Of a stretch of 64,000 nucleotides of DNA, positions 1 through 64,000 are shown piece by piece. Positions within the stretch are counted from its first letter, which is position 1, and every line of letters begins with the position of its first letter. Location of the stretch: positions 3,962,501 to 4,026,500 of the forward strand of contig NZ_JADBDT010000001.1 of NCBI RefSeq assembly GCF_014873485.1, written 5' to 3'. The notes below the pieces were generated by a model that was given only the letters and a program-made list of their open reading frames with translations, was not told the origin of the DNA and ran no database searches. The stretch comes from Sphingopyxis sp. OAS728. Its GTDB lineage: Bacteria; Pseudomonadota; Alphaproteobacteria; Sphingomonadales; Sphingomonadaceae. The position numbers and the translations under genes were made by a program.

Positions 1-1396
1 GAAGCTGGCTGGTGCCGGGGCTTTTGTAGCTGTCGCCCTTCGCCAGATCGCTGACCCAAGCCGGACCGTTGGTGACCCCGACGAGCAGATCGACATCGTG
101 GGCCTTCAGCAACCGGTCGAGGCCCTCGGGACCCGCGATCCGCGCCGCCTTTTCACGCGCCGCGAGATACGCTGGGCCGTCGAGGCCGCTCTTGCTCTCC
201 GCGAGTTCAAACGTGTCTTGGCCGAACCATTTGAGCTCGTCAGGGTTCGCCTTGTTGAACGCGATGATGTCGGCGAGCGACTTGGGACCATCTGCGTTCG
301 GCAGGCTCGCCAAATAGGTCGCCAAGTCGGCCTTGAGCTCGGTGAGCAGGATTTCGAATTCGGCGGCGCCGAGGCCTTCGGTTCCTTTGCGGCTGTCGGT
401 AATGTCAACCAATGTCGCGCCGAGGGCTTCCATCTGTTTTAGCGCGGCGTCGAACAGCGCGGCGACATCGGGGCGGTCACCGACGCGGTCGCGCATCACG
501 CCGATGCGCTTGCCCTTGAGCGCGTCGGGCGACAGCGCGGCGATATAGTCGACTTTTCTCGCGTCGGCTTCGGCTGTTGCGGGATCGGCGGGGTCGCTGC
601 CCGCGATCACGCTCATCACCACCGCGGCGTCGCGCACCGTCAGCGTCATCGGGCCCGCCGTGTCCTGGCTGTGGCTGATCGGGATGATATGCGTGCGGCT
701 GACCAGCCCGACACTGGGTTTGAAGCCGACGATGCCGTTGATTCCGGCGGGGCAGGTGATCGACCCGTCGGTCTCGGTGCCGATCGCGAGCGGCGCAAGA
801 CTCGCTGCCACCGCGGCGCCGCTGCCCGACGACGATCCGCACGTATTGCGGTCGAGTGCATGCGGATTTTTGGTGAGCCCGCCAATCGCGCTCCATCCGC
901 TCGTCGAATTGTCCGCGCGGATGTTCGCCCATTCGCTGAGGTTCGTCTTGCCGAGGATGATCGCGCCTGCGTCGCGCAGCCGCGCTATGATCGGCGCGTC
1001 GCGGTTGGTCATATTGTCCTTGAGCGCGAGCGAGCCCGCGGTCGTCGGCAGGCCGGCGACCTCGACATTGTCCTTGATCAGGATCGGGATTCCGTGGAGC
1101 GGCCCGCGCGCCTTGCCCGCCATGCGTTCGTCGTACAGCCGCTTGCCCTCGTAGCCGAGTTCGATCTGCGACCGCGTCGCGATGACGGCGTCGAGTTTCG
1201 GCCCATAATCGTCGAGCCGGCCGATGCGGTCGAGATAGACGAGCGGCGTCAGCCCTTCGTAGATTTGCCCGCCCTCCATTTCGGCGCGGAGCGTCGCGGC
1301 GTCCTTGCCTTCGACGTCGGGAAGCGGCGGCGGCATCGCCATGGCCGGAGCGATCGAGAGCAGGGCGGAAGCGGCGAGCAGCGAAATTTTTTGCAT
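1..1396 (-). CDS. Secreted amidase-signature family amidase (3' end outside window)
   Basis: Hydrolyses an amide bond, probably in the periplasm; the substrate cannot be told from sequence. The protein starts with a clear signal peptide (MQKISLLAASALLSIAPAMA). It then shows the amidase-signature triad: Lys108 in IPILIKDN, the cis-Ser188 in CGSSSGSGAAVA and the nucleophile Ser212 in GTETDGSITCPA. The spacing of 24 residues between the two serines is that of the family. About 465 residues are visible, so the C-terminus lies beyond the left edge. It is divergent from the MFS transporter that starts at 1510, and the 113-base gap presumably holds both promoters. The family includes peptide amidases and glutamyl-tRNA amidotransferase A; the export signal argues against the latter. 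Confidence 0.9.
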   Translation of the reverse strand, partial: MQKISLLAASALLSIAPAMAMPPPLPDVEGKDAATLRAEMEGGQIYEGLTPLVYLDRIGRLDDYGPKLDAVIATRSQIELGYEGKRLYDERMAGKARGPLHGIPILIKDNVEVAGLPTTAGSLALKDNMTNRDAPIIARLRDAGAIILGKTNLSEWANIRADNSTSGWSAIGGLTKNPHALDRNTCGSSSGSGAAVAASLAPLAIGTETDGSITCPAGINGIVGFKPSVGLVSRTHIIPISHSQDTAGPMTLTVRDAAVVMSVIAGSDPADPATAEADARKVDYIAALSPDALKGKRIGVMRDRVGDRPDVAALFDAALKQMEALGATLVDITDSRKGTEGLGAAEFEILLTELKADLATYLASLPNADGPKSLADIIAFNKANPDELKWFGQDTFELAESKSGLDGPAYLAAREKAARIAGPEGLDRLLKAHDVDLLVGVTNGPAWVSDLAKGDSYKSPGTSQL

Positions 1397-1509
1397 GGGC
1401 TGCACGCTGCCAGCCGTAGCGGCAATTGCAAGTAGCCATTTTCGGTTTGGCCCAATGGCGTTGACAGGCGGGGCGGCTGTCTGCTCCCATGCCGGCACGG
1501 GAGAAAAAG

Positions 1510-2814
1510 ATGAGCCAGAATGACGCGATGGCGGCCGCCGCGACGGCGCCTGCGGGAAGTGCGGCGACACCGGTCCGGCGGATGCTGTGGGTGCTGCTCG
1601 CGGTTTACATCCTGAATTTCCTCGATCGCCAGATCGTCAACATCCTCGCCGAGCCGATCGCGCGCGACCTGTCGCTTTCGGACGCCGATATCGGGCTGCT
1701 GACCGGACTGGCGTTTGCGCTCTTCTATACCTTTCTCGGCATCCCGATCGCACGTTACGCGGACAAACCCTCGACCAACCGCATCGGGCTGATCTCGGTC
1801 TCGCTCGCGGTCTGGTCGGGCATGACCGTGCTGTGCGGCATGGCGCAGAATTTTACGCAATTGCTGCTCGCGCGGATCGGCGTCGGGGTGGGCGAGGCGG
1901 GGTGCACGCCCGCGGCACACTCGCTGATCACCGACCGCGTCGAGCCTGCGAAGCGTGCGTCGGCGATTGCCTTTTACGGTCTCGGTATCCCGATCGGCAG
2001 CCTGCTCGGGCTGATCGTCGGCGGCCTGATCGCCGACCAATGGGGCTGGCGCGTCGCCTTCATGGTCGTCGGCGTCCCCGGCATCCTGCTCGCCCTCATC
2101 CTGCCGATGATGATCAAGGAGGTGCGCCACAAGGCGCCGGCCGACTCGCCCGCGCCCGCCGCGGAGTTCAGCGTTGGCGGCGCGCTCAAGGAGGTCTTTG
2201 GCACCCGCGCCTTCCTCTATATCGCGATCGCCTCGTCGTTCACCGCCTTCCTCGGTTACGGCAAGGGCGTCTGGGCGCTGATCCTGTTCCAGCGTTCGCA
2301 TGGCCTCAGTCCGGGCGAGACGGGGCTGCTGCTCGGCGTCGCGCTCGGCATCGCGGGCATTTTCGGGACGTGGCTCGGCGGTTATCTCGCCGACCGCTTC
2401 GGCAAGGTCGACCGGCGGCATATGCTGACGACACCCGCGGTCGGCATGGCGATCGCCGCGCCGATCCTGTTCGTGGGCTATTGGGTCGACGAATGGCACA
2501 TCGCGATCGCGCTGCTGTTCATCCCGACCGTCCTCAACGCAGCCTACTACGGCCCCACCTTTGCGTGCGTCCACGGCCTGGTCCGCCCGCAGGCGCGCGC
2601 GATGGCGAGCGCGGTGATGCTGTTCCTGCAGAATCTGATCGGGCTCGGGCTCGGCCCGCTGCTCTTCGGCATCGCGTCGGAGATGCTCAAACCCTCGGTC
2701 GGGGTCGAGAGTGTGCGCTATGTCCTTTACGGAGCGGCTTGGCTCGGCCTGATCCCGGCCTTCTTTTTCTGGCGCGCGAGCCTGCGGCTCAACGCCGAGC
2801 TCAAATCGGGTTAA
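1510..2814 (+). CDS. MFS transporter, spinster-like
   Basis: A 434-residue inner-membrane transporter of the major facilitator superfamily with about 12 hydrophobic segments. The first segment carries the NFLDRQIVNIL motif typical of the spinster-like branch common in sphingomonads, and the loop between segments 2 and 3 has a G-x-x-x-D/R-type signature (ARYADKPSTNR). The ATG at 1510 is preferred over one at 1489 because a GGGAGA ribosome-binding site lies just before it. Its stop overlaps that of the convergent FMN reductase gene within the tetranucleotide TTAA (2811-2814). The substrate is unknown; relatives are often placed near catabolic genes for organic acids or peptides. Confidence 0.88.
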   Translation: MSQNDAMAAAATAPAGSAATPVRRMLWVLLAVYILNFLDRQIVNILAEPIARDLSLSDADIGLLTGLAFALFYTFLGIPIARYADKPSTNRIGLISVSLAVWSGMTVLCGMAQNFTQLLLARIGVGVGEAGCTPAAHSLITDRVEPAKRASAIAFYGLGIPIGSLLGLIVGGLIADQWGWRVAFMVVGVPGILLALILPMMIKEVRHKAPADSPAPAAEFSVGGALKEVFGTRAFLYIAIASSFTAFLGYGKGVWALILFQRSHGLSPGETGLLLGVALGIAGIFGTWLGGYLADRFGKVDRRHMLTTPAVGMAIAAPILFVGYWVDEWHIAIALLFIPTVLNAAYYGPTFACVHGLVRPQARAMASAVMLFLQNLIGLGLGPLLFGIASEMLKPSVGVESVRYVLYGAAWLGLIPAFFFWRASLRLNAELKSG

Positions 2815-3401
2815 TAGGGCGGATCGACCTTCGCGCGCTGCGCCTTGGCGGCATCGATCCACCAGTTGAGGTCGTCGGCAAAGCGCGGGAAGAGCCTTTC
2901 AAGCTGCTTGCCCTCGTCGCCTGCCGGCTGGCCGTCGCTGTCGAAGGCCTTGCCGATCCGCGCAACGGGCAGGATCGACGAAATCACCGCCATCCCCATT
3001 TCGCCCAAAATGTCGCGCCATCCCATCATCGCGCGCACCCCGGCGAAGGATCCGGCCGAGTAGCAGGCGATCGCCGCGGGCCGCCAGAACCATTCCTCGA
3101 GATAATGGTCGGTCAGGTTCTTGAGCCCCGGCTGCGGCCCCCAATTATATTCGCCGGTGACGAACAGGAAGCCGTCGGCGGCGCGGATCTTGCCCGCGAG
3201 TTCCTCCATCGCGGGCGGCGCCTCGCCCTTCGGATATTCCTTGTACATGCGGTCGAGCATCGGGAGGTCGACGGTTTTCGCGTCGACCAGTTCGGCGCTG
3301 TCCCCGCGCGCCCTGATCGCGTCGACAAGCCAGTTGGCGAGCTTGATCCCGTGCCGGTCGCGGCGGTAACTGCCATAAAAGACGAGGATGTGGCGGGACA
3401 T
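2811..3401 (-). CDS. NADPH-dependent FMN reductase family protein
   Basis: A 196-residue cytoplasmic flavodoxin-fold protein. The N-terminal phosphate-binding loop reads GSYRRDRHGIKLANWL and the flavin-contact segment reads GEYNWGPQPGLKN, both typical of the ArsH/ChrR/azoreductase-like NAD(P)H:FMN reductase family. It likely passes electrons from NADPH through FMN to quinones, metals or azo compounds; the true acceptor is not visible. It follows the L,D-transpeptidase-like gene by 8 bases on the same strand, so the two are probably co-transcribed. The start at 3401 is the only methionine that leaves the Rossmann-type strand MSRHILVFYGS intact. Confidence 0.85.
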   Translation of the reverse strand: MSRHILVFYGSYRRDRHGIKLANWLVDAIRARGDSAELVDAKTVDLPMLDRMYKEYPKGEAPPAMEELAGKIRAADGFLFVTGEYNWGPQPGLKNLTDHYLEEWFWRPAAIACYSAGSFAGVRAMMGWRDILGEMGMAVISSILPVARIGKAFDSDGQPAGDEGKQLERLFPRFADDLNWWIDAAKAQRAKVDPPY

Positions 3402-3409
3402 GATGGTTC

Positions 3410-3910
3410 CTAGGGTCGAATGGTGATCGGGATGCCGTCGGGCACGATATCCCATAGCTGCTTTATCTCGGCATTCGAGAGCGCGATACAGCCGTCGGTC
3501 CAGTCGCGCGCTATCGGTGGGCCCGGCCAGGCGTTGGGCTGGCCGTGGATGAAGATGTCGCCGCCGGGCGATCGGCCCTTCGCCTTGGCAAAAGCCCGGT
3601 CGGCGGCGTTCGGATAGGATATGCGCAGCGAGAGATGATAGGCGCTCTTCGGGTTGCGCCCGCTGATCCGGTATGTGCCTTCGGGCGTGCGCTCGTCGCC
3701 CTCGAACTGCTTGTGCCCCGTCGGCGCGTCGCCGAAGCGGATATTCGTGTAGCGCACGATCTCGCGACTTCCCGCATAGGCGATCAGCACGCGCTCGCTC
3801 TTGTCGACGAGCAGACGGTCGGCCTTGGCGCCCGCGGGCACGGAAGGCTGCGAACTCGCCGAGCTGCACGCGGCGAGGAGCAGGCAGGCTGGGAGGGCGA
3901 TCAGGCGCAT
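3410..3910 (-). CDS. L,D-transpeptidase (YkuD) family lipoprotein, YafK/DpaA-like
   Basis: A 166-residue lipoprotein with signal LIALPACLLLAAC and lipobox cysteine at residue 15, so it should be anchored in the envelope. The YkuD catalytic pattern is present: His122 in FIHGQP and the nucleophile Cys141 in DWTDGCIALS. The usual S-H-G-C-x-R signature is replaced by T-D-G-C-I-A, the form seen in the YafK/DpaA branch. One member of that branch cleaves rather than forms links between peptidoglycan and lipoprotein. A peptidoglycan-modifying role is therefore likely, but the direction of the reaction is open. It is the first gene of a two-gene unit with the FMN reductase and is divergent from the haloalkane dehalogenase. 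Confidence 0.87.
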   Translation of the reverse strand: MRLIALPACLLLAACSSASSQPSVPAGAKADRLLVDKSERVLIAYAGSREIVRYTNIRFGDAPTGHKQFEGDERTPEGTYRISGRNPKSAYHLSLRISYPNAADRAFAKAKGRSPGGDIFIHGQPNAWPGPPIARDWTDGCIALSNAEIKQLWDIVPDGIPITIRP

Positions 3911-3997
3911 CGCTTAATCCTAAGGTTTTGGAGGCATCGGGCAAGAGGTTGCCAGTGCGGCACTGCGGGTTAAGGTGGGCATGGGGGGATCGACATC

Positions 3998-4891
3998 ATG
4001 ACCATTTACCGTACGCCGGACGCGCGCTTCGAGGCGCTGCCCGATTGGCCCTATGCGCCGAAATATATCGAGATCGCGGGCGGTCTTCGCGTCCATTATG
4101 TCGATGAGGGCGCAGCGGATGCGCAGCCGGTGCTGATGCTGCATGGCGAGCCGACCTGGTCCTATCTCTATCGCCATATGATCGGCCCCGCGACGGCGTC
4201 GGGTTTCCGTGTCGTCGCGCCCGACCTGATCGGCTTCGGTCGCTCGGACAAGCCGCTGGGCCGCCACGCCTATAGCTATGCCGCGCAGGTCGCGTGGATG
4301 CGGCAGTGGATCGAGGCGCTCGATCTCAAAAACATGATCCTTGCCTGTCAGGACTGGGGGTCGCTGATCGGCCTGCGCCTCGTCGCCGAAATGCCCGAAC
4401 GCTTCGCCGGGGTCGCGCTGTCGAACGGGGGCCTTCCCGAAGGCCAGCCGGCCCCGCGGGCCTTTGCGATCTGGCGCGCCTTCTCGCGCTACAGCCCGGT
4501 CTTCCCGATCGGCAAGATCGTCAAGGCGGGGGCGAATCGCGAACTGAGCGCCGCCGAGATCGCGGCCTATGACGCACCGTTTCCCACGCGTACGTCGAAG
4601 GTTGCGGCGCGCGTCTATCCGTCGTTCGTGCCGCTGGACGACAATGTCGCGGTGCCCGACCAGAAGCGCGCTTGGGCGGCGCTGGAGACGTTCGACAAGC
4701 CGTTTCTCTGCTGCTTTTCAGACGGCGATCCGATTACGCGGGGCGGTGATGCGCTGTTCACGGGACGTGTCCCGGGGGCGCAGCGCGTCACGCACCGCAC
4801 GCTGAAGGGCGGCCATTTCATTCAGGAGGACGACCCGGCGGGTTTCGTCGCGGCGATCCGCGACGTCGCCGCCGCGGGCGTCAGTCGCTGA
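3998..4891 (+). CDS. Haloalkane dehalogenase (HLD-I type alpha/beta hydrolase)
   Basis: A 297-residue cytoplasmic alpha/beta hydrolase predicted to convert haloalkanes to alcohol plus halide. The oxyanion-hole segment [13 protein letters not shown] provides the halide-binding Trp54. The nucleophile is Asp119 in CQDWGSLIG rather than serine, with the second halide-binding Trp120 next to it, which is diagnostic for the family. Asp242 or Asp244 in CFSDGDPIT and His273 in GGHFIQEDD complete the triad. The pattern resembles DhlA/DhmA (subfamily I). The first base is preceded by a G-rich ribosome-binding site. The 3' end overlaps the convergent purA by 11 bases. Natural substrates are unknown, and annotation by homology often overstates dehalogenase range. 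Confidence 0.88.
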
Positions 4892-6170
4892 ACGGATCGC
4901 GGATCAGGATCGTGTCTTCGCGCTCGGGGCTGGTCGACACGAGTGCGATCGGGGTTTCGATCAGTTCCTGCACGCGCTGGACATATTTGATCGCCTGCGC
5001 GGGCAGGTCGGCATAGCTGCGCGCGCCCGCCGTGGTTTCGTGCCAGCCGTCCATTTCCTCATAAATCGGCTCGACCTCGGCCTGATCGGCGGCGTGCGCC
5101 GGGAAATAGTCGAGGATCTTGCCGCGAAGGCGATAGCCGGTGCAGATTCGGATCGTGTCGAAGCCGTCGAGCACGTCGAGCTTGGTGAGCGCGATGCCGG
5201 TGACGCCCGACACGGCGCAGCTCTGGCGTACGAGTACCGCGTCGAACCAGCCGCAGCGGCGCTTGCGCCCGGTGACGGTGCCGAATTCATGTCCGCGCTC
5301 GCCGAGCCGCTGGCCGATCTCGTCCTCGAGCTCGGTCGGGAAGGGGCCGCTGCCGACGCGCGTCGTATAGGCCTTGGCGATGCCGAGCACGAAACCGACC
5401 GCGCTGGGGCCGAGGCCCGAACCCGACGCCGCGGTGCCGCTGACCGTGTTCGAGCTGGTGACGAAAGGATAGGTGCCGTGATCGACGTCGAGCAGAACGC
5501 CCTGTGCGCCCTCGAACAGGATGCGCGCGCCGGCCTTGCGGACCTTTTTCAGGCGTTTCCACACGGGCTGCGCATATTCGAGTACATAGTCGGCGATTTC
5601 GGCGAGGTCGGCCTTCAGGCGTTCGCGGTCGATCGGCGGTTCGCCGAAACCGGCGCGCAGCGCATCGTGATGCGCGGTCAGGCGGTCGATCTGCGGATCG
5701 AGCTTGTCGAGGTGCGCGAGGTCGCAGACGCGGATCGCGCGGCGGCCGACCTTGTCCTCATAGGCGGGGCCGATGCCGCGGCCCGTCGTGCCGATCTTGC
5801 CCGCGCCCGCGGCGGTCTCGCGCAGCGCGTCGAGGTCGCGGTGGAAGGGAAGGATCAGCGCGCAATTGTCGGCGATCGCAAAATTCTCGGGATTGATGGC
5901 GACGCCCTGACCACGGAGCTTGGTGATCTCGTCGCGCAGCGCCCAGGGGTCGAGCACGACGCCGTTGCCGATGATCGACAGCGTGCCGGTGACGATACCC
6001 GACGGAAGCAGCGACAGCTTGTAGACCTGCTCGCCGACGACAAGCGTATGGCCGGCATTGTGACCGCCCTGGAAACGGACCACGGCGTCGGCGCGGCTGG
6101 CGAGCCAGTCGACGATCTTGCCCTTGCCCTCGTCGCCCCATTGCGACCCGATGACGGTAACATTTGCCAT
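4881..6170 (-). CDS. purA: Adenylosuccinate synthetase
   Basis: Catalyses GTP-dependent joining of IMP and aspartate to adenylosuccinate, the first committed step of AMP synthesis, in the cytoplasm. The 429-residue length is standard. The N-terminal GDEGKGK loop (residues 12-18, catalytic Asp13) and GHNAGHTL with catalytic His41 are intact, as are the [14 protein letters not shown] and [17 protein letters not shown] segments. It reads in the same direction as serC, serA and hisZ but is separated from hisZ by two rightward genes. It is divergent from the esterase at 6318, with 147 bases between them. Confidence 0.98.
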
Positions 6171-6317
6171 GATGCTGTCCTGCTGAACCGGGCCAAAAAC
6201 GACCAGCGCGGGCCCGGCGCGGCCTTAGCGGATTTGGCCGGAGAGGCAACCCAAAGCGGGATGATTTTGCGACAATTGCGGGCGAGATCGGGCGTGCCGG
6301 GATATCGGAGACGCGCG

Positions 6318-7262
6318 ATGACGAAGAGAAACTGGATTGGATATGCTGCGGTGGCGGCCTTTGCCGTGGCGAGCGTGACGGTGCCGACACCCTTTGCCGA
6401 TGCGCGCGAGAAGCTGCGCGACCGGCTGCGCGAGCGGATTGCCGAACGAATGGGTGCCGACGAGGGGCCGAAAGCGCCAGGCGGCGAAACGATTTCTTAT
6501 GGCAGCAATGCACTGCAAAACCTCGATGTCTGGCGCGCGAAGGATGTCAAGGCGCCGGCGCCGCTGGTCGTCTTCGTCCATGGCGGCGGCTGGAAGCGGG
6601 GCAGCAAGGACAATGCGACCGGCCAGTACAAGCCGGTGCATTATCCGGACGAAGGCTATGCCTTTGCTTCGATCAACTATCGTCTGGTCCCCGACGCGAC
6701 GGTCGAGCAGCAGGCGGCCGACGTCGCAGGCGCGGTGAAGGCGCTCGTTGATCGCGCGGGCGCACTAGGCGTCGACCGGCGGCGGATCGTGATCATGGGG
6801 CACAGCGCGGGCGCGCATCTGGTCGCCTTGGTGGGAACCGACGAGCGCTATCTGAAGGGCGCCGGATTGTCGTTCGCCGATATTGCCGGCGTCGTCCCGA
6901 TCGATGGCGCGGCCTATGATGTGCCCGCGCAGACGAAGGACGGGCCGCCGATCATGCAAAAGACCTATGCCCAAGCTTTCGGTACCGATCTGGCGCGGCA
7001 AAAGGCGCTTTCGCCGACTTCGCAGGCGGCCGCACCCAACGCGCCGCAATTCCTGCTCCTCTATGTCCAGCGCCCCGACGGGGTGCGGCAGGCGAAGGCG
7101 CTCGGCGCTGCGCTGGAGGCCGGCGGCAGCCGCGTCGAGCATGGCAGCTTTCCGGGCGAGGGATTGCAGGGGCATGCCGAAATCAACCGGCGGCTGGGCG
7201 ATCCATCCTATGCGCCGACGGCGGCGGTCGACGCCTGGCTGAAACGACTGTTCGCGCGCTGA
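6318..7262 (+). CDS. Secreted alpha/beta hydrolase, HSL/carboxylesterase-like
   Basis: A 314-residue predicted exported esterase. An N-terminal hydrophobic segment (WIGYAAVAAFAVASVTVPTP) ending near ADA is a likely signal peptide. The oxyanion-hole motif HGGGWKRG and the nucleophile elbow GHSAGAHL place it with the hormone-sensitive-lipase and kynurenine-formamidase-like esterases. A short charged helix (REKLRDRLRERIAERMG) lies between the signal and the catalytic domain, and the C-terminal LQGHAEINRRLG supplies the candidate catalytic histidine. The ATG at 6318 follows a GGAG ribosome-binding site. It is probably co-transcribed with the DOPA-dioxygenase-like gene 21 bases downstream. The substrate is unknown. 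Confidence 0.85.
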   Translation: MTKRNWIGYAAVAAFAVASVTVPTPFADAREKLRDRLRERIAERMGADEGPKAPGGETISYGSNALQNLDVWRAKDVKAPAPLVVFVHGGGWKRGSKDNATGQYKPVHYPDEGYAFASINYRLVPDATVEQQAADVAGAVKALVDRAGALGVDRRRIVIMGHSAGAHLVALVGTDERYLKGAGLSFADIAGVVPIDGAAYDVPAQTKDGPPIMQKTYAQAFGTDLARQKALSPTSQAAAPNAPQFLLLYVQRPDGVRQAKALGAALEAGGSRVEHGSFPGEGLQGHAEINRRLGDPSYAPTAAVDAWLKRLFAR

Positions 7263-7283
7263 TTGCTGCGATAGGGACGGGGG

Positions 7284-7661
7284 ATGACAAACCCCGACGC
7301 CCCCTATCACGCCCATATCTATTATGACCTGGCCGAGCGCCCCGTCGCGGCGGCGCTGCACGAGGATTTCGGTCGGGATCCGGCGATCCTGTTTGTCGGT
7401 GCGATGACCGACCGTCCGGTGGGGCCGCATCCGATCGCGCAATATGAGGTGCATTTCCTAGCCCGCTCGCAGGATGCCGTGGTTGCACTGATCGCGGCGA
7501 CGGGGCTGCGCGCGCTGGTCCATCCGCTGACCGATGACGACCTTGCCGATCATACCACGCTGGCGCACTGGATCGGCGAACCCATCGAGCTCGACGTCAC
7601 CGTGCTCGACCCGCCGGGGGTCAATCAGGGTATCGCCCGGTTCGGCGGGGCGGACTTCTAA
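7284..7661 (+). CDS. DOPA 4,5-dioxygenase family protein
   Basis: A 125-residue cytoplasmic protein of the small DOPA 4,5-dioxygenase-like family, whose fungal founder opens the ring of DOPA. The family hallmarks are visible: YHAHIYYD near the N-terminus (His9, His11), RPVGPHPIAQYEV, and VHPLTDDDLADHTTLAHWIG. The histidines are the presumed iron ligands. Bacterial members are widespread and mostly without known substrate, so a ring-cleaving role is only an inference. It lies 21 bases after the secreted esterase gene. Its stop codon overlaps that of the convergent hisZ in the tetranucleotide CTAA (7658-7661). Confidence 0.85.
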   Translation: MTNPDAPYHAHIYYDLAERPVAAALHEDFGRDPAILFVGAMTDRPVGPHPIAQYEVHFLARSQDAVVALIAATGLRALVHPLTDDDLADHTTLAHWIGEPIELDVTVLDPPGVNQGIARFGGADF

Positions 7662-8770
7662 GCCTCGACCGGTCCGTCGGGTCCGAGGATGAAGCCGCAG
7701 CCTAGCGCGCGCGCATTGTCGACCTCGGAGAGTGCCGCGACCGTCTGCCAATCATCGGCGCGGAGGCTCGCAGCGAGCGCGGGATCGTGGCCGATCGGCA
7801 GGAAGATGCGGCGGTCGGCGTCATCCTCGGCGCCAAGCCCCGCGTCGATCAGCGGATCGGGGTAGAGCGAGAAGCCCACCGCCGATTCTTCCTGTTCGCC
7901 GACGGGGATCGAATAGCCGCCGCCGCGGCCGACGGCGTCGCCTTGGCCGGGAACGAAAATCTGGAAACCGAACCAGCTTTGATAGGCGAAGCCGTGGCGC
8001 TCGGTCGGGTCGAGCGTCAGCGTCACGCGGTCGCGGATCGGCGCCGCAATCGCTTCAAGCGCGTCGATGCGCGCGGTGAGGACGCCGGTCGTGTCGAACG
8101 CGCGGAGATCGGCAATCGCCTGATCAAAGGGGCCGGTGGCGCGGAGCAAGGGCAGATAGGCTTCGGCGCCGAGCCGCGTGAGCGCGCCGGCGTCCTTGGC
8201 ATCGAGTTCGTCGCGGAGCTGCTGGATATCGGCATCGACCGGGAGCGGGCCGTTCGCAAGCAGGTCGACGACGTCGGGCAGCGTGAAGTCGATGGTAACA
8301 GGACCGATCCCAGCGGCTTCGAGTGCGTCGATTGCGACGGTGACGATCTCGCGCGCGGCGGCGACGCTGTCGCTGCCGATCAGTTCGGCGCCGACCTGCA
8401 GCATCTCGCGCGCCGGGCGGAGCTGGCTCGCGCGCAGCTTCACGACCTGTCCGGCGTAACAGAGGCGCAGCGGGCGCGGCGCCTTGGCGAGCAGCGAGGT
8501 CGCGATGCGGCCGACCTGCCGCGTGATGTCGGGGCGCAGCGCGAGGGTGCGCTGCGATACCGGGTCGGTGAAGCGGAGCAGGTCGCGTGTCGAGCGTTCG
8601 TCCTCGCCGCCGAGTGTCTCGCGGAATTCGGCGAGCGGCGGCGAGACGCGGCCATAACCATGCGCGTGCATCGCGTCGACGAGCGCGCGGGTGACGCGCG
8701 ACGCGGCCTCCGCCTGTCGGGGGAGGCGGTCGCGCAAACCTTCGGGCAGCAGGGCAGGGGCCTTGGTCAT
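7658..8770 (-). CDS. hisZ: ATP phosphoribosyltransferase regulatory subunit HisZ
   Basis: A 370-residue paralogue of histidyl-tRNA synthetase that pairs with the short form of HisG for the first step of histidine synthesis. The class II synthetase-like core is clear: LLPEGLRDRLPRQAEAAS, the motif-2-like region DLLRFTDPVSQRTLALRPDI, and VGRGGGYSIPVGEQ. There is no anticodon-binding domain, and the length fits HisZ rather than HisS. Translation should begin at 8770; longer upstream reading would run through the repeat element at 8816-8895. No hisG is nearby. The gene follows serA, but the repeat doublet in the gap could uncouple their expression. Confidence 0.93.
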   Translation of the reverse strand: MTKAPALLPEGLRDRLPRQAEAASRVTRALVDAMHAHGYGRVSPPLAEFRETLGGEDERSTRDLLRFTDPVSQRTLALRPDITRQVGRIATSLLAKAPRPLRLCYAGQVVKLRASQLRPAREMLQVGAELIGSDSVAAAREIVTVAIDALEAAGIGPVTIDFTLPDVVDLLANGPLPVDADIQQLRDELDAKDAGALTRLGAEAYLPLLRATGPFDQAIADLRAFDTTGVLTARIDALEAIAAPIRDRVTLTLDPTERHGFAYQSWFGFQIFVPGQGDAVGRGGGYSIPVGEQEESAVGFSLYPDPLIDAGLGAEDDADRRIFLPIGHDPALAASLRADDWQTVAALSEVDNARALGCGFILGPDGPVEA

Positions 8771-8815
8771 GCGTGAGGCCTTAGGATGGTCGAGGAGAGT
8801 CAACAATCCTGAATT

Positions 8816-8895
8816 CCGTTCGCATCGAGCGAAGTCGAGATGCCGTGAATGCATGCACCGACGATGGGTGTCTCGACTTCGCTCGACACGAACGG
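8816..8895. repeat. REP-like palindrome doublet
   Basis: Two 29-base arms, 8816-8844 and 8867-8895, face each other in the gap between serA and hisZ. Both contain the core TCGAGCGAAGTCGAGA or its complement, a motif I associate with extragenic repeats of sphingomonads. The arms match at 25 of 29 positions. Each arm can also fold alone as GCATCGA with TCGAGATGC (left) or as the TGT...ACA counterpart (right). The mismatches are compensatory. It lies in the untranslated gap of a leftward serC-serA-hisZ series and may act as a processing or attenuation site. Confidence 0.8.
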
Positions 8896-8911
8896 GGATT
8901 GGGAGGCGGAT

Positions 8912-10498
8912 TTAGAACTTCAGACCCTTCACGGTCTTCACGCCGGGCAGCTGGCAAAGCTGCCACAGAAGCGGTTCGGGCATCGGCGAGTCGAGGCTCA
9001 GCAGCAGCACCGCTTCGCCGCCCGCGGCGCGGCGGCCGAGGTGGAAGGTACCGATGTTGAGGCCCGCTTCGCCGAGCGCGGTCCCGATGCGACCGATGAA
9101 GCCCGGCGCGTCCTCGTTGACGATGTAGAGCATATGGCCGTCGAGATCGGCCTCGACCTTGATCCCGAACATCTCGACGAGGCGCGGGTCGCCGTTGCTG
9201 AACAGCGTGCCCGCGACCGAGCGGTCGCCCTGTTCGGTCGCCACCGTCACGCGAACGAGCGTGTGGTAATCGCCGTCGCGATCATGGCGCACTTCGCGCA
9301 CGTCGAGCCCGCGCTCGCGCGCGAGGTGCGGGGCGTTGACCATGTTCACGCTGTCCGAATAGCGGCGCATCAGGCCGGTCAGCACCGCGGCGGTAATCGG
9401 CTTCAGGTTGAGTTCCGCTGCGGCACCTTCGACCTCGACCGAGATGGTGGTGAGGTTGTCGTGCGCGAGCTGGCCGACGAGGCTGCCGAGCTTTTCGGCG
9501 AGGCTCATATAGGGGCGCAGCTTCGGCGCTTCCTCGGCCGACAGGCTGGGGACGTTGAGCGCGTTGGTGATGCCGCCGGTGAGCAGATAGTCCGACAGCT
9601 GCTCGGCCACCTGGATTGCGACATTGACCTGTGCTTCGTCGGTCGACGCGCCGAGGTGCGGCGTGCAGATGAAGTTCGGCGCGCCGAACAGCGGATGGTC
9701 GGCCGCCGGGGGCTCGGTCTGGAACACGTCGAGCGCCGCGCCCGCGACATGGCCGCTTTCGAGTGCGTCCTTCAGCGCCGCCTCGTCGATCAGCCCGCCG
9801 CGCGCGCAGTTGATGATGCGCACGCCCTTCTTGGCCTTGGCGATATTCTCGGCCGACAGGATATTGCGCGTCTGGTCGGTGAGCGGCGTGTGCAGCGTGA
9901 TGAAATCGGCCTTGGCGAGCAAGGTGTCGAGATCGGCCTTTTCGACGCCGAGTTCGATCGCGCGCTCGGGGGTCAGGAAGGGGTCGAAGGCAACGACCTT
10001 CATGCGCAGGCCCAGCGCACGCTCGGCGACGATGCTGCCGATGTTGCCGCAGCCGATCAGGCCGAGCGTCTTCGACGTGAGCTCGACGCCCATGAAGTCG
10101 TTCTTCGGCCATTTGCCCGCCTGCGTCCCGGCGTTCGCTTCGGGGATCTGGCGGGCGAGGGCGAACATCATCGCGATCGCATGTTCGGCGGTGGTGATGC
10201 TGTTGCCGAAGGGCGTGTTCATCACGATGACGCCCTTCTTCGACGCCTCGGGAATGTCGACATTGTCGACGCCGATCCCGGCGCGGCCGACGACCTTGAG
10301 GTTCGTCGCGGCGGCGAGCACGTCGGCGGTGACCTTGGTGGCCGAGCGGATCGCGAGGCCGTCATAGGCGCCGATCATCGCGATCAGCTCGTCCTTGGTC
10401 TTGCCGGTGATGACATCGACGTCGATGCCGCGTTCTTTGAAGATCGCGGCGGCTTTGGGGTCCATCTTGTCGCTGATGAGGACTTTGGGTGCGGTCAT
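8912..10498 (-). CDS. serA: D-3-phosphoglycerate dehydrogenase
   Basis: Oxidises 3-phosphoglycerate to 3-phosphohydroxypyruvate with NAD+, the first step of serine synthesis. The 528-residue length and layout fit the long form. The N-terminal substrate and NAD domains contain GRAGIGVDNVDIPEA, GLIGCGNIGSIVAERALG and NCARGGLIDE, and the catalytic histidine lies in HLGASTDEA. An intervening allosteric domain and a C-terminal ACT domain follow, ending GVKTVKGLKF. The start at 10498 is fixed by GGAGAC eight bases upstream, and this ribosome-binding site forms the end of a REPIN-like repeat. The gene follows serC on the same strand. Confidence 0.97.
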   Translation of the reverse strand: MTAPKVLISDKMDPKAAAIFKERGIDVDVITGKTKDELIAMIGAYDGLAIRSATKVTADVLAAATNLKVVGRAGIGVDNVDIPEASKKGVIVMNTPFGNSITTAEHAIAMMFALARQIPEANAGTQAGKWPKNDFMGVELTSKTLGLIGCGNIGSIVAERALGLRMKVVAFDPFLTPERAIELGVEKADLDTLLAKADFITLHTPLTDQTRNILSAENIAKAKKGVRIINCARGGLIDEAALKDALESGHVAGAALDVFQTEPPAADHPLFGAPNFICTPHLGASTDEAQVNVAIQVAEQLSDYLLTGGITNALNVPSLSAEEAPKLRPYMSLAEKLGSLVGQLAHDNLTTISVEVEGAAAELNLKPITAAVLTGLMRRYSDSVNMVNAPHLARERGLDVREVRHDRDGDYHTLVRVTVATEQGDRSVAGTLFSNGDPRLVEMFGIKVEADLDGHMLYIVNEDAPGFIGRIGTALGEAGLNIGTFHLGRRAAGGEAVLLLSLDSPMPEPLLWQLCQLPGVKTVKGLKF

Positions 10499-10510
10499 TT
10501 TATGTCTCCA

Positions 10511-10571
10511 TATCCCGGCGATGGCCGGGATCTGTGGCGGAATGGGGAAATGGCCCCGGCTTGCGCCGGGG
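10511..10571. repeat. REPIN-like inverted palindrome pair between serC and serA
   Basis: Two hairpins lie in opposite orientation: TCCCGGCGATGGCCGGGA (10513-10530) and CCCCGGCTTGCGCCGGGG (10554-10571). The unit closely resembles 59776-59842 elsewhere in the window. On the minus strand its end continues as GGGATATGGAGAC and then reaches the serA ATG, so the repeat abuts or includes the ribosome-binding site of serA. Confidence 0.82.
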
Positions 10572-10581
10572 TTCACAAAGG

Positions 10582-11709
10582 TCAGGCCGAAAGGCTGGCG
10601 TAGGCCCAGTCGAGCCAGGGGCCGAGCGCTTCGATATCGGCGGTGTCGACGGTTGCACCGCACCAGATACGCAGGCCCGGAGGCGCGTCGCGATAGCCCG
10701 CGATGTCATAGGCCGCGCCTTCGGCTTCGAGCAGCCCGGCGAACTTCTTGATGAAGCCCTCGTCCGCACCTGCAACCGACAGGCAAACCGAAGTCTTCGA
10801 CCGGCTGGCGGGATCGGCGGCGAGGTGGCTGAGCCAGTCGCGGTCCGCAACGACCTTGTCGAGCGCGGCAGCGTTCGCATCGCTGCGTGCCTTCAGGCCT
10901 TCAAGGCCGCCAAGCGACTTCGCCCATTCGAGCGCGAAGATCGCATCCTCGACCGCGAGCATCGAGGGGGTGTTGATCGTCTCGCCCTTGAACACGCCCT
11001 CGGCGAGCGCGCCCTTGCTGACGAGGCGGAAGACCTTCGGTAGCGGCCAGGCGGGGGTGTAGCTTTCGAGCCGTTCGACCGCGCGCGGGCCGAGGATCAG
11101 CACGCCATGGCCGCCTTCGCCGCCGAGCACTTTCTGCCAGCTGAAGGTCGCGACGTCGATCTTGTCCCACGGCAGGTCGTAGGCGAACACGGCCGAAGTC
11201 GCGTCGGCGAAGCTCAGGCCTTCGCGGTCGTCGGCGATCCAGTCGCCGTTCGGGACGCGAACGCCGCTGGTGGTGCCGTTCCAGGTGAAGAGGACATCGT
11301 TCGACCAGTCGACCTGGCTGAGGTCGGGAAGCTGGCCGTAATCGGCGCGGATAACCGTCGGGTCGAGCTTGAGCTGCTTCGCGGCATCGGTGACCCAGCC
11401 TTCACCGAAGCTCTCCCACGCCAGCGTGGTGACGGGGCGCTGCCCAAGCATCGTCCACATCGCCATTTCGAAGGCGCCGGTGTCCGAGCCAGGAACGATG
11501 CCGATGCGGTGCGTGTCGGGAAGCTGCAACATCTCGCGCATCAGGTCGATGCAAAGGGCGAGGCGCGTCTTGCCGATCTTCGCACGATGCGAGCGGCCGA
11601 GCGATTCGGTAGCTAGTTTTTCGGGAGACCAGACCGGCGGCTTGGCGCAGGGACCGGAGGAAAAATAGGGGCGCGTCGGGCGCACCTGTGGCGTCGTCAC
11701 TTCACTCAT
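10582..11709 (-). CDS. serC: Phosphoserine aminotransferase
   Basis: Transfers the amino group from glutamate to 3-phosphohydroxypyruvate, giving phosphoserine; it uses pyridoxal phosphate in the cytoplasm. The 375-residue protein starts [20 protein letters not shown], the form common in alphaproteobacteria. The cofactor lysine is Lys193 in [16 protein letters not shown]. Substrate-site segments [14 protein letters not shown] and [12 protein letters not shown] are intact. It is the first gene of the leftward serC-serA pair, with an 83-base gap that holds a REPIN-like repeat. The promoter should lie in 11710-11880, shared with the divergent extensin-family gene. Confidence 0.97.
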
Positions 11710-11880
11710 TATAGTCTCTCCTTGCAGAGAGCTCGCGCGGCGTTGGGACCGCGTGGCCCGGCGCCGCGTTTAGGGTTGCCCACGCAACTGTCAAACAAAT
11801 TGCATGGACCGCGCGAAATTTTCGACGAGTGGAGGAAAAGGTATACGGCTTGTTAACCATTTTATCGGTATTTTGACGCC

Positions 11881-12582
11881 ATGCCGATCCCGTCGTTCTT
11901 AAAACCCCGGATCCTGATCGCCGCCAGTGCGGCGCTGGCGCTATCCGCCTGTTTCGGCGCTCCCGACGTGATGAAAAATGGCGGCGGCAAACAATCGACG
12001 ACGACCAAGCCGAGCCGCCCGCAGGTCGTCGGTACCCCTTCTTTCACCAGCGCCGAAGCGCAGCAGTGCGCATTCGACCTCAAACAGGCGGGCGTGCGCT
12101 TCACGCCGCTGCCGAACCAGGATCATGGCGGCGGCTGCACCTCGATCGATTCGGTGAAGCTGCTCGACATCGGAACCCCGGTATCGGGGCTCGGCGCGAT
12201 GACCTGTCCGCTCGCGAAGAATTTTGCGGCATGGGTGCAATATGCGGTGAAGCCCGCGGCGCGGAAATATCTGGGGCAGGAGGTCGTAAAGATCGAGACC
12301 TTCGGCACCTACAGCTGTCGCAATATCTATGGCGGCCGTTCGGGCCGGATGTCGCAGCACGCTTTTTCCAACGCGATCGATGTATCGGGCTTCCTGCTCG
12401 CCGACGGACGCCGCGTCATGCTTGATGGTGGCTGGACGGGCGACAAATCGTCGCAGGACTTCCTCCGCGCGCTGCACAAATCGGGCTGCCGCCGCTTCGG
12501 CACCGTGCTCGGCCCCGATTACAATGCGGCGCATTATAATCATTTCCACTTCGACATGAGCGGCAACGGCTACTGCCGCTGA
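11881..12582 (+). CDS. Extensin-family lipoprotein (LAS-type metallopeptidase-like)
   Basis: A 233-residue predicted envelope lipoprotein with lipobox cysteine at residue 24 (ALALSAC). The C-terminal domain is the bacterial extensin-like family, whose conserved pattern resembles zinc D-Ala-D-Ala carboxypeptidases. It shows MSQHAFSNAIDVSGF (His160, Asp167) and HYNHFHFD (His218, His221, His223). Four further cysteines (CAFD, GGGCT, MTCP, YSCRN) suggest disulphides. The name refers to plant extensin and does not imply that function; a peptidoglycan or cell-wall peptide hydrolase is the better guess. It is divergent from serC and is followed by the LOG gene 48 bases later. Confidence 0.85.
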   Translation: MPIPSFLKPRILIAASAALALSACFGAPDVMKNGGGKQSTTTKPSRPQVVGTPSFTSAEAQQCAFDLKQAGVRFTPLPNQDHGGGCTSIDSVKLLDIGTPVSGLGAMTCPLAKNFAAWVQYAVKPAARKYLGQEVVKIETFGTYSCRNIYGGRSGRMSQHAFSNAIDVSGFLLADGRRVMLDGGWTGDKSSQDFLRALHKSGCRRFGTVLGPDYNAAHYNHFHFDMSGNGYCR

Positions 12583-12593
12583 GCACCCTCCGT

Positions 12594-12613
12594 CTTGGCA
12601 AAGTCACGCCAAG
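12594..12613. promoter_or_regulatory. Short perfect hairpin before the LOG-family gene
   Basis: CTTGGC and GCCAAG form a 6-bp stem with an 8-base loop in the 48-base gap after the extensin-family gene. There is no T-run. It may reduce read-through or shield the next ribosome-binding region; the effect is unknown. Confidence 0.35.
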
Positions 12614-12630
12614 AGAGTAGCCGCTGCCTA

Positions 12631-13506
12631 ATGGCAGAAGATAAACAACCCCATCGCTCGCGTTTCCACAAAGCCAAGGACGACGCGCATTTCGCCAAAC
12701 AGGCGGTATCGACCCCGCAGACGCAAAGCCCGGCCTACCGGCTGGCGTTTCAGGACACCGAATTCCTGCTGCGCGAGGATTTACGCCCCGTGCGTTTCCA
12801 GCTCGAGCTGCTCAAACCCGAGCTGATGCTCGACGAAGCGAAGATCGAGTCGATGCTCGTCATCTATGGCTCGGCGCGCATTCCGTCGCCCGAGGGGGCG
12901 CAGGCGGTGCTCGACGCCGCGCGTACGCCCGAGGAGCAGCGGATCGCCGAGCGGCTCGCGGCCAAAGCCAAATATTATGAGGAAGCGCGCAAGCTGGCAC
13001 GGATCGCGAGCCAGGTGCCGCCCGACAAAAATGGCTGCCGCAATTTCGTCGTCTGTTCGGGCGGCGGCCCGTCGATCATGGAAGCCGCGAATCGCGGCGC
13101 CGATGACGAGGGCAAGGAATCGGTCGGGCTCAACATCGTGCTGCCGCACGAACAGGCGCCGAACCGTTACGTCACCCCCGATCTCAGCTTCCAGTTCCAC
13201 TATTTCGCGCTGCGCAAGATGCACTTCCTGCTCCGCGCGCGCGCGGTCTGCGTGTTTCCGGGCGGGTTCGGGACGTTCGACGAGACATTCGAGCTGCTGA
13301 CGCTGATCCAGACCGGCAAGATCAAGCCGATCCCGATCGTGCTGTTCAGCGAGGAGTTCTGGACCCGCGTCGTCAATTTCGATGCGCTGGTCGAGGAGGG
13401 CGTGATCAGCCAGCGCGACCTGTCGCTGTTCCACTTCGTCGAAACCGCCGAAGAGGCGTGGCAGATCATCCAGGATTTCTACGGCAACGTGCAGAACCCG
13501 AACTGA
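12631..13506 (+). CDS. LOG-family (TIGR00730) Rossmann-fold protein
   Basis: A 291-residue protein of the LOG/lysine-decarboxylase-like family, whose characterised members release free cytokinins or cleave nucleoside 5'-monophosphates to base and ribose phosphate. The two nucleotide-site signatures are present: SGGGPSIMEAANRGA and PGGFGTFDETFE. An N-terminal extension of about 75 residues before the Rossmann core sets it apart from short LOG proteins and is usual for the long bacterial branch. I chose the ATG at 12631; an upstream TTG at 12595 lies inside a hairpin. The substrate is not predictable from sequence. Confidence 0.87.
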   Translation: MAEDKQPHRSRFHKAKDDAHFAKQAVSTPQTQSPAYRLAFQDTEFLLREDLRPVRFQLELLKPELMLDEAKIESMLVIYGSARIPSPEGAQAVLDAARTPEEQRIAERLAAKAKYYEEARKLARIASQVPPDKNGCRNFVVCSGGGPSIMEAANRGADDEGKESVGLNIVLPHEQAPNRYVTPDLSFQFHYFALRKMHFLLRARAVCVFPGGFGTFDETFELLTLIQTGKIKPIPIVLFSEEFWTRVVNFDALVEEGVISQRDLSLFHFVETAEEAWQIIQDFYGNVQNPN

Positions 13507-13542
13507 ACGCCGGTGCGCCCTGTTGCAGTTGCGACGGGGCGT

Positions 13543-13559
13543 GTCGAAACTATTTCGAC
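13543..13559. terminator. Hairpin between convergent LOG and cytochrome c genes
   Basis: GTCGAAA and TTTCGAC form a 7-bp stem with a 3-base loop that contains the stop codon of the cytochrome gene. It lies where two convergent transcripts meet, so it may serve both directions. No T-run is evident. Confidence 0.35.
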
Positions 13560-13978
13560 TGTTCTTCCAGATACAGGATCAGTGCCTTGCGGTCGGCAGC
13601 GTCGATCACGCCGGCGAATGCCATGCGCGTACCCGGCACGGCCTTCATCGGCGCTTCAAGATAGGTGTTGAGCGCGGCCTCGTCCCAGACGCCGCCTTTC
13701 GCCTTCATCGCGCCCGAATAGGAAAAATCGGGGTGCGACGCGACCGCGCGGCCGACGACGCCGTGCAGATTGGGGCCGATGCCGTTCGCACCGCCCTTGT
13801 CGATCGTGTGACATGCGACGCAGCGCCGGAAGACTTGCTCGCCCATCGCAGCGGTGGGGGTGACGGCGACAGTATCGGCGGCGGGTTCGCCCGTTGCCGG
13901 AGCTTCAGCCGACGTTTCGCTTTTGCCGCAACCGGCGAGCGCCAGCGCGCCCGCCAGCAGGACGGGCGCGAGGCGCAT
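13550..13978 (-). CDS. Class I c-type cytochrome lipoprotein
   Basis: A 142-residue electron carrier, predicted to be lipid-anchored and periplasmic. The lipobox is ALALAGC (Cys17). The haem-binding site is CVACH (Cys53, Cys56, His57), and the distal methionine lies in GTRMAFAG, as in mitochondrial-type cytochrome c. The haem domain closely resembles that of the gene just upstream, down to GGANGIGPNL, so the two are probably duplicates. Its start overlaps the upstream stop as TAATG, which points to coupled translation. It likely carries electrons toward a terminal oxidase; no oxidase genes are nearby. Confidence 0.9.
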   Translation of the reverse strand: MRLAPVLLAGALALAGCGKSETSAEAPATGEPAADTVAVTPTAAMGEQVFRRCVACHTIDKGGANGIGPNLHGVVGRAVASHPDFSYSGAMKAKGGVWDEAALNTYLEAPMKAVPGTRMAFAGVIDAADRKALILYLEEQSK

Positions 13979-14640
13979 TATTTCTTGGCTTCGGCCGGGG
14001 CAGGGGCAGCAGCGGCGGGTGCGCCGGCTGCCGGAGCGGCCGCGGCGTCCGCAGCAGGTGCCGCGGCGGCACCCTCGGCCGGGGCCGCGCCTTCGGCGGC
14101 GGCTGCCGGTGCGGCTTCAGCCGCAGGCAGCGGCAGGTTCGAACCCTGCGCGTTCAGATAGACGATCAGGTTCGCGCGATCTTCGGGGCTCGACAGGCCC
14201 GCGAACGACATTTTGGTCCCCGGCGCGAACTTGCGCGGGCTGGTCAGCCACGCGTTCATCTTTTCGAAGTCCCAGCTTCCGCCCATGCCCGACAGCGCGG
14301 CCGAGAAGGCGAAGCCATGCTTACCATGGCCGATTTCCTCGCCCATCGTGCCGAACAGATTCGGGCCGATGCCGTTGGCGCCGCCCGAGTTGATCGTGTG
14401 GCAGGCCGCGCATTTCGCGAACACCGCCTCGCCCTTCGCCGGGTCGGCGGCGGCAAGCAGGTTGGGAAGGGGCACGGCCGATTCGCCGCCACCGGCGCCA
14501 GCTTCGGCGTCTTCGATCGGATAGCCGGGCTTTTCGGGGTTGTGGCTGGCAAACAACATCTGCGACCCGATGGTCAGGCCCAGCGCGCAAATGCCGGCAA
14601 ACAATGCCCAGCCGGCAATAGTATTGTTGCGATTGTCCAT
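13978..14640 (-). CDS. Membrane-anchored c-type cytochrome with Ala/Pro-rich tail
   Basis: A 220-residue CycM-like cytochrome. An N-terminal membrane segment (about residues 10-30) anchors it, a short Gly/Glu-rich linker follows, and the haem domain has CAACH (Cys77, Cys80, His81) and GTKMSFAG for the methionine ligand. After the haem domain comes an unusual tail of some 50 residues made almost only of Ala, Pro, Glu and Gly, ending APAEAKK. The tail may be a flexible periplasmic arm. The gene is first of a translationally coupled pair and is divergent from pheA, with 182 bases between. It probably shuttles electrons between the bc1 complex and an oxidase. Confidence 0.9.
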   Translation of the reverse strand: MDNRNNTIAGWALFAGICALGLTIGSQMLFASHNPEKPGYPIEDAEAGAGGGESAVPLPNLLAAADPAKGEAVFAKCAACHTINSGGANGIGPNLFGTMGEEIGHGKHGFAFSAALSGMGGSWDFEKMNAWLTSPRKFAPGTKMSFAGLSSPEDRANLIVYLNAQGSNLPLPAAEAAPAAAAEGAAPAEGAAAAPAADAAAAPAAGAPAAAAPAPAEAKK

Positions 14641-14822
14641 GCTCTAGCAGCCCCGTTTACGGGCGCCCGCTCGCCGGGCGCATATTTGATTTGGACGCTC
14701 CCTTACTGGCGCGGCGACGGCGGCGCAAGGGGATGAAATCGCGCGACGACCGCGATGAGCGCGCCGGTTGCACGGCCGCGGCAGGGTCGCTATGCGCCGC
14801 GGTTCCAGCTTGGAAGGCAATC

Positions 14823-15716
14823 ATGGGCAGTTATTCGGCTTCGGCACAACATCTGGTCGACGAAATGCGCGAAGCGGCGCTCGCCGAACCCGCGCGCGGG
14901 CTGGCGTTTCAGGGCGCGCCGGGCGCGAACAGCGACCTCGCCGCACGCGAATATGATCCGAGCTCACTGCCGATGCCTTGCTATGCGTTTCAGGATGCGA
15001 TCGACGCGGTACGCGATGGCCGCGTCGACCGTGCGATCATCCCCATTGAAAACAGCCTGCATGGCCGCGTCGCCGACATCCATTTCCTGCTTCCCGAATC
15101 CGGCCTGTCCATCGTCGGCGAACATTTCCTGCCGATCCGTTACGGCCTGATGAGCCGCGACCTTGGTCCGGTCACGCGCGCGATGAGCCACGAGCAGGCG
15201 CTGGGGCAATGCCGTCACTGGCTGCGCAAAAACAATATTGCGCCCGTCGCGCATAGCGACACCGCGGGCGCCGCCGCCTGGGTCGCGGACAGCGACGAGG
15301 TGGGCCTTGCCGCGCTCGCGCCGCCGCACGCCGCCGAACTTTACGGGCTGACGCTCCACGGTACGGGGATGGAAGACGCCGATCATAATATGACGCGCTT
15401 CGTCGTGCTGGCCCGCGAACCGCTGCCCGATTTCTCGGCCATTGAAGGGCCGGTGATGACGACCTTCATGTTCGAGGTGAAGAATATTCCCGCCGCGCTC
15501 TACAAGGCGCTCGGCGGCTTTGCGACCAACGGCGTCAATATGACCAAGCTCGAAAGCTATCAGACCGGCGGCAGCTTTGCCGCGACGCAATTTTACGCCG
15601 ACATCGTCGGTGCGCCGGGTGAGGAAAGAATCGATCGCGCGCTGGAAGAACTGGACTTCCAAACCAAGTCGCTGCGCTTGCTCGGCACCTACGCGCAGGC
15701 GCGGGTAAGGCCTTAA
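14823..15716 (+). CDS. pheA: Prephenate dehydratase
   Basis: Converts prephenate to phenylpyruvate in phenylalanine synthesis. The 297-residue protein has the catalytic domain (GLAFQGAPGANSDLAAREY, IPIENSLHGRV and the catalytic threonine in NMTRFVVLA). A C-terminal ACT domain for feedback by phenylalanine follows (GGFATNGVNMTKLESY). No chorismate mutase domain is fused. The ATG at 14823 is chosen because GGAAGG lies eight bases upstream; an in-frame start at 14691 would add 44 residues rich in arginine that do not look like this family. It ends five bases from the convergent phosphatidyltransferase gene. Confidence 0.95.
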   Translation: MGSYSASAQHLVDEMREAALAEPARGLAFQGAPGANSDLAAREYDPSSLPMPCYAFQDAIDAVRDGRVDRAIIPIENSLHGRVADIHFLLPESGLSIVGEHFLPIRYGLMSRDLGPVTRAMSHEQALGQCRHWLRKNNIAPVAHSDTAGAAAWVADSDEVGLAALAPPHAAELYGLTLHGTGMEDADHNMTRFVVLAREPLPDFSAIEGPVMTTFMFEVKNIPAALYKALGGFATNGVNMTKLESYQTGGSFAATQFYADIVGAPGEERIDRALEELDFQTKSLRLLGTYAQARVRP

Positions 15717-15721
15717 CCCTG

Positions 15722-16396
15722 TCAGCCGCCGCGACGGCGAAGCATCCGTGCGGTGGCCGACGTCTGGACGATGAACAGCGTGACGAGGATACTGGCGACG
15801 ACGAGCGCGAACAGGTCGAAGGCCGAGAAATTGGTGCCGCGGATATCGCCGCCGCCGATAATCGGCATCGAAATCGTCATCGCCATCAGCATCAACCGTA
15901 GTTCGGTCGGCCCGCCCGCCATGTAGGACAGGCGGAATTCGCCGAGGATCTTGGCGGCGATGAAAGTGTGGATCGACAGCAGGAAATAACCGATCACTGC
16001 CATCAGCGCGACGTCGAGCCGCATATAGGGGCTCATGCCGATCGCGCTGATCATCAGCAATGTCGCGAGCGCATCGACGCTATGGTCGACGAAATAGCCA
16101 TAGTTAGGACGCTCGATGCCGCGCCAGCGCGCGAGGCTGCCGTCGAGCGAATCGCCGAACCAGTTGACGATATAGCCGAGGAGCGAAAGGCCGAGCCATT
16201 CGCTGTCGAACCAGCTGAGCAGGTAGCCCGCGGCGACAAGCACGGCGCCGGCAAAGCCGAGCGTCGTGAGCTGGTCGGGGGTGACCCATCCCGGAAGGCG
16301 CGCGCATAACCAGTTGAGAAGACGACGTTCGCTGCGCGCCAGGATGTTTTGCTGGATGCGGACCGGCGCCTTGGCGACTGGTTCGAACTTGCTCAT
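15722..16396 (-). CDS. CDP-alcohol phosphatidyltransferase family membrane protein
   Basis: A 224-residue integral membrane enzyme of phospholipid synthesis. The family signature D-G-x2-A-R-x8-G-x3-D-x3-D is complete (Asp85, Gly86, Ala89, Arg90, Gly100, Asp104, Asp108), preceded by Asp82. About six hydrophobic segments follow or flank it. It should join a CDP-linked lipid with an alcohol at the inner membrane, but the alcohol (glycerol phosphate, inositol, serine or other) cannot be read from the sequence. The start at 16396 gives a cytoplasmic basic N-terminus; a longer reading to 16444 lacks support. It is convergent with pheA. Confidence 0.88.
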   Translation of the reverse strand: MSKFEPVAKAPVRIQQNILARSERRLLNWLCARLPGWVTPDQLTTLGFAGAVLVAAGYLLSWFDSEWLGLSLLGYIVNWFGDSLDGSLARWRGIERPNYGYFVDHSVDALATLLMISAIGMSPYMRLDVALMAVIGYFLLSIHTFIAAKILGEFRLSYMAGGPTELRLMLMAMTISMPIIGGGDIRGTNFSAFDLFALVVASILVTLFIVQTSATARMLRRRGG

Positions 16397-16644
16397 GAGA
16401 ATCCTTTGTTGCCGACTGTCACAAAAGTGCCGGCCGGATGTCATCGCGGCGTCATAGAGGCAAAGTCACGGTTGCGAAAGGGCAGCGCGGTCGGTGCGGC
16501 GCACGAAAGCGGCGGTCAGTCCTGCTTGAGTCTCTTTCGCGCCCGTATGTGCCCGGCCTTGTCGCCAGATTGGGACGGTCGGCATTTGGCACTGCGCGGC
16601 GGCATTGATATGCTCGCGCGATTGCCAACCGGGGGCGGGGGATC

Positions 16645-17259
16645 ATGGCCGAATTTTCGATCAATCATATTGCGCGGCATGGTTTTGGCGGCTTGTTTCA
16701 AACGCATGGCCGCGACAGCCGCACGCAATTCTGGACATTCGGCGCGCTGGTTTTCGGCCCGCTGATCGTCATCCAGTTCGCGACGCAGATCGTGCTGACC
16801 TTTCCGTCGCTGGGCGATATGGCGGCAGCATCCGGCAGTGCGGGGAACAGGGAGATTTTCGAAGCCCAGATGCGCGGCATGATCACCTCCGCCTATGTGA
16901 ACATCGGCCTGTACCTGCTCGGCGCACTGCTGCTGTTGACCGCGGCGGTGCGGCGCCTGCACGACCGGGGACGCGCGGGATGGTGGGCACTGATCCTGCC
17001 GCTTGGCCTGTTTGCGACGGGATTGGGGCAGGCCGAACGTATGGCTGCGGCCGCCAAGCGTATGCCCGCGATGCTCGCGGAGATGGAGCGGCACCCCGCC
17101 CCCGATCCCGGCGCGATGTTCGAATGGGCGGTTAAGGCCAACGTCCCGCCGGGCGGGTCCGACTGGCTGGCGGTTGCCGGCGGCTTGCTGCTGCTGGGGC
17201 TCCTGATCGATCTGGCGCGCGCGGGCACCGCCGGTCCCAATCGCTTTGGCGCCGCGTAG
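16645..17259 (+). CDS. DUF805 family membrane protein
   Basis: A 204-residue inner-membrane protein of unknown function. The family pattern is recognisable: an N-terminal GRDSRTQFWTFG, a first membrane segment, then a segment ending RRLHDRGRAGWWALI. A C-terminal hydrophobic stretch near residue 175 follows a soluble insert with several methionines. A G-rich ribosome-binding site precedes the ATG. The upstream gap 16397-16644 (248 bases) holds nothing I recognise beyond promoter space. It is convergent with the secreted protein at 17272. Confidence 0.82.
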   Translation: MAEFSINHIARHGFGGLFQTHGRDSRTQFWTFGALVFGPLIVIQFATQIVLTFPSLGDMAAASGSAGNREIFEAQMRGMITSAYVNIGLYLLGALLLLTAAVRRLHDRGRAGWWALILPLGLFATGLGQAERMAAAAKRMPAMLAEMERHPAPDPGAMFEWAVKANVPPGGSDWLAVAGGLLLLGLLIDLARAGTAGPNRFGAA

Positions 17260-17271
17260 CGCTAGCCGCGT

Positions 17272-17763
17272 TTAGTCCTGCCAAGGACCGATTTCGCCGA
17301 CATCGCCGACCGCGCGATAGCGCACCGCGTCGTCGACCCATGCAACCTCCCACATCGGTGCGGGGCGCGCCCATTCGCCGATGACGAACAAAGGCAGCTT
17401 GTTCGCGGCGACAAAGGCGAGATCGTCCGGGGTTGGGCCGGGTAGGGTGGTTTCGTACCGCTGGTGAATGCGGATGACCGCAAGCGTCGTCGCGGGCGGC
17501 GCAGGAAGCGATTGGCGGACGGGAAAGCCGATGCTGGCGGCCACGACCGGATAGCCTTTGTCGTCGCGGGCGATCAGAAGCACTTTGTCGGCGTTCGCAT
17601 AGGGGCCACCGACTGCGCGGCCCACGACCTTGCGGCCGGCGATCGCGGCGAATTCACGCAGATCGGTGTCGGCGACCGGCGACGAAGCGCTGGTCGCAAC
17701 AGCCGGAGGCGCGGGGGCGGGATCGGCGGCGAGTGCCGCGACGAACAGCAGGGCGGCGATCAA
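17272..17763 (-). CDS. Secreted protein of unknown function, possible JAB/MPN-like fold
   Basis: A 163-residue protein with a short N-terminal signal-like segment (IAALLFVAALAADPAPAPP). I do not recognise a named family. The segment VIRIHQRYETTLPGPTPDDL followed by LPLFVIGEWARP is laid out like a JAB/MPN metalloprotease core (H-x-H, then S/T-x2-D). However, the second histidine is Arg, so it may be inactive or the resemblance may be chance. The only sensible start is a TTG that overlaps the polA stop as TTGA, so its translation is probably coupled to polA. Confidence 0.6.
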   Translation of the reverse strand: MIAALLFVAALAADPAPAPPAVATSASSPVADTDLREFAAIAGRKVVGRAVGGPYANADKVLLIARDDKGYPVVAASIGFPVRQSLPAPPATTLAVIRIHQRYETTLPGPTPDDLAFVAANKLPLFVIGEWARPAPMWEVAWVDDAVRYRAVGDVGEIGPWQD

Positions 17764-20570
17764 TGCGCTTCGCCCCAGCTCTTGCCCACACCGACCTCGA
17801 CCTCGAGCGGCACCGACAGGGTGAGCGCGGGTTCGGCGGCGCCCGACATCACCGCGCGGATCACCACGCCCGCAGCCTCGGCCTTGTCCTCGGGCGCCTC
17901 GAACACGAGTTCGTCGTGGACCTGGAGCAGCATACGGACATCGGAGAGCCCGGCGTCCGCAAGCGCTTTCGGCATCCGCGCCATCGCGCGCTTGATCAGA
18001 TCGGCGCTGGTGCCCTGGATCGGCGCGTTGATCGCAGCGCGCTCACTGCCCGCGCGTTCGTTCTGGTTCGCCGCCTTGATGCGCGGGAACCAGGTTTTGC
18101 GGCCGAACAGCGTCTCGGTGTAACCCTTGGCACGCGCGCTTTCGAGCGTATCGGTAATATAGTCCGAAATCCCGGGAAAGCGTTCGAAATAGCGCGCGAT
18201 CAACGCCTGCGCCTCGTCGGGCGTCACCTCGAGCCGGCCCGCGAGGCCCCAGCGCGAAATTCCGTAGAGGATCGAGAAATTGACCGTCTTCGCCTTGCCG
18301 CGCGTGTCGCGGTTGACCTCGCCGAACAATTCGATCGCGGTCGCGCTGTGGATGTCGTCGCCGCGCGCAAAGGCTTCCTTCAGTTCCGGAACATCGGCCA
18401 TATGCGCCGCGAGCCGGAGTTCGATCTGGCTATAGTCGGCCGCGACGATGACATGGCCCGGCGCGGCGATGAAGGCGTCGCGGATCTGGCGGCCGGTTTC
18501 GGTGCGGATCGGGATATTCTGCAGGTTCGGATCGGTCGACGACAGGCGCCCGGTTTGTGCGCCGACGAGGCTGTAGCTCGTGTGGACGCGGCCGGTCGTC
18601 GCATTGATCTGTTGCTGCAGCGCGTCGGTATAGGTCGACTTCAGCTTCGAAAGCTGGCGCCACTCCAATATCTTGCGCGCGATCGGCACACCGTCACGTT
18701 CCAATCGTTCAAGCTCGCTCTGGTCGGTCGACCAGTCGCCCGACTTGCCCTTGCGGCCACCCTTGAGGCCCAGCTTGTCGAACAGGATTTCGCCGAGCTG
18801 CTTGGGGCTGCCGATCGCGAAAGGTTGGCCGGCAAGTTCGTGCACTTCACCCTCGATGCGCAGCATCTCGGTCGCGAATTCGCCCGACAGGCGCGCGAGA
18901 TATTCGCGGTCGACCATGATCCCGGCGCGCTCCATCCCTTCGACGATCGAGGCGAGCGGGCGGTCGACCATCTCGTAGACGCGCGTCCCGCCCTCGACCG
19001 GGAGGCGCAGCTTGAGCAGCTTCCACAGGCGCAGCGCGACGTCGGCATCCTCGGCGGCATATTGCGTTGCGCGATCGAGCGGCACCTCGGCAAAGCTGAT
19101 CTGCGATTTGCCCGTGCCGCACATTTCCTTGAAGGTCAGGCAGGTGTGATCGAGATGGAGCTTCGCCAGCTCGTCGAGCCCGTGCTGATGCTTGCCCGCA
19201 TCGAGCGCAAAGCTCATCACCAGCGTATCGTCATAGGGCGCGACGGTAACGCCATGCTGCGCGAGCACGCCGATGTCGTACTTCAGATTATGTCCGACCT
19301 TGAGCACCGCATCGTCGGCGAACAGTGCGTGCAGGCGCCCGATCGCGACATCCATCGCGATCTGCTCGGGCTTTTCGGCAAACATGTCGGTGCCGCCATG
19401 GCCGAGCGGGATATAGCAGGCGCGGCCCGGCGCGGTCGCCATACTGACCCCGACGAGACGGCCGGTGACGCTGTCGAGGGTCGCGGTTTCGGTGTCGATC
19501 CCGACGACATGCGCGGCATGCGCTTCAGCGATCCAGCGATCGAGCGCTTCGACCGTCGTCACGCATTCATACGCCGCCCGGTCGATGGGCGGCATCGCGG
19601 GCAGCGTCGGGGTCGACGGCCCGGCGGGCGCTGCAACCGGCGCAGCGTTCGCGCGCGGGAAGGTCGGCGGGCCACCGGGGGTCGCGCCAAGGTCGAGCTT
19701 CGCCGACAGCGAGCGGAAGCCATGTTCGTCGAGGAAGGTCTTGAGCGGAAGCGGCGGGATCGCACCGAGTTTGAGCGTATCGAGCGCGTCGGGCAACGCA
19801 ACGTCGCGCTTGAGGTCGACGAGGATGCGCGACAGTTCGGCCATCGCGCGATGCTCGATCAGATTGTCGCGCAGCTTCGACGCCTTCATGCCCTCCGCGC
19901 CATCGAGCGCGGCGGTGAGGTTGCCATATTCCTGGATCAGCTTGGTCGCCGTCTTCGGCCCGACGCCGCGCACGCCCGGAACATTGTCGACGCTGTCGCC
20001 CATCAGCGCGAGGACGTCGCCGACGAGATCGGGCGTAACGCCGAACTTCTCGTTCACCGCTTCCAGCCCGAGGCGGACATTCTTCATCGTGTCGAGCATG
20101 TCGACCTGCGGGCCTTCGGCAGGCTCGCGGATGAGCTGCATCAGATCCTTGTCGGACGACACGATCGTGACGTCCCAGCCTTCGCGCACCGCGGCTTCGG
20201 CGTAGGAGGCGATCAGGTCGTCCGCCTCGAAACCTTCCATCTCGATGCACGGCAGCGAGAAGGCGCGCGTCGCGTCGCGGATCAGCGGGAATTGCGGGCG
20301 CAGATCCTCCGGCGGCTCGGGCCGGTTCGCCTTATACTGGTCGTAAATCTCGTTGCGGAACGACTGGCTGCTATGATCGAGGATCACCGCGAGGTGCGTC
20401 GGCCCGTCGGCGTCGTGCAGGTCCTTGGCGAGCTTCCACAGCATCGTCGTGTAGCCATAGACCGCGCCCACGGGCACCCCCTTGGGGTTCGTCAGCGGCG
20501 GCAGGCGGTGATAGGCGCGGAAGATGTAGCTGGAGCCATCGACCAGATAGAGATGATTCTTCTCGGACAT
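17760..20570 (-). CDS. polA: DNA polymerase I
   Basis: A 936-residue repair and Okazaki-fragment polymerase with all three domains. The N-terminal 5'-nuclease domain includes YLVDGSSYIFRAYH and DKDLMQLI. The 3'-5' exonuclease appears intact, with GIDTETATLD (Asp, Glu), GHNLKYDIGVL and YAAEDADVAL. The polymerase domain has motif A DYSQIELRLAAH, motif B KTVNFSILYGIS and motif C LQVHDELVFE. Many bacteria lack an active proofreading domain in Pol I, so its retention is worth noting. The start at 20570 (MSEKNHLYLVDG) matches the family. A small secreted protein is coupled at its 3' end. Confidence 0.98.
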   Translation of the reverse strand: MSEKNHLYLVDGSSYIFRAYHRLPPLTNPKGVPVGAVYGYTTMLWKLAKDLHDADGPTHLAVILDHSSQSFRNEIYDQYKANRPEPPEDLRPQFPLIRDATRAFSLPCIEMEGFEADDLIASYAEAAVREGWDVTIVSSDKDLMQLIREPAEGPQVDMLDTMKNVRLGLEAVNEKFGVTPDLVGDVLALMGDSVDNVPGVRGVGPKTATKLIQEYGNLTAALDGAEGMKASKLRDNLIEHRAMAELSRILVDLKRDVALPDALDTLKLGAIPPLPLKTFLDEHGFRSLSAKLDLGATPGGPPTFPRANAAPVAAPAGPSTPTLPAMPPIDRAAYECVTTVEALDRWIAEAHAAHVVGIDTETATLDSVTGRLVGVSMATAPGRACYIPLGHGGTDMFAEKPEQIAMDVAIGRLHALFADDAVLKVGHNLKYDIGVLAQHGVTVAPYDDTLVMSFALDAGKHQHGLDELAKLHLDHTCLTFKEMCGTGKSQISFAEVPLDRATQYAAEDADVALRLWKLLKLRLPVEGGTRVYEMVDRPLASIVEGMERAGIMVDREYLARLSGEFATEMLRIEGEVHELAGQPFAIGSPKQLGEILFDKLGLKGGRKGKSGDWSTDQSELERLERDGVPIARKILEWRQLSKLKSTYTDALQQQINATTGRVHTSYSLVGAQTGRLSSTDPNLQNIPIRTETGRQIRDAFIAAPGHVIVAADYSQIELRLAAHMADVPELKEAFARGDDIHSATAIELFGEVNRDTRGKAKTVNFSILYGISRWGLAGRLEVTPDEAQALIARYFERFPGISDYITDTLESARAKGYTETLFGRKTWFPRIKAANQNERAGSERAAINAPIQGTSADLIKRAMARMPKALADAGLSDVRMLLQVHDELVFEAPEDKAEAAGVVIRAVMSGAAEPALTLSVPLEVEVGVGKSWGEAH

Positions 20571-20602
20571 GGCGCGGATGTAGCAGCGACTAGGCGGGCG
20601 GC

Positions 20603-21283
20603 CTAGGGCGCTGTTCCCGCTTTCTTCCTCTTTGCACCGCACCACCGCTCGACGCCCTGCCAGCCGAGCCAGGCGAAAAGCGGCAGCCCGACCGCGCCGA
20701 GCAGGAGCAGTCCGGACGAAGCCTGTTCGACTGCCGCCGCCCCGATCGCGGCGAACAGCATCGCGATCCCCAGATTGGCGAGCGCCATGATGATCGCAAA
20801 GCGTCCGAACGCCATCGCCGCAATGCCGCCCGCCATCGCGGTCAGTTCGCAAAGGAACGGCACCGGGCGCGAGAGGATCAGCGCGACCGGGCCGATGCGT
20901 TCGGCGAGTATATGCGCCCGGGCGAGATCGTCGGCGCTGAGGAAACGCTCGGCGAGTGGCCGCGCGGCCCAGCGGCCGAGCGCATAACCCGCAAGGCTGC
21001 CGCCCATCAGGCCGAGCCAGATGACGAGCGTGCCGATTGCGAAGCCGAAAGCCGCACCCGCGAGCGTGTTGGTCACGCCATTGGGTACCGGCAGGAAGAC
21101 ATCGAGCGTCAGCGCGCCGACGATCAGCGCCGCCGCCGCGAAAGGTCGCTCGTCTGCCGCAGCCAGAACGCGGTCGCTTACCGCAACAAATTCTTCCTGG
21201 AAGATCAACGGCACGCCGACGATCGATGCCAGCAGAAAAGCTATCGCGAACCAGCGAAGAAACGGGGCAGGGCACTTGGCCAT
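20603..21283 (-). CDS. TVP38/TMEM64 (VTT domain) family membrane protein
   Basis: A 226-residue inner-membrane protein of the DedA/VTT superfamily. Hydrophobic segments flank the conserved FLPVPNGVTNTLAGAAFG and GYALGRWAARPLAERFL motifs, and LSRPVPFLCELTAMAGG forms the second re-entrant-loop-like motif with its R-x-x-P. Relatives take part in lipid flipping (polyprenyl phosphate, phosphatidylethanolamine) or membrane homeostasis. It lies 32 bases upstream of polA and 16 bases after purT, so a leftward purT-TVP38-polA transcript is possible. The start at 21283 follows the basic, non-hydrophobic region of longer readings. Confidence 0.86.
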   Translation of the reverse strand: MAKCPAPFLRWFAIAFLLASIVGVPLIFQEEFVAVSDRVLAAADERPFAAAALIVGALTLDVFLPVPNGVTNTLAGAAFGFAIGTLVIWLGLMGGSLAGYALGRWAARPLAERFLSADDLARAHILAERIGPVALILSRPVPFLCELTAMAGGIAAMAFGRFAIIMALANLGIAMLFAAIGAAAVEQASSGLLLLGAVGLPLFAWLGWQGVERWCGAKRKKAGTAP

Positions 21284-21299
21284 GCGCCAGCTTAGCGCG

Positions 21300-22481
21300 T
21301 CAGTCGCGGTAGTCGATGGCCAGTTTGCTCGCCGCCGCGACCGCTGCGGCGCGCGCATCGTCGGTGGTCCCGCCCGCGACTTTGGCCAGCGCGACGCCCA
21401 TGCGGCGATACGGGCGCGTGACTGGCTTGCCGAAGATGCGCGCATCGACCGCGGTGTCGGCGTTTGGCGGGGTCAGCGCATCGGCGAGGCCGGTGATCGC
21501 AAAATCGGCCGCGTCACGGTCGGCGAGCAGCACCGCGCTTGCGCTCGCGTCGGGCACCGCAATCGCGGGGATCGGCAGGCCGAGAATCGCGCGCGCGTGG
21601 AGGTCGAATTCGGACAGCGACTGCGAGATCAATGTCACCATGCCGGTGTCGTGCGGGCGCGGCGAGAGTTCGGAGAAGATGACCTCGTCGCCCTTCACGA
21701 AATATTCGACGCCGAAGATGCCGTGGCCGCCGAGCGCATCGACGACCTTGGTCGCCATTTCCTGCGCCGCAGCGAGCGCGGCGTCGGACATTGCCGCGGG
21801 CTGCCAGCTTTCGCGATAATCGCCGCGTTCCTGGCGATGGCCGATCGGCGGACAGAAGCTGACCCCGTCCTTGTGACGGACGGTGAGCAGGGTGATTTCA
21901 TAATCGAAGTCGATAAAGGCTTCGGCGATGACGCGGAGGCGGTCGCCGCGCATCCCGGCGGCGGCATAGTCCCATGCGGCATCGATCCCGCTGGCGTCCT
22001 TGACCGTGCTCTGGCCCTTGCCCGACGAGGACATCACGGGTTTGACGACGAGCGGAAAGCCGATACGTTCCGCCGCTGCGACCAATTCCTCGCGGCTCGT
22101 CGCATATTCGAAGGTCGAGGTTTTCAGGCCCAGCTCGCTCGCGGCAAGGTCGCGGATCGCGTCGCGGTTCATCGTCAGCTGCGCGGCGCGCGCCGAGGGG
22201 ACGACATGGAAACCCTCGGCTTCGACCTCGGCGAGGATTTCGGTACGGATCGCCTCGACCTCGGGGACGATATGATCGGGGCGATGCTTTTCGATCGTGG
22301 CGCGGAGCGCATCGCCGTCGAGCATCGAGAAGACTTCGGACCCGTCGGCGACCTGCATCGCGGGCGCGCCTTCGTAGCTGTCGCACGCGATTACGCGGCA
22401 GCCGAGCCGCTTCGCCGAAATCACGAATTCGCGGCCGAGTTCGCCCGAACCGAGGAGGAGGATGGTGGCGGTGGGGGTCAT
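21300..22481 (-). CDS. purT: Formate-dependent GAR transformylase
   Basis: Makes formyl-GAR from GAR, formate and ATP, an alternative to PurN in purine synthesis. The 393-residue length is standard for this ATP-grasp enzyme. Visible landmarks are [14 protein letters not shown] at the N-terminus, the ATP-binding loop [12 protein letters not shown], and [22 protein letters not shown] containing the Mg ligands Glu in EYF and SELSPR. The start at 22481 gives [11 protein letters not shown] directly before the first strand. It is divergent from ogt, with 116 bases between. Confidence 0.97.
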
Positions 22482-22597
22482 GACAGTCTTTCCATCGAGG
22501 TTGGACGCAAGATTCGGGACGCACGGTCGTGCGGCCTCCGCCATATGAATTTCAGCAGCAAAGTGCGACAGCGAATGACAGCCAAAGGATCAATCTT

Positions 22598-23080
22598 GTG
22601 ACCCATTATTCGAAAACCATCTGGTCGCCGGTCGGCGAATTGACCCTCGTCGCCGACGCGCGCGGCTTGGCCGCCATCCTGTGGGAGAATGACAAACCCG
22701 ATCGAGTGCGCCTCGGTGCGCTTATCGAAAACCCGGATCATCCGGTCCTCCTCGACACCGAGCAGCAGTTGGGTGAATATTTCGCCGGGACACGCCGCAG
22801 TTTCGATGTGCCTTTGTCCTTTGCCGGGACCGATTTCCAGAAGCGGGTATGGGCCGCCTTGCTCGCCATCCCGTTCGGCGAGACGCGCAGCTATGGCGAG
22901 ATCGCCGAACAGCTCGGTGCGCCCGGCGCATCGCGCGCGGTCGGCGCCGCCAATGGCCGCAATCCGATCTCGATCATCGCGCCATGCCACCGCGTCGTCG
23001 GGTCGAATGGCAAGCTGACCGGCTTTGCGGGCGGGCTCGAGGCGAAGGCGTTCCTGCTCGACCTCGAGCGGGCGGCTTAA
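22598..23080 (+). CDS. ogt: Methylated-DNA-protein cysteine methyltransferase
   Basis: Removes O6-alkyl groups from guanine in DNA by transfer to its own cysteine, a one-time repair reaction. The acceptor is Cys130 in IIAPCHRVVG, and the arginine finger is Arg114 in ASRAVGAANG. The 160-residue length fits Ogt rather than the larger Ada fusion. I place the start at a GTG (22598) because AAGGAT lies eight bases before it and the protein then opens with THYSKTIWSPVG, the normal N-terminus; an upstream GTG at 22529 would add 23 unsupported residues. Its stop overlaps that of the convergent MFS gene in TTAA. Confidence 0.93.
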   Translation: MTHYSKTIWSPVGELTLVADARGLAAILWENDKPDRVRLGALIENPDHPVLLDTEQQLGEYFAGTRRSFDVPLSFAGTDFQKRVWAALLAIPFGETRSYGEIAEQLGAPGASRAVGAANGRNPISIIAPCHRVVGSNGKLTGFAGGLEAKAFLLDLERAA

Positions 23081-24312
23081 AGATCGAGCGTGCGGATTTT
23101 GGGGATCATCGTCCACCACAGCAGCGCGCCGATCAGCGACAATGTGGCCGCCGTTGCAAAGGCGTAGCCGTAGCCGCCGAGATAATCGACGATGAGCCCG
23201 GTAATAATCGGTCCGACGATACCCGAAATATTGCCGAGCGCGTTCTGAACCCCGATCCAGCTGCCCGCCGCACGTGGCCCCGCGAAAATCTGGCCGACGG
23301 CAAAGATATTCGTCGCGATCAGCCCGGCGCCGAAGCCGGCGACCGCCAGCCACAGCGCCAGCATCGCATAACCGTCGGCGACCGCGATACCGGCGGTTGC
23401 CGTCCCGATGGCGAGCTGTCCCGCGATCATCATCCAGCGGCGCACCTGGCCCTCGTCGGCGCCGCCCGCGACCATCCGGTCGGACAGCCAGCCGCCCGCG
23501 AGCGCGACGATCCCCTGCATCGTGAAACTCAATGTCGTCAGCGCCGTCATTTCGGCGATCGAATAGCCCGCGGTGTTGACGAGATAGAGCGGGAGCCAGG
23601 CGAGCAGGAAATAAAAGCCATAGTTCGACAGGAAATGAACGATCCCCATCCGCCATAGCGTCGGCACGCGGATCAGGCGGCGGATCGACACGCGTTCGCT
23701 CGCGGGTGCGGCGAGGCCCTTGGAACGCAGCGGCGCCGAGGCGATCTGCCAGGGGATGAGCCACAGCAATGTCACCGCACCGAAAATCCAGAAGACCGGC
23801 CGCCACCCCCATTCGCCGAGGATCGCGCCGCCGGTGAGTACGCCGACAGCGGGGCCAAAAGCGATCGCTGCCGAGACTGACGCGTTGGCGATGCCACGGC
23901 GCTCGACGGGCACTTCGGCGGCGAAAATCTTGCTGCTGCCGGGAAAGGCGATGCTCTCGCCGAGCCCAAGGAACAGGCGCAGCAGGATCAGCGAGGCGAG
24001 CCCGCCGATAAAACCCGTCAGCGCGGTGCTGATCGCCCAGATCGCGACGCCGAGCGCAAAGACGCGGTAAACGCAAAATCGGTCGCAGAGCCAGCCGACG
24101 AGCAGGCAGGCGGGGGCATAGACCCAGAAGAAAGCCGAGACCGCGACGCCGAAGCCCGTCGCCGACAGGTTCAGCTCCTCCTTCATCAGCGGCGCGGCGA
24201 CGCCGATCGCGCCGCGGTCGACATAGTTGAGGAGGACGGACAGCGCGATCAGGATGACGATCCACGTCACCCTTTTTCCGCCAGCCCGACCTTCGATTGA
24301 TTGTGTCGCCAT
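23077..24312 (-). CDS. MFS transporter, anion:cation symporter type
   Basis: A 411-residue transporter with about 12 membrane segments. The N-terminal half has LLNYVDRGAIGVAAPLMKEELNLS and the loop GWLCDRF, typical of the ACS branch that imports organic anions such as hexuronates, tartrate, phthalate or dipeptide-like acids. LRLFLGLGESIAFPGSSKI is the second conserved segment. It is divergent from the SnoaL-like gene at 24449, with a 136-base gap. The substrate is unknown. The same strand as the peptide locus downstream gives no operon link because an AraC and a GFA gene lie between. Confidence 0.87.
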   Translation of the reverse strand: MATQSIEGRAGGKRVTWIVILIALSVLLNYVDRGAIGVAAPLMKEELNLSATGFGVAVSAFFWVYAPACLLVGWLCDRFCVYRVFALGVAIWAISTALTGFIGGLASLILLRLFLGLGESIAFPGSSKIFAAEVPVERRGIANASVSAAIAFGPAVGVLTGGAILGEWGWRPVFWIFGAVTLLWLIPWQIASAPLRSKGLAAPASERVSIRRLIRVPTLWRMGIVHFLSNYGFYFLLAWLPLYLVNTAGYSIAEMTALTTLSFTMQGIVALAGGWLSDRMVAGGADEGQVRRWMMIAGQLAIGTATAGIAVADGYAMLALWLAVAGFGAGLIATNIFAVGQIFAGPRAAGSWIGVQNALGNISGIVGPIITGLIVDYLGGYGYAFATAATLSLIGALLWWTMIPKIRTLDL

Positions 24313-24448
24313 GTTCCAGCGCTCCCCTGCCCGGTGACAGGGCTATCAGATGGCGGGCCGCGCGCTAGCGAAAATTGGTGGCACGTTTGTTCAACGTGTT
24401 TGCCGGCCGGTCCGCTATTCTTTTCTGCAACGTCATGGGAGAAAGCCG

Positions 24449-24880
24449 ATGTCCGCCGCCGCACAAATTGACCGCTCCCTTTCGGTCGCCGCCCTCTTCG
24501 ACCGCTATCATGTCGGCTGGGAAACGAGGAATCCCGATCTGATCGCTTCGCTCCATTCGGAGGACACGATCTTCGCGCTCCACGACGGTACCGAGCCGGT
24601 GACGGGGCGCGAGCGGCTGCGCGAGCATTGCCGGCAATTGTTCGCAACCTTCGATTTCACGATGGAAATGGGGCGGCGGCTCTATGGCGACGACCATTGG
24701 GTGTTCGAGTGGACGATGCTGCTGACGCTCACCGAACCGGCTGGTGCGCCCTTCGCCGCGCGCGTCGGGATGCTCGACGTGGTCACGCTTAACCCAGCCG
24801 GGGAGGTGGTGCGCAAAGATGTCTATCCGAACGGGCGCGAGATGCACGGCGCCTTCGTGCGCGCGGGGATCGACCGTTAG
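24449..24880 (+). CDS. SnoaL-like / nuclear transport factor 2 family protein
   Basis: A 143-residue small alpha+beta barrel protein. The pattern LFDRYHVGWETRNPDLIASLHSED near the N-terminus and GTEPVTGRERLREH are typical of the SnoaL-like NTF2 fold, used for isomerases, dehydratases and binding proteins. No catalytic residues can be assigned with confidence. The ATG at 24449 is supported by GGGAGAAAG upstream. The AraC-type regulator follows 42 bases later on the same strand, so the two may share a transcript. Confidence 0.78.
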   Translation: MSAAAQIDRSLSVAALFDRYHVGWETRNPDLIASLHSEDTIFALHDGTEPVTGRERLREHCRQLFATFDFTMEMGRRLYGDDHWVFEWTMLLTLTEPAGAPFAARVGMLDVVTLNPAGEVVRKDVYPNGREMHGAFVRAGIDR

Positions 24881-24922
24881 CGGCGCTTGCGCCCGGCGTT
24901 TGACCGGCAGATAATCCCAGCG

Positions 24923-25603
24923 ATGCCCGACCTGCTCTCCCCTTTTCGGAATTCGCTGCTGCCGGTCGATGCCCCGCTTGCGCCGCATGCCAATCCGGTG
25001 ACGGGGTTATTGATGGGGCGCGGCGGGCCGGTGCGGCTGACGCTCAATGGCGTGGCGGTCGAGGGCGACATGTTGCTGATCCGCCCCGGTGTCGTGCATG
25101 GCATCGGCTTGCCAGCGCGCGGCGCGGATATCCTCTATCTCGACGGGCTGGATTTTCCATTCGACGTTCCGTTGGCGCGGGCGCTGGATGGCAAGCTGGC
25201 CGAACTGGCAAGCATGGTGCGGGATGGTATGAGCGGTGCTGCGGGCGAACTGCGCGTACGGCTGACCGCTCCTATCGCCGGACCGTCGCCTTGCGTCGCG
25301 GATGCCGTGCGCGCGATCTATGCCGATCCGATGCAGCGGATGCCGCAAGGCGAGCTTGCGTTGCGGCTCGGCATGGAACGCACGCAGGCGCTGCGCCAAT
25401 TCAAAGCTGCGACCGGACAAAGCTTTCGCGAATTCAAGCGCTGGTCGGCGATGCAGTTTGCCGCCGAGCAGATGAAGCAGGGCGCACTCGTGCGCACCGC
25501 GGCGATGGACGCGGGCTTTGCCGACACCGCGCATCTGTCGCGCGTCTTTCGCGAAACCTTTGGCCTGACGCCCAGCGCGGCGATCGGCGCACTCCCGTCG
25601 TAA
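24923..25603 (+). CDS. AraC-family transcriptional regulator
   Basis: A 226-residue predicted DNA-binding regulator. The C-terminal third is an AraC-type double helix-turn-helix: LALRLGMERTQALRQFKAATGQSF for the first and VRTAAMDAGFADTAHLSRVFRETFG for the second. The N-terminal half resembles a small cupin-like sensory domain (GDMLLIRPGVVHGIGLPARGA). The ligand is unknown; the adjacent SnoaL-like gene or the GFA gene are the nearest possible targets. The start at 24923 follows the stop of the SnoaL-like gene closely; no strong ribosome-binding site is seen. Confidence 0.86.
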   Translation: MPDLLSPFRNSLLPVDAPLAPHANPVTGLLMGRGGPVRLTLNGVAVEGDMLLIRPGVVHGIGLPARGADILYLDGLDFPFDVPLARALDGKLAELASMVRDGMSGAAGELRVRLTAPIAGPSPCVADAVRAIYADPMQRMPQGELALRLGMERTQALRQFKAATGQSFREFKRWSAMQFAAEQMKQGALVRTAAMDAGFADTAHLSRVFRETFGLTPSAAIGALPS

Positions 25604-25606
25604 AGG

Positions 25607-26089
25607 TCAGGCGGGCCAGCGGTCGGTGTCGTGGTCGGGATGCTGGTGATTGCTCGCCTTGATCGCGCCGACATAGGCGGCCATCGTTTCCTCGGTCGTG
25701 CCTTCGGCCTTGATCGGCAGATCCTCGAACAAGGGCAGTTGGCCTTCGAGCCCGAACTGGACACGCGGCGGGAAGGCCGACGGATCGTCGAACGAGCCGG
25801 TCGTCAGGTTGATATGCCTGCTCTCGGCATAGTCATAAGTGAGCGGCGTCCCGCAGTCGCGGCAGAAACCGCGCGCGGCCTTGTCCGAGCTGTTGAAGGT
25901 GGCGGGCTCTCCCCGCGTCCAGCTGATCGCGTCGCGCGGGACGCCGATCAAGGCGATGAAGAAATTGCCCGCTGCCTTCTGGCACATGCGGCAATGGCAG
26001 ATATGCGACGTGTCGAGCACCGCGGTGACATGATAGCGCACCGCGCCGCACTGGCAGCCGCCCGACGCTTCGGTTTCGATCCGCTCCAT
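25607..26089 (-). CDS. GFA-family zinc protein
   Basis: A 160-residue protein of the glutathione-dependent formaldehyde-activating (Gfa/CENP-V) family. All expected zinc cysteines are visible: Cys12 and Cys14 in GGCQCGAVRY, Cys31, Cys33 and Cys36 in CHCRMC, and Cys76 and Cys79 in FCRDCGTPL. Only a few members act on S-hydroxymethylglutathione, so that role is uncertain here. The start at 26089 has AGGAG ten bases upstream and is better than one at 26125. It is convergent with the AraC gene, 3 bases apart. Confidence 0.88.
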   Translation of the reverse strand: MERIETEASGGCQCGAVRYHVTAVLDTSHICHCRMCQKAAGNFFIALIGVPRDAISWTRGEPATFNSSDKAARGFCRDCGTPLTYDYAESRHINLTTGSFDDPSAFPPRVQFGLEGQLPLFEDLPIKAEGTTEETMAAYVGAIKASNHQHPDHDTDRWPA

Positions 26090-26149
26090 GGTCTGCTCCT
26101 CAACCGATCGGGCAGATGGTGCCAACCCGATGTCGGTTCAGCAACATGC

Positions 26150-27307
26150 TTATTCGATCCGGGCGCCCACGGCGATAGTCGCTTTGGCCTTCAGCCATGG
26201 CTCGATGCGCCGGATCGCTTCTTCGACCTGATCGGTGGAGACGGCGAAGCTGATGCGGATGAAGCCCTTGCCGTCGACCGGATCGAAATCCAGCCCGGGC
26301 GCGATGGCCACGCCCGTATCGCGCAGCAATTCCTCGCAGAAGGAGAGGCTGTCATCCGTGAGATGACCGACATCGGCATAGATATAGAAGGCACCATCGG
26401 GCGGCGCGATCCGCCGCAGGCCCATTGCCGGGAGCGCTTTGAGCAGCAGTTCGCGATTGCGCGCATAGGTCTGGATATGGCCTTCGAGTTCGTCGCGGCA
26501 ATCGAACGCGATCAGCCCGGCGTGTTGGGCGAGCGAGGGGGGCGTCAGGAACAGATTGCCCATTCGGGCGCGGGCGGCGTCGATCAGTGCCTCCGGAACG
26601 ACAAGCCATCCAAGGCGCCAGCCCGCCATGCTGAAATATTTGGAGAAGCTGTTGACGATCAGCGCGTCGGGCGCATGCTGCAACATGGTGTCGGCGGGAA
26701 GCGTGTAGCTGAGCCCGTGATAGATTTCGTCGGATACAAGCGCGATGCCGCGGCGCTTGCAGACCTCGGCCAGCGCCCGAAGCTCGTCCGGCGGGATGAT
26801 GGTGCCGGTCGGGTTGGCGGGGCTCGCGACGATCAGCCCATCGGGCGCGGGCTCGAGACGCTCGATCGCATCGGCCGTGATCTGGAACCGTTCGGCTTCG
26901 CCGCACGCGAGCTCGACCGGCACGAGGTGAAGCGCCTTGAGCGTATTTCGATAGGCGACATAGCCGGGGCGCGCGAGCGCAACGCGGGCGCCGGGCGAAA
27001 ACAGGCACGAGAGGGCAAGGACGAAGGCGGGCGAGGCGCCGCAGGTGAGGATGATCTGTTCCGGATTGACGGCGACGCCATAGGTTTCGCCATAATGGGC
27101 CGCGATACGCGCCTTGAGGTCCGGACTTTCCCAATAGCCCATGCCGTCGGCGTCGAGGATGCGGTGCGCCGCCTCGATCGCCGCCGCCGGGGCACCGGTC
27201 GAGGGCTGGCCGAACTCCATATGGATCACCGACCGTCCCTCGGCGCGCATGCGATGCGCGAGACGGCTGATGGCGATGGCGTGAAAGGGATCGATGTCGA
27301 TCGGCAC
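26150..27307 (-). CDS. Class I/II PLP-dependent aminotransferase
   Basis: A 385-residue cytoplasmic aminotransferase of fold type I. The cofactor lysine is Lys223 in NSFSKYFSMAGWRLG; ASPANPTGT and VSDEIYHGL provide the Asn, Asp and Tyr that hold the cofactor, and FIRISFAVS the carboxylate-binding Arg. Amino donor and acceptor cannot be assigned. Translation starts at a GTG (27307) with GGAG ten bases before it. It lies 88 bases after the D-aminoacylase gene on the same strand, with a TATAAT-like box in the gap, so it may be the last gene of the peptide locus or have its own promoter. Confidence 0.9.
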   Translation of the reverse strand: MPIDIDPFHAIAISRLAHRMRAEGRSVIHMEFGQPSTGAPAAAIEAAHRILDADGMGYWESPDLKARIAAHYGETYGVAVNPEQIILTCGASPAFVLALSCLFSPGARVALARPGYVAYRNTLKALHLVPVELACGEAERFQITADAIERLEPAPDGLIVASPANPTGTIIPPDELRALAEVCKRRGIALVSDEIYHGLSYTLPADTMLQHAPDALIVNSFSKYFSMAGWRLGWLVVPEALIDAARARMGNLFLTPPSLAQHAGLIAFDCRDELEGHIQTYARNRELLLKALPAMGLRRIAPPDGAFYIYADVGHLTDDSLSFCEELLRDTGVAIAPGLDFDPVDGKGFIRISFAVSTDQVEEAIRRIEPWLKAKATIAVGARIE

Positions 27308-27326
27308 GGCGAACTGGCTCCACTAG

Positions 27327-27332
27327 ATTATA
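27327..27332 (-). promoter_or_regulatory. Candidate -10 box for the aminotransferase gene
   Basis: The minus strand reads TATAAT about 20 bases before the GTG start. No clear -35 element is visible at 17 bases, so this is only a candidate. Confidence 0.3.
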
Positions 27333-27395
27333 AAGATTTGTCGCTGCGCCTCCCTACCCGAAAAGCGTCGTTGGCCAAATTGCCGTGCGTGCGGG

Positions 27396-29021
27396 TCAGA
27401 TCGTCGAGCAGGTGTGGCGCAGGACGGCGCCGCTGCGGGACCCGGTGGGCTGTCCCTTGGTCAGTGCGACGACGCCGTTGACGATCACGTCTCCGATGCC
27501 CTCGGGTGCTGCGGTGGGCGCTTCATAGGTCGCGCGATCCTTGGTCGCCGCGAGGTCGAACACGACGATGTCGGCGCGCATGCCTTCGCGTAGCAGCCCG
27601 CGGTCGGCGAGGCCCAGTCGCTGTGCGGGCCAGCCGGTCATCTTGCGGATCGCGTCGGGCAGGGTCAGCACCGGGCGCGCCTGGACATATTCGGCGATGA
27701 TGCGCGGGAAGGTGCCATAGGAGCGCGGATGCGGCCGCCCCGCCGTCTCGGGATCTACCGTGCTGTCCGCCGCCGAGGCGTCGGTCCCGACGCTGACCCA
27801 CGGCTGTTTCATCGCGAGGTCGATGTCATTGTCGTCCATCATGAAATAGAGCGCCGAGGCGCGCGCGGGCAGCGCAGCGAGCCAGATGTCCCATGCGGCG
27901 TCGGCGGGATCCTTGCCCAGCGCCTTGCCGATGTCGGCGAAATTCTGGCCGTTGAAGCGCTTGTACTGTTCGGCCTGTCCGTTCGCGAGCACGACATTCT
28001 TCCAGCCGCCCGACGCATGGACGAGGTTCGACCAGTCGGGCTGCGGGCCCGCGGCTAGTTCCTTTTTGAGCTGCGCGCGGACAGCGGGGTCCCGCACCGC
28101 TTCATGCGCCGCCTCGCGGCCCTTCGCAAAGACATGCGTCGGCACGGTGACGTCGAGCCCGGTGCCGCCGGCGCGATAGGGATAGATGTTCGCGCCGATA
28201 TCGACACCGCGCGTCCGCGCCGCCTCGATCCGCGCGATCGCCTGCGGCATCAGCTTGCCCCACAGCGGCGCATAGGCGGCCTTGATGTGGAAAATCTCGA
28301 CCTTCGCGCCGCTGCGTTCGCCGATCGCGACCGCCTCGTCGATCGCGGCGAGCAATTTGTCGCTCTCGTCGCGCATATGCGTCGCGTAGAAGCCGCCGCA
28401 CTTGCCCGGGATCGCGGCGAGCCGGGCAAGGTCGTCGGTCGCCTGAAAGCTTGCCGGCGAATAGATGAGCGCCGACGAAATGCCGAACGCGCCCGCCTTC
28501 ATCGCGGTGCGCACTTCCTCTTCCATCGCGCGCATCTGCGTTTCGTCCGGCGCGCCGGCGCCATCGCCCATCACCTTCACACGCGCCTGGATCGCGCCAT
28601 AATAGGTGCCGAAATTGACCGCGATGCCCTGTGTCTCGAGCGTATTGAAATAGCCCGCCAGTTCGCCCGCGGGCACCGCGGTGCCGCCTTCGCCGGCGAT
28701 CAGCGTCGTGACCCCCATGCGCAGTTTGTTCGCGGCCGATCCGTCGCGCGGCAGCACGCGTCCCGACTGGTCGAGCATGTCGATGAAGCCTGGCGAGACA
28801 TAGCGCCCGCTTGCGTCGATTTCCTGCTTGCCCTTGGCCTCGACCACGCCGACGCGCGCGATGCGGCCGTCCTTGATCGCGACATCGGCATTGACCCACG
28901 GATTGCCAGCGCCGTCGAGCACACGGCCGCCGCGAATGACGATGTCATAGGCGGCGGGCGGCGGCGCGGCCGCGCCGACCAGCAGCAACGAGGCAAAGGC
29001 AAGCGCGAACGGCCGGGTCAT
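27396..29021 (-). CDS. D-aminoacylase / N-acyl-D-amino-acid deacylase homologue, altered metal site
   Basis: A 541-residue amidohydrolase-superfamily protein with a signal peptide (MTRPFALAFASLLLVGAAA). By family it would hydrolyse N-acyl-D-amino acids in the periplasm. The core motifs are His215 in YATHMRDES, His245 in EIFHIKAA and Asp414 in VGTDAS. Two ligand positions differ from the founder enzymes: PGFID is followed by MLDQ, so the first-strand HxH is replaced by Leu83 and Gln85, and the cysteine-bearing strand reads GEGG with Glu111. It may be a one-metal variant, since the tightly bound zinc of the founder uses the later histidines. It is fifth in a closely spaced leftward series starting with the M19 gene, 19 bases after a serine hydrolase. 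Confidence 0.85.
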   Translation of the reverse strand: MTRPFALAFASLLLVGAAAPPPAAYDIVIRGGRVLDGAGNPWVNADVAIKDGRIARVGVVEAKGKQEIDASGRYVSPGFIDMLDQSGRVLPRDGSAANKLRMGVTTLIAGEGGTAVPAGELAGYFNTLETQGIAVNFGTYYGAIQARVKVMGDGAGAPDETQMRAMEEEVRTAMKAGAFGISSALIYSPASFQATDDLARLAAIPGKCGGFYATHMRDESDKLLAAIDEAVAIGERSGAKVEIFHIKAAYAPLWGKLMPQAIARIEAARTRGVDIGANIYPYRAGGTGLDVTVPTHVFAKGREAAHEAVRDPAVRAQLKKELAAGPQPDWSNLVHASGGWKNVVLANGQAEQYKRFNGQNFADIGKALGKDPADAAWDIWLAALPARASALYFMMDDNDIDLAMKQPWVSVGTDASAADSTVDPETAGRPHPRSYGTFPRIIAEYVQARPVLTLPDAIRKMTGWPAQRLGLADRGLLREGMRADIVVFDLAATKDRATYEAPTAAPEGIGDVIVNGVVALTKGQPTGSRSGAVLRHTCSTI

Positions 29022-29040
29022 GCGGAAATCTCCCTGATTG

Positions 29041-30990
29041 TCAGTCCTCGACGTACAGATATTGCGTCTGCTGGCCGTCGTTGATGTTCAGCGTACGCTT
29101 GCCATCCTTCGTGCCGACGAGCGCATCGACGCCGATATTGCCGGGGCCGACCGAGATGATCGAGGTGCTGCCGTCGGCATTCTTGCGCGTGGCGATCGGT
29201 CCCTCGACGAAGCCCGCCTTGATCCATTTCTGGCCGTTCTTTTCGCTGACCGTGATCTGTCCGACCGACGGATCGCGATAATGGCCGGCAAGATTGGCGA
29301 GCACCGCGGGGTCGCCCGGATAGGTCAGCCGCTCGCGCTTGGCCGTCGCCTGCGCCTTGATCCGCGTCGCCGCCGCGGTGATGTCGCGCGCCGCCTCGGG
29401 CTGGCCGTCGTAGAGAATTTCGAGCAGGCGGCGGAGTGTCGGCGCGAGCATCGATGCGCCCGGATCGCTGTTGGTCAGGATCACCATGCCGACGCCCGAT
29501 TCCGGAAGCGCAAACCAGGTGCTGTGATAGCCGAGCAGCGTGCCGCCATGGGTGACGACCTGCACGCCCGAGGCGTCGCGCTGGAACAGGCCCATGCCGT
29601 ACCAGCTGTCGGGCCCGACCTGTACGCCCTTCTCGCGCCGCGCGAGCAAGTTGGTCTCGCTCACCACGCGCTTGCCGTCGAGCATGCCCTTGCCGAGTTC
29701 GAGCTGGACATAGCGCACCATGTCGGCGGTGGTCGAGAAGGCCGCGCCCGCGGGGCGATAGGGGTAGGGCGACCAGTTGAAGTCATTCGACATCAAGGTC
29801 ACCTTACCATCGATGTCGAGGCCGTGCGGCGCCGCCCAATTGCCCGCCATGCCCTCGGCATAATCGAAGGTGCTGTCCTTCATGCCGAGCGGCTTGAAGA
29901 CCTTTTCCTCCATCGCGCGGTCATAGGCGGCGCCGAATTCCATCTTGGGATAGAGAATATGTCCGCCGACATAGCCCGCCGCCGAGGCGAGCTGGTTGTT
30001 ATACTGGAACAGGTCGCCGAACTTGCTGGTCGGCATGGTCGCGGCAAGCTGTTTGAAGGTGTCTGCGGCGGGCTGCCCCTTGTCGGCGAGGATGAAGCCG
30101 AAATCCTTGCGCGGCAGGCCGGTGCAGGCGCAGATCAGATGCTTGACGAGCACCGACTTGGTGACCTCGTCATTGCCGAGGCGAAACTCGGGATAGAGGT
30201 CGACGACCTTTTCGTCCCAGCGCAGCTTGCCTTCGTCGGCGAGCGTCGAGAGGAGGAGGGTGGTCATTCCCTTGGTGTTCGACGCGATCATGAATTTGGT
30301 GTGCTCGTCGACCTTTTCGGGCGAGCCGAGTGCGCGGACACCGAAGCCGCCCTGCCACAATATCTTGCCGTCATCGATCAGCGCAAAGCCGACGCCGGGG
30401 ACTTCGAGTTCCTGCCGGCTCGCCTCGACGAAGTCGGTGAGCAGCTTGATGCGTTCGGGGGTCAGCTCGTGCGCGGTCTTTCCGGCGAAGCTTTCCTTCT
30501 GGAAACCGGCGGGGCGAAGACCTTGCGACACCACCGACATTGCCGCCGACCGCTTCGCGGCGGTGCCCGCCGATCCGTCGACGATCAGCACGGTCCACGC
30601 ACCGCCTTTGCGCAGCGCGCTTGCCGAACGCGCGGCGCGCTCGGTCGGCAGGGTTTCATAGGCGAAGCTCACCCGCTCGTCCCAGCCGTCGGCCGGGGGC
30701 GCGGCGGTGCTGGTGCGCTGCGTCGGCACCGCGCCCGGACGGACGACCGCCCACGCCTTGGCGGCGGCATCGGCGGCATCGGCGGCGGTGCCGATCTCGG
30801 CGACGACGATGCGGAGGTCACCCTCGGGCGAGGTGAAGACGAGCGCGGGGCCCTGCTTCGATGCGGTCCAGTCCTTGGGCTGGACATATTGCACGCCGCT
30901 GGCGAGCTTGCCGGGCGTATCCGCCGCGACGGCCTGCGCGAGCGCAGCGACGGGCGCGCAGGAGAGTGCGAGGGCGATCAACAGCTTCAT
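29041..30990 (-). CDS. Secreted serine hydrolase, beta-lactamase/D-peptidase fold, with N-terminal extra domain
   Basis: A 649-residue exported protein (signal MKLLIALALSCAPVAALAQA). Residues about 25-175 form an extra domain I do not recognise. The catalytic domain starts near 180 and carries S-x-x-K as SNTK (Ser237, Lys240), Y-x-N as YNN (Tyr330, Asn332) and THGGTLLG in place of KTG, the pattern of esterase, D-aminopeptidase and class C beta-lactamase relatives. A C-terminal lipocalin-like or DUF-type tail follows from about 560. It lies 12 bases after the second serine hydrolase gene and 19 before the D-aminoacylase gene. Activity on D-peptides is inferred from context only. Confidence 0.87.
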   Translation of the reverse strand: MKLLIALALSCAPVAALAQAVAADTPGKLASGVQYVQPKDWTASKQGPALVFTSPEGDLRIVVAEIGTAADAADAAAKAWAVVRPGAVPTQRTSTAAPPADGWDERVSFAYETLPTERAARSASALRKGGAWTVLIVDGSAGTAAKRSAAMSVVSQGLRPAGFQKESFAGKTAHELTPERIKLLTDFVEASRQELEVPGVGFALIDDGKILWQGGFGVRALGSPEKVDEHTKFMIASNTKGMTTLLLSTLADEGKLRWDEKVVDLYPEFRLGNDEVTKSVLVKHLICACTGLPRKDFGFILADKGQPAADTFKQLAATMPTSKFGDLFQYNNQLASAAGYVGGHILYPKMEFGAAYDRAMEEKVFKPLGMKDSTFDYAEGMAGNWAAPHGLDIDGKVTLMSNDFNWSPYPYRPAGAAFSTTADMVRYVQLELGKGMLDGKRVVSETNLLARREKGVQVGPDSWYGMGLFQRDASGVQVVTHGGTLLGYHSTWFALPESGVGMVILTNSDPGASMLAPTLRRLLEILYDGQPEAARDITAAATRIKAQATAKRERLTYPGDPAVLANLAGHYRDPSVGQITVSEKNGQKWIKAGFVEGPIATRKNADGSTSIISVGPGNIGVDALVGTKDGKRTLNINDGQQTQYLYVED

Positions 30991-31002
30991 GATGGCTTCT
31001 CC

Positions 31003-32487
31003 TCAGGGCTGGACGAAATGATAGAGAACATGCGGTTGTGACGTGAAAGACAGGCGCCAACGCCCTTCGGCGCCGTGGAACAGCAATTGCTCATAGGGGC
31101 CGCCGGCGCGGGCGCCGGTGGCCTGTTCGAAGCGCATCGGGCCGACGCGTTCCCAATAGGTGGTCTTCCCGTCGTTGGTGACGGTGACCGCGTTCGGGCC
31201 CGCGGCGGCGATCTTCAGGTCGCGCTCGGGATTGGCGGCGCGCGTATAGTCGCGGCGGTTCACGCGATAGGCGCCGAGCGGCAGCGTCTCTCCCGCTGGC
31301 GCGGCGACGCGCGGGGCGGGGGCGACCGGGAACAGCCGGCCGATCAGCGCCTCGGTCAGTTCGGTCCGGCCGCCATAGCTGCCCTCGCCGCCGGTCTCGG
31401 AGACGAAGAAGCCGAGCCCGGCTTCGGGTGCGAGGATCATGTTCGAATGGAAATCGCCGGTGTTGCCGCCATGGCCGACCATGCGCGGACCCTTCTCGCG
31501 GACGACGAAAAAGCCGTGCGCCATGCCGGGCAGGCCGGGGGCGTTGGCGACCGAATTGGTCATCAGCAGTTTGACCGACGATGGTTTCAGGATGCGCGCC
31601 TTGCCGAGCGCGCCGCCGTTCATCATCGCCATCATGAAGCGTGCCATGTCGGGGCCGCTGCTCGTCCCCGATCCCGCGGGCATCACCGGGCTGAACAGCT
31701 CGAACGGGTCGGCGACCAGCCGCCCGTCCTTGAACTGATAGCCCGACGCCATGCGCGGTGCGAGCGCCGCGGGCAGCGGTTCGCGAAAGGTGGTCGAATT
31801 CATGCCGAGCGGCGCGAAGATGTGCTTTTCGACATAATCGGGGAAAGCTTCGCCCGACACCCGCTCGACGATATAGCCCGCGAGCACCGAGCCATAGTTG
31901 GAATAGGAGGTTTCGGTCCCTGGCGCCCAATGGCGGACCGGAATGTGGGTCTTCATCCACTCCACATAGGGGGTGATCTTGTCGGGCGTCGGCGCGGTCA
32001 GGCCGCCTACATCGCTCATCCCCGGCGTGTGCGATAGCAGGTCGCGAACGCGGATCGGCTTGCCCTCAAACTCGGGAATCTTGAAATCGAGATATTTGTT
32101 CACATCGGCGTCGAGGTCGACGCGGCCCGCCTCGACCTGTTGCAGCAGCGCGCTCCAGGTAAACATCTTCGACACCGATCCCGGGCGGAACAAGGTCTGC
32201 TGCCCATCGACCGCGATGCCCTTGTCGATGTCGGCAAAGCCGTAGCCGCGCGAGAACAGGACCTTGTCATGGTAGACCACGGTGACCACCGCGCCTGCGA
32301 CCTCGCGCGTCGCGATCTGCTGCGCCATTACGCCGTCGACGAAGTCGGCGAGCCCGCTGATCCGGTCCTGCGGGATGCTGTAGCTGGTTTCGGCGGCCGA
32401 CTGCGCGAGGGTGGCAGAGGGCAGGGCGATCGAGCCGAGCAGCGCGGCGGCGAATGCGGTGCGGCGCAGGGCCGGGAGTCGGGTCAT
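31003..32487 (-). CDS. Secreted serine hydrolase, beta-lactamase/D-peptidase fold
   Basis: A 494-residue exported protein with signal peptide ending LPSATLAQ. The active-site set is SVSK (Ser104, Lys107), YSN (Tyr195, Asn197) and GHGGNTG, as in esterases EstB, alkaline D-peptidase and penicillin-binding-protein-like hydrolases. The C-terminal 110 residues form a separate beta-rich region ending VLYHFVQP. It is distinct from the longer paralogue just downstream. The gap to DgcN upstream is 25 bases. I infer a role in trimming D-amino-acid-containing peptides in the periplasm; an esterase role is equally possible from sequence alone. Confidence 0.87.
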   Translation of the reverse strand: MTRLPALRRTAFAAALLGSIALPSATLAQSAAETSYSIPQDRISGLADFVDGVMAQQIATREVAGAVVTVVYHDKVLFSRGYGFADIDKGIAVDGQQTLFRPGSVSKMFTWSALLQQVEAGRVDLDADVNKYLDFKIPEFEGKPIRVRDLLSHTPGMSDVGGLTAPTPDKITPYVEWMKTHIPVRHWAPGTETSYSNYGSVLAGYIVERVSGEAFPDYVEKHIFAPLGMNSTTFREPLPAALAPRMASGYQFKDGRLVADPFELFSPVMPAGSGTSSGPDMARFMMAMMNGGALGKARILKPSSVKLLMTNSVANAPGLPGMAHGFFVVREKGPRMVGHGGNTGDFHSNMILAPEAGLGFFVSETGGEGSYGGRTELTEALIGRLFPVAPAPRVAAPAGETLPLGAYRVNRRDYTRAANPERDLKIAAAGPNAVTVTNDGKTTYWERVGPMRFEQATGARAGGPYEQLLFHGAEGRWRLSFTSQPHVLYHFVQP

Positions 32488-32512
32488 GCAGGGTCTCCGA
32501 AGATCAGGGGGT

Positions 32513-33553
32513 TCATGCGAGGCAGCTGTCGACGAGCGCGTCGAACGCGGGGCCGCCGCGGACCGGATCGGCGACTGGCAAGCCGAGCCGCGCGCTCTCG
32601 CGCGCCATCAGCTCGGTCGCCGCCGCTTCATCGAGCGCCGAGGTGTTAAACGCAAAGCCGCCGCAGCGGATCGCGGGATTGGTCCGCCGACCGAGCAACA
32701 GGGTGAGCTCGACGATCTCTTCGACGCTGGTCAGCGTATAGCCTGCGGTGCCGAGCATCTCGGTGCGGCCGGGCTCGTGGCAGACGACGAAGACATCGGG
32801 CTGGCTACCGTGGAGCAGGCCGAGCGACACTGCGGCATAGGCGGGGTGCGTGAGCGCGCCCTGACCCTCGATCACGTCCCAATGGCCCGCAGGTGCATCA
32901 GGCGAGAGCAGTTCGGCCGCCCCCGCCTCGAAGTCGGAGACGACCGCGTCCATTGCGATGCCGCCGCCCGCGATCATGATGCCGGTCTGGCCGCTCGCGC
33001 GAAAATCGCTATCGATGCCGCGCTGCCCGAACGCGCGGGCCAGCGCCAGCGCGGTATATTTCTTGCCGAGCGCGCAGTCGGTTCCAACGGTCAGCAACCG
33101 CTTGCCGCTGCGCTTTCGCCCGGTGCCGACCGGAATCTGTGGCGGCGGCACGCGCACGTCGATCAGCTGGCGGCCGAGCCGGTGCGCCGCTTCGGCGAGT
33201 TCGGGGATATCGGCGAGGCGCATATGCATGCCCGCGATCAGGTCGAGCCCCGCCTCCAGCGCCTCGACCAGCGATGCGCGCCAGTTCGCGGGGATCACGC
33301 CGCCGAGGTTGGCGACGCCGATCACCAGCGCGCGCGCACCGCGCGCATGCGCTTCGGCGGCGGTGAGTGCTTCCAGCCCGGTGGTAACCGTCGCGCCGGG
33401 CAGCCGCAGTTCGCCGATGCATTTGTCGGGCGCCCAATCCTTCAGCCCGAAGGCGGTCTTTGCGAAACCCGCGATCGTCGTGTCGCCGAGGAACAGCACA
33501 TAGGGCTGCGGCAGTATGAGCGCGCCCGCGAGGCGATCGGTCAGTGCGTTCAT
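32513..33553 (-). CDS. dgcN: DUF1611 protein, DgcN-like D-glutamate N-acetyltransferase
   Basis: A 346-residue cytoplasmic protein of the DUF1611 family. Members called DgcN acetylate D-glutamate in marine bacteria, where DgcA then racemises the product. The family hallmarks are clear: FLGDTTIAGFAKTAFGLKDW, the P-loop-like GTDCALGKKYTALAL (from residue 157), DFRASGQTGIMIAG, HWDVIEGQGALTHPAYA and GLLHGSQPDVFVVCHEPGR. No signal peptide is present, unlike its neighbours. The start overlaps the M19 stop by one base (TGATG), which suggests coupled translation. No dgcA-like epimerase is found in this window. The function is taken from the family and is not certain for this clade. Confidence 0.85.
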   Translation of the reverse strand: MNALTDRLAGALILPQPYVLFLGDTTIAGFAKTAFGLKDWAPDKCIGELRLPGATVTTGLEALTAAEAHARGARALVIGVANLGGVIPANWRASLVEALEAGLDLIAGMHMRLADIPELAEAAHRLGRQLIDVRVPPPQIPVGTGRKRSGKRLLTVGTDCALGKKYTALALARAFGQRGIDSDFRASGQTGIMIAGGGIAMDAVVSDFEAGAAELLSPDAPAGHWDVIEGQGALTHPAYAAVSLGLLHGSQPDVFVVCHEPGRTEMLGTAGYTLTSVEEIVELTLLLGRRTNPAIRCGGFAFNTSALDEAAATELMARESARLGLPVADPVRGGPAFDALVDSCLA

Positions 33554-34698
33554 CAGCCGCCCCAGGTTGCGGTCAGCAGCCGCTGGAAATTGCCGCCGAG
33601 CACGGCGAGGATGTTCGCGTCGGAATATTTGCGGCGCAGCAGCTCTTCGGTCAGATCGAACATCTTGAGCGGGTGGTCGAACCCGTCGATGTCGATCTTT
33701 TCGCGGAAGGCGTAGCTGTCCTTATAGGCGCCGCGCAGCATCTTGTTCATCTCGGGCGACGTGTCGTCATAGCCATAGAGGTCGGAATCGGTGCCGACGC
33801 CGACATGGTCGATCCCGACGAGCTTCACGACATGGTCGATATGGTCGGCATAATTCACGATCGTCGTCGGATCGGTCTTGCTCACGAAATTGCGCACCCC
33901 GGTTATGCCCATAACGCCGCCCTTGGCGGCGCAGGCCTTGATCGCCTCGTCGGTCTTGACGCGCGGATGATCGATCAGCGCGCGGCAATTGCTGTGCGTG
34001 ATCGCGATCGGCTTGGCCGAAATTTCGATCGCGTCGAGGGTGGTACGGTCGCCGCAATGCGAGACGTCGACGAGCATGCCGACCTCGTTCATCGCCTTGA
34101 TGATCTCGACGCCGAAATCGCTGACGCCGCCATCGACACGGTCGGTCGACCCCGATCCGATGCGGTTCTGCGAATTATAGGTGAGCTGCGCGCAGCGCTG
34201 GCCGATCTCGTAGAAGGTCTTGACGTCGGCAGGACGATTGAAATGGTCGGCATTCTGCAGCCCCATGATCACCGCGACCTTGCCGTCCTTCTTGGCGCGC
34301 AGGATGTCGGCGAACTTGTCGACCCCGGTGAAGACATGGCTGTTGCGCGCGACGAAATTGCCCCAGATCGCAAAGAAGCTGAGCGCCTGTTCCTTTGCCG
34401 TCGGGCCGCCGATGCCGACCGCATGGTGGATGGCATTGATGCCGCTGGCGCGAAAGTCCGCGGTCTCCTTTTCGCTCAACGCCTTGGTGTAATAGCTGGG
34501 GTCGAAGTCGATCTTGATCGGCGCGAGCATGTCGACCACGACCGCACGCTGGACCAGCTCGATCGCGCGCTTCGAATATGCGCGGTTCGTGAACGGGCTG
34601 ATCCGGACCTGCGCCCGCGCGACATAGGGGGCGGCGAGGGGAACCGCGATCGCCGCGCCCGCGGCACAAATGGCCTGTCGTCGAGAAAATAACATCAT
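33553..34698 (-). CDS. M19 membrane dipeptidase homologue, Tat-exported, altered metal site
   Basis: A 381-residue renal-dipeptidase-family protein. The N-terminus MLFSRRQAICAAGAAIAVP is a twin-arginine export signal. Conserved elements include DVSHCGDRT (His214), ITHSNCRAL (His235, Arg239) and GVGTDSDLYG. The H-x-D pair of the first strand is missing: VVVDMLAP has Leu58 and Pro60 where His and Asp should be. The bridging glutamate is Gln148 (GLQNADHF). The two-zinc site of classical members therefore cannot form as usual. Family members cleave dipeptides, including those with a D-residue at the C-terminal side. It is the first gene of the leftward peptide-locus operon, behind a strong dyad at 34725-34754. 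Confidence 0.86.
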   Translation of the reverse strand: MMLFSRRQAICAAGAAIAVPLAAPYVARAQVRISPFTNRAYSKRAIELVQRAVVVDMLAPIKIDFDPSYYTKALSEKETADFRASGINAIHHAVGIGGPTAKEQALSFFAIWGNFVARNSHVFTGVDKFADILRAKKDGKVAVIMGLQNADHFNRPADVKTFYEIGQRCAQLTYNSQNRIGSGSTDRVDGGVSDFGVEIIKAMNEVGMLVDVSHCGDRTTLDAIEISAKPIAITHSNCRALIDHPRVKTDEAIKACAAKGGVMGITGVRNFVSKTDPTTIVNYADHIDHVVKLVGIDHVGVGTDSDLYGYDDTSPEMNKMLRGAYKDSYAFREKIDIDGFDHPLKMFDLTEELLRRKYSDANILAVLGGNFQRLLTATWGG

Positions 34699-34724
34699 CG
34701 TCCCCCATTCATCGGCATGAAGTT

Positions 34725-34754
34725 TCTAATCAGGACGATATTGTCCCAATTAGA
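34725..34754. promoter_or_regulatory. 30-base operator-like dyad upstream of the M19-dgcN operon
   Basis: The element is a near-perfect palindrome with matched blocks TCTAAT, GGAC, a central ATAT, GTCC and ATTAGA, spaced 2, 1, 1 and 2 bases. It lies 27 bases before the M19 start codon, where a repressor or activator would act. The half ATATTGTCCNNAWTAG recurs upstream of the TonB-dependent receptor (36790-36805). No dedicated regulator gene is seen in the locus. Confidence 0.6.
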
Positions 34755-34798
34755 TATCGTCAATCATTTCCTTCGAAGCCGAAGAACATGCCCGGAAT

Positions 34799-36682
34799 TC
34801 ATCGCACGACCGGCAACTCGACATAGGAAAGGCGGCCCGGCGCATGATGGATGACATTCGTTGCGACGACGCCCTTGCTCTCGCGCTCGTTCGGCCCGCC
34901 GGTGTTGAGGTTGCGCACGAATTTGGGGAAGTTGGACGAGGTGACCTCGATGCGGATGCGGTGGCCGGCGCCGAAACGGATGCTCGTCGCGATCGGCGAC
35001 GGCTTGATCGGATAGACCTCGCCCGGGCGCATCATCGCCGGCTTGTCGAAGCCATCGCGATAGCGCGCGCGAAAGATCGTATCGCCGATGATCCACGCGG
35101 TGCCGTCGGGTGCGACGTCGACCAGCTTCACCGCGAAATCGGTATCGGGCGCGCTCGACGAGACGTGGAGCAGCGCGTCGACGAAGCCGCTCACCTCGAT
35201 CGCCTCGGTCAGCGGCTCGGTCGAATAGACGAGCACATCGTCGCGGATCTCGACCCCGCGCTGGTCGAACGCGCCGGGGATCACGATCCCGCCGTTGCAG
35301 CAGTCGCCGCCGCCCACCGTCGGGACGGGGTTCATCGGATCGTAGCGGAAGCGGTCGGGCGTGTCGGTGCCGGGCGCTGCGGCGACCAGGCGGCCGCCGC
35401 CGTTGAGGCTGTTCGCGTCGCCGCCGCTGTCGAGATACAGCCGCAGCGGCTTGGTGCCCTTGGGCGGCCAGCTTTCATTGCTCCGCCACTGGTTCGCGCC
35501 CATCGCGAAATAGCGGACGTGCGGCGTCGAATCGGGGAAGGCCTTTTTGTCGCCCTTCAGCCAGCGGTCGAACCAGCCGAACACGGCGCCATCGACGTCG
35601 AAGCTCGTGTCGCCCATCGAACGTTCGCCGACGACACTATCCTTGCCGAGGCGCGAATAGCCGCAGTGGGTAACGGGTGCGATCACCGCATATTGGTTTG
35701 CGGCGGCTTCGGCGTCGGTCTTGCTCGCGCGGGCATGGTTGAACAGCTCGAGATTGGGGCCGATCGAGACGTCGTACCAGCTGTTGAACCACAGCGCGGG
35801 CACGCCCCAGCCCATGTCGTCGTGATACAGCCCGCCCTCGCGCCAGGCCGGGTCGGCGGGCGAGCGCGCGATCAGCGTGTCGAAGGTCTGCGGCGGCTCG
35901 CCGAGGCTCGACAGCAAGCTATCGACTGGCAGGTGCTTGATATGCTTGTTCCAGTCGACCTTGGGCTTGGTCGCGGCGAGATCGTTGTTGAGCGTCGCGC
36001 GGGCGCGGGTGGCTTCGTCGATGTCGGCGGGAAGCTGGGCGCGGACCGGATTGTCGACACCATAGAGCCAGACGAAAAACAGGCTGCGTGGCACGCCGCC
36101 GGTGTACCAATTGCCCTGTTCCTGAAAGCGGCCGACCTTGCCGATCCCGGCGCCCGCGGCCATCGGCACCATCGCCGCATGCGCGGGATGGTTCAGCCCG
36201 GCGAGCGCGAGCTGCCATTCGGCCGAGGACGAACAGCCGAGCGTGCCAACCTTGCCGTTCGACCAGCCTTGGCCTGCGATCCAACTTAGTGTGTCGTACC
36301 CGTCGGTCTGTGGCTTGCCGAGGATCTCATATTTGCCTTCGGAGAAATAGCGGCCGCGCTCGTTCTGGACGATGAAGACATAGCCGCGGCGCACCGCCTC
36401 GATCGCATAGCGCTGGGTCGATCCGCGCAACTTGTGCTCATTATAAGGTGTCTTCCACAGGATCACCGGCAGGCGGCCCTTGGCGTTCTTTGGCGTGTAG
36501 ATGTTGGTCGACAGGCGAACCCCGTCACGCATCGGCACCATCACCGCGATGCGGGAATCGGCGAGCGTCGCGATTTCGCTGTCCAAGGCTTCCGGCGTAT
36601 ATTTCGACAGGTCCTGTGCCGCGGACGGCTGCGCCGCGACGGCGGCAAGAACCAAAGCAAGCGGCGAGCAAAAGCGCAACAT
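34799..36682 (-). CDS. Secreted CocE/NonD family hydrolase, variant nucleophile elbow
   Basis: A 627-residue exported alpha/beta hydrolase of the CocE/NonD family (cocaine esterase, glutaryl-7-ACA acylase, X-Pro dipeptidyl peptidase relatives). The signal peptide is MLRFCSPLALVLAAVAAQPSAAQ. The N-terminal catalytic core has VPMRDGVRLSTNIY and NERGRYFSEG. The nucleophile region reads GTLGCSSSAEW (probably Ser151) instead of the usual G-x-S-Y-x-G; WYDVSIGPN and APVTHCGYS hold the Asp and His. A C-terminal jelly-roll domain follows. I choose the start at 36682 because GGAG precedes it at proper spacing; the ATG at 36697 would add MTELP. It is divergent from the TonB receptor. Confidence 0.88.
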   Translation of the reverse strand: MLRFCSPLALVLAAVAAQPSAAQDLSKYTPEALDSEIATLADSRIAVMVPMRDGVRLSTNIYTPKNAKGRLPVILWKTPYNEHKLRGSTQRYAIEAVRRGYVFIVQNERGRYFSEGKYEILGKPQTDGYDTLSWIAGQGWSNGKVGTLGCSSSAEWQLALAGLNHPAHAAMVPMAAGAGIGKVGRFQEQGNWYTGGVPRSLFFVWLYGVDNPVRAQLPADIDEATRARATLNNDLAATKPKVDWNKHIKHLPVDSLLSSLGEPPQTFDTLIARSPADPAWREGGLYHDDMGWGVPALWFNSWYDVSIGPNLELFNHARASKTDAEAAANQYAVIAPVTHCGYSRLGKDSVVGERSMGDTSFDVDGAVFGWFDRWLKGDKKAFPDSTPHVRYFAMGANQWRSNESWPPKGTKPLRLYLDSGGDANSLNGGGRLVAAAPGTDTPDRFRYDPMNPVPTVGGGDCCNGGIVIPGAFDQRGVEIRDDVLVYSTEPLTEAIEVSGFVDALLHVSSSAPDTDFAVKLVDVAPDGTAWIIGDTIFRARYRDGFDKPAMMRPGEVYPIKPSPIATSIRFGAGHRIRIEVTSSNFPKFVRNLNTGGPNERESKGVVATNVIHHAPGRLSYVELPVVR

Positions 36683-36771
36683 CGGCAACTCCGTCATCCC
36701 ATGTTTTGGGCCCGATTCGACCCCGGAGGCTTAGAGACCTCAACCCAAACCCCTTGTCAATTATGGGCTTA

Positions 36772-36789
36772 ATTTCTCATAAAAGAAAT
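36772..36789. promoter_or_regulatory. Perfect dyad upstream of the TonB receptor
   Basis: ATTTCT and AGAAAT flank CATAAA in the 198-base gap between the divergent CocE/NonD and TonB-receptor genes. The region is the most AT-rich of the locus and probably holds both promoters. Confidence 0.4.
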
Positions 36790-36791
36790 AT

Positions 36792-36811
36792 ATTGTCCTG
36801 AATAGGACATT
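36792..36811. promoter_or_regulatory. Second dyad upstream of the TonB receptor, related to 34725-34754
   Basis: ATTGTCCT and AGGACATT form an imperfect palindrome (7 of 8 pairs). Bases 36790-36805 match the right half of the M19-operon dyad at 13 of 16 positions, including ATATTGTCC. A shared regulator is a reasonable guess. Confidence 0.5.
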
Positions 36812-36880
36812 ATGGCAGCTTCCTCGGACGGGACACGGAAAAGCCGCCATCGAGCGGCCCAGCAAAAAGGGGCGGAAAAG

Positions 36881-39646
36881 ATGCGTAAGGATAGTGAGAA
36901 GCTCGGTTACCGGATCGCGCGCGGCAGCAGCATTGCGGCGTTGGCTGCGGGCTTATTGCTCGCCGTGCCCGCTGCGGCACAGACTGTCGCCGATACGGAG
37001 GCCACGGCTGACGAGGAGATTCTCGTCACGGGATCGCGCATCGCGCGCGCCGGTTTCGATCAGCCAACCCCCACCACGGTGATCGGCGAGGATGAATTGC
37101 GCCTCGGCGCGCGCCCGAACATCCAGCAGGTGCTGAACGACCTTCCGCAAATCCGCCCCACGACGACACCGACGGTGTCGAACGGCAACACCTCGACCGG
37201 CACCGCGCCGGTCGACATGCGCGGCCTCGGTTCGAACCGTACGCTCGTGCTGCTCGACGGCCGCCGCTTCGTTGGTGAGGGCAATCTGAATTTCATCCCG
37301 ACGAACCTGGTCGAGCGCGTCGAGGTTGTGACGGGCGGCGCCTCGGCCGCCTGGGGTTCGGGCGCGGTCGCGGGCGTCGTCAACATCCTGCTCGACAAGG
37401 ATTATGACGGTCTGTCGGTTGGCGGCAATTTCGGCACTTCGTCGCGCGGCGACGGATTCCGCTATGGCTTCGACGCGAAATTCGGGACGGGGTTCGCCGA
37501 CGGGCGCGGCCATTTCATCATCGGCGGCGAATATGTCAAAGATGAGGGCGTGATCCAGCGGAGCACGCGGCCGCAGCTCAACAGCCCCGATTTCATTCCC
37601 TCGGGCACCGGGTCGGAACTGGTCCGCGACGTGAATTTCGGCAACGTCACCTTGGGCGGTCTCATCACCAGCGGCGTGCTTGCCGGGCAGACCTTCAACG
37701 CTGACGGCACGCTGCGGCCTTTCGATCGCGGCACGGCCGTCGGTGCGGGCGCTTTCCCGCTGCGGATGGTCGGCGGTGCGGACGGCATCAATCTCTATGA
37801 TACCATTCCCGTTTCGTCGCCCTTCGAGCGGCTGAGCACCTATGCCCGGCTGAGCTTCGAAGTGGGTGACGCGACCTTCTGGGTCGACGGCAGCTATGCG
37901 CGCTCGCTGTCGAATGCGCCCTTCTTTGGCGACTACACCGTCGGCGGGGCGCTGGGCCTGCCATATCTCACGATCCAGGCAAACAACCCCTATCTGTCGA
38001 CGGCTGTTCGCGACCGGCTTGCTGCCGCAGGCGAGACAAGCTTTACCTTCGGCCGCTATTTCAACGACATCCTGCAACTGCAGTTCCGCGGCGAGCGGGT
38101 GAGCAAGGAAGGCGCGATCGGCGTCGACGGCACGTTCGGCAACGGCTTCCGCTACAAGGCCTGGTACAGCCACGGCGAGGTCGAGAGCGACCAGACGATG
38201 GGCAACTCGCGCCTCGTGCGGCAGTTCAACAATGCAATCAATGCGGTATCGAGCGGGGGGCAAATCGTCTGCGCGATCAATGTCGACGCCAACCCGGCCA
38301 ACGACGATCCCGCGTGCCGGCCGCTCAATCCCTTCGGCCCCCTGAATGCGTCGCCCGAAGCGCGCGCCTATGTCACGGGAGCGCAGCGGGCGTTCAGCAC
38401 CTCGAAGCTCGATTCGGTGGGCGCCGAAATTCAGGGCGATCTTTTCTCGCTGTGGGCGGGCCCGGTAACCTTGGCGGTCGGCGCCGAGGCGCGTTGGGAA
38501 GAACAGGTGTCGTCGCGCGACGACTTCACGGTCGCGAACGCCAGCAACTTCGGCATCCTCGTCTTTTCGGCGCCGACTTCGGGCGGGTTCAACGTCAAGG
38601 AAGCCTTCGGCGAAGTGCTGTTCCCGCTGCTCAAGCTCGAAAATGCGGTGGAGATCGATCTGAGCGGTGCCGCGCGCTATTCCGACTACAGCACCAGCGG
38701 CGGCATCTGGACGTGGAAAGCCGGCGGTACTGCGCGTTTGTTCAACGACCTGCTCCTGCGGGTGACACGCTCGCGCGACATTCGTTCGCCGGGCATCGGC
38801 GAGTTGTTCGCGCTTCGTTCGATCAACATCGGACCGCTCAACGATCAGGACCGGGCCGGGCGTGCGGCGGCGAACCCCGCCTATAACCCGCAACCCTCGA
38901 CCGTGACGACGTTCACCGGCGGCAACCCCAATCTGGTGCCCGAAGTGAGTTACACGACGTCGATCGGCGCGACATTCTCGCCGTCCTTCCTGCGCGGCTT
39001 CAGTGCTTCGGTTGACTATTACAAGATCAAGATCGACGGTGCGGTTACGGCGCTTAACGGATCGAACCTCACTTTGCTCTGTTCGCGCGGGGTCACTTCG
39101 GCCTGCGATGCTGTTACGCGCGATGCGACGGGGACCGTCACCCAAGTCGCCGCCACCCAACAGAATATTGCGAGCTTCGAGACGAGCGGGCTCGACATGG
39201 AGGCCTCCTATGTCACCCGGCTTGCCACTGGCGGCAGCATCCGGCTTCGCGCGCTCGCGACCTATGTCGACAAGCTGGTGTTCGATACCGGCGTTACCCG
39301 GGTCGAGACGGCGGGCGACGTCGGAGATTCGGTGCAGCGCGCGACGCCGAAATGGCGCGGAACGCTCAGCGCGACTTATGAGGATAGCAATGTCGGGTTC
39401 GACATTCGCGCGCGCTATATCGATGGCGGCAATTACGATCGGACGCGCACGACGCTGATCAATAACAAGATTGCTTCGCGAACCTATGTCGACCTTGGCG
39501 CGCGGTTCAAGATCGAGGATCGCTTCACGCTGTTCGGCAACGTCAACAATGTGTTCGACCGCGATCCGCCGCTGATCACCGTGAACAGCACGCTGTACGA
39601 CGTCGTCGGCCGCTACTTCACCGTCGGCGCGCGGGTCGATTTCTAG
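36881..39646 (+). CDS. TonB-dependent receptor
   Basis: A 921-residue outer-membrane receptor for energy-driven import of a bulky substrate. The signal peptide ends VPAAAQ, a TonB box-like EEILVTGSRI follows, then the plug domain (PTPTTVIGEDELR, VDMRGLGSNRTLVLLDGRR, VERVEVVTGGASAAWGSGAVAGVVNI). The long barrel ends GRYFTVGARVDF with terminal Phe. I start at 36881 because GGGGCGGAAAAG precedes that ATG; an in-frame ATG at 36812 would run through the dyad region's edge and add 23 basic residues before the signal. The CocE/NonD gene follows 19 bases later, so import and hydrolysis are linked. The substrate is inferred to be a peptide. Confidence 0.92.
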   Translation: MRKDSEKLGYRIARGSSIAALAAGLLLAVPAAAQTVADTEATADEEILVTGSRIARAGFDQPTPTTVIGEDELRLGARPNIQQVLNDLPQIRPTTTPTVSNGNTSTGTAPVDMRGLGSNRTLVLLDGRRFVGEGNLNFIPTNLVERVEVVTGGASAAWGSGAVAGVVNILLDKDYDGLSVGGNFGTSSRGDGFRYGFDAKFGTGFADGRGHFIIGGEYVKDEGVIQRSTRPQLNSPDFIPSGTGSELVRDVNFGNVTLGGLITSGVLAGQTFNADGTLRPFDRGTAVGAGAFPLRMVGGADGINLYDTIPVSSPFERLSTYARLSFEVGDATFWVDGSYARSLSNAPFFGDYTVGGALGLPYLTIQANNPYLSTAVRDRLAAAGETSFTFGRYFNDILQLQFRGERVSKEGAIGVDGTFGNGFRYKAWYSHGEVESDQTMGNSRLVRQFNNAINAVSSGGQIVCAINVDANPANDDPACRPLNPFGPLNASPEARAYVTGAQRAFSTSKLDSVGAEIQGDLFSLWAGPVTLAVGAEARWEEQVSSRDDFTVANASNFGILVFSAPTSGGFNVKEAFGEVLFPLLKLENAVEIDLSGAARYSDYSTSGGIWTWKAGGTARLFNDLLLRVTRSRDIRSPGIGELFALRSINIGPLNDQDRAGRAAANPAYNPQPSTVTTFTGGNPNLVPEVSYTTSIGATFSPSFLRGFSASVDYYKIKIDGAVTALNGSNLTLLCSRGVTSACDAVTRDATGTVTQVAATQQNIASFETSGLDMEASYVTRLATGGSIRLRALATYVDKLVFDTGVTRVETAGDVGDSVQRATPKWRGTLSATYEDSNVGFDIRARYIDGGNYDRTRTTLINNKIASRTYVDLGARFKIEDRFTLFGNVNNVFDRDPPLITVNSTLYDVVGRYFTVGARVDF

Positions 39647-39665
39647 GATCCGGAACGTCGCGGCT

Positions 39666-41567
39666 ATGAGAGGTTCGATCCGCTACGGTCTTGCGCTGCT
39701 GTTCGGCGTTGTTGCCGGCGGCGCGGCGATGGTGCAACCGGCGGCTAGTCCGCCGGTTGCAGCCGCCCAAAGCCTTTCGGGCTATGAAGCGCAGGATGTG
39801 ATGATTCCGATGCGCGACGGCGTTCGTCTGCACGCGCAGATATGGCGTCCGAAAGGCCATGTCGGCGAACTCCCCATCCTTATGACGCGGTCGCCCTATG
39901 GTTTCACCAAGGCCCGCATCGACACCGGCCTCAGCAAGTCGGGGGGCTATGGCGAGCTCGCCGAGGACAAGTTCATCTTTGTCTTTCAGGACATCCGCGG
40001 CCGCTTCGGTTCCGAAGGCGAGTTCGTGAACCTGCGGCCGCTCAAGAAGACCGCCGACGGCATCGACGAGGCGACCGACACATATGACAGCATCGACTGG
40101 CTGGTAAAAAACCTGCCCGGCAACAATGGCAAGGTCGGGGTGTTCGGCGTGTCCTACGGCGGCTGGACCGCCGCGGTGGCGACGGTGAATCCGCATCCTG
40201 CATTGAAGGCGGTGACCTCGCAGGCGTCGCCCGAAGACATGTTCATCGGCGACGACTTCTTGCACAATGGCGCCTTCCGGCTCGACTATGCCTGGTCTTG
40301 GGTGTCGGCGCTCGAGACCGACGGCCGGACGATGAACGCGTTCGATTTCGGCACCGACGATGCCTATGACTGGTATCTGAAACAGTCCGACCTCGCGAAT
40401 ATGGACCAGCGGCTGCTCGGCCGTTCGATGCCAAGCTGGCAAAACTTCGTTTCGCACCCAAATTACGACAGCTTCTGGCGCGACAGCCGCACGTCGCACA
40501 TGATGCCGGCCAGGGTCGCGGTTCCCAATCTGATCGTTGCCGGCTGGTGGGACCAGGAAGATTTCTATGGCCCCATGACGATCTATGCCAATCAGGAGAA
40601 GGGCGACGATCGCGGCCTGAACTATCTGGTCGTCGGGCCGTGGAACCACGGGGGCTGGCGCGGCGAGGGCAGAAAATATGGCCCGTTCGAACTGGGCGGC
40701 AAGACGGGGCAATGGTTCCGCAGCACCGTCGAGCTTCCATGGTTCCGCTATTGGCTAAAGGGCGTCGGCAAGCTCGATCAGCCCGAGGCGCTGGTCTTCC
40801 AGTCGGGCAGCAACAAGTGGCAGCGCCTTTCGCGCTGGCCCGCCGTCGAAGGCAAGCGGCGCAACCTCTATCTGCATCCCGACGGCAAGCTTTCCTTCGA
40901 CGCGCCGAAGTCGCGCAAGGGCGCCAGCAGTTTCGTTTCGGATCCGGCGAACCCGGTCCCCTATCGCGACCGGGCGATATTGAAGCCGTTCATGCGACCG
41001 GGATCGGAGTGGTCGACGTGGTTAGCGGACGACCAAGCCCCCTTTGCGAAGCGCAAGGACGTCTTGTTCTGGCAGACCGAGCCGCTGGCCGAGGATATGA
41101 CCGTCGCCGGCGATATCGCGGCGCGCCTGTTTGCCAGCACAACGGGCACCGATGCCGATTGGGTGGTCAAGCTGGTCGATATCTACCCGTCCGACGCGGC
41201 GACGCCTGAGGGTTTACGCGGGCGTCAGCGGATGATCGCGAACGACGTGTTCCGCGGCCGCTTTCGTACCAGCTATGAAAAGCCAGCAGCGATCAAGCCG
41301 GGCAAGGCGCTGGAATACAAGATCGACCTCCATTCCGCGTCGCATGTGTTTCGCAAAGGGCACCGCATCGGGGTGCAAGTACAGAGCAGCTGGTTCCCGC
41401 TGATCGACCGCAACCCGCAGACCTTCGTGCCCAATATCCTGAAAGCCAAACCCGGCGACTATCGCGCGCAGACGCATTCGGTCTTCTATTCGCGCGATCT
41501 GCCTTCATCGATCTCGATGGCCGTGGTGCCCGGCGAAGCGGACAGGCTGCCGGTCGGCGGCCAATAA
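39666..41567 (+). CDS. Secreted CocE/NonD family hydrolase
   Basis: A 633-residue exported hydrolase, paralogue of the gene at 34799. The signal segment is about residues 7-35. The catalytic set is canonical: Ser163 in GVFGVSYGGW, Asp in AGWWDQEDFYG and His in GPWNHGGW. IPMRDGVRLHAQIW and FQDIRGRFGSEG mark the core, and the C-terminal jelly-roll starts near residue 400. The family acts on esters and amides, including acyl side chains of beta-lactams and X-Pro peptides. It is 19 bases downstream of the TonB receptor gene and almost certainly in its operon. A hairpin follows the stop codon. Confidence 0.91.
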   Translation: MRGSIRYGLALLFGVVAGGAAMVQPAASPPVAAAQSLSGYEAQDVMIPMRDGVRLHAQIWRPKGHVGELPILMTRSPYGFTKARIDTGLSKSGGYGELAEDKFIFVFQDIRGRFGSEGEFVNLRPLKKTADGIDEATDTYDSIDWLVKNLPGNNGKVGVFGVSYGGWTAAVATVNPHPALKAVTSQASPEDMFIGDDFLHNGAFRLDYAWSWVSALETDGRTMNAFDFGTDDAYDWYLKQSDLANMDQRLLGRSMPSWQNFVSHPNYDSFWRDSRTSHMMPARVAVPNLIVAGWWDQEDFYGPMTIYANQEKGDDRGLNYLVVGPWNHGGWRGEGRKYGPFELGGKTGQWFRSTVELPWFRYWLKGVGKLDQPEALVFQSGSNKWQRLSRWPAVEGKRRNLYLHPDGKLSFDAPKSRKGASSFVSDPANPVPYRDRAILKPFMRPGSEWSTWLADDQAPFAKRKDVLFWQTEPLAEDMTVAGDIAARLFASTTGTDADWVVKLVDIYPSDAATPEGLRGRQRMIANDVFRGRFRTSYEKPAAIKPGKALEYKIDLHSASHVFRKGHRIGVQVQSSWFPLIDRNPQTFVPNILKAKPGDYRAQTHSVFYSRDLPSSISMAVVPGEADRLPVGGQ

Positions 41568-41581
41568 GAATTTGAAAATCA

Positions 41582-41597
41582 GCGGAGGTAACTCCGC
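41582..41597. terminator. Hairpin after the TonB receptor-CocE operon
   Basis: GCGGAG and CTCCGC form a perfect 6-bp stem with a GTAA loop, 14 bases after the stop codon. It lacks a T-run, so factor-independent termination is uncertain. Confidence 0.4.
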
Positions 41598-41769
41598 AAT
41601 CGGCGAATTGCGATTGGCCCGCTCGCATGCGGACCCGGCGCGCTGGCTTGCCTGCCTCGTTTTGTCGCGATGCTGCTGATTAACCACTCGTTTCAGTGTG
41701 CGCGTCATCATCTTCTGCTATCGATGCAGCCAACACGGCGTGTCGGTGCGCCATGAAGGATTATCGGGC

Positions 41770-43938
41770 ATGCGCAACGCGGCGAGCTGGCAACGAGCGA
41801 TGGCGGCGAATTGGGTGCTCATCGTCACCGGCGCCGGCGCCCTTCTGATATTATTCTTTCTGTCGCTCGCGACCGATCGCGGCTTCGAACAGAATGCCCG
41901 TTTGCGCCAGCAAGTCTCCGATTCCTATGATGCGAGAGCCGCCTTGCAGGGCGTATTGACGCGGCACCAGGACATCGAGCTTGGCCAGCGGGGCTATGTC
42001 ATCACCGGCGATCCGGAATTTTTGACCCCTTATCGCGCCGCCGAGGCGCGCATCGATGCCAATTTCGACCTGTTTGAAAAATTGGCGGGGAATGACGGGC
42101 AGGGACGGTTGATCGATGAGCTTCGCCGGACGTCCGTACAGAAGCGGCGTTTCGTCGCCCGGACGATCGATCTTGTCGAAAGCGGACGGCGAGACGAAGC
42201 GGTGCGGCTGATCGCGAGCGGCGAGGGCAAGCGGTCGATGGACCAAATCCGCGTGCTGATCAGCAAGATATCGGAGGCCGAACGGCAAAAGCTGGAAGAG
42301 CGAACCGCAGCGGCCAATGCCGCCCGAGAGCGATTGCGCGACCGCACTTTCACGCTGCAGATCGGCTTGATTCTGCTGCTTGCGTTGTCGGCGATCCTGA
42401 TCGGACGCAGTCAATGGGCACGTAAAAAGGCGCATCGCCGCGCGCGCGACCTTGCCGCGCGACAGGAGGCGATTTTCGACAGCGCGAAGGACGGGATGAT
42501 CGTCCTGAACCCGAGCGGCAGCATCGAGAGCCTGAATCCGTCGGCCGCGAAGATGTTCGGCGTGCCATCGGAATCGCTGCTGCGGCGCGACATCGGGTCG
42601 CTGTTCGAAATCGCACCCGACCGCGGGCAGATCGAAACTTTCCTGCGCCGTTTGAAGGCGAACCGGAAGGAGAGTTACGGGCAAATCCAGGAATTCGTCG
42701 GCCGCCGCCAGAATGGCGCGACCTTTCCGCTCGAGGTGTCGGTCAGTCCGGTGCACCTCGCCGACGGTACGCTGTTCGTCGCGGTGATCCGCGATATCAG
42801 CGACCGGCGCGAGGTCGAGCAGATGAAGGGCGAGTTCGTCGCGACCGTCAGCCACGAACTGCGTACGCCGCTGACGTCGATCGCGGGATCGCTTGGGCTG
42901 ATCAGCGGCGGTGCGGCGGGCGAAATCCCGCCGAAGGCCGCGCGATTGGTCGAGATTGCGCACAGCAACGCGGCGCGCCTCGTGCGACTGATCAACGACA
43001 TCCTCGATATCGAAAAGATCGAAGCGGGGCGGATGCAGTTCGATCTCCGCCCGCTCGCGCTGGGGCCGCTTCTCGAAGCGGCCGGGCATCAGACCGCGGG
43101 CTTCGCCGGCGAATATGGCGTGCCGGTCCATATCGAGCCGGTTGCGGCCGGGGCAGCCGTCCTTGCCGACGAAGACCGCTTGATGCAGGTTGTGACGAAC
43201 CTTCTGTCTAACGCGATCAAATTCTCTCGGCGCGGTGAGGCGGTGACGGTCCGGGTTACGCCGCTCGACCGGCGATACCGGATCAGCGTCATCGACCGGG
43301 GCGAGGGCATCCCTGAATCGTTCCGCAGCCGCATCTTCGGCAAATTCGCGCAGGCCGACGCATCGGATTCGCGGCAAAAGGGCGGCACCGGTCTGGGGCT
43401 CAGCATCGTGCGCGAAATCGTTGTCCGGCTCGGTGGTTCGGTCGATTTCGAGAGCGTCGAAGGCGCGGGCAGTATCTTTCACGTCGACCTGCCGGCGGCC
43501 GAATTGCCGGCCGCGGTTCCTGCACCGGGCGAGACCGAGGCGCCGCTGCCCGATGACCCCACGTTGCCGGTCGTGCTCCATGTCGATGACGATCCCGACA
43601 TGCTCGCGGTCGTCGCCAGCGCCTTCGACGGCAGGGCGGCGATCCATTCGACGCCGAGCGTCGCCGAGGCGCGCGCTGCGATCCGGCGGACGCGCTATGA
43701 CGCCGCGATCCTCGACGTCGGGATGCTCGACGGATGCGGAACCGACCTTGTCGCGCCGCTGCGCAAACGCGCGCCGGCCTTGCCTGTCGTCCTGTTCACC
43801 GCGCAGGAGGTCGACGGCGCGCCGAAAGACGGTATCGACCTTGTCCTCGTCAAATCGCGCGCCAGCCTCGACACGCTGGTGCGCGAAGTGACCGACCGGA
43901 TCGGCGCGAAACGGGCGAATGGCGGAGGCGGCAAATGA
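41770..43938 (+). CDS. Hybrid sensor histidine kinase (CHASE3-PAS-HisKA-HATPase-REC)
   Basis: A 722-residue inner-membrane kinase. Two membrane segments (about 14-34 and 195-213) enclose a CHASE3-type periplasmic domain with GVLTRHQDIELGQRGYVITG. A PAS domain (about 230-345) follows, then HisKA with phospho-acceptor His362 in TVSHELRTPL, an HATPase with the N box NLLSNAIKFS and G boxes DRGEGIP and GTGLGLSIV, and a C-terminal receiver with Asp649. An ATG at 41770 after GAAGGA is preferred to a GTG at 41698. The stop overlaps the next gene (ATGA). It heads a three-gene phosphorelay unit directly before the pilus genes. Confidence 0.92.
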   Translation: MRNAASWQRAMAANWVLIVTGAGALLILFFLSLATDRGFEQNARLRQQVSDSYDARAALQGVLTRHQDIELGQRGYVITGDPEFLTPYRAAEARIDANFDLFEKLAGNDGQGRLIDELRRTSVQKRRFVARTIDLVESGRRDEAVRLIASGEGKRSMDQIRVLISKISEAERQKLEERTAAANAARERLRDRTFTLQIGLILLLALSAILIGRSQWARKKAHRRARDLAARQEAIFDSAKDGMIVLNPSGSIESLNPSAAKMFGVPSESLLRRDIGSLFEIAPDRGQIETFLRRLKANRKESYGQIQEFVGRRQNGATFPLEVSVSPVHLADGTLFVAVIRDISDRREVEQMKGEFVATVSHELRTPLTSIAGSLGLISGGAAGEIPPKAARLVEIAHSNAARLVRLINDILDIEKIEAGRMQFDLRPLALGPLLEAAGHQTAGFAGEYGVPVHIEPVAAGAAVLADEDRLMQVVTNLLSNAIKFSRRGEAVTVRVTPLDRRYRISVIDRGEGIPESFRSRIFGKFAQADASDSRQKGGTGLGLSIVREIVVRLGGSVDFESVEGAGSIFHVDLPAAELPAAVPAPGETEAPLPDDPTLPVVLHVDDDPDMLAVVASAFDGRAAIHSTPSVAEARAAIRRTRYDAAILDVGMLDGCGTDLVAPLRKRAPALPVVLFTAQEVDGAPKDGIDLVLVKSRASLDTLVREVTDRIGAKRANGGGGK

Positions 43939-44306
43939 GCAACCGGATTCTCTACATCGACGACGAGGATGATATTCGCGAGGTCGCCGAAATGGCGCTC
44001 GAACTGGATCCGTCCTTCGCCGTTCGCACCTGCGGGTCGGGCCGCGAAGGGCTGGCGGCGGCGCGCGAATGGCAACCCGATCTGATCTTGCTCGACGTGA
44101 TGATGCCCGAACTCGATGGACCGGGTGTGCTCGAATTGCTCCGGCAAGATTCCGCGACCGCGGCGATCCCGGTCGTCTTCATCACCGCGCGGACGCAGAC
44201 GCACGAGGTTGCGCGGCTACGCGAACTCGGCGCGCGCGGCGTACTCGCCAAACCCTTCGACGCGATGGCGTTGGCGGGGCAGGTGCGGGAGTTGCTCGAT
44301 GGCTGA
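43935..44306 (+). CDS. Single-domain response regulator receiver
   Basis: A 123-residue stand-alone receiver. The acidic pair is in YIDDEDD, the phosphorylated aspartate is Asp54 in LLDVMMPELDG, Thr lies in FITARTQ and Lys in LAKPFD. There is no output domain, so it is likely an intermediate in phosphate transfer between the hybrid kinase and the Hpt protein. Its start overlaps the kinase stop as ATGA and its end overlaps the Hpt gene by 8 bases, which indicates coupled translation of all three. Confidence 0.92.
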   Translation: MSNRILYIDDEDDIREVAEMALELDPSFAVRTCGSGREGLAAAREWQPDLILLDVMMPELDGPGVLELLRQDSATAAIPVVFITARTQTHEVARLRELGARGVLAKPFDAMALAGQVRELLDG

Positions 44307-44583
44307 AATCGACGCGCGCCTGGCCGCGATTGCCGAACGCTTCGCCGCGCAGGCGGGGGAGACAGCGGCGGAGATTGCGACCGCGCTCGATCGCGAAGAC
44401 TGGTCCGAACTGGCGCGGCTGAGCCACAGTCTGGCCGGGCGTGCGGGGATGTTCGGCTATGGCGCGATCGGTGATGCGGCGCGGTCGGTGGAGGAAGCAG
44501 TCGATGCCGGCCTGGCGGACGATGTGAAGGTTCGCTTGACGCAGGATTTACTCACCCAAATGGCCGCGCTAAATCGCGCCTGA
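44299..44583 (+). CDS. Hpt-domain phosphotransfer protein
   Basis: A 94-residue four-helix phosphotransfer protein. The phospho-acceptor is His43 in LARLSHSLAGRAGMFGYG, with the small residues after it that the fold needs. It should carry phosphate from the hybrid kinase or the single receiver to the LuxR-type regulator encoded 88 bases downstream. The gene overlaps the receiver gene by 8 bases. A G-rich inverted repeat lies after its stop near 44600-44630. Confidence 0.88.
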   Translation: MAEIDARLAAIAERFAAQAGETAAEIATALDREDWSELARLSHSLAGRAGMFGYGAIGDAARSVEEAVDAGLADDVKVRLTQDLLTQMAALNRA

Positions 44584-44670
44584 TGGGTGGTTATGATTAA
44601 CGGCGGAGGGTGGACCATGGCCCGCCGCCGGTGATATTATATAAGTTCAACAATATCGTGGTGGATCGAA

Positions 44671-45297
44671 ATGACGAAAGTGCTCGTGGCGGACGATGAT
44701 CCGCTCACCATGGCAGGGATTACGGCGCTTCTCGACAAGACGAATTTCGATGTGGTGGCGACGGTCAATACCGGCGCGGCGGTGCTCGACACGCTACCCG
44801 GCGCGCGGCCCGACCTCCTGATCCTCGATAATGGCATGCCCGAACGCAGCGGGCTCGACGTGCTGCGGACGCTGCGCAGTCGCGGCGACGCCCGACCGGT
44901 CGTGCTGCTCACCGGCGGTCTCAACGATGAACTGGCGCGCGAGGCGATCCAGCTGTCGGTCAACGGCATCGTGATCAAGGCGACTGCGCCGCGCGACCTG
45001 CTCACCTGCCTTGAAAGCGTCGTGCAGGGACGGCGCTGGCTCGATCAGGATGTGATGCAGCGCGTGATGGAGCAGGCGATGTCGCCGGGTGCGCCGCGCG
45101 ACCCGTTCGAGGTGCTGAGTGGCCGCGAGCGTGCCGTCGCCTCGCTCGCGAAGCGCGGGCTGCGCAACAAGGAAATCGCCGACGAGCTCGGGCTGACCGA
45201 AGGCACGGTGAAGGTCCATCTTCACAAGGTTTTTGATAAACTTAACATCCGTGGCCGCACCGAACTTATCCTGCTCGCGCAGGACCGCGGCGCCTGA
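44671..45297 (+). CDS. LuxR/NarL-type response regulator
   Basis: A 208-residue two-domain regulator. The N-terminal receiver has DDDP, Asp53 in LLILDNGMPERSG and a threonine in VLLTGG. The C-terminal LuxR helix-turn-helix includes LSGRERAVASLAKRGLRNKEIA and LTEGTVKVHLHKVFDKLNI. It is the only DNA-binding member of the phosphorelay and the gene closest to the pilus operon, so I infer it controls that operon. Its own promoter probably lies in 44584-44670, an AT-rich gap with GATATTATATAAG. Confidence 0.92.
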   Translation: MTKVLVADDDPLTMAGITALLDKTNFDVVATVNTGAAVLDTLPGARPDLLILDNGMPERSGLDVLRTLRSRGDARPVVLLTGGLNDELAREAIQLSVNGIVIKATAPRDLLTCLESVVQGRRWLDQDVMQRVMEQAMSPGAPRDPFEVLSGRERAVASLAKRGLRNKEIADELGLTEGTVKVHLHKVFDKLNIRGRTELILLAQDRGA

Positions 45298-45323
45298 AAC
45301 TATACCGGAAGATATAAGCTGTT

Positions 45324-45361
45324 TTCACCGTTGGAGAGCGGCTTTGTCGCCTCCCGGTGAA
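45324..45361. terminator. Long hairpin between the phosphorelay and pilus genes
   Basis: TTCACCG pairs with CGGTGAA, and inside them GGAG with CTCC and GCG with CGC, giving a stem of about 14 pairs around GCTTTGT. It lies 26 bases after the LuxR-type gene. It may terminate that transcript or control entry into the pilus operon. Confidence 0.5.
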
Positions 45362-45436
45362 TATCGCCCGCGCGAGAGTTAGCGCATCTGTCGATCAAGT
45401 TGGCGGCATCGGGCCGTCATCGACGACAGGCGATAC

Positions 45437-46045
45437 ATGGGCTTTCTGCGCACCCTTATCTTGCTGGCCTTGGCGGTGATCAGTGTGATCGCCAGCCAGC
45501 ATGCGCACGCGCAGGTCACCGCCTATGCGGTCGGGCAGGGCGCGGTGAATAGCGTCGAGGTCGGCGTTGAAGTCCGCGCGTCGGTGCTCGGGCGCTGCGG
45601 TTTTGCGACCGGCGGCGCCCCCACCGGCGCCATCGACCAGGCCGATTTCGACAAGACGGGTTTTACGAAGGATTTCGCGATCCAGCTCAACTGCACCGGT
45701 GCTTCGCGGATTGCGGTGTCGTCGGCGAACGGTGGCATGGCCAACGCGGCGACCGGCGGCACCGGCTACCAGACCAAGGCCCCTTATAATGTCGCGCTCT
45801 ATATGGCGGCCGACAATGGCACCAACGCATCGGCCAGTTGCGCCGCCGCGACGCTCGCCGCGGGTGGCAGCTGCACCTTTGCGGGTACGGCAGGCGCCGC
45901 CACCGGGCTTCGCCTCGCCGGCGCCTCGACCAAGGCCAACGGATCCTATCTCCGCGTCAGCGCCCCCGCATATGCCGGAACCGATACGCTCGCCGCGGGT
46001 CGCTACACCGATACCCTCTCGATCACCGTCAGTGTCAGTCCTTAA
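45437..46045 (+). CDS. Spore coat U (SCPU) domain pilus subunit
   Basis: A 202-residue exported subunit-like protein. The signal peptide is MGFLRTLILLALAVISVIASQHAHAQ. The mature part has the SCPU pattern: an early cysteine strand VRASVLGRCGF, FAIQLNCTGASRIAV, and the C-terminal donor-strand-like end YTDTLSITVSVSP. Such domains form the pilins of archaic (Csu-type) chaperone-usher pili. It is the first gene after the phosphorelay. Which position it holds in the fibre cannot be read off; the protein at 47645 looks more like the major subunit. Confidence 0.82.
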   Translation: MGFLRTLILLALAVISVIASQHAHAQVTAYAVGQGAVNSVEVGVEVRASVLGRCGFATGGAPTGAIDQADFDKTGFTKDFAIQLNCTGASRIAVSSANGGMANAATGGTGYQTKAPYNVALYMAADNGTNASASCAAATLAAGGSCTFAGTAGAATGLRLAGASTKANGSYLRVSAPAYAGTDTLAAGRYTDTLSITVSVSP

Positions 46046-46107
46046 CGTCATGTTGAACAATTCGAATCCGCGCTTATTAACTATCGGATCCTATTTCGGG
46101 GTCCGAT

Positions 46108-46464
46108 ATGATGGCACCTGCGATATTGATTTCGAACCGGATCGCCCGCGCGGCGATCGTCCTGGCCGGCATGGGATGCGCGTCGCCGGCGATGGCGGAC
46201 GAGGTGAACCAGATCGCCATTTATGGCGAAGTGGCGCCGCGTTGCTGGGTTGCTCAACCGATGAAGATCACCGCGCCGAATGCAGCGGTGCAGGCGACTC
46301 CCGCCCGCGCGATCTGCAATCAGGCGCGGCCGGTTCTGGCATCGGAAGTGCGGATGATCGATTCGGAGGGCATGTTGATGAAGCGCGTACCCGCCGCCGC
46401 CGATCGCGCAACGCCACTCTCCACTCGCACTGCGCTAGAGATCGTCGTAACCCCTCAGCTATGA
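46108..46464 (+). CDS. Small secreted protein in the pilus operon
   Basis: A 118-residue protein with a signal segment ending ASPAMA. The mature part has a strand-like region QIAIYGEVAPRCWV with a cysteine and a second cysteine in RAICNQARP, reminiscent of the first half of an SCPU subunit, but it is too short for a full domain. It could be a minor subunit, a capping protein or a degenerate pilin. The stop overlaps the start of the next gene as ATGA, so it belongs to the operon. Confidence 0.65.
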   Translation: MMAPAILISNRIARAAIVLAGMGCASPAMADEVNQIAIYGEVAPRCWVAQPMKITAPNAAVQATPARAICNQARPVLASEVRMIDSEGMLMKRVPAAADRATPLSTRTALEIVVTPQL

Positions 46465-47498
46465 GGGTTTGGACGGCCGGTTTATCAGCGCTGGGATTGG
46501 CATGCGGACTCGGGGTCGCGCAGCCCGCAGCCGCCCAATCGCAAATATCCTCGGTTTGCGGCGTGACCGGCGCCGCCACCGCGCCCGCCAGCATCACCTA
46601 TGATCCCTTTTCGCCCGGCGGTCTGTCCGAAGCGACGGTGCCGCTGATCTTGCGGCGCAACCGCGGCCTGATCCTGGGCCGCACGCGCGAGGTCAGCCTG
46701 GTGATCGTCTCGCCGTCGGGATCGCCCGCGCTCGACGTCACCTATAACGGCTATCGTGTCATCTATCCCGAAGGTTCGACCGCGGGCCGCCCGCGTTCGC
46801 TCAATTCGAAGGACAATGGCGCGGGCGCGGCGGGCGAGATCCGCTATGATTTTGGCAGTTTGCTCCAGGCGGACACGTCGACGCCGCTCAACCTGCGCGT
46901 CACCGTGCCGCCGGGCACCGACCTGTCGGCGGGCGAACCGATCATCCTCGACCTCCTCTATATCTGCTCGGGCGAGAATGGCATGGCGAGCGTGTCGGTC
47001 CCAACGCGCGATACCGGATCGATCCGCATCAACGTCAACACGGTGAGCGCGCTTCAGGCCTATTATGCAGGTTCGCCACTCGATTTCGGCGAGATCGGCG
47101 AGGCGACGACTGCGGCGGTGCTTGCGGCGCCCGATCGCTATACAACCTCGGCATCGAACTCGCTTCGTGTGCGCAGTTCGGGACCGTTCGAGGTCAGGAT
47201 GCGCTCGCAGAACGACTTCAAGCTGACCTATCCTGGCGGCAACCTGTCCAACACGGCGCAGACGATCCGTTACAGCGCGCGCTTCCTGGGACAGGAGATC
47301 ACGTCGAACAGCGGCTTCGGTACGCGGACCTGCGCGCGCGCGGGCATGGACGGAAGCGCCGGGGTGCTGCCGCTGCGCACGACGCTGAAGGAAGGCGGCT
47401 CGGCGAAGACGCCGGCGACCAATTATAGCGACATCATCAGCATCACCTTTACGCCGATCGTCACCGCGAGTTCGGCGACCAGCTGCGCGGGCCTCTGA
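46461..47498 (+). CDS. Two-domain SCPU-like protein, candidate pilus tip adhesin
   Basis: A 345-residue exported protein (signal ending AQPAAAQ). It has an N-terminal domain of about 170 residues with cysteines in SSVCGVTG and YICSGENG. A second SCPU-like domain starts near residue 190 (INVNTVSALQAYYAGSPLDFG) and ends DIISITFTPIV. A two-domain subunit is the usual form of the tip adhesin in Csu-type pili. Translation is coupled to the small gene upstream by an ATGA overlap. Confidence 0.78.
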   Translation: MRVWTAGLSALGLACGLGVAQPAAAQSQISSVCGVTGAATAPASITYDPFSPGGLSEATVPLILRRNRGLILGRTREVSLVIVSPSGSPALDVTYNGYRVIYPEGSTAGRPRSLNSKDNGAGAAGEIRYDFGSLLQADTSTPLNLRVTVPPGTDLSAGEPIILDLLYICSGENGMASVSVPTRDTGSIRINVNTVSALQAYYAGSPLDFGEIGEATTAAVLAAPDRYTTSASNSLRVRSSGPFEVRMRSQNDFKLTYPGGNLSNTAQTIRYSARFLGQEITSNSGFGTRTCARAGMDGSAGVLPLRTTLKEGGSAKTPATNYSDIISITFTPIVTASSATSCAGL

Positions 47499-47644
47499 CC
47501 GCCCCTATATCGTCGGGTATAGGAAATGATTCCCGAAGTTAGCTTCGTTTTTGCCAGACGCTAAATATTGCCGGCAATCGATCCGGCCTATCTCCAACTC
47601 GTCAGGGCGATGAGCCCTCCCGGATTTTCGATTGGAGATATGAA

Positions 47645-48205
47645 ATGAAAAAGCTTGTTCTCTCGGCCCTCATCATCGGTTCGACCTTCGCTGCTGCTCC
47701 CGCTTTTGCCCAGTCGGCCGCTGGTTCGGTCGATGTGACCGGCACCGTCGCCGCCCGCTGCTCGGCCGTCACCGCGATCACCGGCAGCATCACGCTCGGC
47801 GAACTTGCCAAGGCGGACGGCACCGTCGACGCCAGCTTCGCCGGCAACACCGGTGGCCTCAGCCGCAACTTCACCGTGAAGTGCAACGGTTCGAACCCGA
47901 AGATTTCGGTTGAAGCAAAGCCGCTGGTGAACGCCGCCGCGACCAACTCACCGAATGGCTACACCAACACCGTCCACTACACCGCGACGCTGGTTGCGAC
48001 GGGTGCGAAGGGTGGCACCACGCCGGTTGCCGACCAGTCGCTGAGCACCGGTGCGACCACCGCGCAGGTCGGCGACCGCCTGGCCGCGACCGCGAACAAC
48101 ATCACGCTGACCGTGGGCAGCGGCCTGACCTCTGATTCGACGGCGATCCTCGACGCCGGCACCTATGCCGGCAAGGTCGAAATCACGATCGCACCGACCG
48201 CCTGA
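47645..48205 (+). CDS. SCPU-domain major pilin candidate
   Basis: A 186-residue exported protein, signal MKKLVLSALIIGSTFAAAPAFAQ. The mature protein has GTVAARCSAVTAITGSITLGEL, NFTVKCNGSNPKISV and the C-terminal GTYAGKVEITIAPTA. Features that suggest a major subunit are a strong signal peptide, Ala/Thr/Gly-rich composition, a separate 146-base upstream gap and a stable hairpin right after the gene. It sits just before the chaperone and usher genes. The gap contains GGAGAT at proper spacing before the ATG. Confidence 0.85.
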   Translation: MKKLVLSALIIGSTFAAAPAFAQSAAGSVDVTGTVAARCSAVTAITGSITLGELAKADGTVDASFAGNTGGLSRNFTVKCNGSNPKISVEAKPLVNAAATNSPNGYTNTVHYTATLVATGAKGGTTPVADQSLSTGATTAQVGDRLAATANNITLTVGSGLTSDSTAILDAGTYAGKVEITIAPTA

Positions 48206-48221
48206 CACCTGGGGGGGTGTT

Positions 48222-48252
48222 CCCGGCAGGCCTAGTCCACAGGCCTGCCGGG
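48222..48252. terminator. Perfect 12-bp hairpin after the major pilin gene
   Basis: CCCGGCAGGCCT and AGGCCTGCCGGG form a perfect stem with loop AGTCCAC, 16 bases after the pilin stop. There is no T-run after it. It probably limits read-through into the chaperone-usher genes or protects the pilin mRNA 3' end, which would give more pilin than assembly proteins. Confidence 0.7.
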
Positions 48253-48275
48253 ATTAACCTTTGAAGGATATGGTC

Positions 48276-48443
48276 ATGCGCAATCCCAAAGCCCTTGCGG
48301 CCGAACTCCGCCTTCGCGCGCTTGATGCCGAACCGCAGGAGCAGGCCGAACTGCTTTTTCTGGCAGCCGAATATGAAAATCTGGCCGATACGCCGGCATT
48401 CGGCGGCAGGCCCGACTGGTTGGGAGTTCCCCTTCCCAACTGA
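48276..48443 (+). CDS. Small cytoplasmic protein of unknown function
   Basis: A 55-residue protein with no signal peptide: a charged, helical first part (MRNPKALAAELRLRALDA, then EQAELLFLAAEYENLAD) and a short tail GGRPDWLGVPLPN. I do not recognise a family. GAAGGA lies seven bases before the ATG at 48276, which is better spaced than for the ATG at 48270. It is between the major pilin and chaperone genes on the same strand. Size and composition allow a regulator or a small accessory factor; nothing more can be said. Confidence 0.6.
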   Translation: MRNPKALAAELRLRALDAEPQEQAELLFLAAEYENLADTPAFGGRPDWLGVPLPN

Positions 48444-48475
48444 AGGCGACCGGCGAGCGACCGCCGGTCGCCTTT

Positions 48476-49330
48476 ATGGATAACGTCATGATTACTAAAT
48501 TTCTTTCTTGGCGGAATACGGCCTTCGGTCCATCGTCCCGACTGCGGGTGGGGCAACGGGTGAGGAGTAGATCATTGCAGTTGCTCAGGAGTTTTGGCGG
48601 CGCGGTCGTCGCCGTGGCGATCGCTGCCGCCGTGTCGGTGGCCGCTTATGCGATGGTCGTCCAGCCGGTGGTCATCGACCTCACGACCTCGGGCCGCGCG
48701 ATGAGCCAGGTGATCACGGTCGAAAACACGTTCGACAAGCCGCTGCCGGTGGAAATGCGCATCGAAGGGCTCGACCTCACGGCCGATGGCGTGAATGCGA
48801 CCGGCAAGGATCCGGGCGACCTCTCGGTCTTTCCGCCGCAGGCGCTGATCCAGCCCGGCCAGCGTCAGAGCTTTCGTGTCCAATATGTCGGCGAACCCGC
48901 GCTCGCGCGCAGCAAGCATTATTTCGTCACTGCGGCACAGCTGCCGGTGCAGACGAACGATACGCAATCGAACGTCCAACTGCTCTATAATTTCCAGGTT
49001 CTCGTCAGCGTGTCGCCCGACGGCACGAAACCGGCGCTGTCGATCGCCTCGGCCGAGATCGGCAAGGATGCCGAGGGTAATCCGGCACCCGTGATTGCGG
49101 TCGCCAATGCCTCGGCGGCGCACGGCTATGTGTCGCGCGGCCGCGTCCGCGTCATCCAGTTCGCCCCCGACGGCAAGGAAGTCTTCCGTAAGGAAATCTC
49201 GGGCCCCGAGCTGCAGCAGACGCTCGGCTACGGCTTGATCGGCGGGGGTCAGACGCGCCGGATGACCTTGCCCATTCGCCTTCCGCAGCCCGGCGGGCGG
49301 ATCGAGGCGCAGTTCACGCCCGACAATTGA
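48476..49330 (+). CDS. Pilus periplasmic chaperone (PapD-like)
   Basis: A 284-residue chaperone for pilin folding and delivery. After a basic N-terminus there is a hydrophobic signal segment (AVVAVAIAAAVSVAAYAM). The two Ig-like domains follow, with VVIDLTTSGRAMSQVITVEN, the conserved FPPQALIQPGQRQSFRVQYVG and a C-terminal domain ending RIEAQFTPDN. The N-terminal 30 residues before the signal are unusually long; the ATG at 48488 or a later start is possible, and no ribosome-binding site settles it. The stop lies 17 bases before the usher ATG. Confidence 0.85.
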   Translation: MDNVMITKFLSWRNTAFGPSSRLRVGQRVRSRSLQLLRSFGGAVVAVAIAAAVSVAAYAMVVQPVVIDLTTSGRAMSQVITVENTFDKPLPVEMRIEGLDLTADGVNATGKDPGDLSVFPPQALIQPGQRQSFRVQYVGEPALARSKHYFVTAAQLPVQTNDTQSNVQLLYNFQVLVSVSPDGTKPALSIASAEIGKDAEGNPAPVIAVANASAAHGYVSRGRVRVIQFAPDGKEVFRKEISGPELQQTLGYGLIGGGQTRRMTLPIRLPQPGGRIEAQFTPDN

Positions 49331-49347
49331 AGGTTCCGGCGGTTCGC

Positions 49348-51825
49348 ATGAACCCTCTTTTCATCGCAGGATTTTTGCTCGCCGTCTCGGCGATGCCGGT
49401 CGCTGGCCATGCGCAGGCTCCGGTGGATGCCGGCACGCGCGTGGTCATCGATCCGGGCGCCGACGGCGCGGCGATCAACCCGACGGGGCGCGCGGTCGTG
49501 CTGACCGCGCCGTTGTTCGACGGACAGGCCTATCTTGGCGACACGACGCTGACGCTCGAACCCGGCGGACAGGGGAGCTTTTCGGCCGAGCGCCTGCTCG
49601 TGCTGCTCGCGCCGCGGCTGGCGCCGCCGCTCATCGAGCGCCTGCGCGCGCGTTTGGCCGAACGCGGGACGATCGGGCGCGCCGACCTCGAAGGCGTCGG
49701 CGTCGGCATTCGTTATGATCCGCTCACACTGCAACTGGTCATGGATATCGCCCCCGCGAGCCGCGCCACCCGTTCGGTCACGCTCGGCGAAGAAGCCGCG
49801 CGCGGCGCGGTCAATTATATCGCACCCGCCGATTTCAGCGCCTATCTCAACATCCGCGGATCGATGGACTGGGTGCAGCAGGGCAGCGACAAAGGACTCG
49901 CGGCGCCGATCACCTTTCTCGACGGCGCGGTGCGCACGGGCGGGGTGGTGCTCGAAAGCGAAGCGAACTGGCAGGCGGGCGCGCGCGGCGCCGATTTTCA
50001 GCGTCGCGGCACGCGCTTCATCTACGACGACCGGGACAATCTCGTCCGCTGGGCCGGCGGCGATTTGCAGACGCTCGCGCGCGGGTTCCAGGCGGCGCCC
50101 GAGATCAGCGGCCTGTCGATCTCGCGCTTCTATTCGCTGCTCGACCCGCAGCGGATCATCCGTCCGCGTGGCAACCGCAGCTTCCGCATCGAGCGGCGCT
50201 CGGTTGTCGAGGTGCGCGTCAACGGCCAGCTGGTACGACGGCTCGAACTCGACCCCGGCACCTTCGACCTCAAGGATTTCCCTTTCACGCAGGGTTCGAA
50301 CGATGTCCGGCTGACGATCACCGACGATGCCGGACGCACCGAATCGTTCAACTTCGACATCTTCCTCGATCAGGCGCAGCTTGCCGAAGGGCTCAGCGAG
50401 TTCGGCCTTTACGCCGGCGTGCTTGCGCCGCTCGGTCGGCGCGGCCCGGTATACAGCAATGATATGGCGTTCAGCGGCTTCTATCGCCGCGGGATCAGCG
50501 ACCAGCTGACCGTCGGCGCCAATGCACAGGCCGACCCCAATGGCTGGATGGGCGGGGTCGAGACCGTGGTCGCGACGCCGATCGGCTCGTTCGGCGGCTT
50601 CGCCTCGGCTTCGCACGTCGACGGGGTGGGGAAGGGCTGGGCGTCGATCCTGACCTTTCAGCGCACGATCACGCGGCGCAGCGGCGGCGCCGACGCGCTG
50701 TCGCTGTCGTTCGAGACGCGCAGCCGCAACTTCGCGCCGATCGGCGTTGGCCTGCCGTCGAACCCGTACCGCTATGTCGCGGGCGCCAGCTATAATGGCG
50801 CGATCAACGACGCGCTCTATGCCGGGCTCGACGCGCGCTATTCGCGTGGCCGCGCCGACGAGCCCAATGTCGCGAGCCTGCGCGCGACCGGCGGCTGGCG
50901 CATCTCGCCGCAGCTGAACCTGACCGGCGACGTCAGTTACGAACGCGCCGGCCGGCAGGACCGCGTCGGTGTCTTCGTCTCGCTCGTCTTCCGCCTCGAC
51001 CGCGCGTCGAGCCTGCGCTCGGACTATGACAGCCGGAACAACCGCAAGCGGTTGACGTACCAGACCTATCGTGGCTCGGGCACGGGCGCATATAATTTCA
51101 GCGCCGATGTCGAACATAGCGACCTTGGCGTCGCGACGACCGCGAACGGCATCTATTACAGCAACCGCACCGAACTCGGTTTCAGCCATTTCGGTACCTT
51201 CGACCGCGATCTCGGCGGATCGACGGGGCAGCGCAGCTCTTTGCGCTTCGGCACCTCGCTCGCGGTCGCCGATGGCAGTTTCACGATCGGACGGCCGATC
51301 CAGGACAGTTTCGCGATCGTCCGCGCGCACCCCTCGCTGAAGGGGACCGACCTCTTCGTCGACGCCAACGGCCGCTTCTCGACCGCGAACAGCGGCGCGA
51401 TGGGGACCGCGCTGCAACCGAGCCTCAGCAGCTACAGCGAGCGCAATCTGCTGGTCACCGCGCCCGACGCGCCGATCGGCACCGACCTAGGTGAGGGATC
51501 GTTCCGCCTGCTGCCCGCATATCGCAGCGGATATAAGCTAACGGTAGGATCGGATTATATGGTGAGCGTCGTCGGACGCCTGCTCGGCACCAATGGCGAG
51601 CCGATCACGCTAATCGCGGGAACCGCGGTGGAGGAAGCGCATCCCGAACGCGAGCCGGTGCCGCTGTTCACCAATGCCGCAGGCCGGTTCGGCGCGACCG
51701 GGCTGGCGCCTGGCCGTTGGCGTATCACTTTAAGCGATGCCGACCGGACCCGGTTCGATCTCGTCATCCCCGACAGTGCCAATCGGACGATAGCGGCGGG
51801 CGATCTTGTCCCCGCGATGCCGTAG
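49348..51825 (+). CDS. Fimbrial outer-membrane usher
   Basis: An 825-residue outer-membrane protein that assembles and exports the pilus. The signal peptide is MNPLFIAGFLLAVSAMPVAGHAQ. An N-terminal domain is followed by a 24-strand-type barrel with a plug; SRFYSLLDPQRIIRPRGNRSF, VEVRVNGQLVRRLELDPGTFDLKDFPF and GSNDVRLTITDDAGR are typical usher segments. FAPIGVGLPSNPYRYVAGASY and GASYNGAIND mark the barrel end, and a C-terminal domain ends GDLVPAMP. The ATG at 49348 is preferred to a TTG at 49327. It is the last gene of the pilus operon. Confidence 0.9.
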   Translation: MNPLFIAGFLLAVSAMPVAGHAQAPVDAGTRVVIDPGADGAAINPTGRAVVLTAPLFDGQAYLGDTTLTLEPGGQGSFSAERLLVLLAPRLAPPLIERLRARLAERGTIGRADLEGVGVGIRYDPLTLQLVMDIAPASRATRSVTLGEEAARGAVNYIAPADFSAYLNIRGSMDWVQQGSDKGLAAPITFLDGAVRTGGVVLESEANWQAGARGADFQRRGTRFIYDDRDNLVRWAGGDLQTLARGFQAAPEISGLSISRFYSLLDPQRIIRPRGNRSFRIERRSVVEVRVNGQLVRRLELDPGTFDLKDFPFTQGSNDVRLTITDDAGRTESFNFDIFLDQAQLAEGLSEFGLYAGVLAPLGRRGPVYSNDMAFSGFYRRGISDQLTVGANAQADPNGWMGGVETVVATPIGSFGGFASASHVDGVGKGWASILTFQRTITRRSGGADALSLSFETRSRNFAPIGVGLPSNPYRYVAGASYNGAINDALYAGLDARYSRGRADEPNVASLRATGGWRISPQLNLTGDVSYERAGRQDRVGVFVSLVFRLDRASSLRSDYDSRNNRKRLTYQTYRGSGTGAYNFSADVEHSDLGVATTANGIYYSNRTELGFSHFGTFDRDLGGSTGQRSSLRFGTSLAVADGSFTIGRPIQDSFAIVRAHPSLKGTDLFVDANGRFSTANSGAMGTALQPSLSSYSERNLLVTAPDAPIGTDLGEGSFRLLPAYRSGYKLTVGSDYMVSVVGRLLGTNGEPITLIAGTAVEEAHPEREPVPLFTNAAGRFGATGLAPGRWRITLSDADRTRFDLVIPDSANRTIAAGDLVPAMP

Positions 51826-51965
51826 CGGCGCTGCTTTCTTGCGGCCGCTTGTAAATGCTGCCTGACTGCTACCGGCGAAATACTGCGATTGGCGCTTCCG
51901 AATGGCGGTTAAGGCTGAAAGAGGCGGGCGAGAGCTTCGCGCGACCGTGAAATTCGCCTAATTTA

Positions 51966-53552
51966 CTATTCCCACTCGATCGTCCCCGGCGGCTTCGATG
52001 TATAGTCGTACACCACGCGGTTGATGCCCTGCACCTCGTTGATGATGCGTGTCGCGCAGCGGCTGAGGAAGCTGGCGTCGAAGGGGTAGATGTCCGCGGT
52101 CATGCCGTCGGTCGAGGTCACCGCGCGGAGTGCGCAGACATGGTCGTAGGTGCGGCCGTCGCCCATCACGCCGACGGTCTTGACGGGGAGCAGCACCGCG
52201 AACGCCTGCCAAATCGCGTCGTAGAGACCGGCGTTGCGGATCTCTTCGAGATAGACGGCGTCGGCCTTGCGCAGGATGTCGCAGCGGTCCTTGCTGACTT
52301 CGCCCGGGATGCGGATCGCGAGGCCGGGTCCGGGGAAGGGGTGGCGGCCGACGAAAATGTCGGGGAGGCCGAGTTCCTTGCCGAGCAGGCGGACTTCGTC
52401 CTTGAACAACTCGCGCAGCGGCTCGACGAGCTTCATGTTCATGCGTTCGGGTAGGCCGCCGACATTGTGGTGGCTCTTGATCGTGACGCTCGGTCCGCCG
52501 GTAAACGACACAGATTCGATGACGTCGGGATAGAGCGTGCCTTGCGCGAGGAAATCGGCGCCGCCGATCTTCTTCGCTTCTTCCTCGAACACATTGATGA
52601 ATTCGGCGCCGATGAACTTGCGCTTCTTCTCGGGGTCGGTGACGCCCGCGAGGCCTGCCATGAAGCGTTCCTCGGCGTCGACGACGACGAGCGGGATATT
52701 ATAATGGTCGCGGAACAGGCGTTCGACCTGCTCGCGCTCGTTCATGCGAAGCAGGCCATGATCGACGAAGACGCAGGTGAGTTGCTCACCGATCGCTTCG
52801 TGGATCAGCACTGCGGCGACCGCGCTGTCGACGCCGCCTGACAGGCCGCACAGCACGCGCTGGTCGCCGACCTGTTCGCGGATCTCGGCGATCTTCGTGG
52901 CGCGGAATTCGGCCATCGTCCATTCGCCGCTGCAGCCGCAGACGTGGCGGACGAAATTGGCGATCAGCTTCGCGCCGTCGGGGGTGTGCACGACCTCGGG
53001 GTGGAACTGCGTGCCGTAATAGCGACGCTCGTCGTCGGCGATCAGCGCGAAGGGCGCGCCGTCGCTGACCGCGACGATGCGGAAGCCGGGGGCGAATTGC
53101 GTGACGCGGTCGCCATGGCTCATCCACACCTGATGGCGCTCGCCGACTTCCCACAGCCCGTCGAACAGCACGCAGGGTTCGGTGACGGTCAGGAAAGCGC
53201 GGCCGAATTCGCCGTCGCGTTCGCCGTCGGCGCCGCCGGGCTCGACCTGTCCGCCGAGCTGCTGGCTCATCACCTGCTGGCCGTAACAAATGCCGAGGAT
53301 GGGAAGGCCGCTGTCGAAGACGGATTGCGGCGCGCGGGGGCTGCCGTTGGCAGGGACCGAAGCGGGCGAACCCGACAGGATCACGCCCTTCGGCTTCATC
53401 CGTTCGAGCGCGGCTTCGGCCGCGTTGAACGGGACGATCTCGCTATAGACGCCAGCCTCGCGGACGCGGCGGGCGATGAGTTGGGTCACCTGGCTGCCGA
53501 AATCGACGATCAGGATGGATTCAGGGGCGGAGGAGGAGTCGGGAGTCGGCAT
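51966..53552 (-). CDS. guaA: GMP synthase (glutamine-hydrolysing)
   Basis: Converts XMP to GMP using glutamine and ATP. The 528-residue protein has the N-terminal glutamine amidotransferase domain with Cys in [11 protein letters not shown] and His-x-Glu in [11 protein letters not shown]. The ATP-pyrophosphatase P-loop is [14 protein letters not shown], and the C-terminal dimerisation domain ends [10 protein letters not shown]. The start at 53552 gives [21 protein letters not shown]; upstream codons to 53735 are open but unlike the family. It is divergent from the TonB-receptor-like gene at 53748. The 140 bases between it and the usher gene hold nothing recognisable. Confidence 0.97.
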
Positions 53553-53747
53553 GGGTGGCCGATAAGGGCGAAGGCCCATGCTGTCCAGCGGTCGATATGG
53601 CCCGCCCGTCGAACAAGCGTGGTCCCGACACATTGTTGCGACAATTGCGACATAACTGAACGCCAGACAAAGCGCGGCGTCAGGAGGCGTTAAGCGCTGC
53701 AGTGCCAAGAAAAAAACAAGATAGAAAAGAAACAAAGGTTCTCCCCA

Positions 53748-56237
53748 ATGAATAGCATCCGCCTTTCCATTTCCGCACGCGCCGCCCTGCTCGCCGCAGG
53801 CGCCTCTTTCGCGCTGCCCGCAATGGCGGAAACGCCGATCGGTCCGCCGGCGACCGCCGCCGTCGCCGAACAGCCGGCAGAAGCTGCGCCCGCCGCGCCC
53901 GAAACGGTCGAGGATGCCTATGACGATTACGGCGAGGACGAGATCATCGTCACTGCGCCGCGGCTCGCGGGCCAGCTCGACACCGATATCAAGGCCGAGG
54001 CCGAGCTCGATGAGGCGGCGATCGCGAGCTACGGCGTGTCGAATGTTTCCGAACTGCTCGATGCGCTCGCCCCGCAGACGCGCTCGGGGCGCGGGCGCGG
54101 CGGCGGGCGGCCGATCATCCTGGTGAACGGCCGCCGCATCGGCGGCTTTGGCGAGGTGCGCAACCTGCCTCCCGAAGCGATCGCCAAGGTCGAGGTCTTC
54201 CCCGAGGAAGTTGCGCTACAATATGGCTATTCGGCCGACGAGCGTGTCGTCAACATGGTGCTCAAGCCCAATTTCCGCCAGATCGCGATCGAGGGCGAGG
54301 GCGGCATCCCGACGCAGGGCGGCCGCTTCCAGAGCGAGATCCAGCCAAGCTTCCTCGCGATCGGCGACAATGGCCGGCTCAACGTCAACGGGGGCTGGGA
54401 ACATAAATCGATGCTGCTCGAGAGCGAGCGGGGTCTCGATTATGGCGGCGACGCGAACCAGGCGGCCGAGGCTCCTGCGCGCAGCCTGCTCGGCGCGTCG
54501 GACGAATATTCGATCGATGCGACGATCCAGCGCAGCCTGAACAAGGTCACCGACGCGTCGGTCAATGTGCGCTGGGACCAGACCGATACGCTGTCGCTGC
54601 TCGGTCCGGGGCTTGCGGGCGTGGGCGATCCGCTCGAACGCGACAGCCGCGCGCGTAACCTTACCACCACCGCAAGCATCAACGGGATGCTCGGCGACTG
54701 GCGCTGGTCGGTGACGGGCAATTATGCCGACGCCGATCAGCTTACCTTCACCGATCGGGTGATTACGCCGACCGGGGGCGGTGCCCGCTTTGAAACCACC
54801 GACCGCTTCGACAGCAGCCAGCAAACGTTCGGCGCCAACGCCAATCTGTCGGGAACGGTGACCGAGGGCTGGGCGGGGCCGATCCGCCTGTCGATGACGG
54901 GCAGCTATTCGGGGCTGCGCTTCGACAGCCGTTCGGATCGTCTGGGCGATATCGTCACGACCGATCTCGCGCGCGACCTGCCGAGCGTGTTCGGTTCGCT
55001 GACCGTGCCGCTGCTCGATCCCGAATATGAGGTCGGCAATATCGGCCGCGTCTCGCTGACGCTAAGCGGGCAGGTGGCGAATCCCAGTGACTTTGAATCG
55101 CTCAAAAGCTGGGGCGCGAACCTCAACTGGGGCGTGACCGACAATCTGTCGCTGATCGCGAGCTTCAACAATGACGAGGCGGCGCCCGGCATCCAGCAAC
55201 TCGGCGCCGCGCCGCTGACGACCGACGGCGTGACCTATTACGACCTCCGGACCGGTCAGACGGTGCAAATATCGACGACGACGGGGGGTAACCCTTTCCT
55301 GCTCGCCGAACAGCGCCGCGACCTCAAGCTTGGTCTGAACTGGTCGCCGCCGATGATCGAGGGACTCAATCTTTCGATCAACTATAACAGCAACAAAAGC
55401 TATGACACCGCGAACAGCTTCCCCCTCCTGACCCCCGAGATTGAGGCCGCCTTCCCCGATCGCGTCACGCGCGATGCCAATGGCGTCCTGCTCGCGATCG
55501 ACCAGCGGCCGGTCAATTTCGACCGGTCCGAAAATTCGCAAATCCGCTGGGGCCTCAACTTCGGCAAGAGCTTCGGCCAGCAGGAGCAACGCGGCCGCGG
55601 GCTCGGTGGTCCCGGCGGCGGCCGTCCCGAAGGCGCGGGTGCGCGCGAAGGCGGCGGACGCGGCGACGGTGCGGGCCGTCAACGCGGCGGCGGGGGCGGC
55701 GGTCCGCGCATGGGTGGCCGCGGCGGCGGCGGCCCCGGCGGCATGTTCGGCGGGCCACAGGGCGGCCGCTGGCAGGTGTCGCTCTACCACACGGTCAAGC
55801 TGACCGATAAAGTGTTGATCCGCCCCGGCGTCGCCGAACTCGACCTGCTGAACGGTTCGGCAACGGGCAGCGGCGGCGGTAGCAACCGTCACCTCTTCGA
55901 ACTCGACGGCGGCCTGTTCAACAAGGGTATGGGTGTGCGGCTCAGCGCCAAATATGACAGCGGCAGCACGGTGACCGGCGGCACGGCGGGCGACCTGAAG
56001 TTCGGCGATCTCGCGACGTTCAACCTGCGTTTCTTCGTCGACCTGAACCAGAAGGCGAAGCTGACCGAAAAGCTGCCGTTCCTCAAGGGATCGCGCCTGC
56101 GCCTGTCGGTCGACAATGTCTTTGACGCACAGCGCAAGATCACCGACGCGAACGGTATCGTGCCGCTCAATTACCAGCCCGGCTATATCGACCCCTTGGG
56201 CCGCTATATCGAACTGGAGTGGCGCAAGACCTTCTAG
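53748..56237 (+). CDS. TonB-dependent receptor-like outer-membrane protein with Gly/Arg-rich insert
   Basis: An 829-residue outer-membrane protein. A signal peptide ends LPAMA, an Ala/Pro/Glu-rich spacer follows, then [10 protein letters not shown] as TonB box. A plug-like domain ([45 protein letters not shown]) contains its own GRGRGGGRP run. The barrel ends [11 protein letters not shown] with terminal Phe. Residues about 613-675 are an insertion of Gly, Arg and Pro with almost no hydrophobic residues, likely an extended loop. The substrate is unknown. It overlaps the convergent glycosyltransferase by four bases (CTAG). Confidence 0.88.
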
Positions 56238-57283
56238 GCGGCGACGCGCGCGCCCGCGACCGCGTCGCGTGGCGGTTCGGCCGGAACAAAGGTCAGCGCC
56301 TTGGCGAATTGCGCGGTGCAGCTTGCCCAGCTGTACCGCGCGCCGAGCGCTTCGGCGTCGGCACGGTCGCACGCGAGCGCCATGTCGATCGCGCGGCCGA
56401 GATTCTCGTCGAGCGCCCCCGCGCCATCGCGTACGATGTCGGCCGGGCCCGGTACCGGATAGGCGGCTACCGGCGTTCCGCAGCTCATCGCCTCGATGAT
56501 GACGAGGCCGAAGGTGTCGGTGCGGCTGGGAAAGACAAAAACGTCGGCGCCCGAATAGGCTGAAGCCAGCGCCTCGCCGCCCAGCTTGCCGAGGAACAAG
56601 GCGTCGGGATATTGCGCCTTCAGTTCGGCGAGCGCGGGGCCCTCGCCGACGACGACTTTGGTGCCCGGCCGGTCGGTCGCGAGGAAGGCGCCGATATTCT
56701 TTTCGACCGCGACGCGGCCGACATAAAGCTGGATCGGCCGCGCGAGGCCCGCATAGGCCGGATGCGGCGCACGATCGGCGCGGAACAGCGCGTGATCGAC
56801 GCCGCGTTCCCACATCATCGTTTGTGTCAGGCCCTGCTCGGCGAGCTCGCGCGCCAGGCTGCGCGTCGCGACCATGATGTGCCGCGCCGGGCGGTGGAAC
56901 CAGCGGATGAAGCGCCACACGAACGCCGTCGAGACCGGCAGCCGGGCCGCGACATATTCGGGAAAGCGCGTGTGATAGGCGGTGGTGAAAGGGAATTTGT
57001 TGCGGATGCACCAGCGCCGCGCCGCCATGCCGAGCGGGCCTTCGGTCGAGATATGGATCGCCTGCGGACCAAAGGCGCGGATGTGCCGCCCCACCTTACG
57101 CCAGCCGGCAAAGGCAAGGCGGATTTCGGGATAGGAGGGGCAAGGGAGCGAACGGAACAGATCGGGCGAGATGACACCGACCTCATGCCCCGCCGCGCGC
57201 AATTCGGCGATCGTCGCCTGCAGCGTGCGGACGACGCCGTTGACCTGCGGCTCCCACGCGTCGGTGACGATCAATATCCTCAT
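56234..57283 (-). CDS. GT4-family glycosyltransferase
   Basis: A 349-residue GT-B fold glycosyltransferase, likely at the cytoplasmic membrane face. The N-terminal DAWEPQVNGVVRTLQATI and the C-terminal E-x7-E motif region SRTDTFGLVIIEAMSCGTPVAAYPVPG are typical of the GDP-mannose-dependent mannosyltransferase-like (MgtA) group. Donor and acceptor are inferred only from that similarity. It lies 12 bases after the LpxH-like phosphoesterase gene and is almost certainly co-transcribed with it, which suggests joint action on a lipid or glycolipid. Confidence 0.9.
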   Translation of the reverse strand: MRILIVTDAWEPQVNGVVRTLQATIAELRAAGHEVGVISPDLFRSLPCPSYPEIRLAFAGWRKVGRHIRAFGPQAIHISTEGPLGMAARRWCIRNKFPFTTAYHTRFPEYVAARLPVSTAFVWRFIRWFHRPARHIMVATRSLARELAEQGLTQTMMWERGVDHALFRADRAPHPAYAGLARPIQLYVGRVAVEKNIGAFLATDRPGTKVVVGEGPALAELKAQYPDALFLGKLGGEALASAYSGADVFVFPSRTDTFGLVIIEAMSCGTPVAAYPVPGPADIVRDGAGALDENLGRAIDMALACDRADAEALGARYSWASCTAQFAKALTFVPAEPPRDAVAGARVAA

Positions 57284-57295
57284 GCGGCCGGACCC

Positions 57296-58177
57296 TTATG
57301 CTGCGCGCGCCGGAGCGGGCAGTTTCAGCGGCGTCGGTGCGGAGCGGCTCGCGACTTCCTCGGCCCAGTGGAGGATTTCCATCGTGCCGTCGTGATGCTC
57401 GACCAGTGCGGTGCAGCCTTCGACCCAGTCGCCATCGTTATAATATTCGGTGCCCTCGATCTCGCGCATCTCGGCGCTGTGGATGTGACCGCAAACCACG
57501 CCGTCGACGCCGCGCGAGCGGGCGGCGTGGGCGACGACTTCTTCGTACCGGCCGATGAACTGGACCGCGTTCTTGACCTTGTGCTTGGCGACCATCGACA
57601 GCGACCAGTAAGGCAGGCCGAACGCGCTGCGGACGCGATTGACGACCACATTGCACTTCATCAGCGCGGTGTAAGCGGCGTCGCCGACGAAGGCGAGCCA
57701 GCGGTGCGCGAGCATGACCGCGTCGAACTCGTCGCCATGGACGACCAGCAATTTGCGGCCGTCGGCGGTTTCGTGGATCGCCTCGCGGCGGATCTCGACC
57801 CCGCCGAAATCGAAGCCGTCGAACGGCTTGCACATTTCGTCATGGTTGCCCGGGACATAGACGACGCGCGTGCCGCGCTTCGCGCGCTTGAGCACGCGCC
57901 AGACGACGTCATTATGCTCGGGCGGCCAGAAATGGCGTTTCTTCAATCGCCAGCCGTCGATGATATCGCCGACGAGGTACAGCGTCTCGCAATCGACATG
58001 GTCGAAGAAATCGATCAGCATCGCGGCGTTGCAGCCGCGTGTGCCGAGATGGATGTCGCTCACCCACACCGTACGATAGCTCCGCCGCTCGCCGATCAGC
58101 CGTTCGGGCACATGCGGGTCGGTGGTGAACGGGTCGGGAAAGCGGGCGGGGATGGGCAGGGTCGAAATCGATGCCAT
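57296..58177 (-). CDS. LpxH-like metallophosphoesterase
   Basis: A 293-residue calcineurin-like phosphoesterase related to UDP-2,3-diacylglucosamine diphosphatase. The metal-site motifs are complete: VSDIHLGTRG (Asp41, His43), VGDIIDGW (Asp71), PGNHDEM (Asn111, His112), VVHGDEFD and CGHIHSAEM. It is longer than typical LpxH by an N-terminal 30 residues and a C-terminal Pro/Ala tail. Many alphaproteobacteria use LpxI for the lipid A step, so a different pyrophosphate or phospholipid substrate is possible. The start at 58177 has GGAGTG upstream. The next 151 bases hold only promoter space. Confidence 0.86.
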   Translation of the reverse strand: MASISTLPIPARFPDPFTTDPHVPERLIGERRSYRTVWVSDIHLGTRGCNAAMLIDFFDHVDCETLYLVGDIIDGWRLKKRHFWPPEHNDVVWRVLKRAKRGTRVVYVPGNHDEMCKPFDGFDFGGVEIRREAIHETADGRKLLVVHGDEFDAVMLAHRWLAFVGDAAYTALMKCNVVVNRVRSAFGLPYWSLSMVAKHKVKNAVQFIGRYEEVVAHAARSRGVDGVVCGHIHSAEMREIEGTEYYNDGDWVEGCTALVEHHDGTMEILHWAEEVASRSAPTPLKLPAPARAA

Positions 58178-58328
58178 GTCACACTCCGAAGGCAGCCTTT
58201 GCTGCCCCCGGCGTAGACAGGAGATTTGTTACAGCGTGCGACTCAAAGTCGCGACAGTTTGAAGAAAGTTCAGCGGCAGCTTTGTGACGTTGCCTATTTG
58301 ACACATATCCGTGTTAACCATGATCCAA

Positions 58329-59762
<1,434 letters not shown>

Positions 59763-59775
59763 GCGGCCGGTCTCC

Positions 59776-59842
59776 GTATCCCGGCGAAAGCCGGGACCCA
59801 GTGCGGGATATAGGACCCCGGCTTTCGCCGGGGTAGGGATAC
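59776..59842. repeat. REPIN-like inverted palindrome pair before the aldehyde dehydrogenase gene
   Basis: Two hairpins, TCCCGGCGAAAGCCGGGA (59779-59796) and CCCCGGCTTTCGCCGGGG (59816-59833), lie in opposite orientation. GTATCCC and GGGATAC flank them as outer arms. On the minus strand it continues into GGGATACGGAGAC, the ribosome-binding site of the aldehyde dehydrogenase gene. The layout repeats that at 10511-10571. Confidence 0.85.
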
Positions 59843-59848
59843 CAAAGA

Positions 59849-61495
59849 TTACAGCTCCTTCGACAATTTCTTGATGTCGATATTGAGGATCTGGTCATTC
59901 TCCGAATAATCGACTGGGCAGTCGATCAGGTGGACGCCCGGCGTATCGCGCGTATGCGCCAGCAGCTCTTTCAAATGAGCCGCGCTTTCGACGCGATGCC
60001 CGTGCGCGCCATAGCTTTCGGCATATTTCACGAAATCGGGGTTGCCATAGGTCAGCCCCCAATCCTTGAACCCCATATTCGCCTGTTTCCAGCGGATCAT
60101 GCCATAGCTGTTGTCGTTGAGGATCAGCACGGTGATGTTGAGGCCGAGGCGGACGGCGGTCTCCATCTCCTGGCTGTTCATCATGAAGCCGCCGTCGCCG
60201 CAGATCGCCATGACCTTGCGCCCCGGATAGACCATCGCCGACATCATCGCGCTCGGGAGCCCCGCGCCCATCGTCGCCAGCGCATTGTCGAGCAGCACCG
60301 TGTTCGGTTTGTACGCCGTGTAGCCGCGTGCGAACCAAATCTTGTAGACGCCATTGTCGAGGCAGATGATCCCGTCGTCGGGCATCGCGTCGCGGATCGA
60401 CTGGACGAGGTGCGGCGGGAAGATCGGGAAACGCTCGTCCTTCGCGAGCGGCGCGGTATGCTCGACCTCGGCCTTGCGATAGGCGAGCAGGTGATCGAAT
60501 TTCCACCCGCCGTTCGGGACGATATCCTCCTTCATCTGCCACACGGCGTTGGCGATATCGCCGATCACCTCGATGTCGGGGAAATAGACCGGATCGACCT
60601 CTGCGGTCTTGCTCGACACATGGATCACCGTCGGGCCGCCGCGCTGCATGAAGAAGGGCGGTTTCTCGATGACATCATGCCCGAGGTTGACGATGCAGTC
60701 CGACGCCTCGACCGCGCGGTGGACGAAATCGCCCGATGACAGCGCGGCGCAGCCAAGGAATTTCGGGTGGCGCTCGTCGATCACGCCTTTGCCGAGCTGC
60801 GTCGTCAGGAAGGGAATGCCGGTCTTTTCGATGAACTGCAGCAGCATGCGGCCAGTCATCGTGCGGTTCGCGCCGGCGCCGATCACGAGCACGGGCGAAG
60901 TTGCTTCCTCGAGAGCCTTCACCGCCTCTCGGATCGATTTGACGTCGGCGGTCGGCCGGCGCGAGTGGCTGCGCTTCAGCGGCAGGCTGTCGGTATGCTC
61001 GTCGGCGATATCCTCGGGCAGCTCGATATGCACTGCGCCGGGCTTTTCCTCCTCGGCAAGACGAAATGCTTCGCGCACGCGGCTCGGGATATTGTCCGAC
61101 GACGCCATCTGGTGGGTATATTTGGTGATCGGTCCCATCATCGCGACGACGTCGAGGATCTGGAAGCGACCCTGTTTCGATTTCTTGATCGGCTTTTGCC
61201 CGGTGATCATCATCATCGGCATGCCGCCCAATTGCGCATAGGCGGCAGCGGTGACGAAGTTGGTCGCGCCGGGCCCCAATGTCGCAAGGCACACGCCGGT
61301 CTTGCCGGTATGGCGGCCGTAAGTTGCGGCCATGAAGCCCGCGCCCTGCTCGTGGCGCGTCAGGATCAGCTTGATCTTGGTCGAGCGCGACAGGCTGTCG
61401 AGAAAGTCGAGATTCTCTTCGCCCGGAACGCCGAAAATATATTCGACGCCTTCTTCTTCCAGGCACTCGATGAACAGGTCGGATGCTTTTTTCAT
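59849..61495 (-). CDS. Acetolactate synthase large-subunit-like ThDP enzyme
   Basis: A 548-residue thiamine-diphosphate enzyme. Glu49 in RHEQGAGFMAATYGR activates the cofactor, and the metal-binding motif is CGDGGFMMNSQEME with NDNSYGM. The sequence resembles catabolic AlsS-type synthases, which work without a regulatory subunit; none is encoded nearby. A strict acetolactate synthase role is likely but other 2-keto acid carboligase activities cannot be excluded. It is the first gene of a leftward pair with an aldehyde dehydrogenase. The promoter should lie in 61496-61777. Confidence 0.9.
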   Translation of the reverse strand: MKKASDLFIECLEEEGVEYIFGVPGEENLDFLDSLSRSTKIKLILTRHEQGAGFMAATYGRHTGKTGVCLATLGPGATNFVTAAAYAQLGGMPMMMITGQKPIKKSKQGRFQILDVVAMMGPITKYTHQMASSDNIPSRVREAFRLAEEEKPGAVHIELPEDIADEHTDSLPLKRSHSRRPTADVKSIREAVKALEEATSPVLVIGAGANRTMTGRMLLQFIEKTGIPFLTTQLGKGVIDERHPKFLGCAALSSGDFVHRAVEASDCIVNLGHDVIEKPPFFMQRGGPTVIHVSSKTAEVDPVYFPDIEVIGDIANAVWQMKEDIVPNGGWKFDHLLAYRKAEVEHTAPLAKDERFPIFPPHLVQSIRDAMPDDGIICLDNGVYKIWFARGYTAYKPNTVLLDNALATMGAGLPSAMMSAMVYPGRKVMAICGDGGFMMNSQEMETAVRLGLNITVLILNDNSYGMIRWKQANMGFKDWGLTYGNPDFVKYAESYGAHGHRVESAAHLKELLAHTRDTPGVHLIDCPVDYSENDQILNIDIKKLSKEL

Positions 61496-61777
61496 GCTAC
61501 AGTCGCCCCCTCAGCCACGCACCCCAACGGTGCGGCCCCAAGTTATGCCGGCGACCCCTCAGCACAATGTCCGTTGCAGCGGCGCTCGTCACAGGCCGCG
61601 AGTCCCTGCTGCATCGGGAAGGGTTTGTAACGAGGGCGAAAGGGGTTGTCACCCTGCCGGCCCTTGCTTCACCCGGAAAGCCTGCTTTGATTTCATTCGA
61701 CGAGATTTGTCACAATGCAAAGCGGGGCGGTTGCTCCAAAGGAGGATCGGCCAGGTGATTTAGGAGGCGGCGATCTT
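61496..61777. other. Longest intergenic gap of the window
   Basis: This 282-base gap separates the acetolactate-synthase-like gene from the FRG-domain gene. I see no credible gene, RNA or repeat in it. It must contain the promoter for the leftward synthase gene. Base composition drops toward the right end, where the AT-rich FRG gene begins. Confidence 0.5.
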
Positions 61778-62539
61778 TCAGGAGCGTCCTAGCGTAACAC
61801 GAACTTCTGCAGCTCTCGCATATCCTTCAAGACCGGGATATATTCTTGCATGAGACAGCCCCATCGAATCCAGTTCAGCCATCGCGACGCGGAAATCGCG
61901 CGTCGGTATCGTATACTTTGTGAGGGAGACTTCCCCTTGCTCAAACTGCGCCACATACTCATCCAGAGAGCTTACGGGATTTTTCAGGTATGTGAATTTA
62001 CCAAACTGGTTCTTTATTCGGGGGTTCCAGACGGCTGGCACTTTTACAATCGGACAACCCGAAGACTCGCTCCACGCCGCATTTTTGCTGTCTAGAACCC
62101 ATACAGCGACATATTTTTCGAGACTAATTCCCCGGCGAACGTGTCCGCTGAAAGCAAAGAACGCCGCGACGAACGGGCTTTCCGTCCAATCAAGTAATCT
62201 GGTCGGGAGACCGTGATGTTGCCCAAGGCCGAGCATCGCCATTTGATCATTCCGCAGTGAATCCGGCATCTCCTCCAATTCGCATTCGGCCGCAAACTCT
62301 TGGAGTAATTGATCGGCTACGACGTCTTTTTGGGCCCTTGCGCCGTCGAACCATCGATCAAAGGTCGTGCTGAGCCTCCATTCGTCAGACCCTTGCCCAC
62401 GGAACAGATATTCTCCCTTCCGGAACAATCCGTCCGCGAAAAAATCTGTCACTATCTTGCCTCGAAACTCCGCCCAAGATCCGCAGCCAACTTGGGAGAT
62501 ATTTTTGGAGATTTCCCTTTCTCCTTGAAAGATCCCCAT
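61778..62539 (-). CDS. FRG-domain protein, AT-rich, probably acquired
   Basis: A 253-residue protein of the FRG-domain family (named for a conserved Phe-Arg-Gly). The family motifs are YLFRGQGSDEWRLSTTFDR (residues 44-62) and GQHHGLPTRLLDWTESPFVA (106-125). The biochemical function is unknown; such genes are often found on mobile or defence islands. The gene is clearly richer in A and T than its neighbours and uses codons uncommon in them, so recent transfer is likely. GGGGAAAAG lies before the ATG. It follows cobT by 77 bases on the same strand; no mobility gene flanks it. Confidence 0.85.
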   Translation of the reverse strand: MGIFQGEREISKNISQVGCGSWAEFRGKIVTDFFADGLFRKGEYLFRGQGSDEWRLSTTFDRWFDGARAQKDVVADQLLQEFAAECELEEMPDSLRNDQMAMLGLGQHHGLPTRLLDWTESPFVAAFFAFSGHVRRGISLEKYVAVWVLDSKNAAWSESSGCPIVKVPAVWNPRIKNQFGKFTYLKNPVSSLDEYVAQFEQGEVSLTKYTIPTRDFRVAMAELDSMGLSHARIYPGLEGYARAAEVRVTLGRS

Positions 62540-62616
62540 ATCTTTTCCCCCTCTCCACTATTGAATGATTTGCGGATGTTAATGTTCGATAGGCAATTCA
62601 CGAATAGCGACGGGCC

Positions 62617-64000
62617 CTAATCGACGTCGAACAGCCCCGCGAGTTGCTCGACCATCGTTCCGCCCAATTGCTCGGCGTCCATGATCGTGACGGCGCGGCT
62701 GTAATAGCGTGTCACGTCATGCCCGATGCCGATCGCGCACAGCTCGACCGGCGAGCGATTCTCGATCCATTCGATGACCTGTCGCAAATGCTGGTCGAGG
62801 TAGGCGCCATGGTTCACCGACAGCGTGCTGTCATCGACCGGCGCGCCGTCGGAGATGACCATCAGGATGCGGCGTTCCTCGGGCCGGTTGATGATGCGCT
62901 GGTGCGCCCACATCAGCGCCTCGCCGTCGATATTTTCCTTCAGCAGCCCTTCGCGCATCATCAGCCCGAGCGACTTGCGCGCGCGGCGATAGGGTTCGTC
63001 GGCGGGCTTGTAGATGATGTGGCGGAGGTCGTTGAGGCGGCCGGGATGCGCCGGGCGTCCCGCGGCGAGCCAATCCTCGCGGCTCTGCCCGCCTTTCCAC
63101 GTCCGCGTCGTAAAGCCGAGGATCTCGGTCTTCACCCCGCAGCGCTCGAGCGTGCGCGCAAGAATGTCGGCGCTGATCGCGGCGATGCTGATCGGCCGCC
63201 CGCGCATCGAGCCGCTATTGTCGATGAGCAGCGTGACGACGGTGTCGCGGAAGTCGGTATCGCGCTCGACCTTGTAGCTGAGCGACTGGCCGGGCGAGAC
63301 GATGACGCGCGCGAGCCGCGCCGCGTCGAGCTGGCCTTCTTCCTGGTCGAAATCCCAGGCGCGGTTCTGCTGCGCCATCAGGCGCCGCTGGAGCCGGTTC
63401 GCGAGCTTGGTCACCGCGCCCTGCAGATGCTGCATCTGCGTATCGAGATAGGCGCGCAGCCGGGTCAGCTCGTCGGCATCGCAAAGCTCGGTCGCGGCGA
63501 TGATCTCGTCATGCTTTTCGGTGAAGCGCAGATAGTTGAAATCGGGAATGTCGCTCGGCAGGCGGTTGGGGCGTACGGGCAGCATGCCCTCGTCGCCTTC
63601 GCCGCCCATTTCGGGCTCGCCGTCGGCTTCCATTTCCTGCGCGTCAGGATCGCTGTCGCCGTCGTCGGCCTGATCGCCCGCCATCTCGGCGCGCGCATCG
63701 ACCTGTGATTCACCCGCGCCGCCGTCTTCGCTTTCCTGTTCTTCCGGTGAGTCTTCGGCTTCGGTCTCGTCCTGATCGCCGCCGTCTTCGGCGCCTTCCT
63801 CCAGCGGCTCGTCGCTCTGGATGAGGTCGAGGTGACGGAGCGCGAGCTTCGCGGTTTCGGCAAAGGCGGCCTGATCGTCGAGCAGCATCGACATTGCGGT
63901 GAGGTCACCGCCGGCTTCGTTGGTGATCCATTCGCGCACCAGCGACAGGCCGGTTTCGGTCCCCTGCGGCGCGCGGTCGCCGGTCAGCGCCTCGCGCAGC
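62617..64000 (-). CDS. cobT: Aerobic cobaltochelatase subunit CobT (5' end outside window)
   Basis: CobT is the VWA-domain subunit of the CobNST cobalt chelatase that inserts cobalt into hydrogenobyrinic diamide in aerobic cobalamin synthesis. The 461 visible residues include a long acidic linker (Asp/Glu-rich, about 63550-63850) and a C-terminal VWA domain with the MIDAS sequence [10 protein letters not shown] and [10 protein letters not shown]. The reading frame runs through the right edge (codons upstream of the valine at 63939 remain open and look coding: [20 protein letters not shown]), so the N-terminal part of the roughly 600-residue protein is missing here. CobS is expected just beyond the edge. 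Confidence 0.95.

Follow-up and report, generated by a model that had tools for sequence, protein, structure and literature searches.

A nine-gene locus of Sphingopyxis sp. OAS728, contained in a 64,000-nucleotide stretch of the genome (the window; Table 1), probably belongs, as a satellite, to a regulon of two loci for peptides with D residues. The evidence for this reading is gene content, co-occurrence, paralogy, the occurrence of DgcA2, YkvI, and XRE genes at other places in the genome, and a shared operator. The window locus is a reduced version of a module organized around a DgcN-like protein, DgcN2, of which the same genome holds two fuller copies as well as one canonical DgcN locus. 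It lacks the racemase, inner-membrane carrier, and regulator of the module, all of which are found at paralogous loci, so that the window locus by itself is not a complete pathway for the uptake and breakdown proposed in an earlier note on this DNA. These three components seem to be common to the window locus and its sister cluster.

All nine genes listed in the earlier note are open reading frames of the families it named, as established with Pfam and NCBIfam profiles; gene calling in this GC-rich DNA relied on codon usage, scored with ten genes of the window as training set. The spacing it gave is also correct: in the leftward series the M19 and DgcN2 genes overlap by 1 base and are followed by gaps of 25, 12, and 19 bases, and 19 bases separate the TonB receptor gene from the rightward CocE/NonD gene. 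The aminotransferase gene lies 88 bases beyond that of the D-aminoacylase homologue in the leftward series. The proposals of export in the earlier note are borne out as far as signal-like N-termini on both S12 hydrolases, the D-aminoacylase homologue, both CocE/NonD hydrolases, and the M19 homologue, whose N-terminus is hydrophobic and carries an RR motif. These were called by a simple hydrophobicity rule, not a trained predictor, and the same rule found no signal-like N-terminus on DgcN2 or the aminotransferase.

Table 1. Features of the window locus (positions in the window).
Feature	Position	Strand	Basis or remark
Aminotransferase, class I/II; variable member	26150-27307	-	Pfam PF00155; no signal peptide seen
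D-aminoacylase-like amidohydrolase, signal-like N-terminus; variable member	27396-29021	-	Pfam PF07969
BL2, S12/beta-lactamase-fold hydrolase, signal-like N-terminus	29041-30990	-	Pfam PF00144, 170.9 bits
BL1, S12/beta-lactamase-fold hydrolase, signal-like N-terminus	31003-32487	-	Pfam PF00144, 214 bits
DgcN2, DUF1611/DgcN-like	32513-33553	-	Pfam PF07755/PF17396; no signal peptide seen
M19-like hydrolase, first gene of leftward operon	33553-34698	-	Pfam M19, 259 bits
Predicted operator/promoter ahead of M19 operon	34722-34754		Matrix match, 28.2 bits
CocE/NonD hydrolase, signal-like N-terminus; variable member	34799-36697	-	TIGR00976, 343.8 bits
GTCCTGAATAGGAC palindrome ahead of TonB receptor, possible second operator	36795-36808		Loose pattern
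TonB-dependent receptor	36812-39646 (alternative start 36881)	+	Pfam plug and barrel
CocE/NonD hydrolase, signal-like N-terminus; weakly linked	39666-41567	+	TIGR00976, 294.2 bits

By neighborhood comparison, the clustering of the nine genes is beyond chance. The earlier note had named conserved co-occurrence in relatives as its refutation test, and S12, racemase, carrier, M19, and TonB genes indeed surround DgcN2 genes far above control levels. Within 7.5 kb on each side of the 77 listed DgcN2 loci, counts that are not independent because the loci are related by descent, S12 hydrolases occurred at 75 loci, YkvI-type carriers at 63, DgcA-like racemases at 58, XRE regulators at 48, and the special M19 homologue at 38, each against 0/20 control regions, and TonB receptors at 56 against 2/20. 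D-aminoacylase-type genes accompanied 27/77 of these loci, 13/15 canonical DgcN loci, and 0/20 controls. BL2, CocE, and aminotransferase genes showed no significant enrichment over controls (Fisher 0.2, 0.12, and 0.58, respectively); the second S12 enzyme, the CocE genes, and the aminotransferase are only loosely linked to the system. Of at least 274 loci, the best 80 are named. Labels were assigned by best BLAST match under thresholds of our own (at least 66% identity for DgcN2), and the count excludes redundant DgcN sequences, copies whose identity was intermediate, and loci flanked by under 7.5 kb on either side.

The association extends to whole genomes. Among 99 family genomes, a draw from a larger group, DgcN2 was found in 12, and DgcA2 accompanied it in 10/12 as opposed to 1/87 of the others, while the M19 subfamily of the window occurred in 8/12 and 0/87, respectively (compared by Fisher test). 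All nine copies of this M19 subfamily in these genomes (E ≤ 1e-90) lay at most about 2.8 kb from a DgcN2 gene. DgcA2, YkvI, and XRE genes were present in 10/10 searched genomes with reduced loci like that of the window, in nine of them outside the fetched locus. DgcN2 loci are spread over several alpha- and gammaproteobacterial families, with more than one copy in some genomes. All eight members of the clade to which the window locus belongs have the core TonB receptor, M19, DgcN, S12, S12 (8/8). The D-aminoacylase and aminotransferase genes (4/8 each) and the first CocE gene (5/8) vary. The nine genes of the earlier note are not one fixed unit.

Within the genome, the paralogous modules contain DgcN proteins 75 and 70% identical to that of the window locus, a D-aminoacylase homologue 64% identical, an M19 homologue 65% identical, and an S12 hydrolase 41% identical, and the TonB receptor is 46.7% identical to that of the paralogous locus L015. 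The DgcN-like gene itself represents, on profile scores, tree position, and P-loop, a subfamily (DgcN2) that is separate from canonical DgcN. Its family is as the earlier note proposed, but at 438 bits it falls below the cut-off of 480 bits for the NCBIfam DgcN equivalog (NF041892), as do the sister copies at 460.5 and 445 bits, whereas the copy at L016 passes with 510.1 bits. In a quick tree, the window and sister copies fell outside the canonical group. The P-loop of these copies reads GTDCALGKK as opposed to GTDCSVGKM in canonical DgcN, and 96/98 DgcN2 copies have their own P-loop signature. The predicted structure of the window-locus DgcN2 matches that of the solved DgcN-25328 (7xrj; E 1.2e-40, TM 0.77 by query length), which is also matched by sequence. 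No DgcA racemase gene was matched in the window; the genome contains four DgcA matches, of which L014 (100%, the query itself) and L012 (64%) are of the DgcA2 type. The racemase paralogues have the N-acetyl-D-Glu racemase DgcA as best match; one exceeds the DgcA cut-off and two fall short of it. Since DgcN2 and DgcA2 lie under the NCBIfam cut-offs, their chemistry may differ.

The link between the window locus and its sister is strengthened by the M19 promoter (TTGACG-N17-TATCGT, minus strand), in which the sister module's operator recurs as the predicted near-palindrome CTAATCAGGAC-N6-GTCCCAATTAG. The site scores 28.2 bits with a matrix built on 47 sites of other genomes. A whole-genome search that allowed up to two mismatches gave two sites only, at the window M19 promoter and the sister module; the zero mismatch of the former arises by construction, since the whole-genome pattern was written to include the window variant, and the matrix result is the less biased of the two. 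One further matrix site (16.4 bits) lies in an unrelated genomic region. The motif was found through k-mer enrichment in regulator intergenic regions, where strict gapped palindromes gave weak words only and a guessed TTTCA/TGAAA pattern had no match; the null shuffles for the matrix preserved single-base composition only. Among nine relatives, the M19-promoter site was recovered in 7/9 and was not among the pattern hits in 2/9, with a pattern that had been widened after some type-C sites had been seen. Three M19 operator sites (L020, L031, and L081) are adjacent to XRE genes. The operator count of 51/81 for BL1b is partly circular because the matrix was built from sites beside XRE genes, and the matrix rarely matches before receptors (4/36) or DgcN (8/104).

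The M19 and D-aminoacylase homologues are members of the families that the earlier note assigned, although part of the metal-binding residues of those families is missing. The window M19 matches PF01244 at 259 bits (cut-off 26). In its subfamily DMLAP replaces the first metal motif in 43/45 sequences, GxQN occurs in 44/45, DxHxD in 0/45, and the later His and Asp motifs in 45/45; a second M19 type has DTHxD in 34/35. By these counts, the window M19 is without the HxD and bridging Glu of active binuclear M19 dipeptidases, residues whose roles we take to be those in renal dipeptidase. In the group of the D-aminoacylase homologue, whose closest solved structure by sequence is N-acyl-D-glutamate deacylase (3gip), HxH and GNCG were each found in 0/25, GE[GA] in 24/25, and two other His motifs in 25/25. 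HxH and the Cys are presumably metal binders in D-aminoacylase and N-acyl-D-Glu deacylase. With known metal ligands missing, the named activities of both homologues are unsafe, and the earlier suggestion of N-acylated peptides as substrates, which rests on the D-aminoacylase homologue, is not upheld. Decay into pseudo-enzymes was considered and rejected, as the altered motifs are fixed across many relatives. S12 serine hydrolases are characterized by SxxK, YxN, and HxG motifs, and both window-locus proteins pass this test (SVSK, YSN, and HGG in BL1; SNTK, YNN, and HGG in BL2). In BL2, PF00144 spans residues 187-520 of 649, with extra regions on both sides.

Uptake and breakdown of D-amino-acid peptides, the part of the earlier proposal that co-occurrence favors as the best reading, could proceed as follows, the substrate, enzyme activities, compartments beyond the signal-like N-termini, direction of regulation, and XRE binding being proposed here. 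The TonB receptor would bring peptides with D residues, or their esters or amides, across the outer membrane. In the periplasm, the exported S12 hydrolases and the M19-like protein would cut them, helped by the D-aminoacylase-like and CocE proteins where present. The product, a D-amino acid or a small D-peptide, may then cross the inner membrane through the YkvI-type carrier of the sister locus, whose structural model is similar to carriers with the APC/LeuT fold, those for amino acids among them. In the cytoplasm, DgcN2 would N-acetylate the D-amino acid, the DgcA2 racemase of the sister locus would convert the N-acetyl-D to the N-acetyl-L form, and a putative deacetylase would free the amino acid, from which the aminotransferase could remove nitrogen. 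The XRE-cupin regulator of the sister locus would control the M19 operon through the shared operator. It is possible, if somewhat short of probable, that this represents a regulon widespread among Proteobacteria in which hubs (XRE-cupin, S12, DgcA2, DgcN2, YkvI, M19, and TonB receptor) and satellites like the window locus jointly import D-residue peptides and pass the D-amino acid through N-acetylation and racemization, with a DgcN/DgcA branch whose specificity is not for free D-Glu and TIM-barrel hydrolases operating on a reduced metal site.

In the literature searched, in part titles and the openings of abstracts, no description of the DgcN2 module was found. In soil and water, the D-amino acids of peptides and cell-wall remnants are organic matter that is difficult to use, and a defined module of receptor, hydrolases, carrier, racemization route, and operator offers a handle on the organisms that use D-peptides. 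It also provides a context for YkvI-type membrane proteins and for homologues of M19 and D-aminoacylase whose metal sites are altered. The compound that releases the XRE-cupin protein from its operator is likely to be either the substrate itself or an intermediate, making the question of substrate directly testable.

One of the closest described systems is DgcN-DgcA catabolism of D-glutamate, in which an N-acetyltransferase acts with an N-acetyl-D-Glu racemase. The system described here shares both enzyme families and the structural match to DgcN, but differs in its sub-cut-off scores, tree position, and P-loop, in the setting of DgcN2, which has genes for a TonB receptor and exported hydrolases around it, and in the absence of DgcA from the window locus. 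Peptidoglycan turnover, in which the receptor and S12 hydrolases would process stem peptides and DgcN2/DgcA2 would take D-Glu as another route for the free amino acid, would agree with S12 profile matches that include DD-carboxypeptidases and AmpH-type models, and with the deacylase as best solved relative of the amidohydrolase. It is unlikely, given that a canonical DgcN-DgcA pair already exists at L016, beside a sodium:dicarboxylate symporter gene, that DgcN2 has its own P-loop signature, and that an SDF symporter is near 0/77 listed DgcN2 loci as opposed to 10/15 canonical ones. That only the M19-DgcN-S12-S12 core forms one system, with the receptor, CocE, D-aminoacylase, and aminotransferase genes as chance neighbors, is quite unlikely: the variable presence of the last three in the clade of eight suits it, yet the receptor is in all eight, receptors and D-aminoacylase homologues exceed controls around DgcN2, and the 19-base gap between the BL2 and D-aminoacylase genes is kept in all three relatives with the latter gene.

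By analogy with the microcystin cluster mlrA-F, the locus could instead degrade a defined secondary metabolite, such as a peptide of nonribosomal or cyclic type that contains both D residues and ester bonds. That cluster likewise unites, in a sphingomonad, an S12 hydrolase (MlrB), a POT-like transporter (MlrD), an M19-like dipeptidase (MlrE), and a D-aminoacylase (MlrF), and CocE/NonD esterases would suit depsipeptides. Such a role is nonetheless very unlikely, as the spread over several alpha- and gammaproteobacterial families and the multiple DgcN2 copies of some genomes suggest common substrates rather than a single compound, and MlrE and MlrF keep the metal motifs missing from the window enzymes. 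In the mlr region, no DgcN or DgcA was present among the listed frames of at least 250 residues at L182:3500-12500, and a Pfam scan of 15 window genes (23077-44306) found no MlrA- or MlrC-type gene. The codon-usage caller performed poorly in the mlr region, and its frames, including that of the M19-like MlrE, were read directly. MlrE was also considered as the closest match to the M19 homologue of the window and rejected, since it is more similar to the module's second M19 type (M19b43). The portions of two reports consulted give no function for mlrE or mlrF (PMC6563193; PMC6167471). Uptake of N-acyl-D-amino acids has been suggested on the grounds that a TonB receptor gene neighbors one for a D-aminoacylase (PMC3400609). 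That arrangement is similar, but it is gammaproteobacterial, and the DgcN module, operator, and sister locus go unmentioned in the part of the report consulted.

In further support of the two-locus regulon, POT peptide transporters occur in 20/124 scanned stretches (one pair being the same locus twice and one a canonical locus) and in 0/20 controls. In a type-A locus of L095, a relative 75% identical to the aminotransferase is encoded after the second M19 gene. The palindrome GTCCTGAATAGGAC scores only 4.5 bits with the operator matrix and is a possible second operator; a loose pattern, [GA]TCC, 2-7 bases, GGA[CT], lies upstream of 12/14 receptors and the exact form GTCC-N6-GGAC upstream of 8/14, both counted with no control set.

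The window lies at bases 3,962,501-4,026,500 of a single-contig, 4.92-Mb source genome, and its locus is best read, on balance, as a probable satellite in a regulon that would span two loci and handle D-residue peptides. The earlier note had proposed nine genes here for uptake and breakdown of D-amino-acid or N-acylated peptides; the genes, their families, and their spacings all proved correct upon re-examination. The leftward operon runs from M19 through DgcN, two S12 hydrolases, and the D-aminoacylase homologue to the aminotransferase, which lies 88 bases past the latter. Upstream of M19, 100 bases away, stands a CocE gene with the same orientation; the TonB receptor and a second CocE gene point the opposite way. 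Genes for a hybrid histidine kinase and a response regulator come directly past this second CocE gene. The window also holds a weak match to an outer-membrane usher (PF00577), possibly forming a chaperone-usher cluster with its neighbours.

Coordinates of features in the window and in two loci of other genomes
Feature	Position	Strand	Remark
M19	33553-34698	leftward	opens operon; one-base overlap with DgcN
S12 hydrolase BL1	31003-32487	leftward	
S12 hydrolase BL2	29041-30990	leftward	
Predicted operator before M19	34722-34749		
Histidine kinase and response regulator	41800-45297		Pfam for 41698-43938 and 43935-44306
Usher match	49348-51825		
mlr cluster	L182:3013-11406		by gene order
Dehydrogenase/Lrp example	L082:15194-16839		beyond DgcN2

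The source genome contains four DUF1611/DgcN copies. One, at L016, is canonical, with DgcN (510.1 bits) and DgcA (422.3 bits) both above the NCBIfam cut-offs, and is accompanied by a sodium:dicarboxylate symporter. The copies in the sister modules L012 and L014 are 70 and 75% identical to the window DgcN, and in both modules DgcN is accompanied by a racemase resembling DgcA, a membrane protein of YkvI type, S12 hydrolases, an XRE regulator (with HTH and cupin domains in the L012 copy), and other hydrolases. Counterparts of the window D-aminoacylase, M19, first S12 hydrolase, and receptor occur at L012 and L014 (with its continuation L015) at 64, 65, 41, and 47% identity, and whole-genome searches gave no match for DgcA, YkvI, or XRE inside the window. 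The YkvI label is taken from source names; no Pfam or NCBIfam model matched the protein. Its predicted structure (mean pLDDT 90.1) resembles carriers of the AdiC, LAT, BetP, and Nramp types, which share a single fold across several classes of substrate.

The association of these genes was counted within 7.5 kb around 77 DgcN2 genes (the DgcN-like subfamily of the window), around 15 genes for canonical DgcN, and around the midpoints of 20 control regions. For CocE, BL2, and the aminotransferase, the difference between DgcN2 loci and controls was not significant. A POT-family peptide transporter, assigned by Pfam for two examples, turned up in 20 of the 124 stretches examined (one locus twice, one canonical) and 0/20 controls. 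A Glu/Leu/Phe/Val dehydrogenase (10 loci) and an Lrp/AsnC regulator (12 loci) are often found four to six genes past DgcN2.

Gene families near DgcN2, canonical DgcN, and control centres
Family	DgcN2	Canonical	Controls
Any S12	75/77	6/15	0/20
YkvI	63/77	0/15	0/20
DgcA	58/77	15/15	0/20
TonB receptor	56/77	6/15	2/20
XRE	48/77	0/15	0/20
M19 subfamily	38/77	0/15	0/20
D-aminoacylase types	27/77	13/15	0/20
SDF symporter	0/77	10/15	0/20
CocE	10/77	0/15	0/20
BL2	9/77	0/15	0/20
Aminotransferase	4/77	0/15	0/20

Among 99 genomes of the family, DgcN (E<=1e-60) occurs in 24, and DgcN2, defined by at least 67% identity to the window DgcN, in 16 places in 12 genomes. The accompanying racemase type DgcA2 (E<=1e-90) is present in 11, ten of them DgcN2 carriers; G005 and G063 have DgcN2 without DgcA2, and in G011 DgcA2 adjoins a DgcN of 56%. 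The M19 subfamily (E<=1e-90) is present in eight, all DgcN2 carriers, with 9/9 copies within about 2.8 kb of DgcN2 (Fisher tests against DgcN2 carriage: 4.6e-11 for DgcA2, 2.9e-9 for M19). Among the matches listed, the named strains nearest by DgcN are Sphingopyxis-like (94-96%), and DgcN2 loci occur in genera such as Sphingopyxis, Sphingomonas, Sphingobium, Novosphingobium, Altererythrobacter, Lysobacter, Rhodanobacter, Rudaea, Steroidobacter, and Povalibacter. One genome, G085, has seven DgcN-like copies, five of which are 48-61% identical to the window's and have different neighbours.

In the best 80 of 274 loci from the named-genome scan, gene orders recur across genera: type A (XRE - S12 - DgcA - M19 - TonB receptor - DgcN - YkvI - S12 - second M19), type B, a variant with extra hydrolases (e.g., L014), and type C, that of the window (receptor - (CocE) - M19 - DgcN - S12 - S12 - (D-aminoacylase - aminotransferase)). 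A quick maximum-likelihood tree built from 119 DgcN proteins places canonical DgcN (17 rows, support 99), type B (support 99), and eight type-C rows including the window (support 100) each in a single group; L020 and L069 are labelled C, yet fall outside the latter. None of these eight lacks the receptor, M19, DgcN, or either S12 gene, and their closest neighbours, L064 and L065 (join support 84), are adjoined by DgcA, YkvI, and XRE. The tree fits a loss of these three genes from the type-C locus, though it does not prove the direction of change. All ten genomes searched with type-C or mixed loci match DgcA2 (62-100% best-match identity to the queries), YkvI (64-100%), and XRE (66-100%), within the same locus in G012 and beyond the sequence retrieved around the type-C locus in the other nine. 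In the type-A module L095, a relative of the window aminotransferase (75% identical) directly follows the second M19 gene.

The space that separates XRE from the first S12 gene holds a conserved predicted promoter-operator, TTTGACAATTTTCtAATCAGGATCATTATGTCC. With a matrix built from 47 XRE-S12 gap sites, none from the source genome, the window site before M19 scores 28.2 bits, and the maximum in ten shuffled windows is 5.3. Within 321 kb of the source genome, the only sites reaching 8 bits are those of L012 (52.4) and the window, one of 16.4 in an unrelated region, and one of 9.6. Genome-wide, two sites alone match the pattern with up to two mismatches, those of the window and L012; seven more have three, and a reversed control gives three at up to three mismatches. 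Sites of at least 12 bits precede 31/43 M19-labelled genes and 0/328 control-region genes. Sites of this strength also precede BL1b (51/81), DgcN (8/104), and receptors (4/36), and by matrix none precedes YkvI, BL1, or D-aminoacylase. The type-C orthologue L061 scores lower (8.1 bits). A related pattern, with up to two mismatches allowed, matches the type-C M19 promoter in 7/9 relatives (0-2 mismatches, positions checked) and the XRE promoter without mismatch in 5/9, the sites of G012 and G106 lying inside their own modules; the reversed pattern matches in none of the nine, and two-mismatch sites occur at unrelated places too in most. A related palindrome, GTCC-N6-GGAC, precedes the receptor in 8/14 cases, a count without control.

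Gene content, co-occurrence, paralogy, and the operator are established at the level of sequence, and we infer the substrate, chemistry, and regulation of the window locus. Against the satellite reading, the family names overstate the possible activities of the altered enzymes. Members of the M19 subfamily have neither the first metal motif nor the bridging Glu, but the later His/Asp motifs are retained, and the second M19 type still has the standard metal motifs; the D-aminoacylase group lacks HxH and Cys, with GEG and the other two His motifs present. Because these changes are fixed, we read them as probable altered active sites rather than decay. The S12 motifs are intact in the window proteins, and the window DgcN model fits solved DgcN 7xrj, with GTDCALGKK in 96/98 DgcN2 proteins and GTDCSVGKM in 15/18 canonical DgcN.

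No description of the DgcN2 module itself was found in the literature searched. To our knowledge, the known system that comes closest in combining S12, M19, D-aminoacylase, and POT genes is the mlr microcystin-degradation cluster; its MlrA-D family identities at L182 are in part presumed. At this locus, MlrE is M19-like and carries DTHID and MEN motifs, MlrF is a D-aminoacylase that has HxH, and both adjoin S12 and POT-like genes. The cluster was found in Sphingosinicella microcystinivorans via the gene order described in PMC4520899, and a TonB receptor next to a D-aminoacylase gene was noted earlier in PMC3400609. The S. microcystinivorans genome G107 has fifteen M19 family matches.
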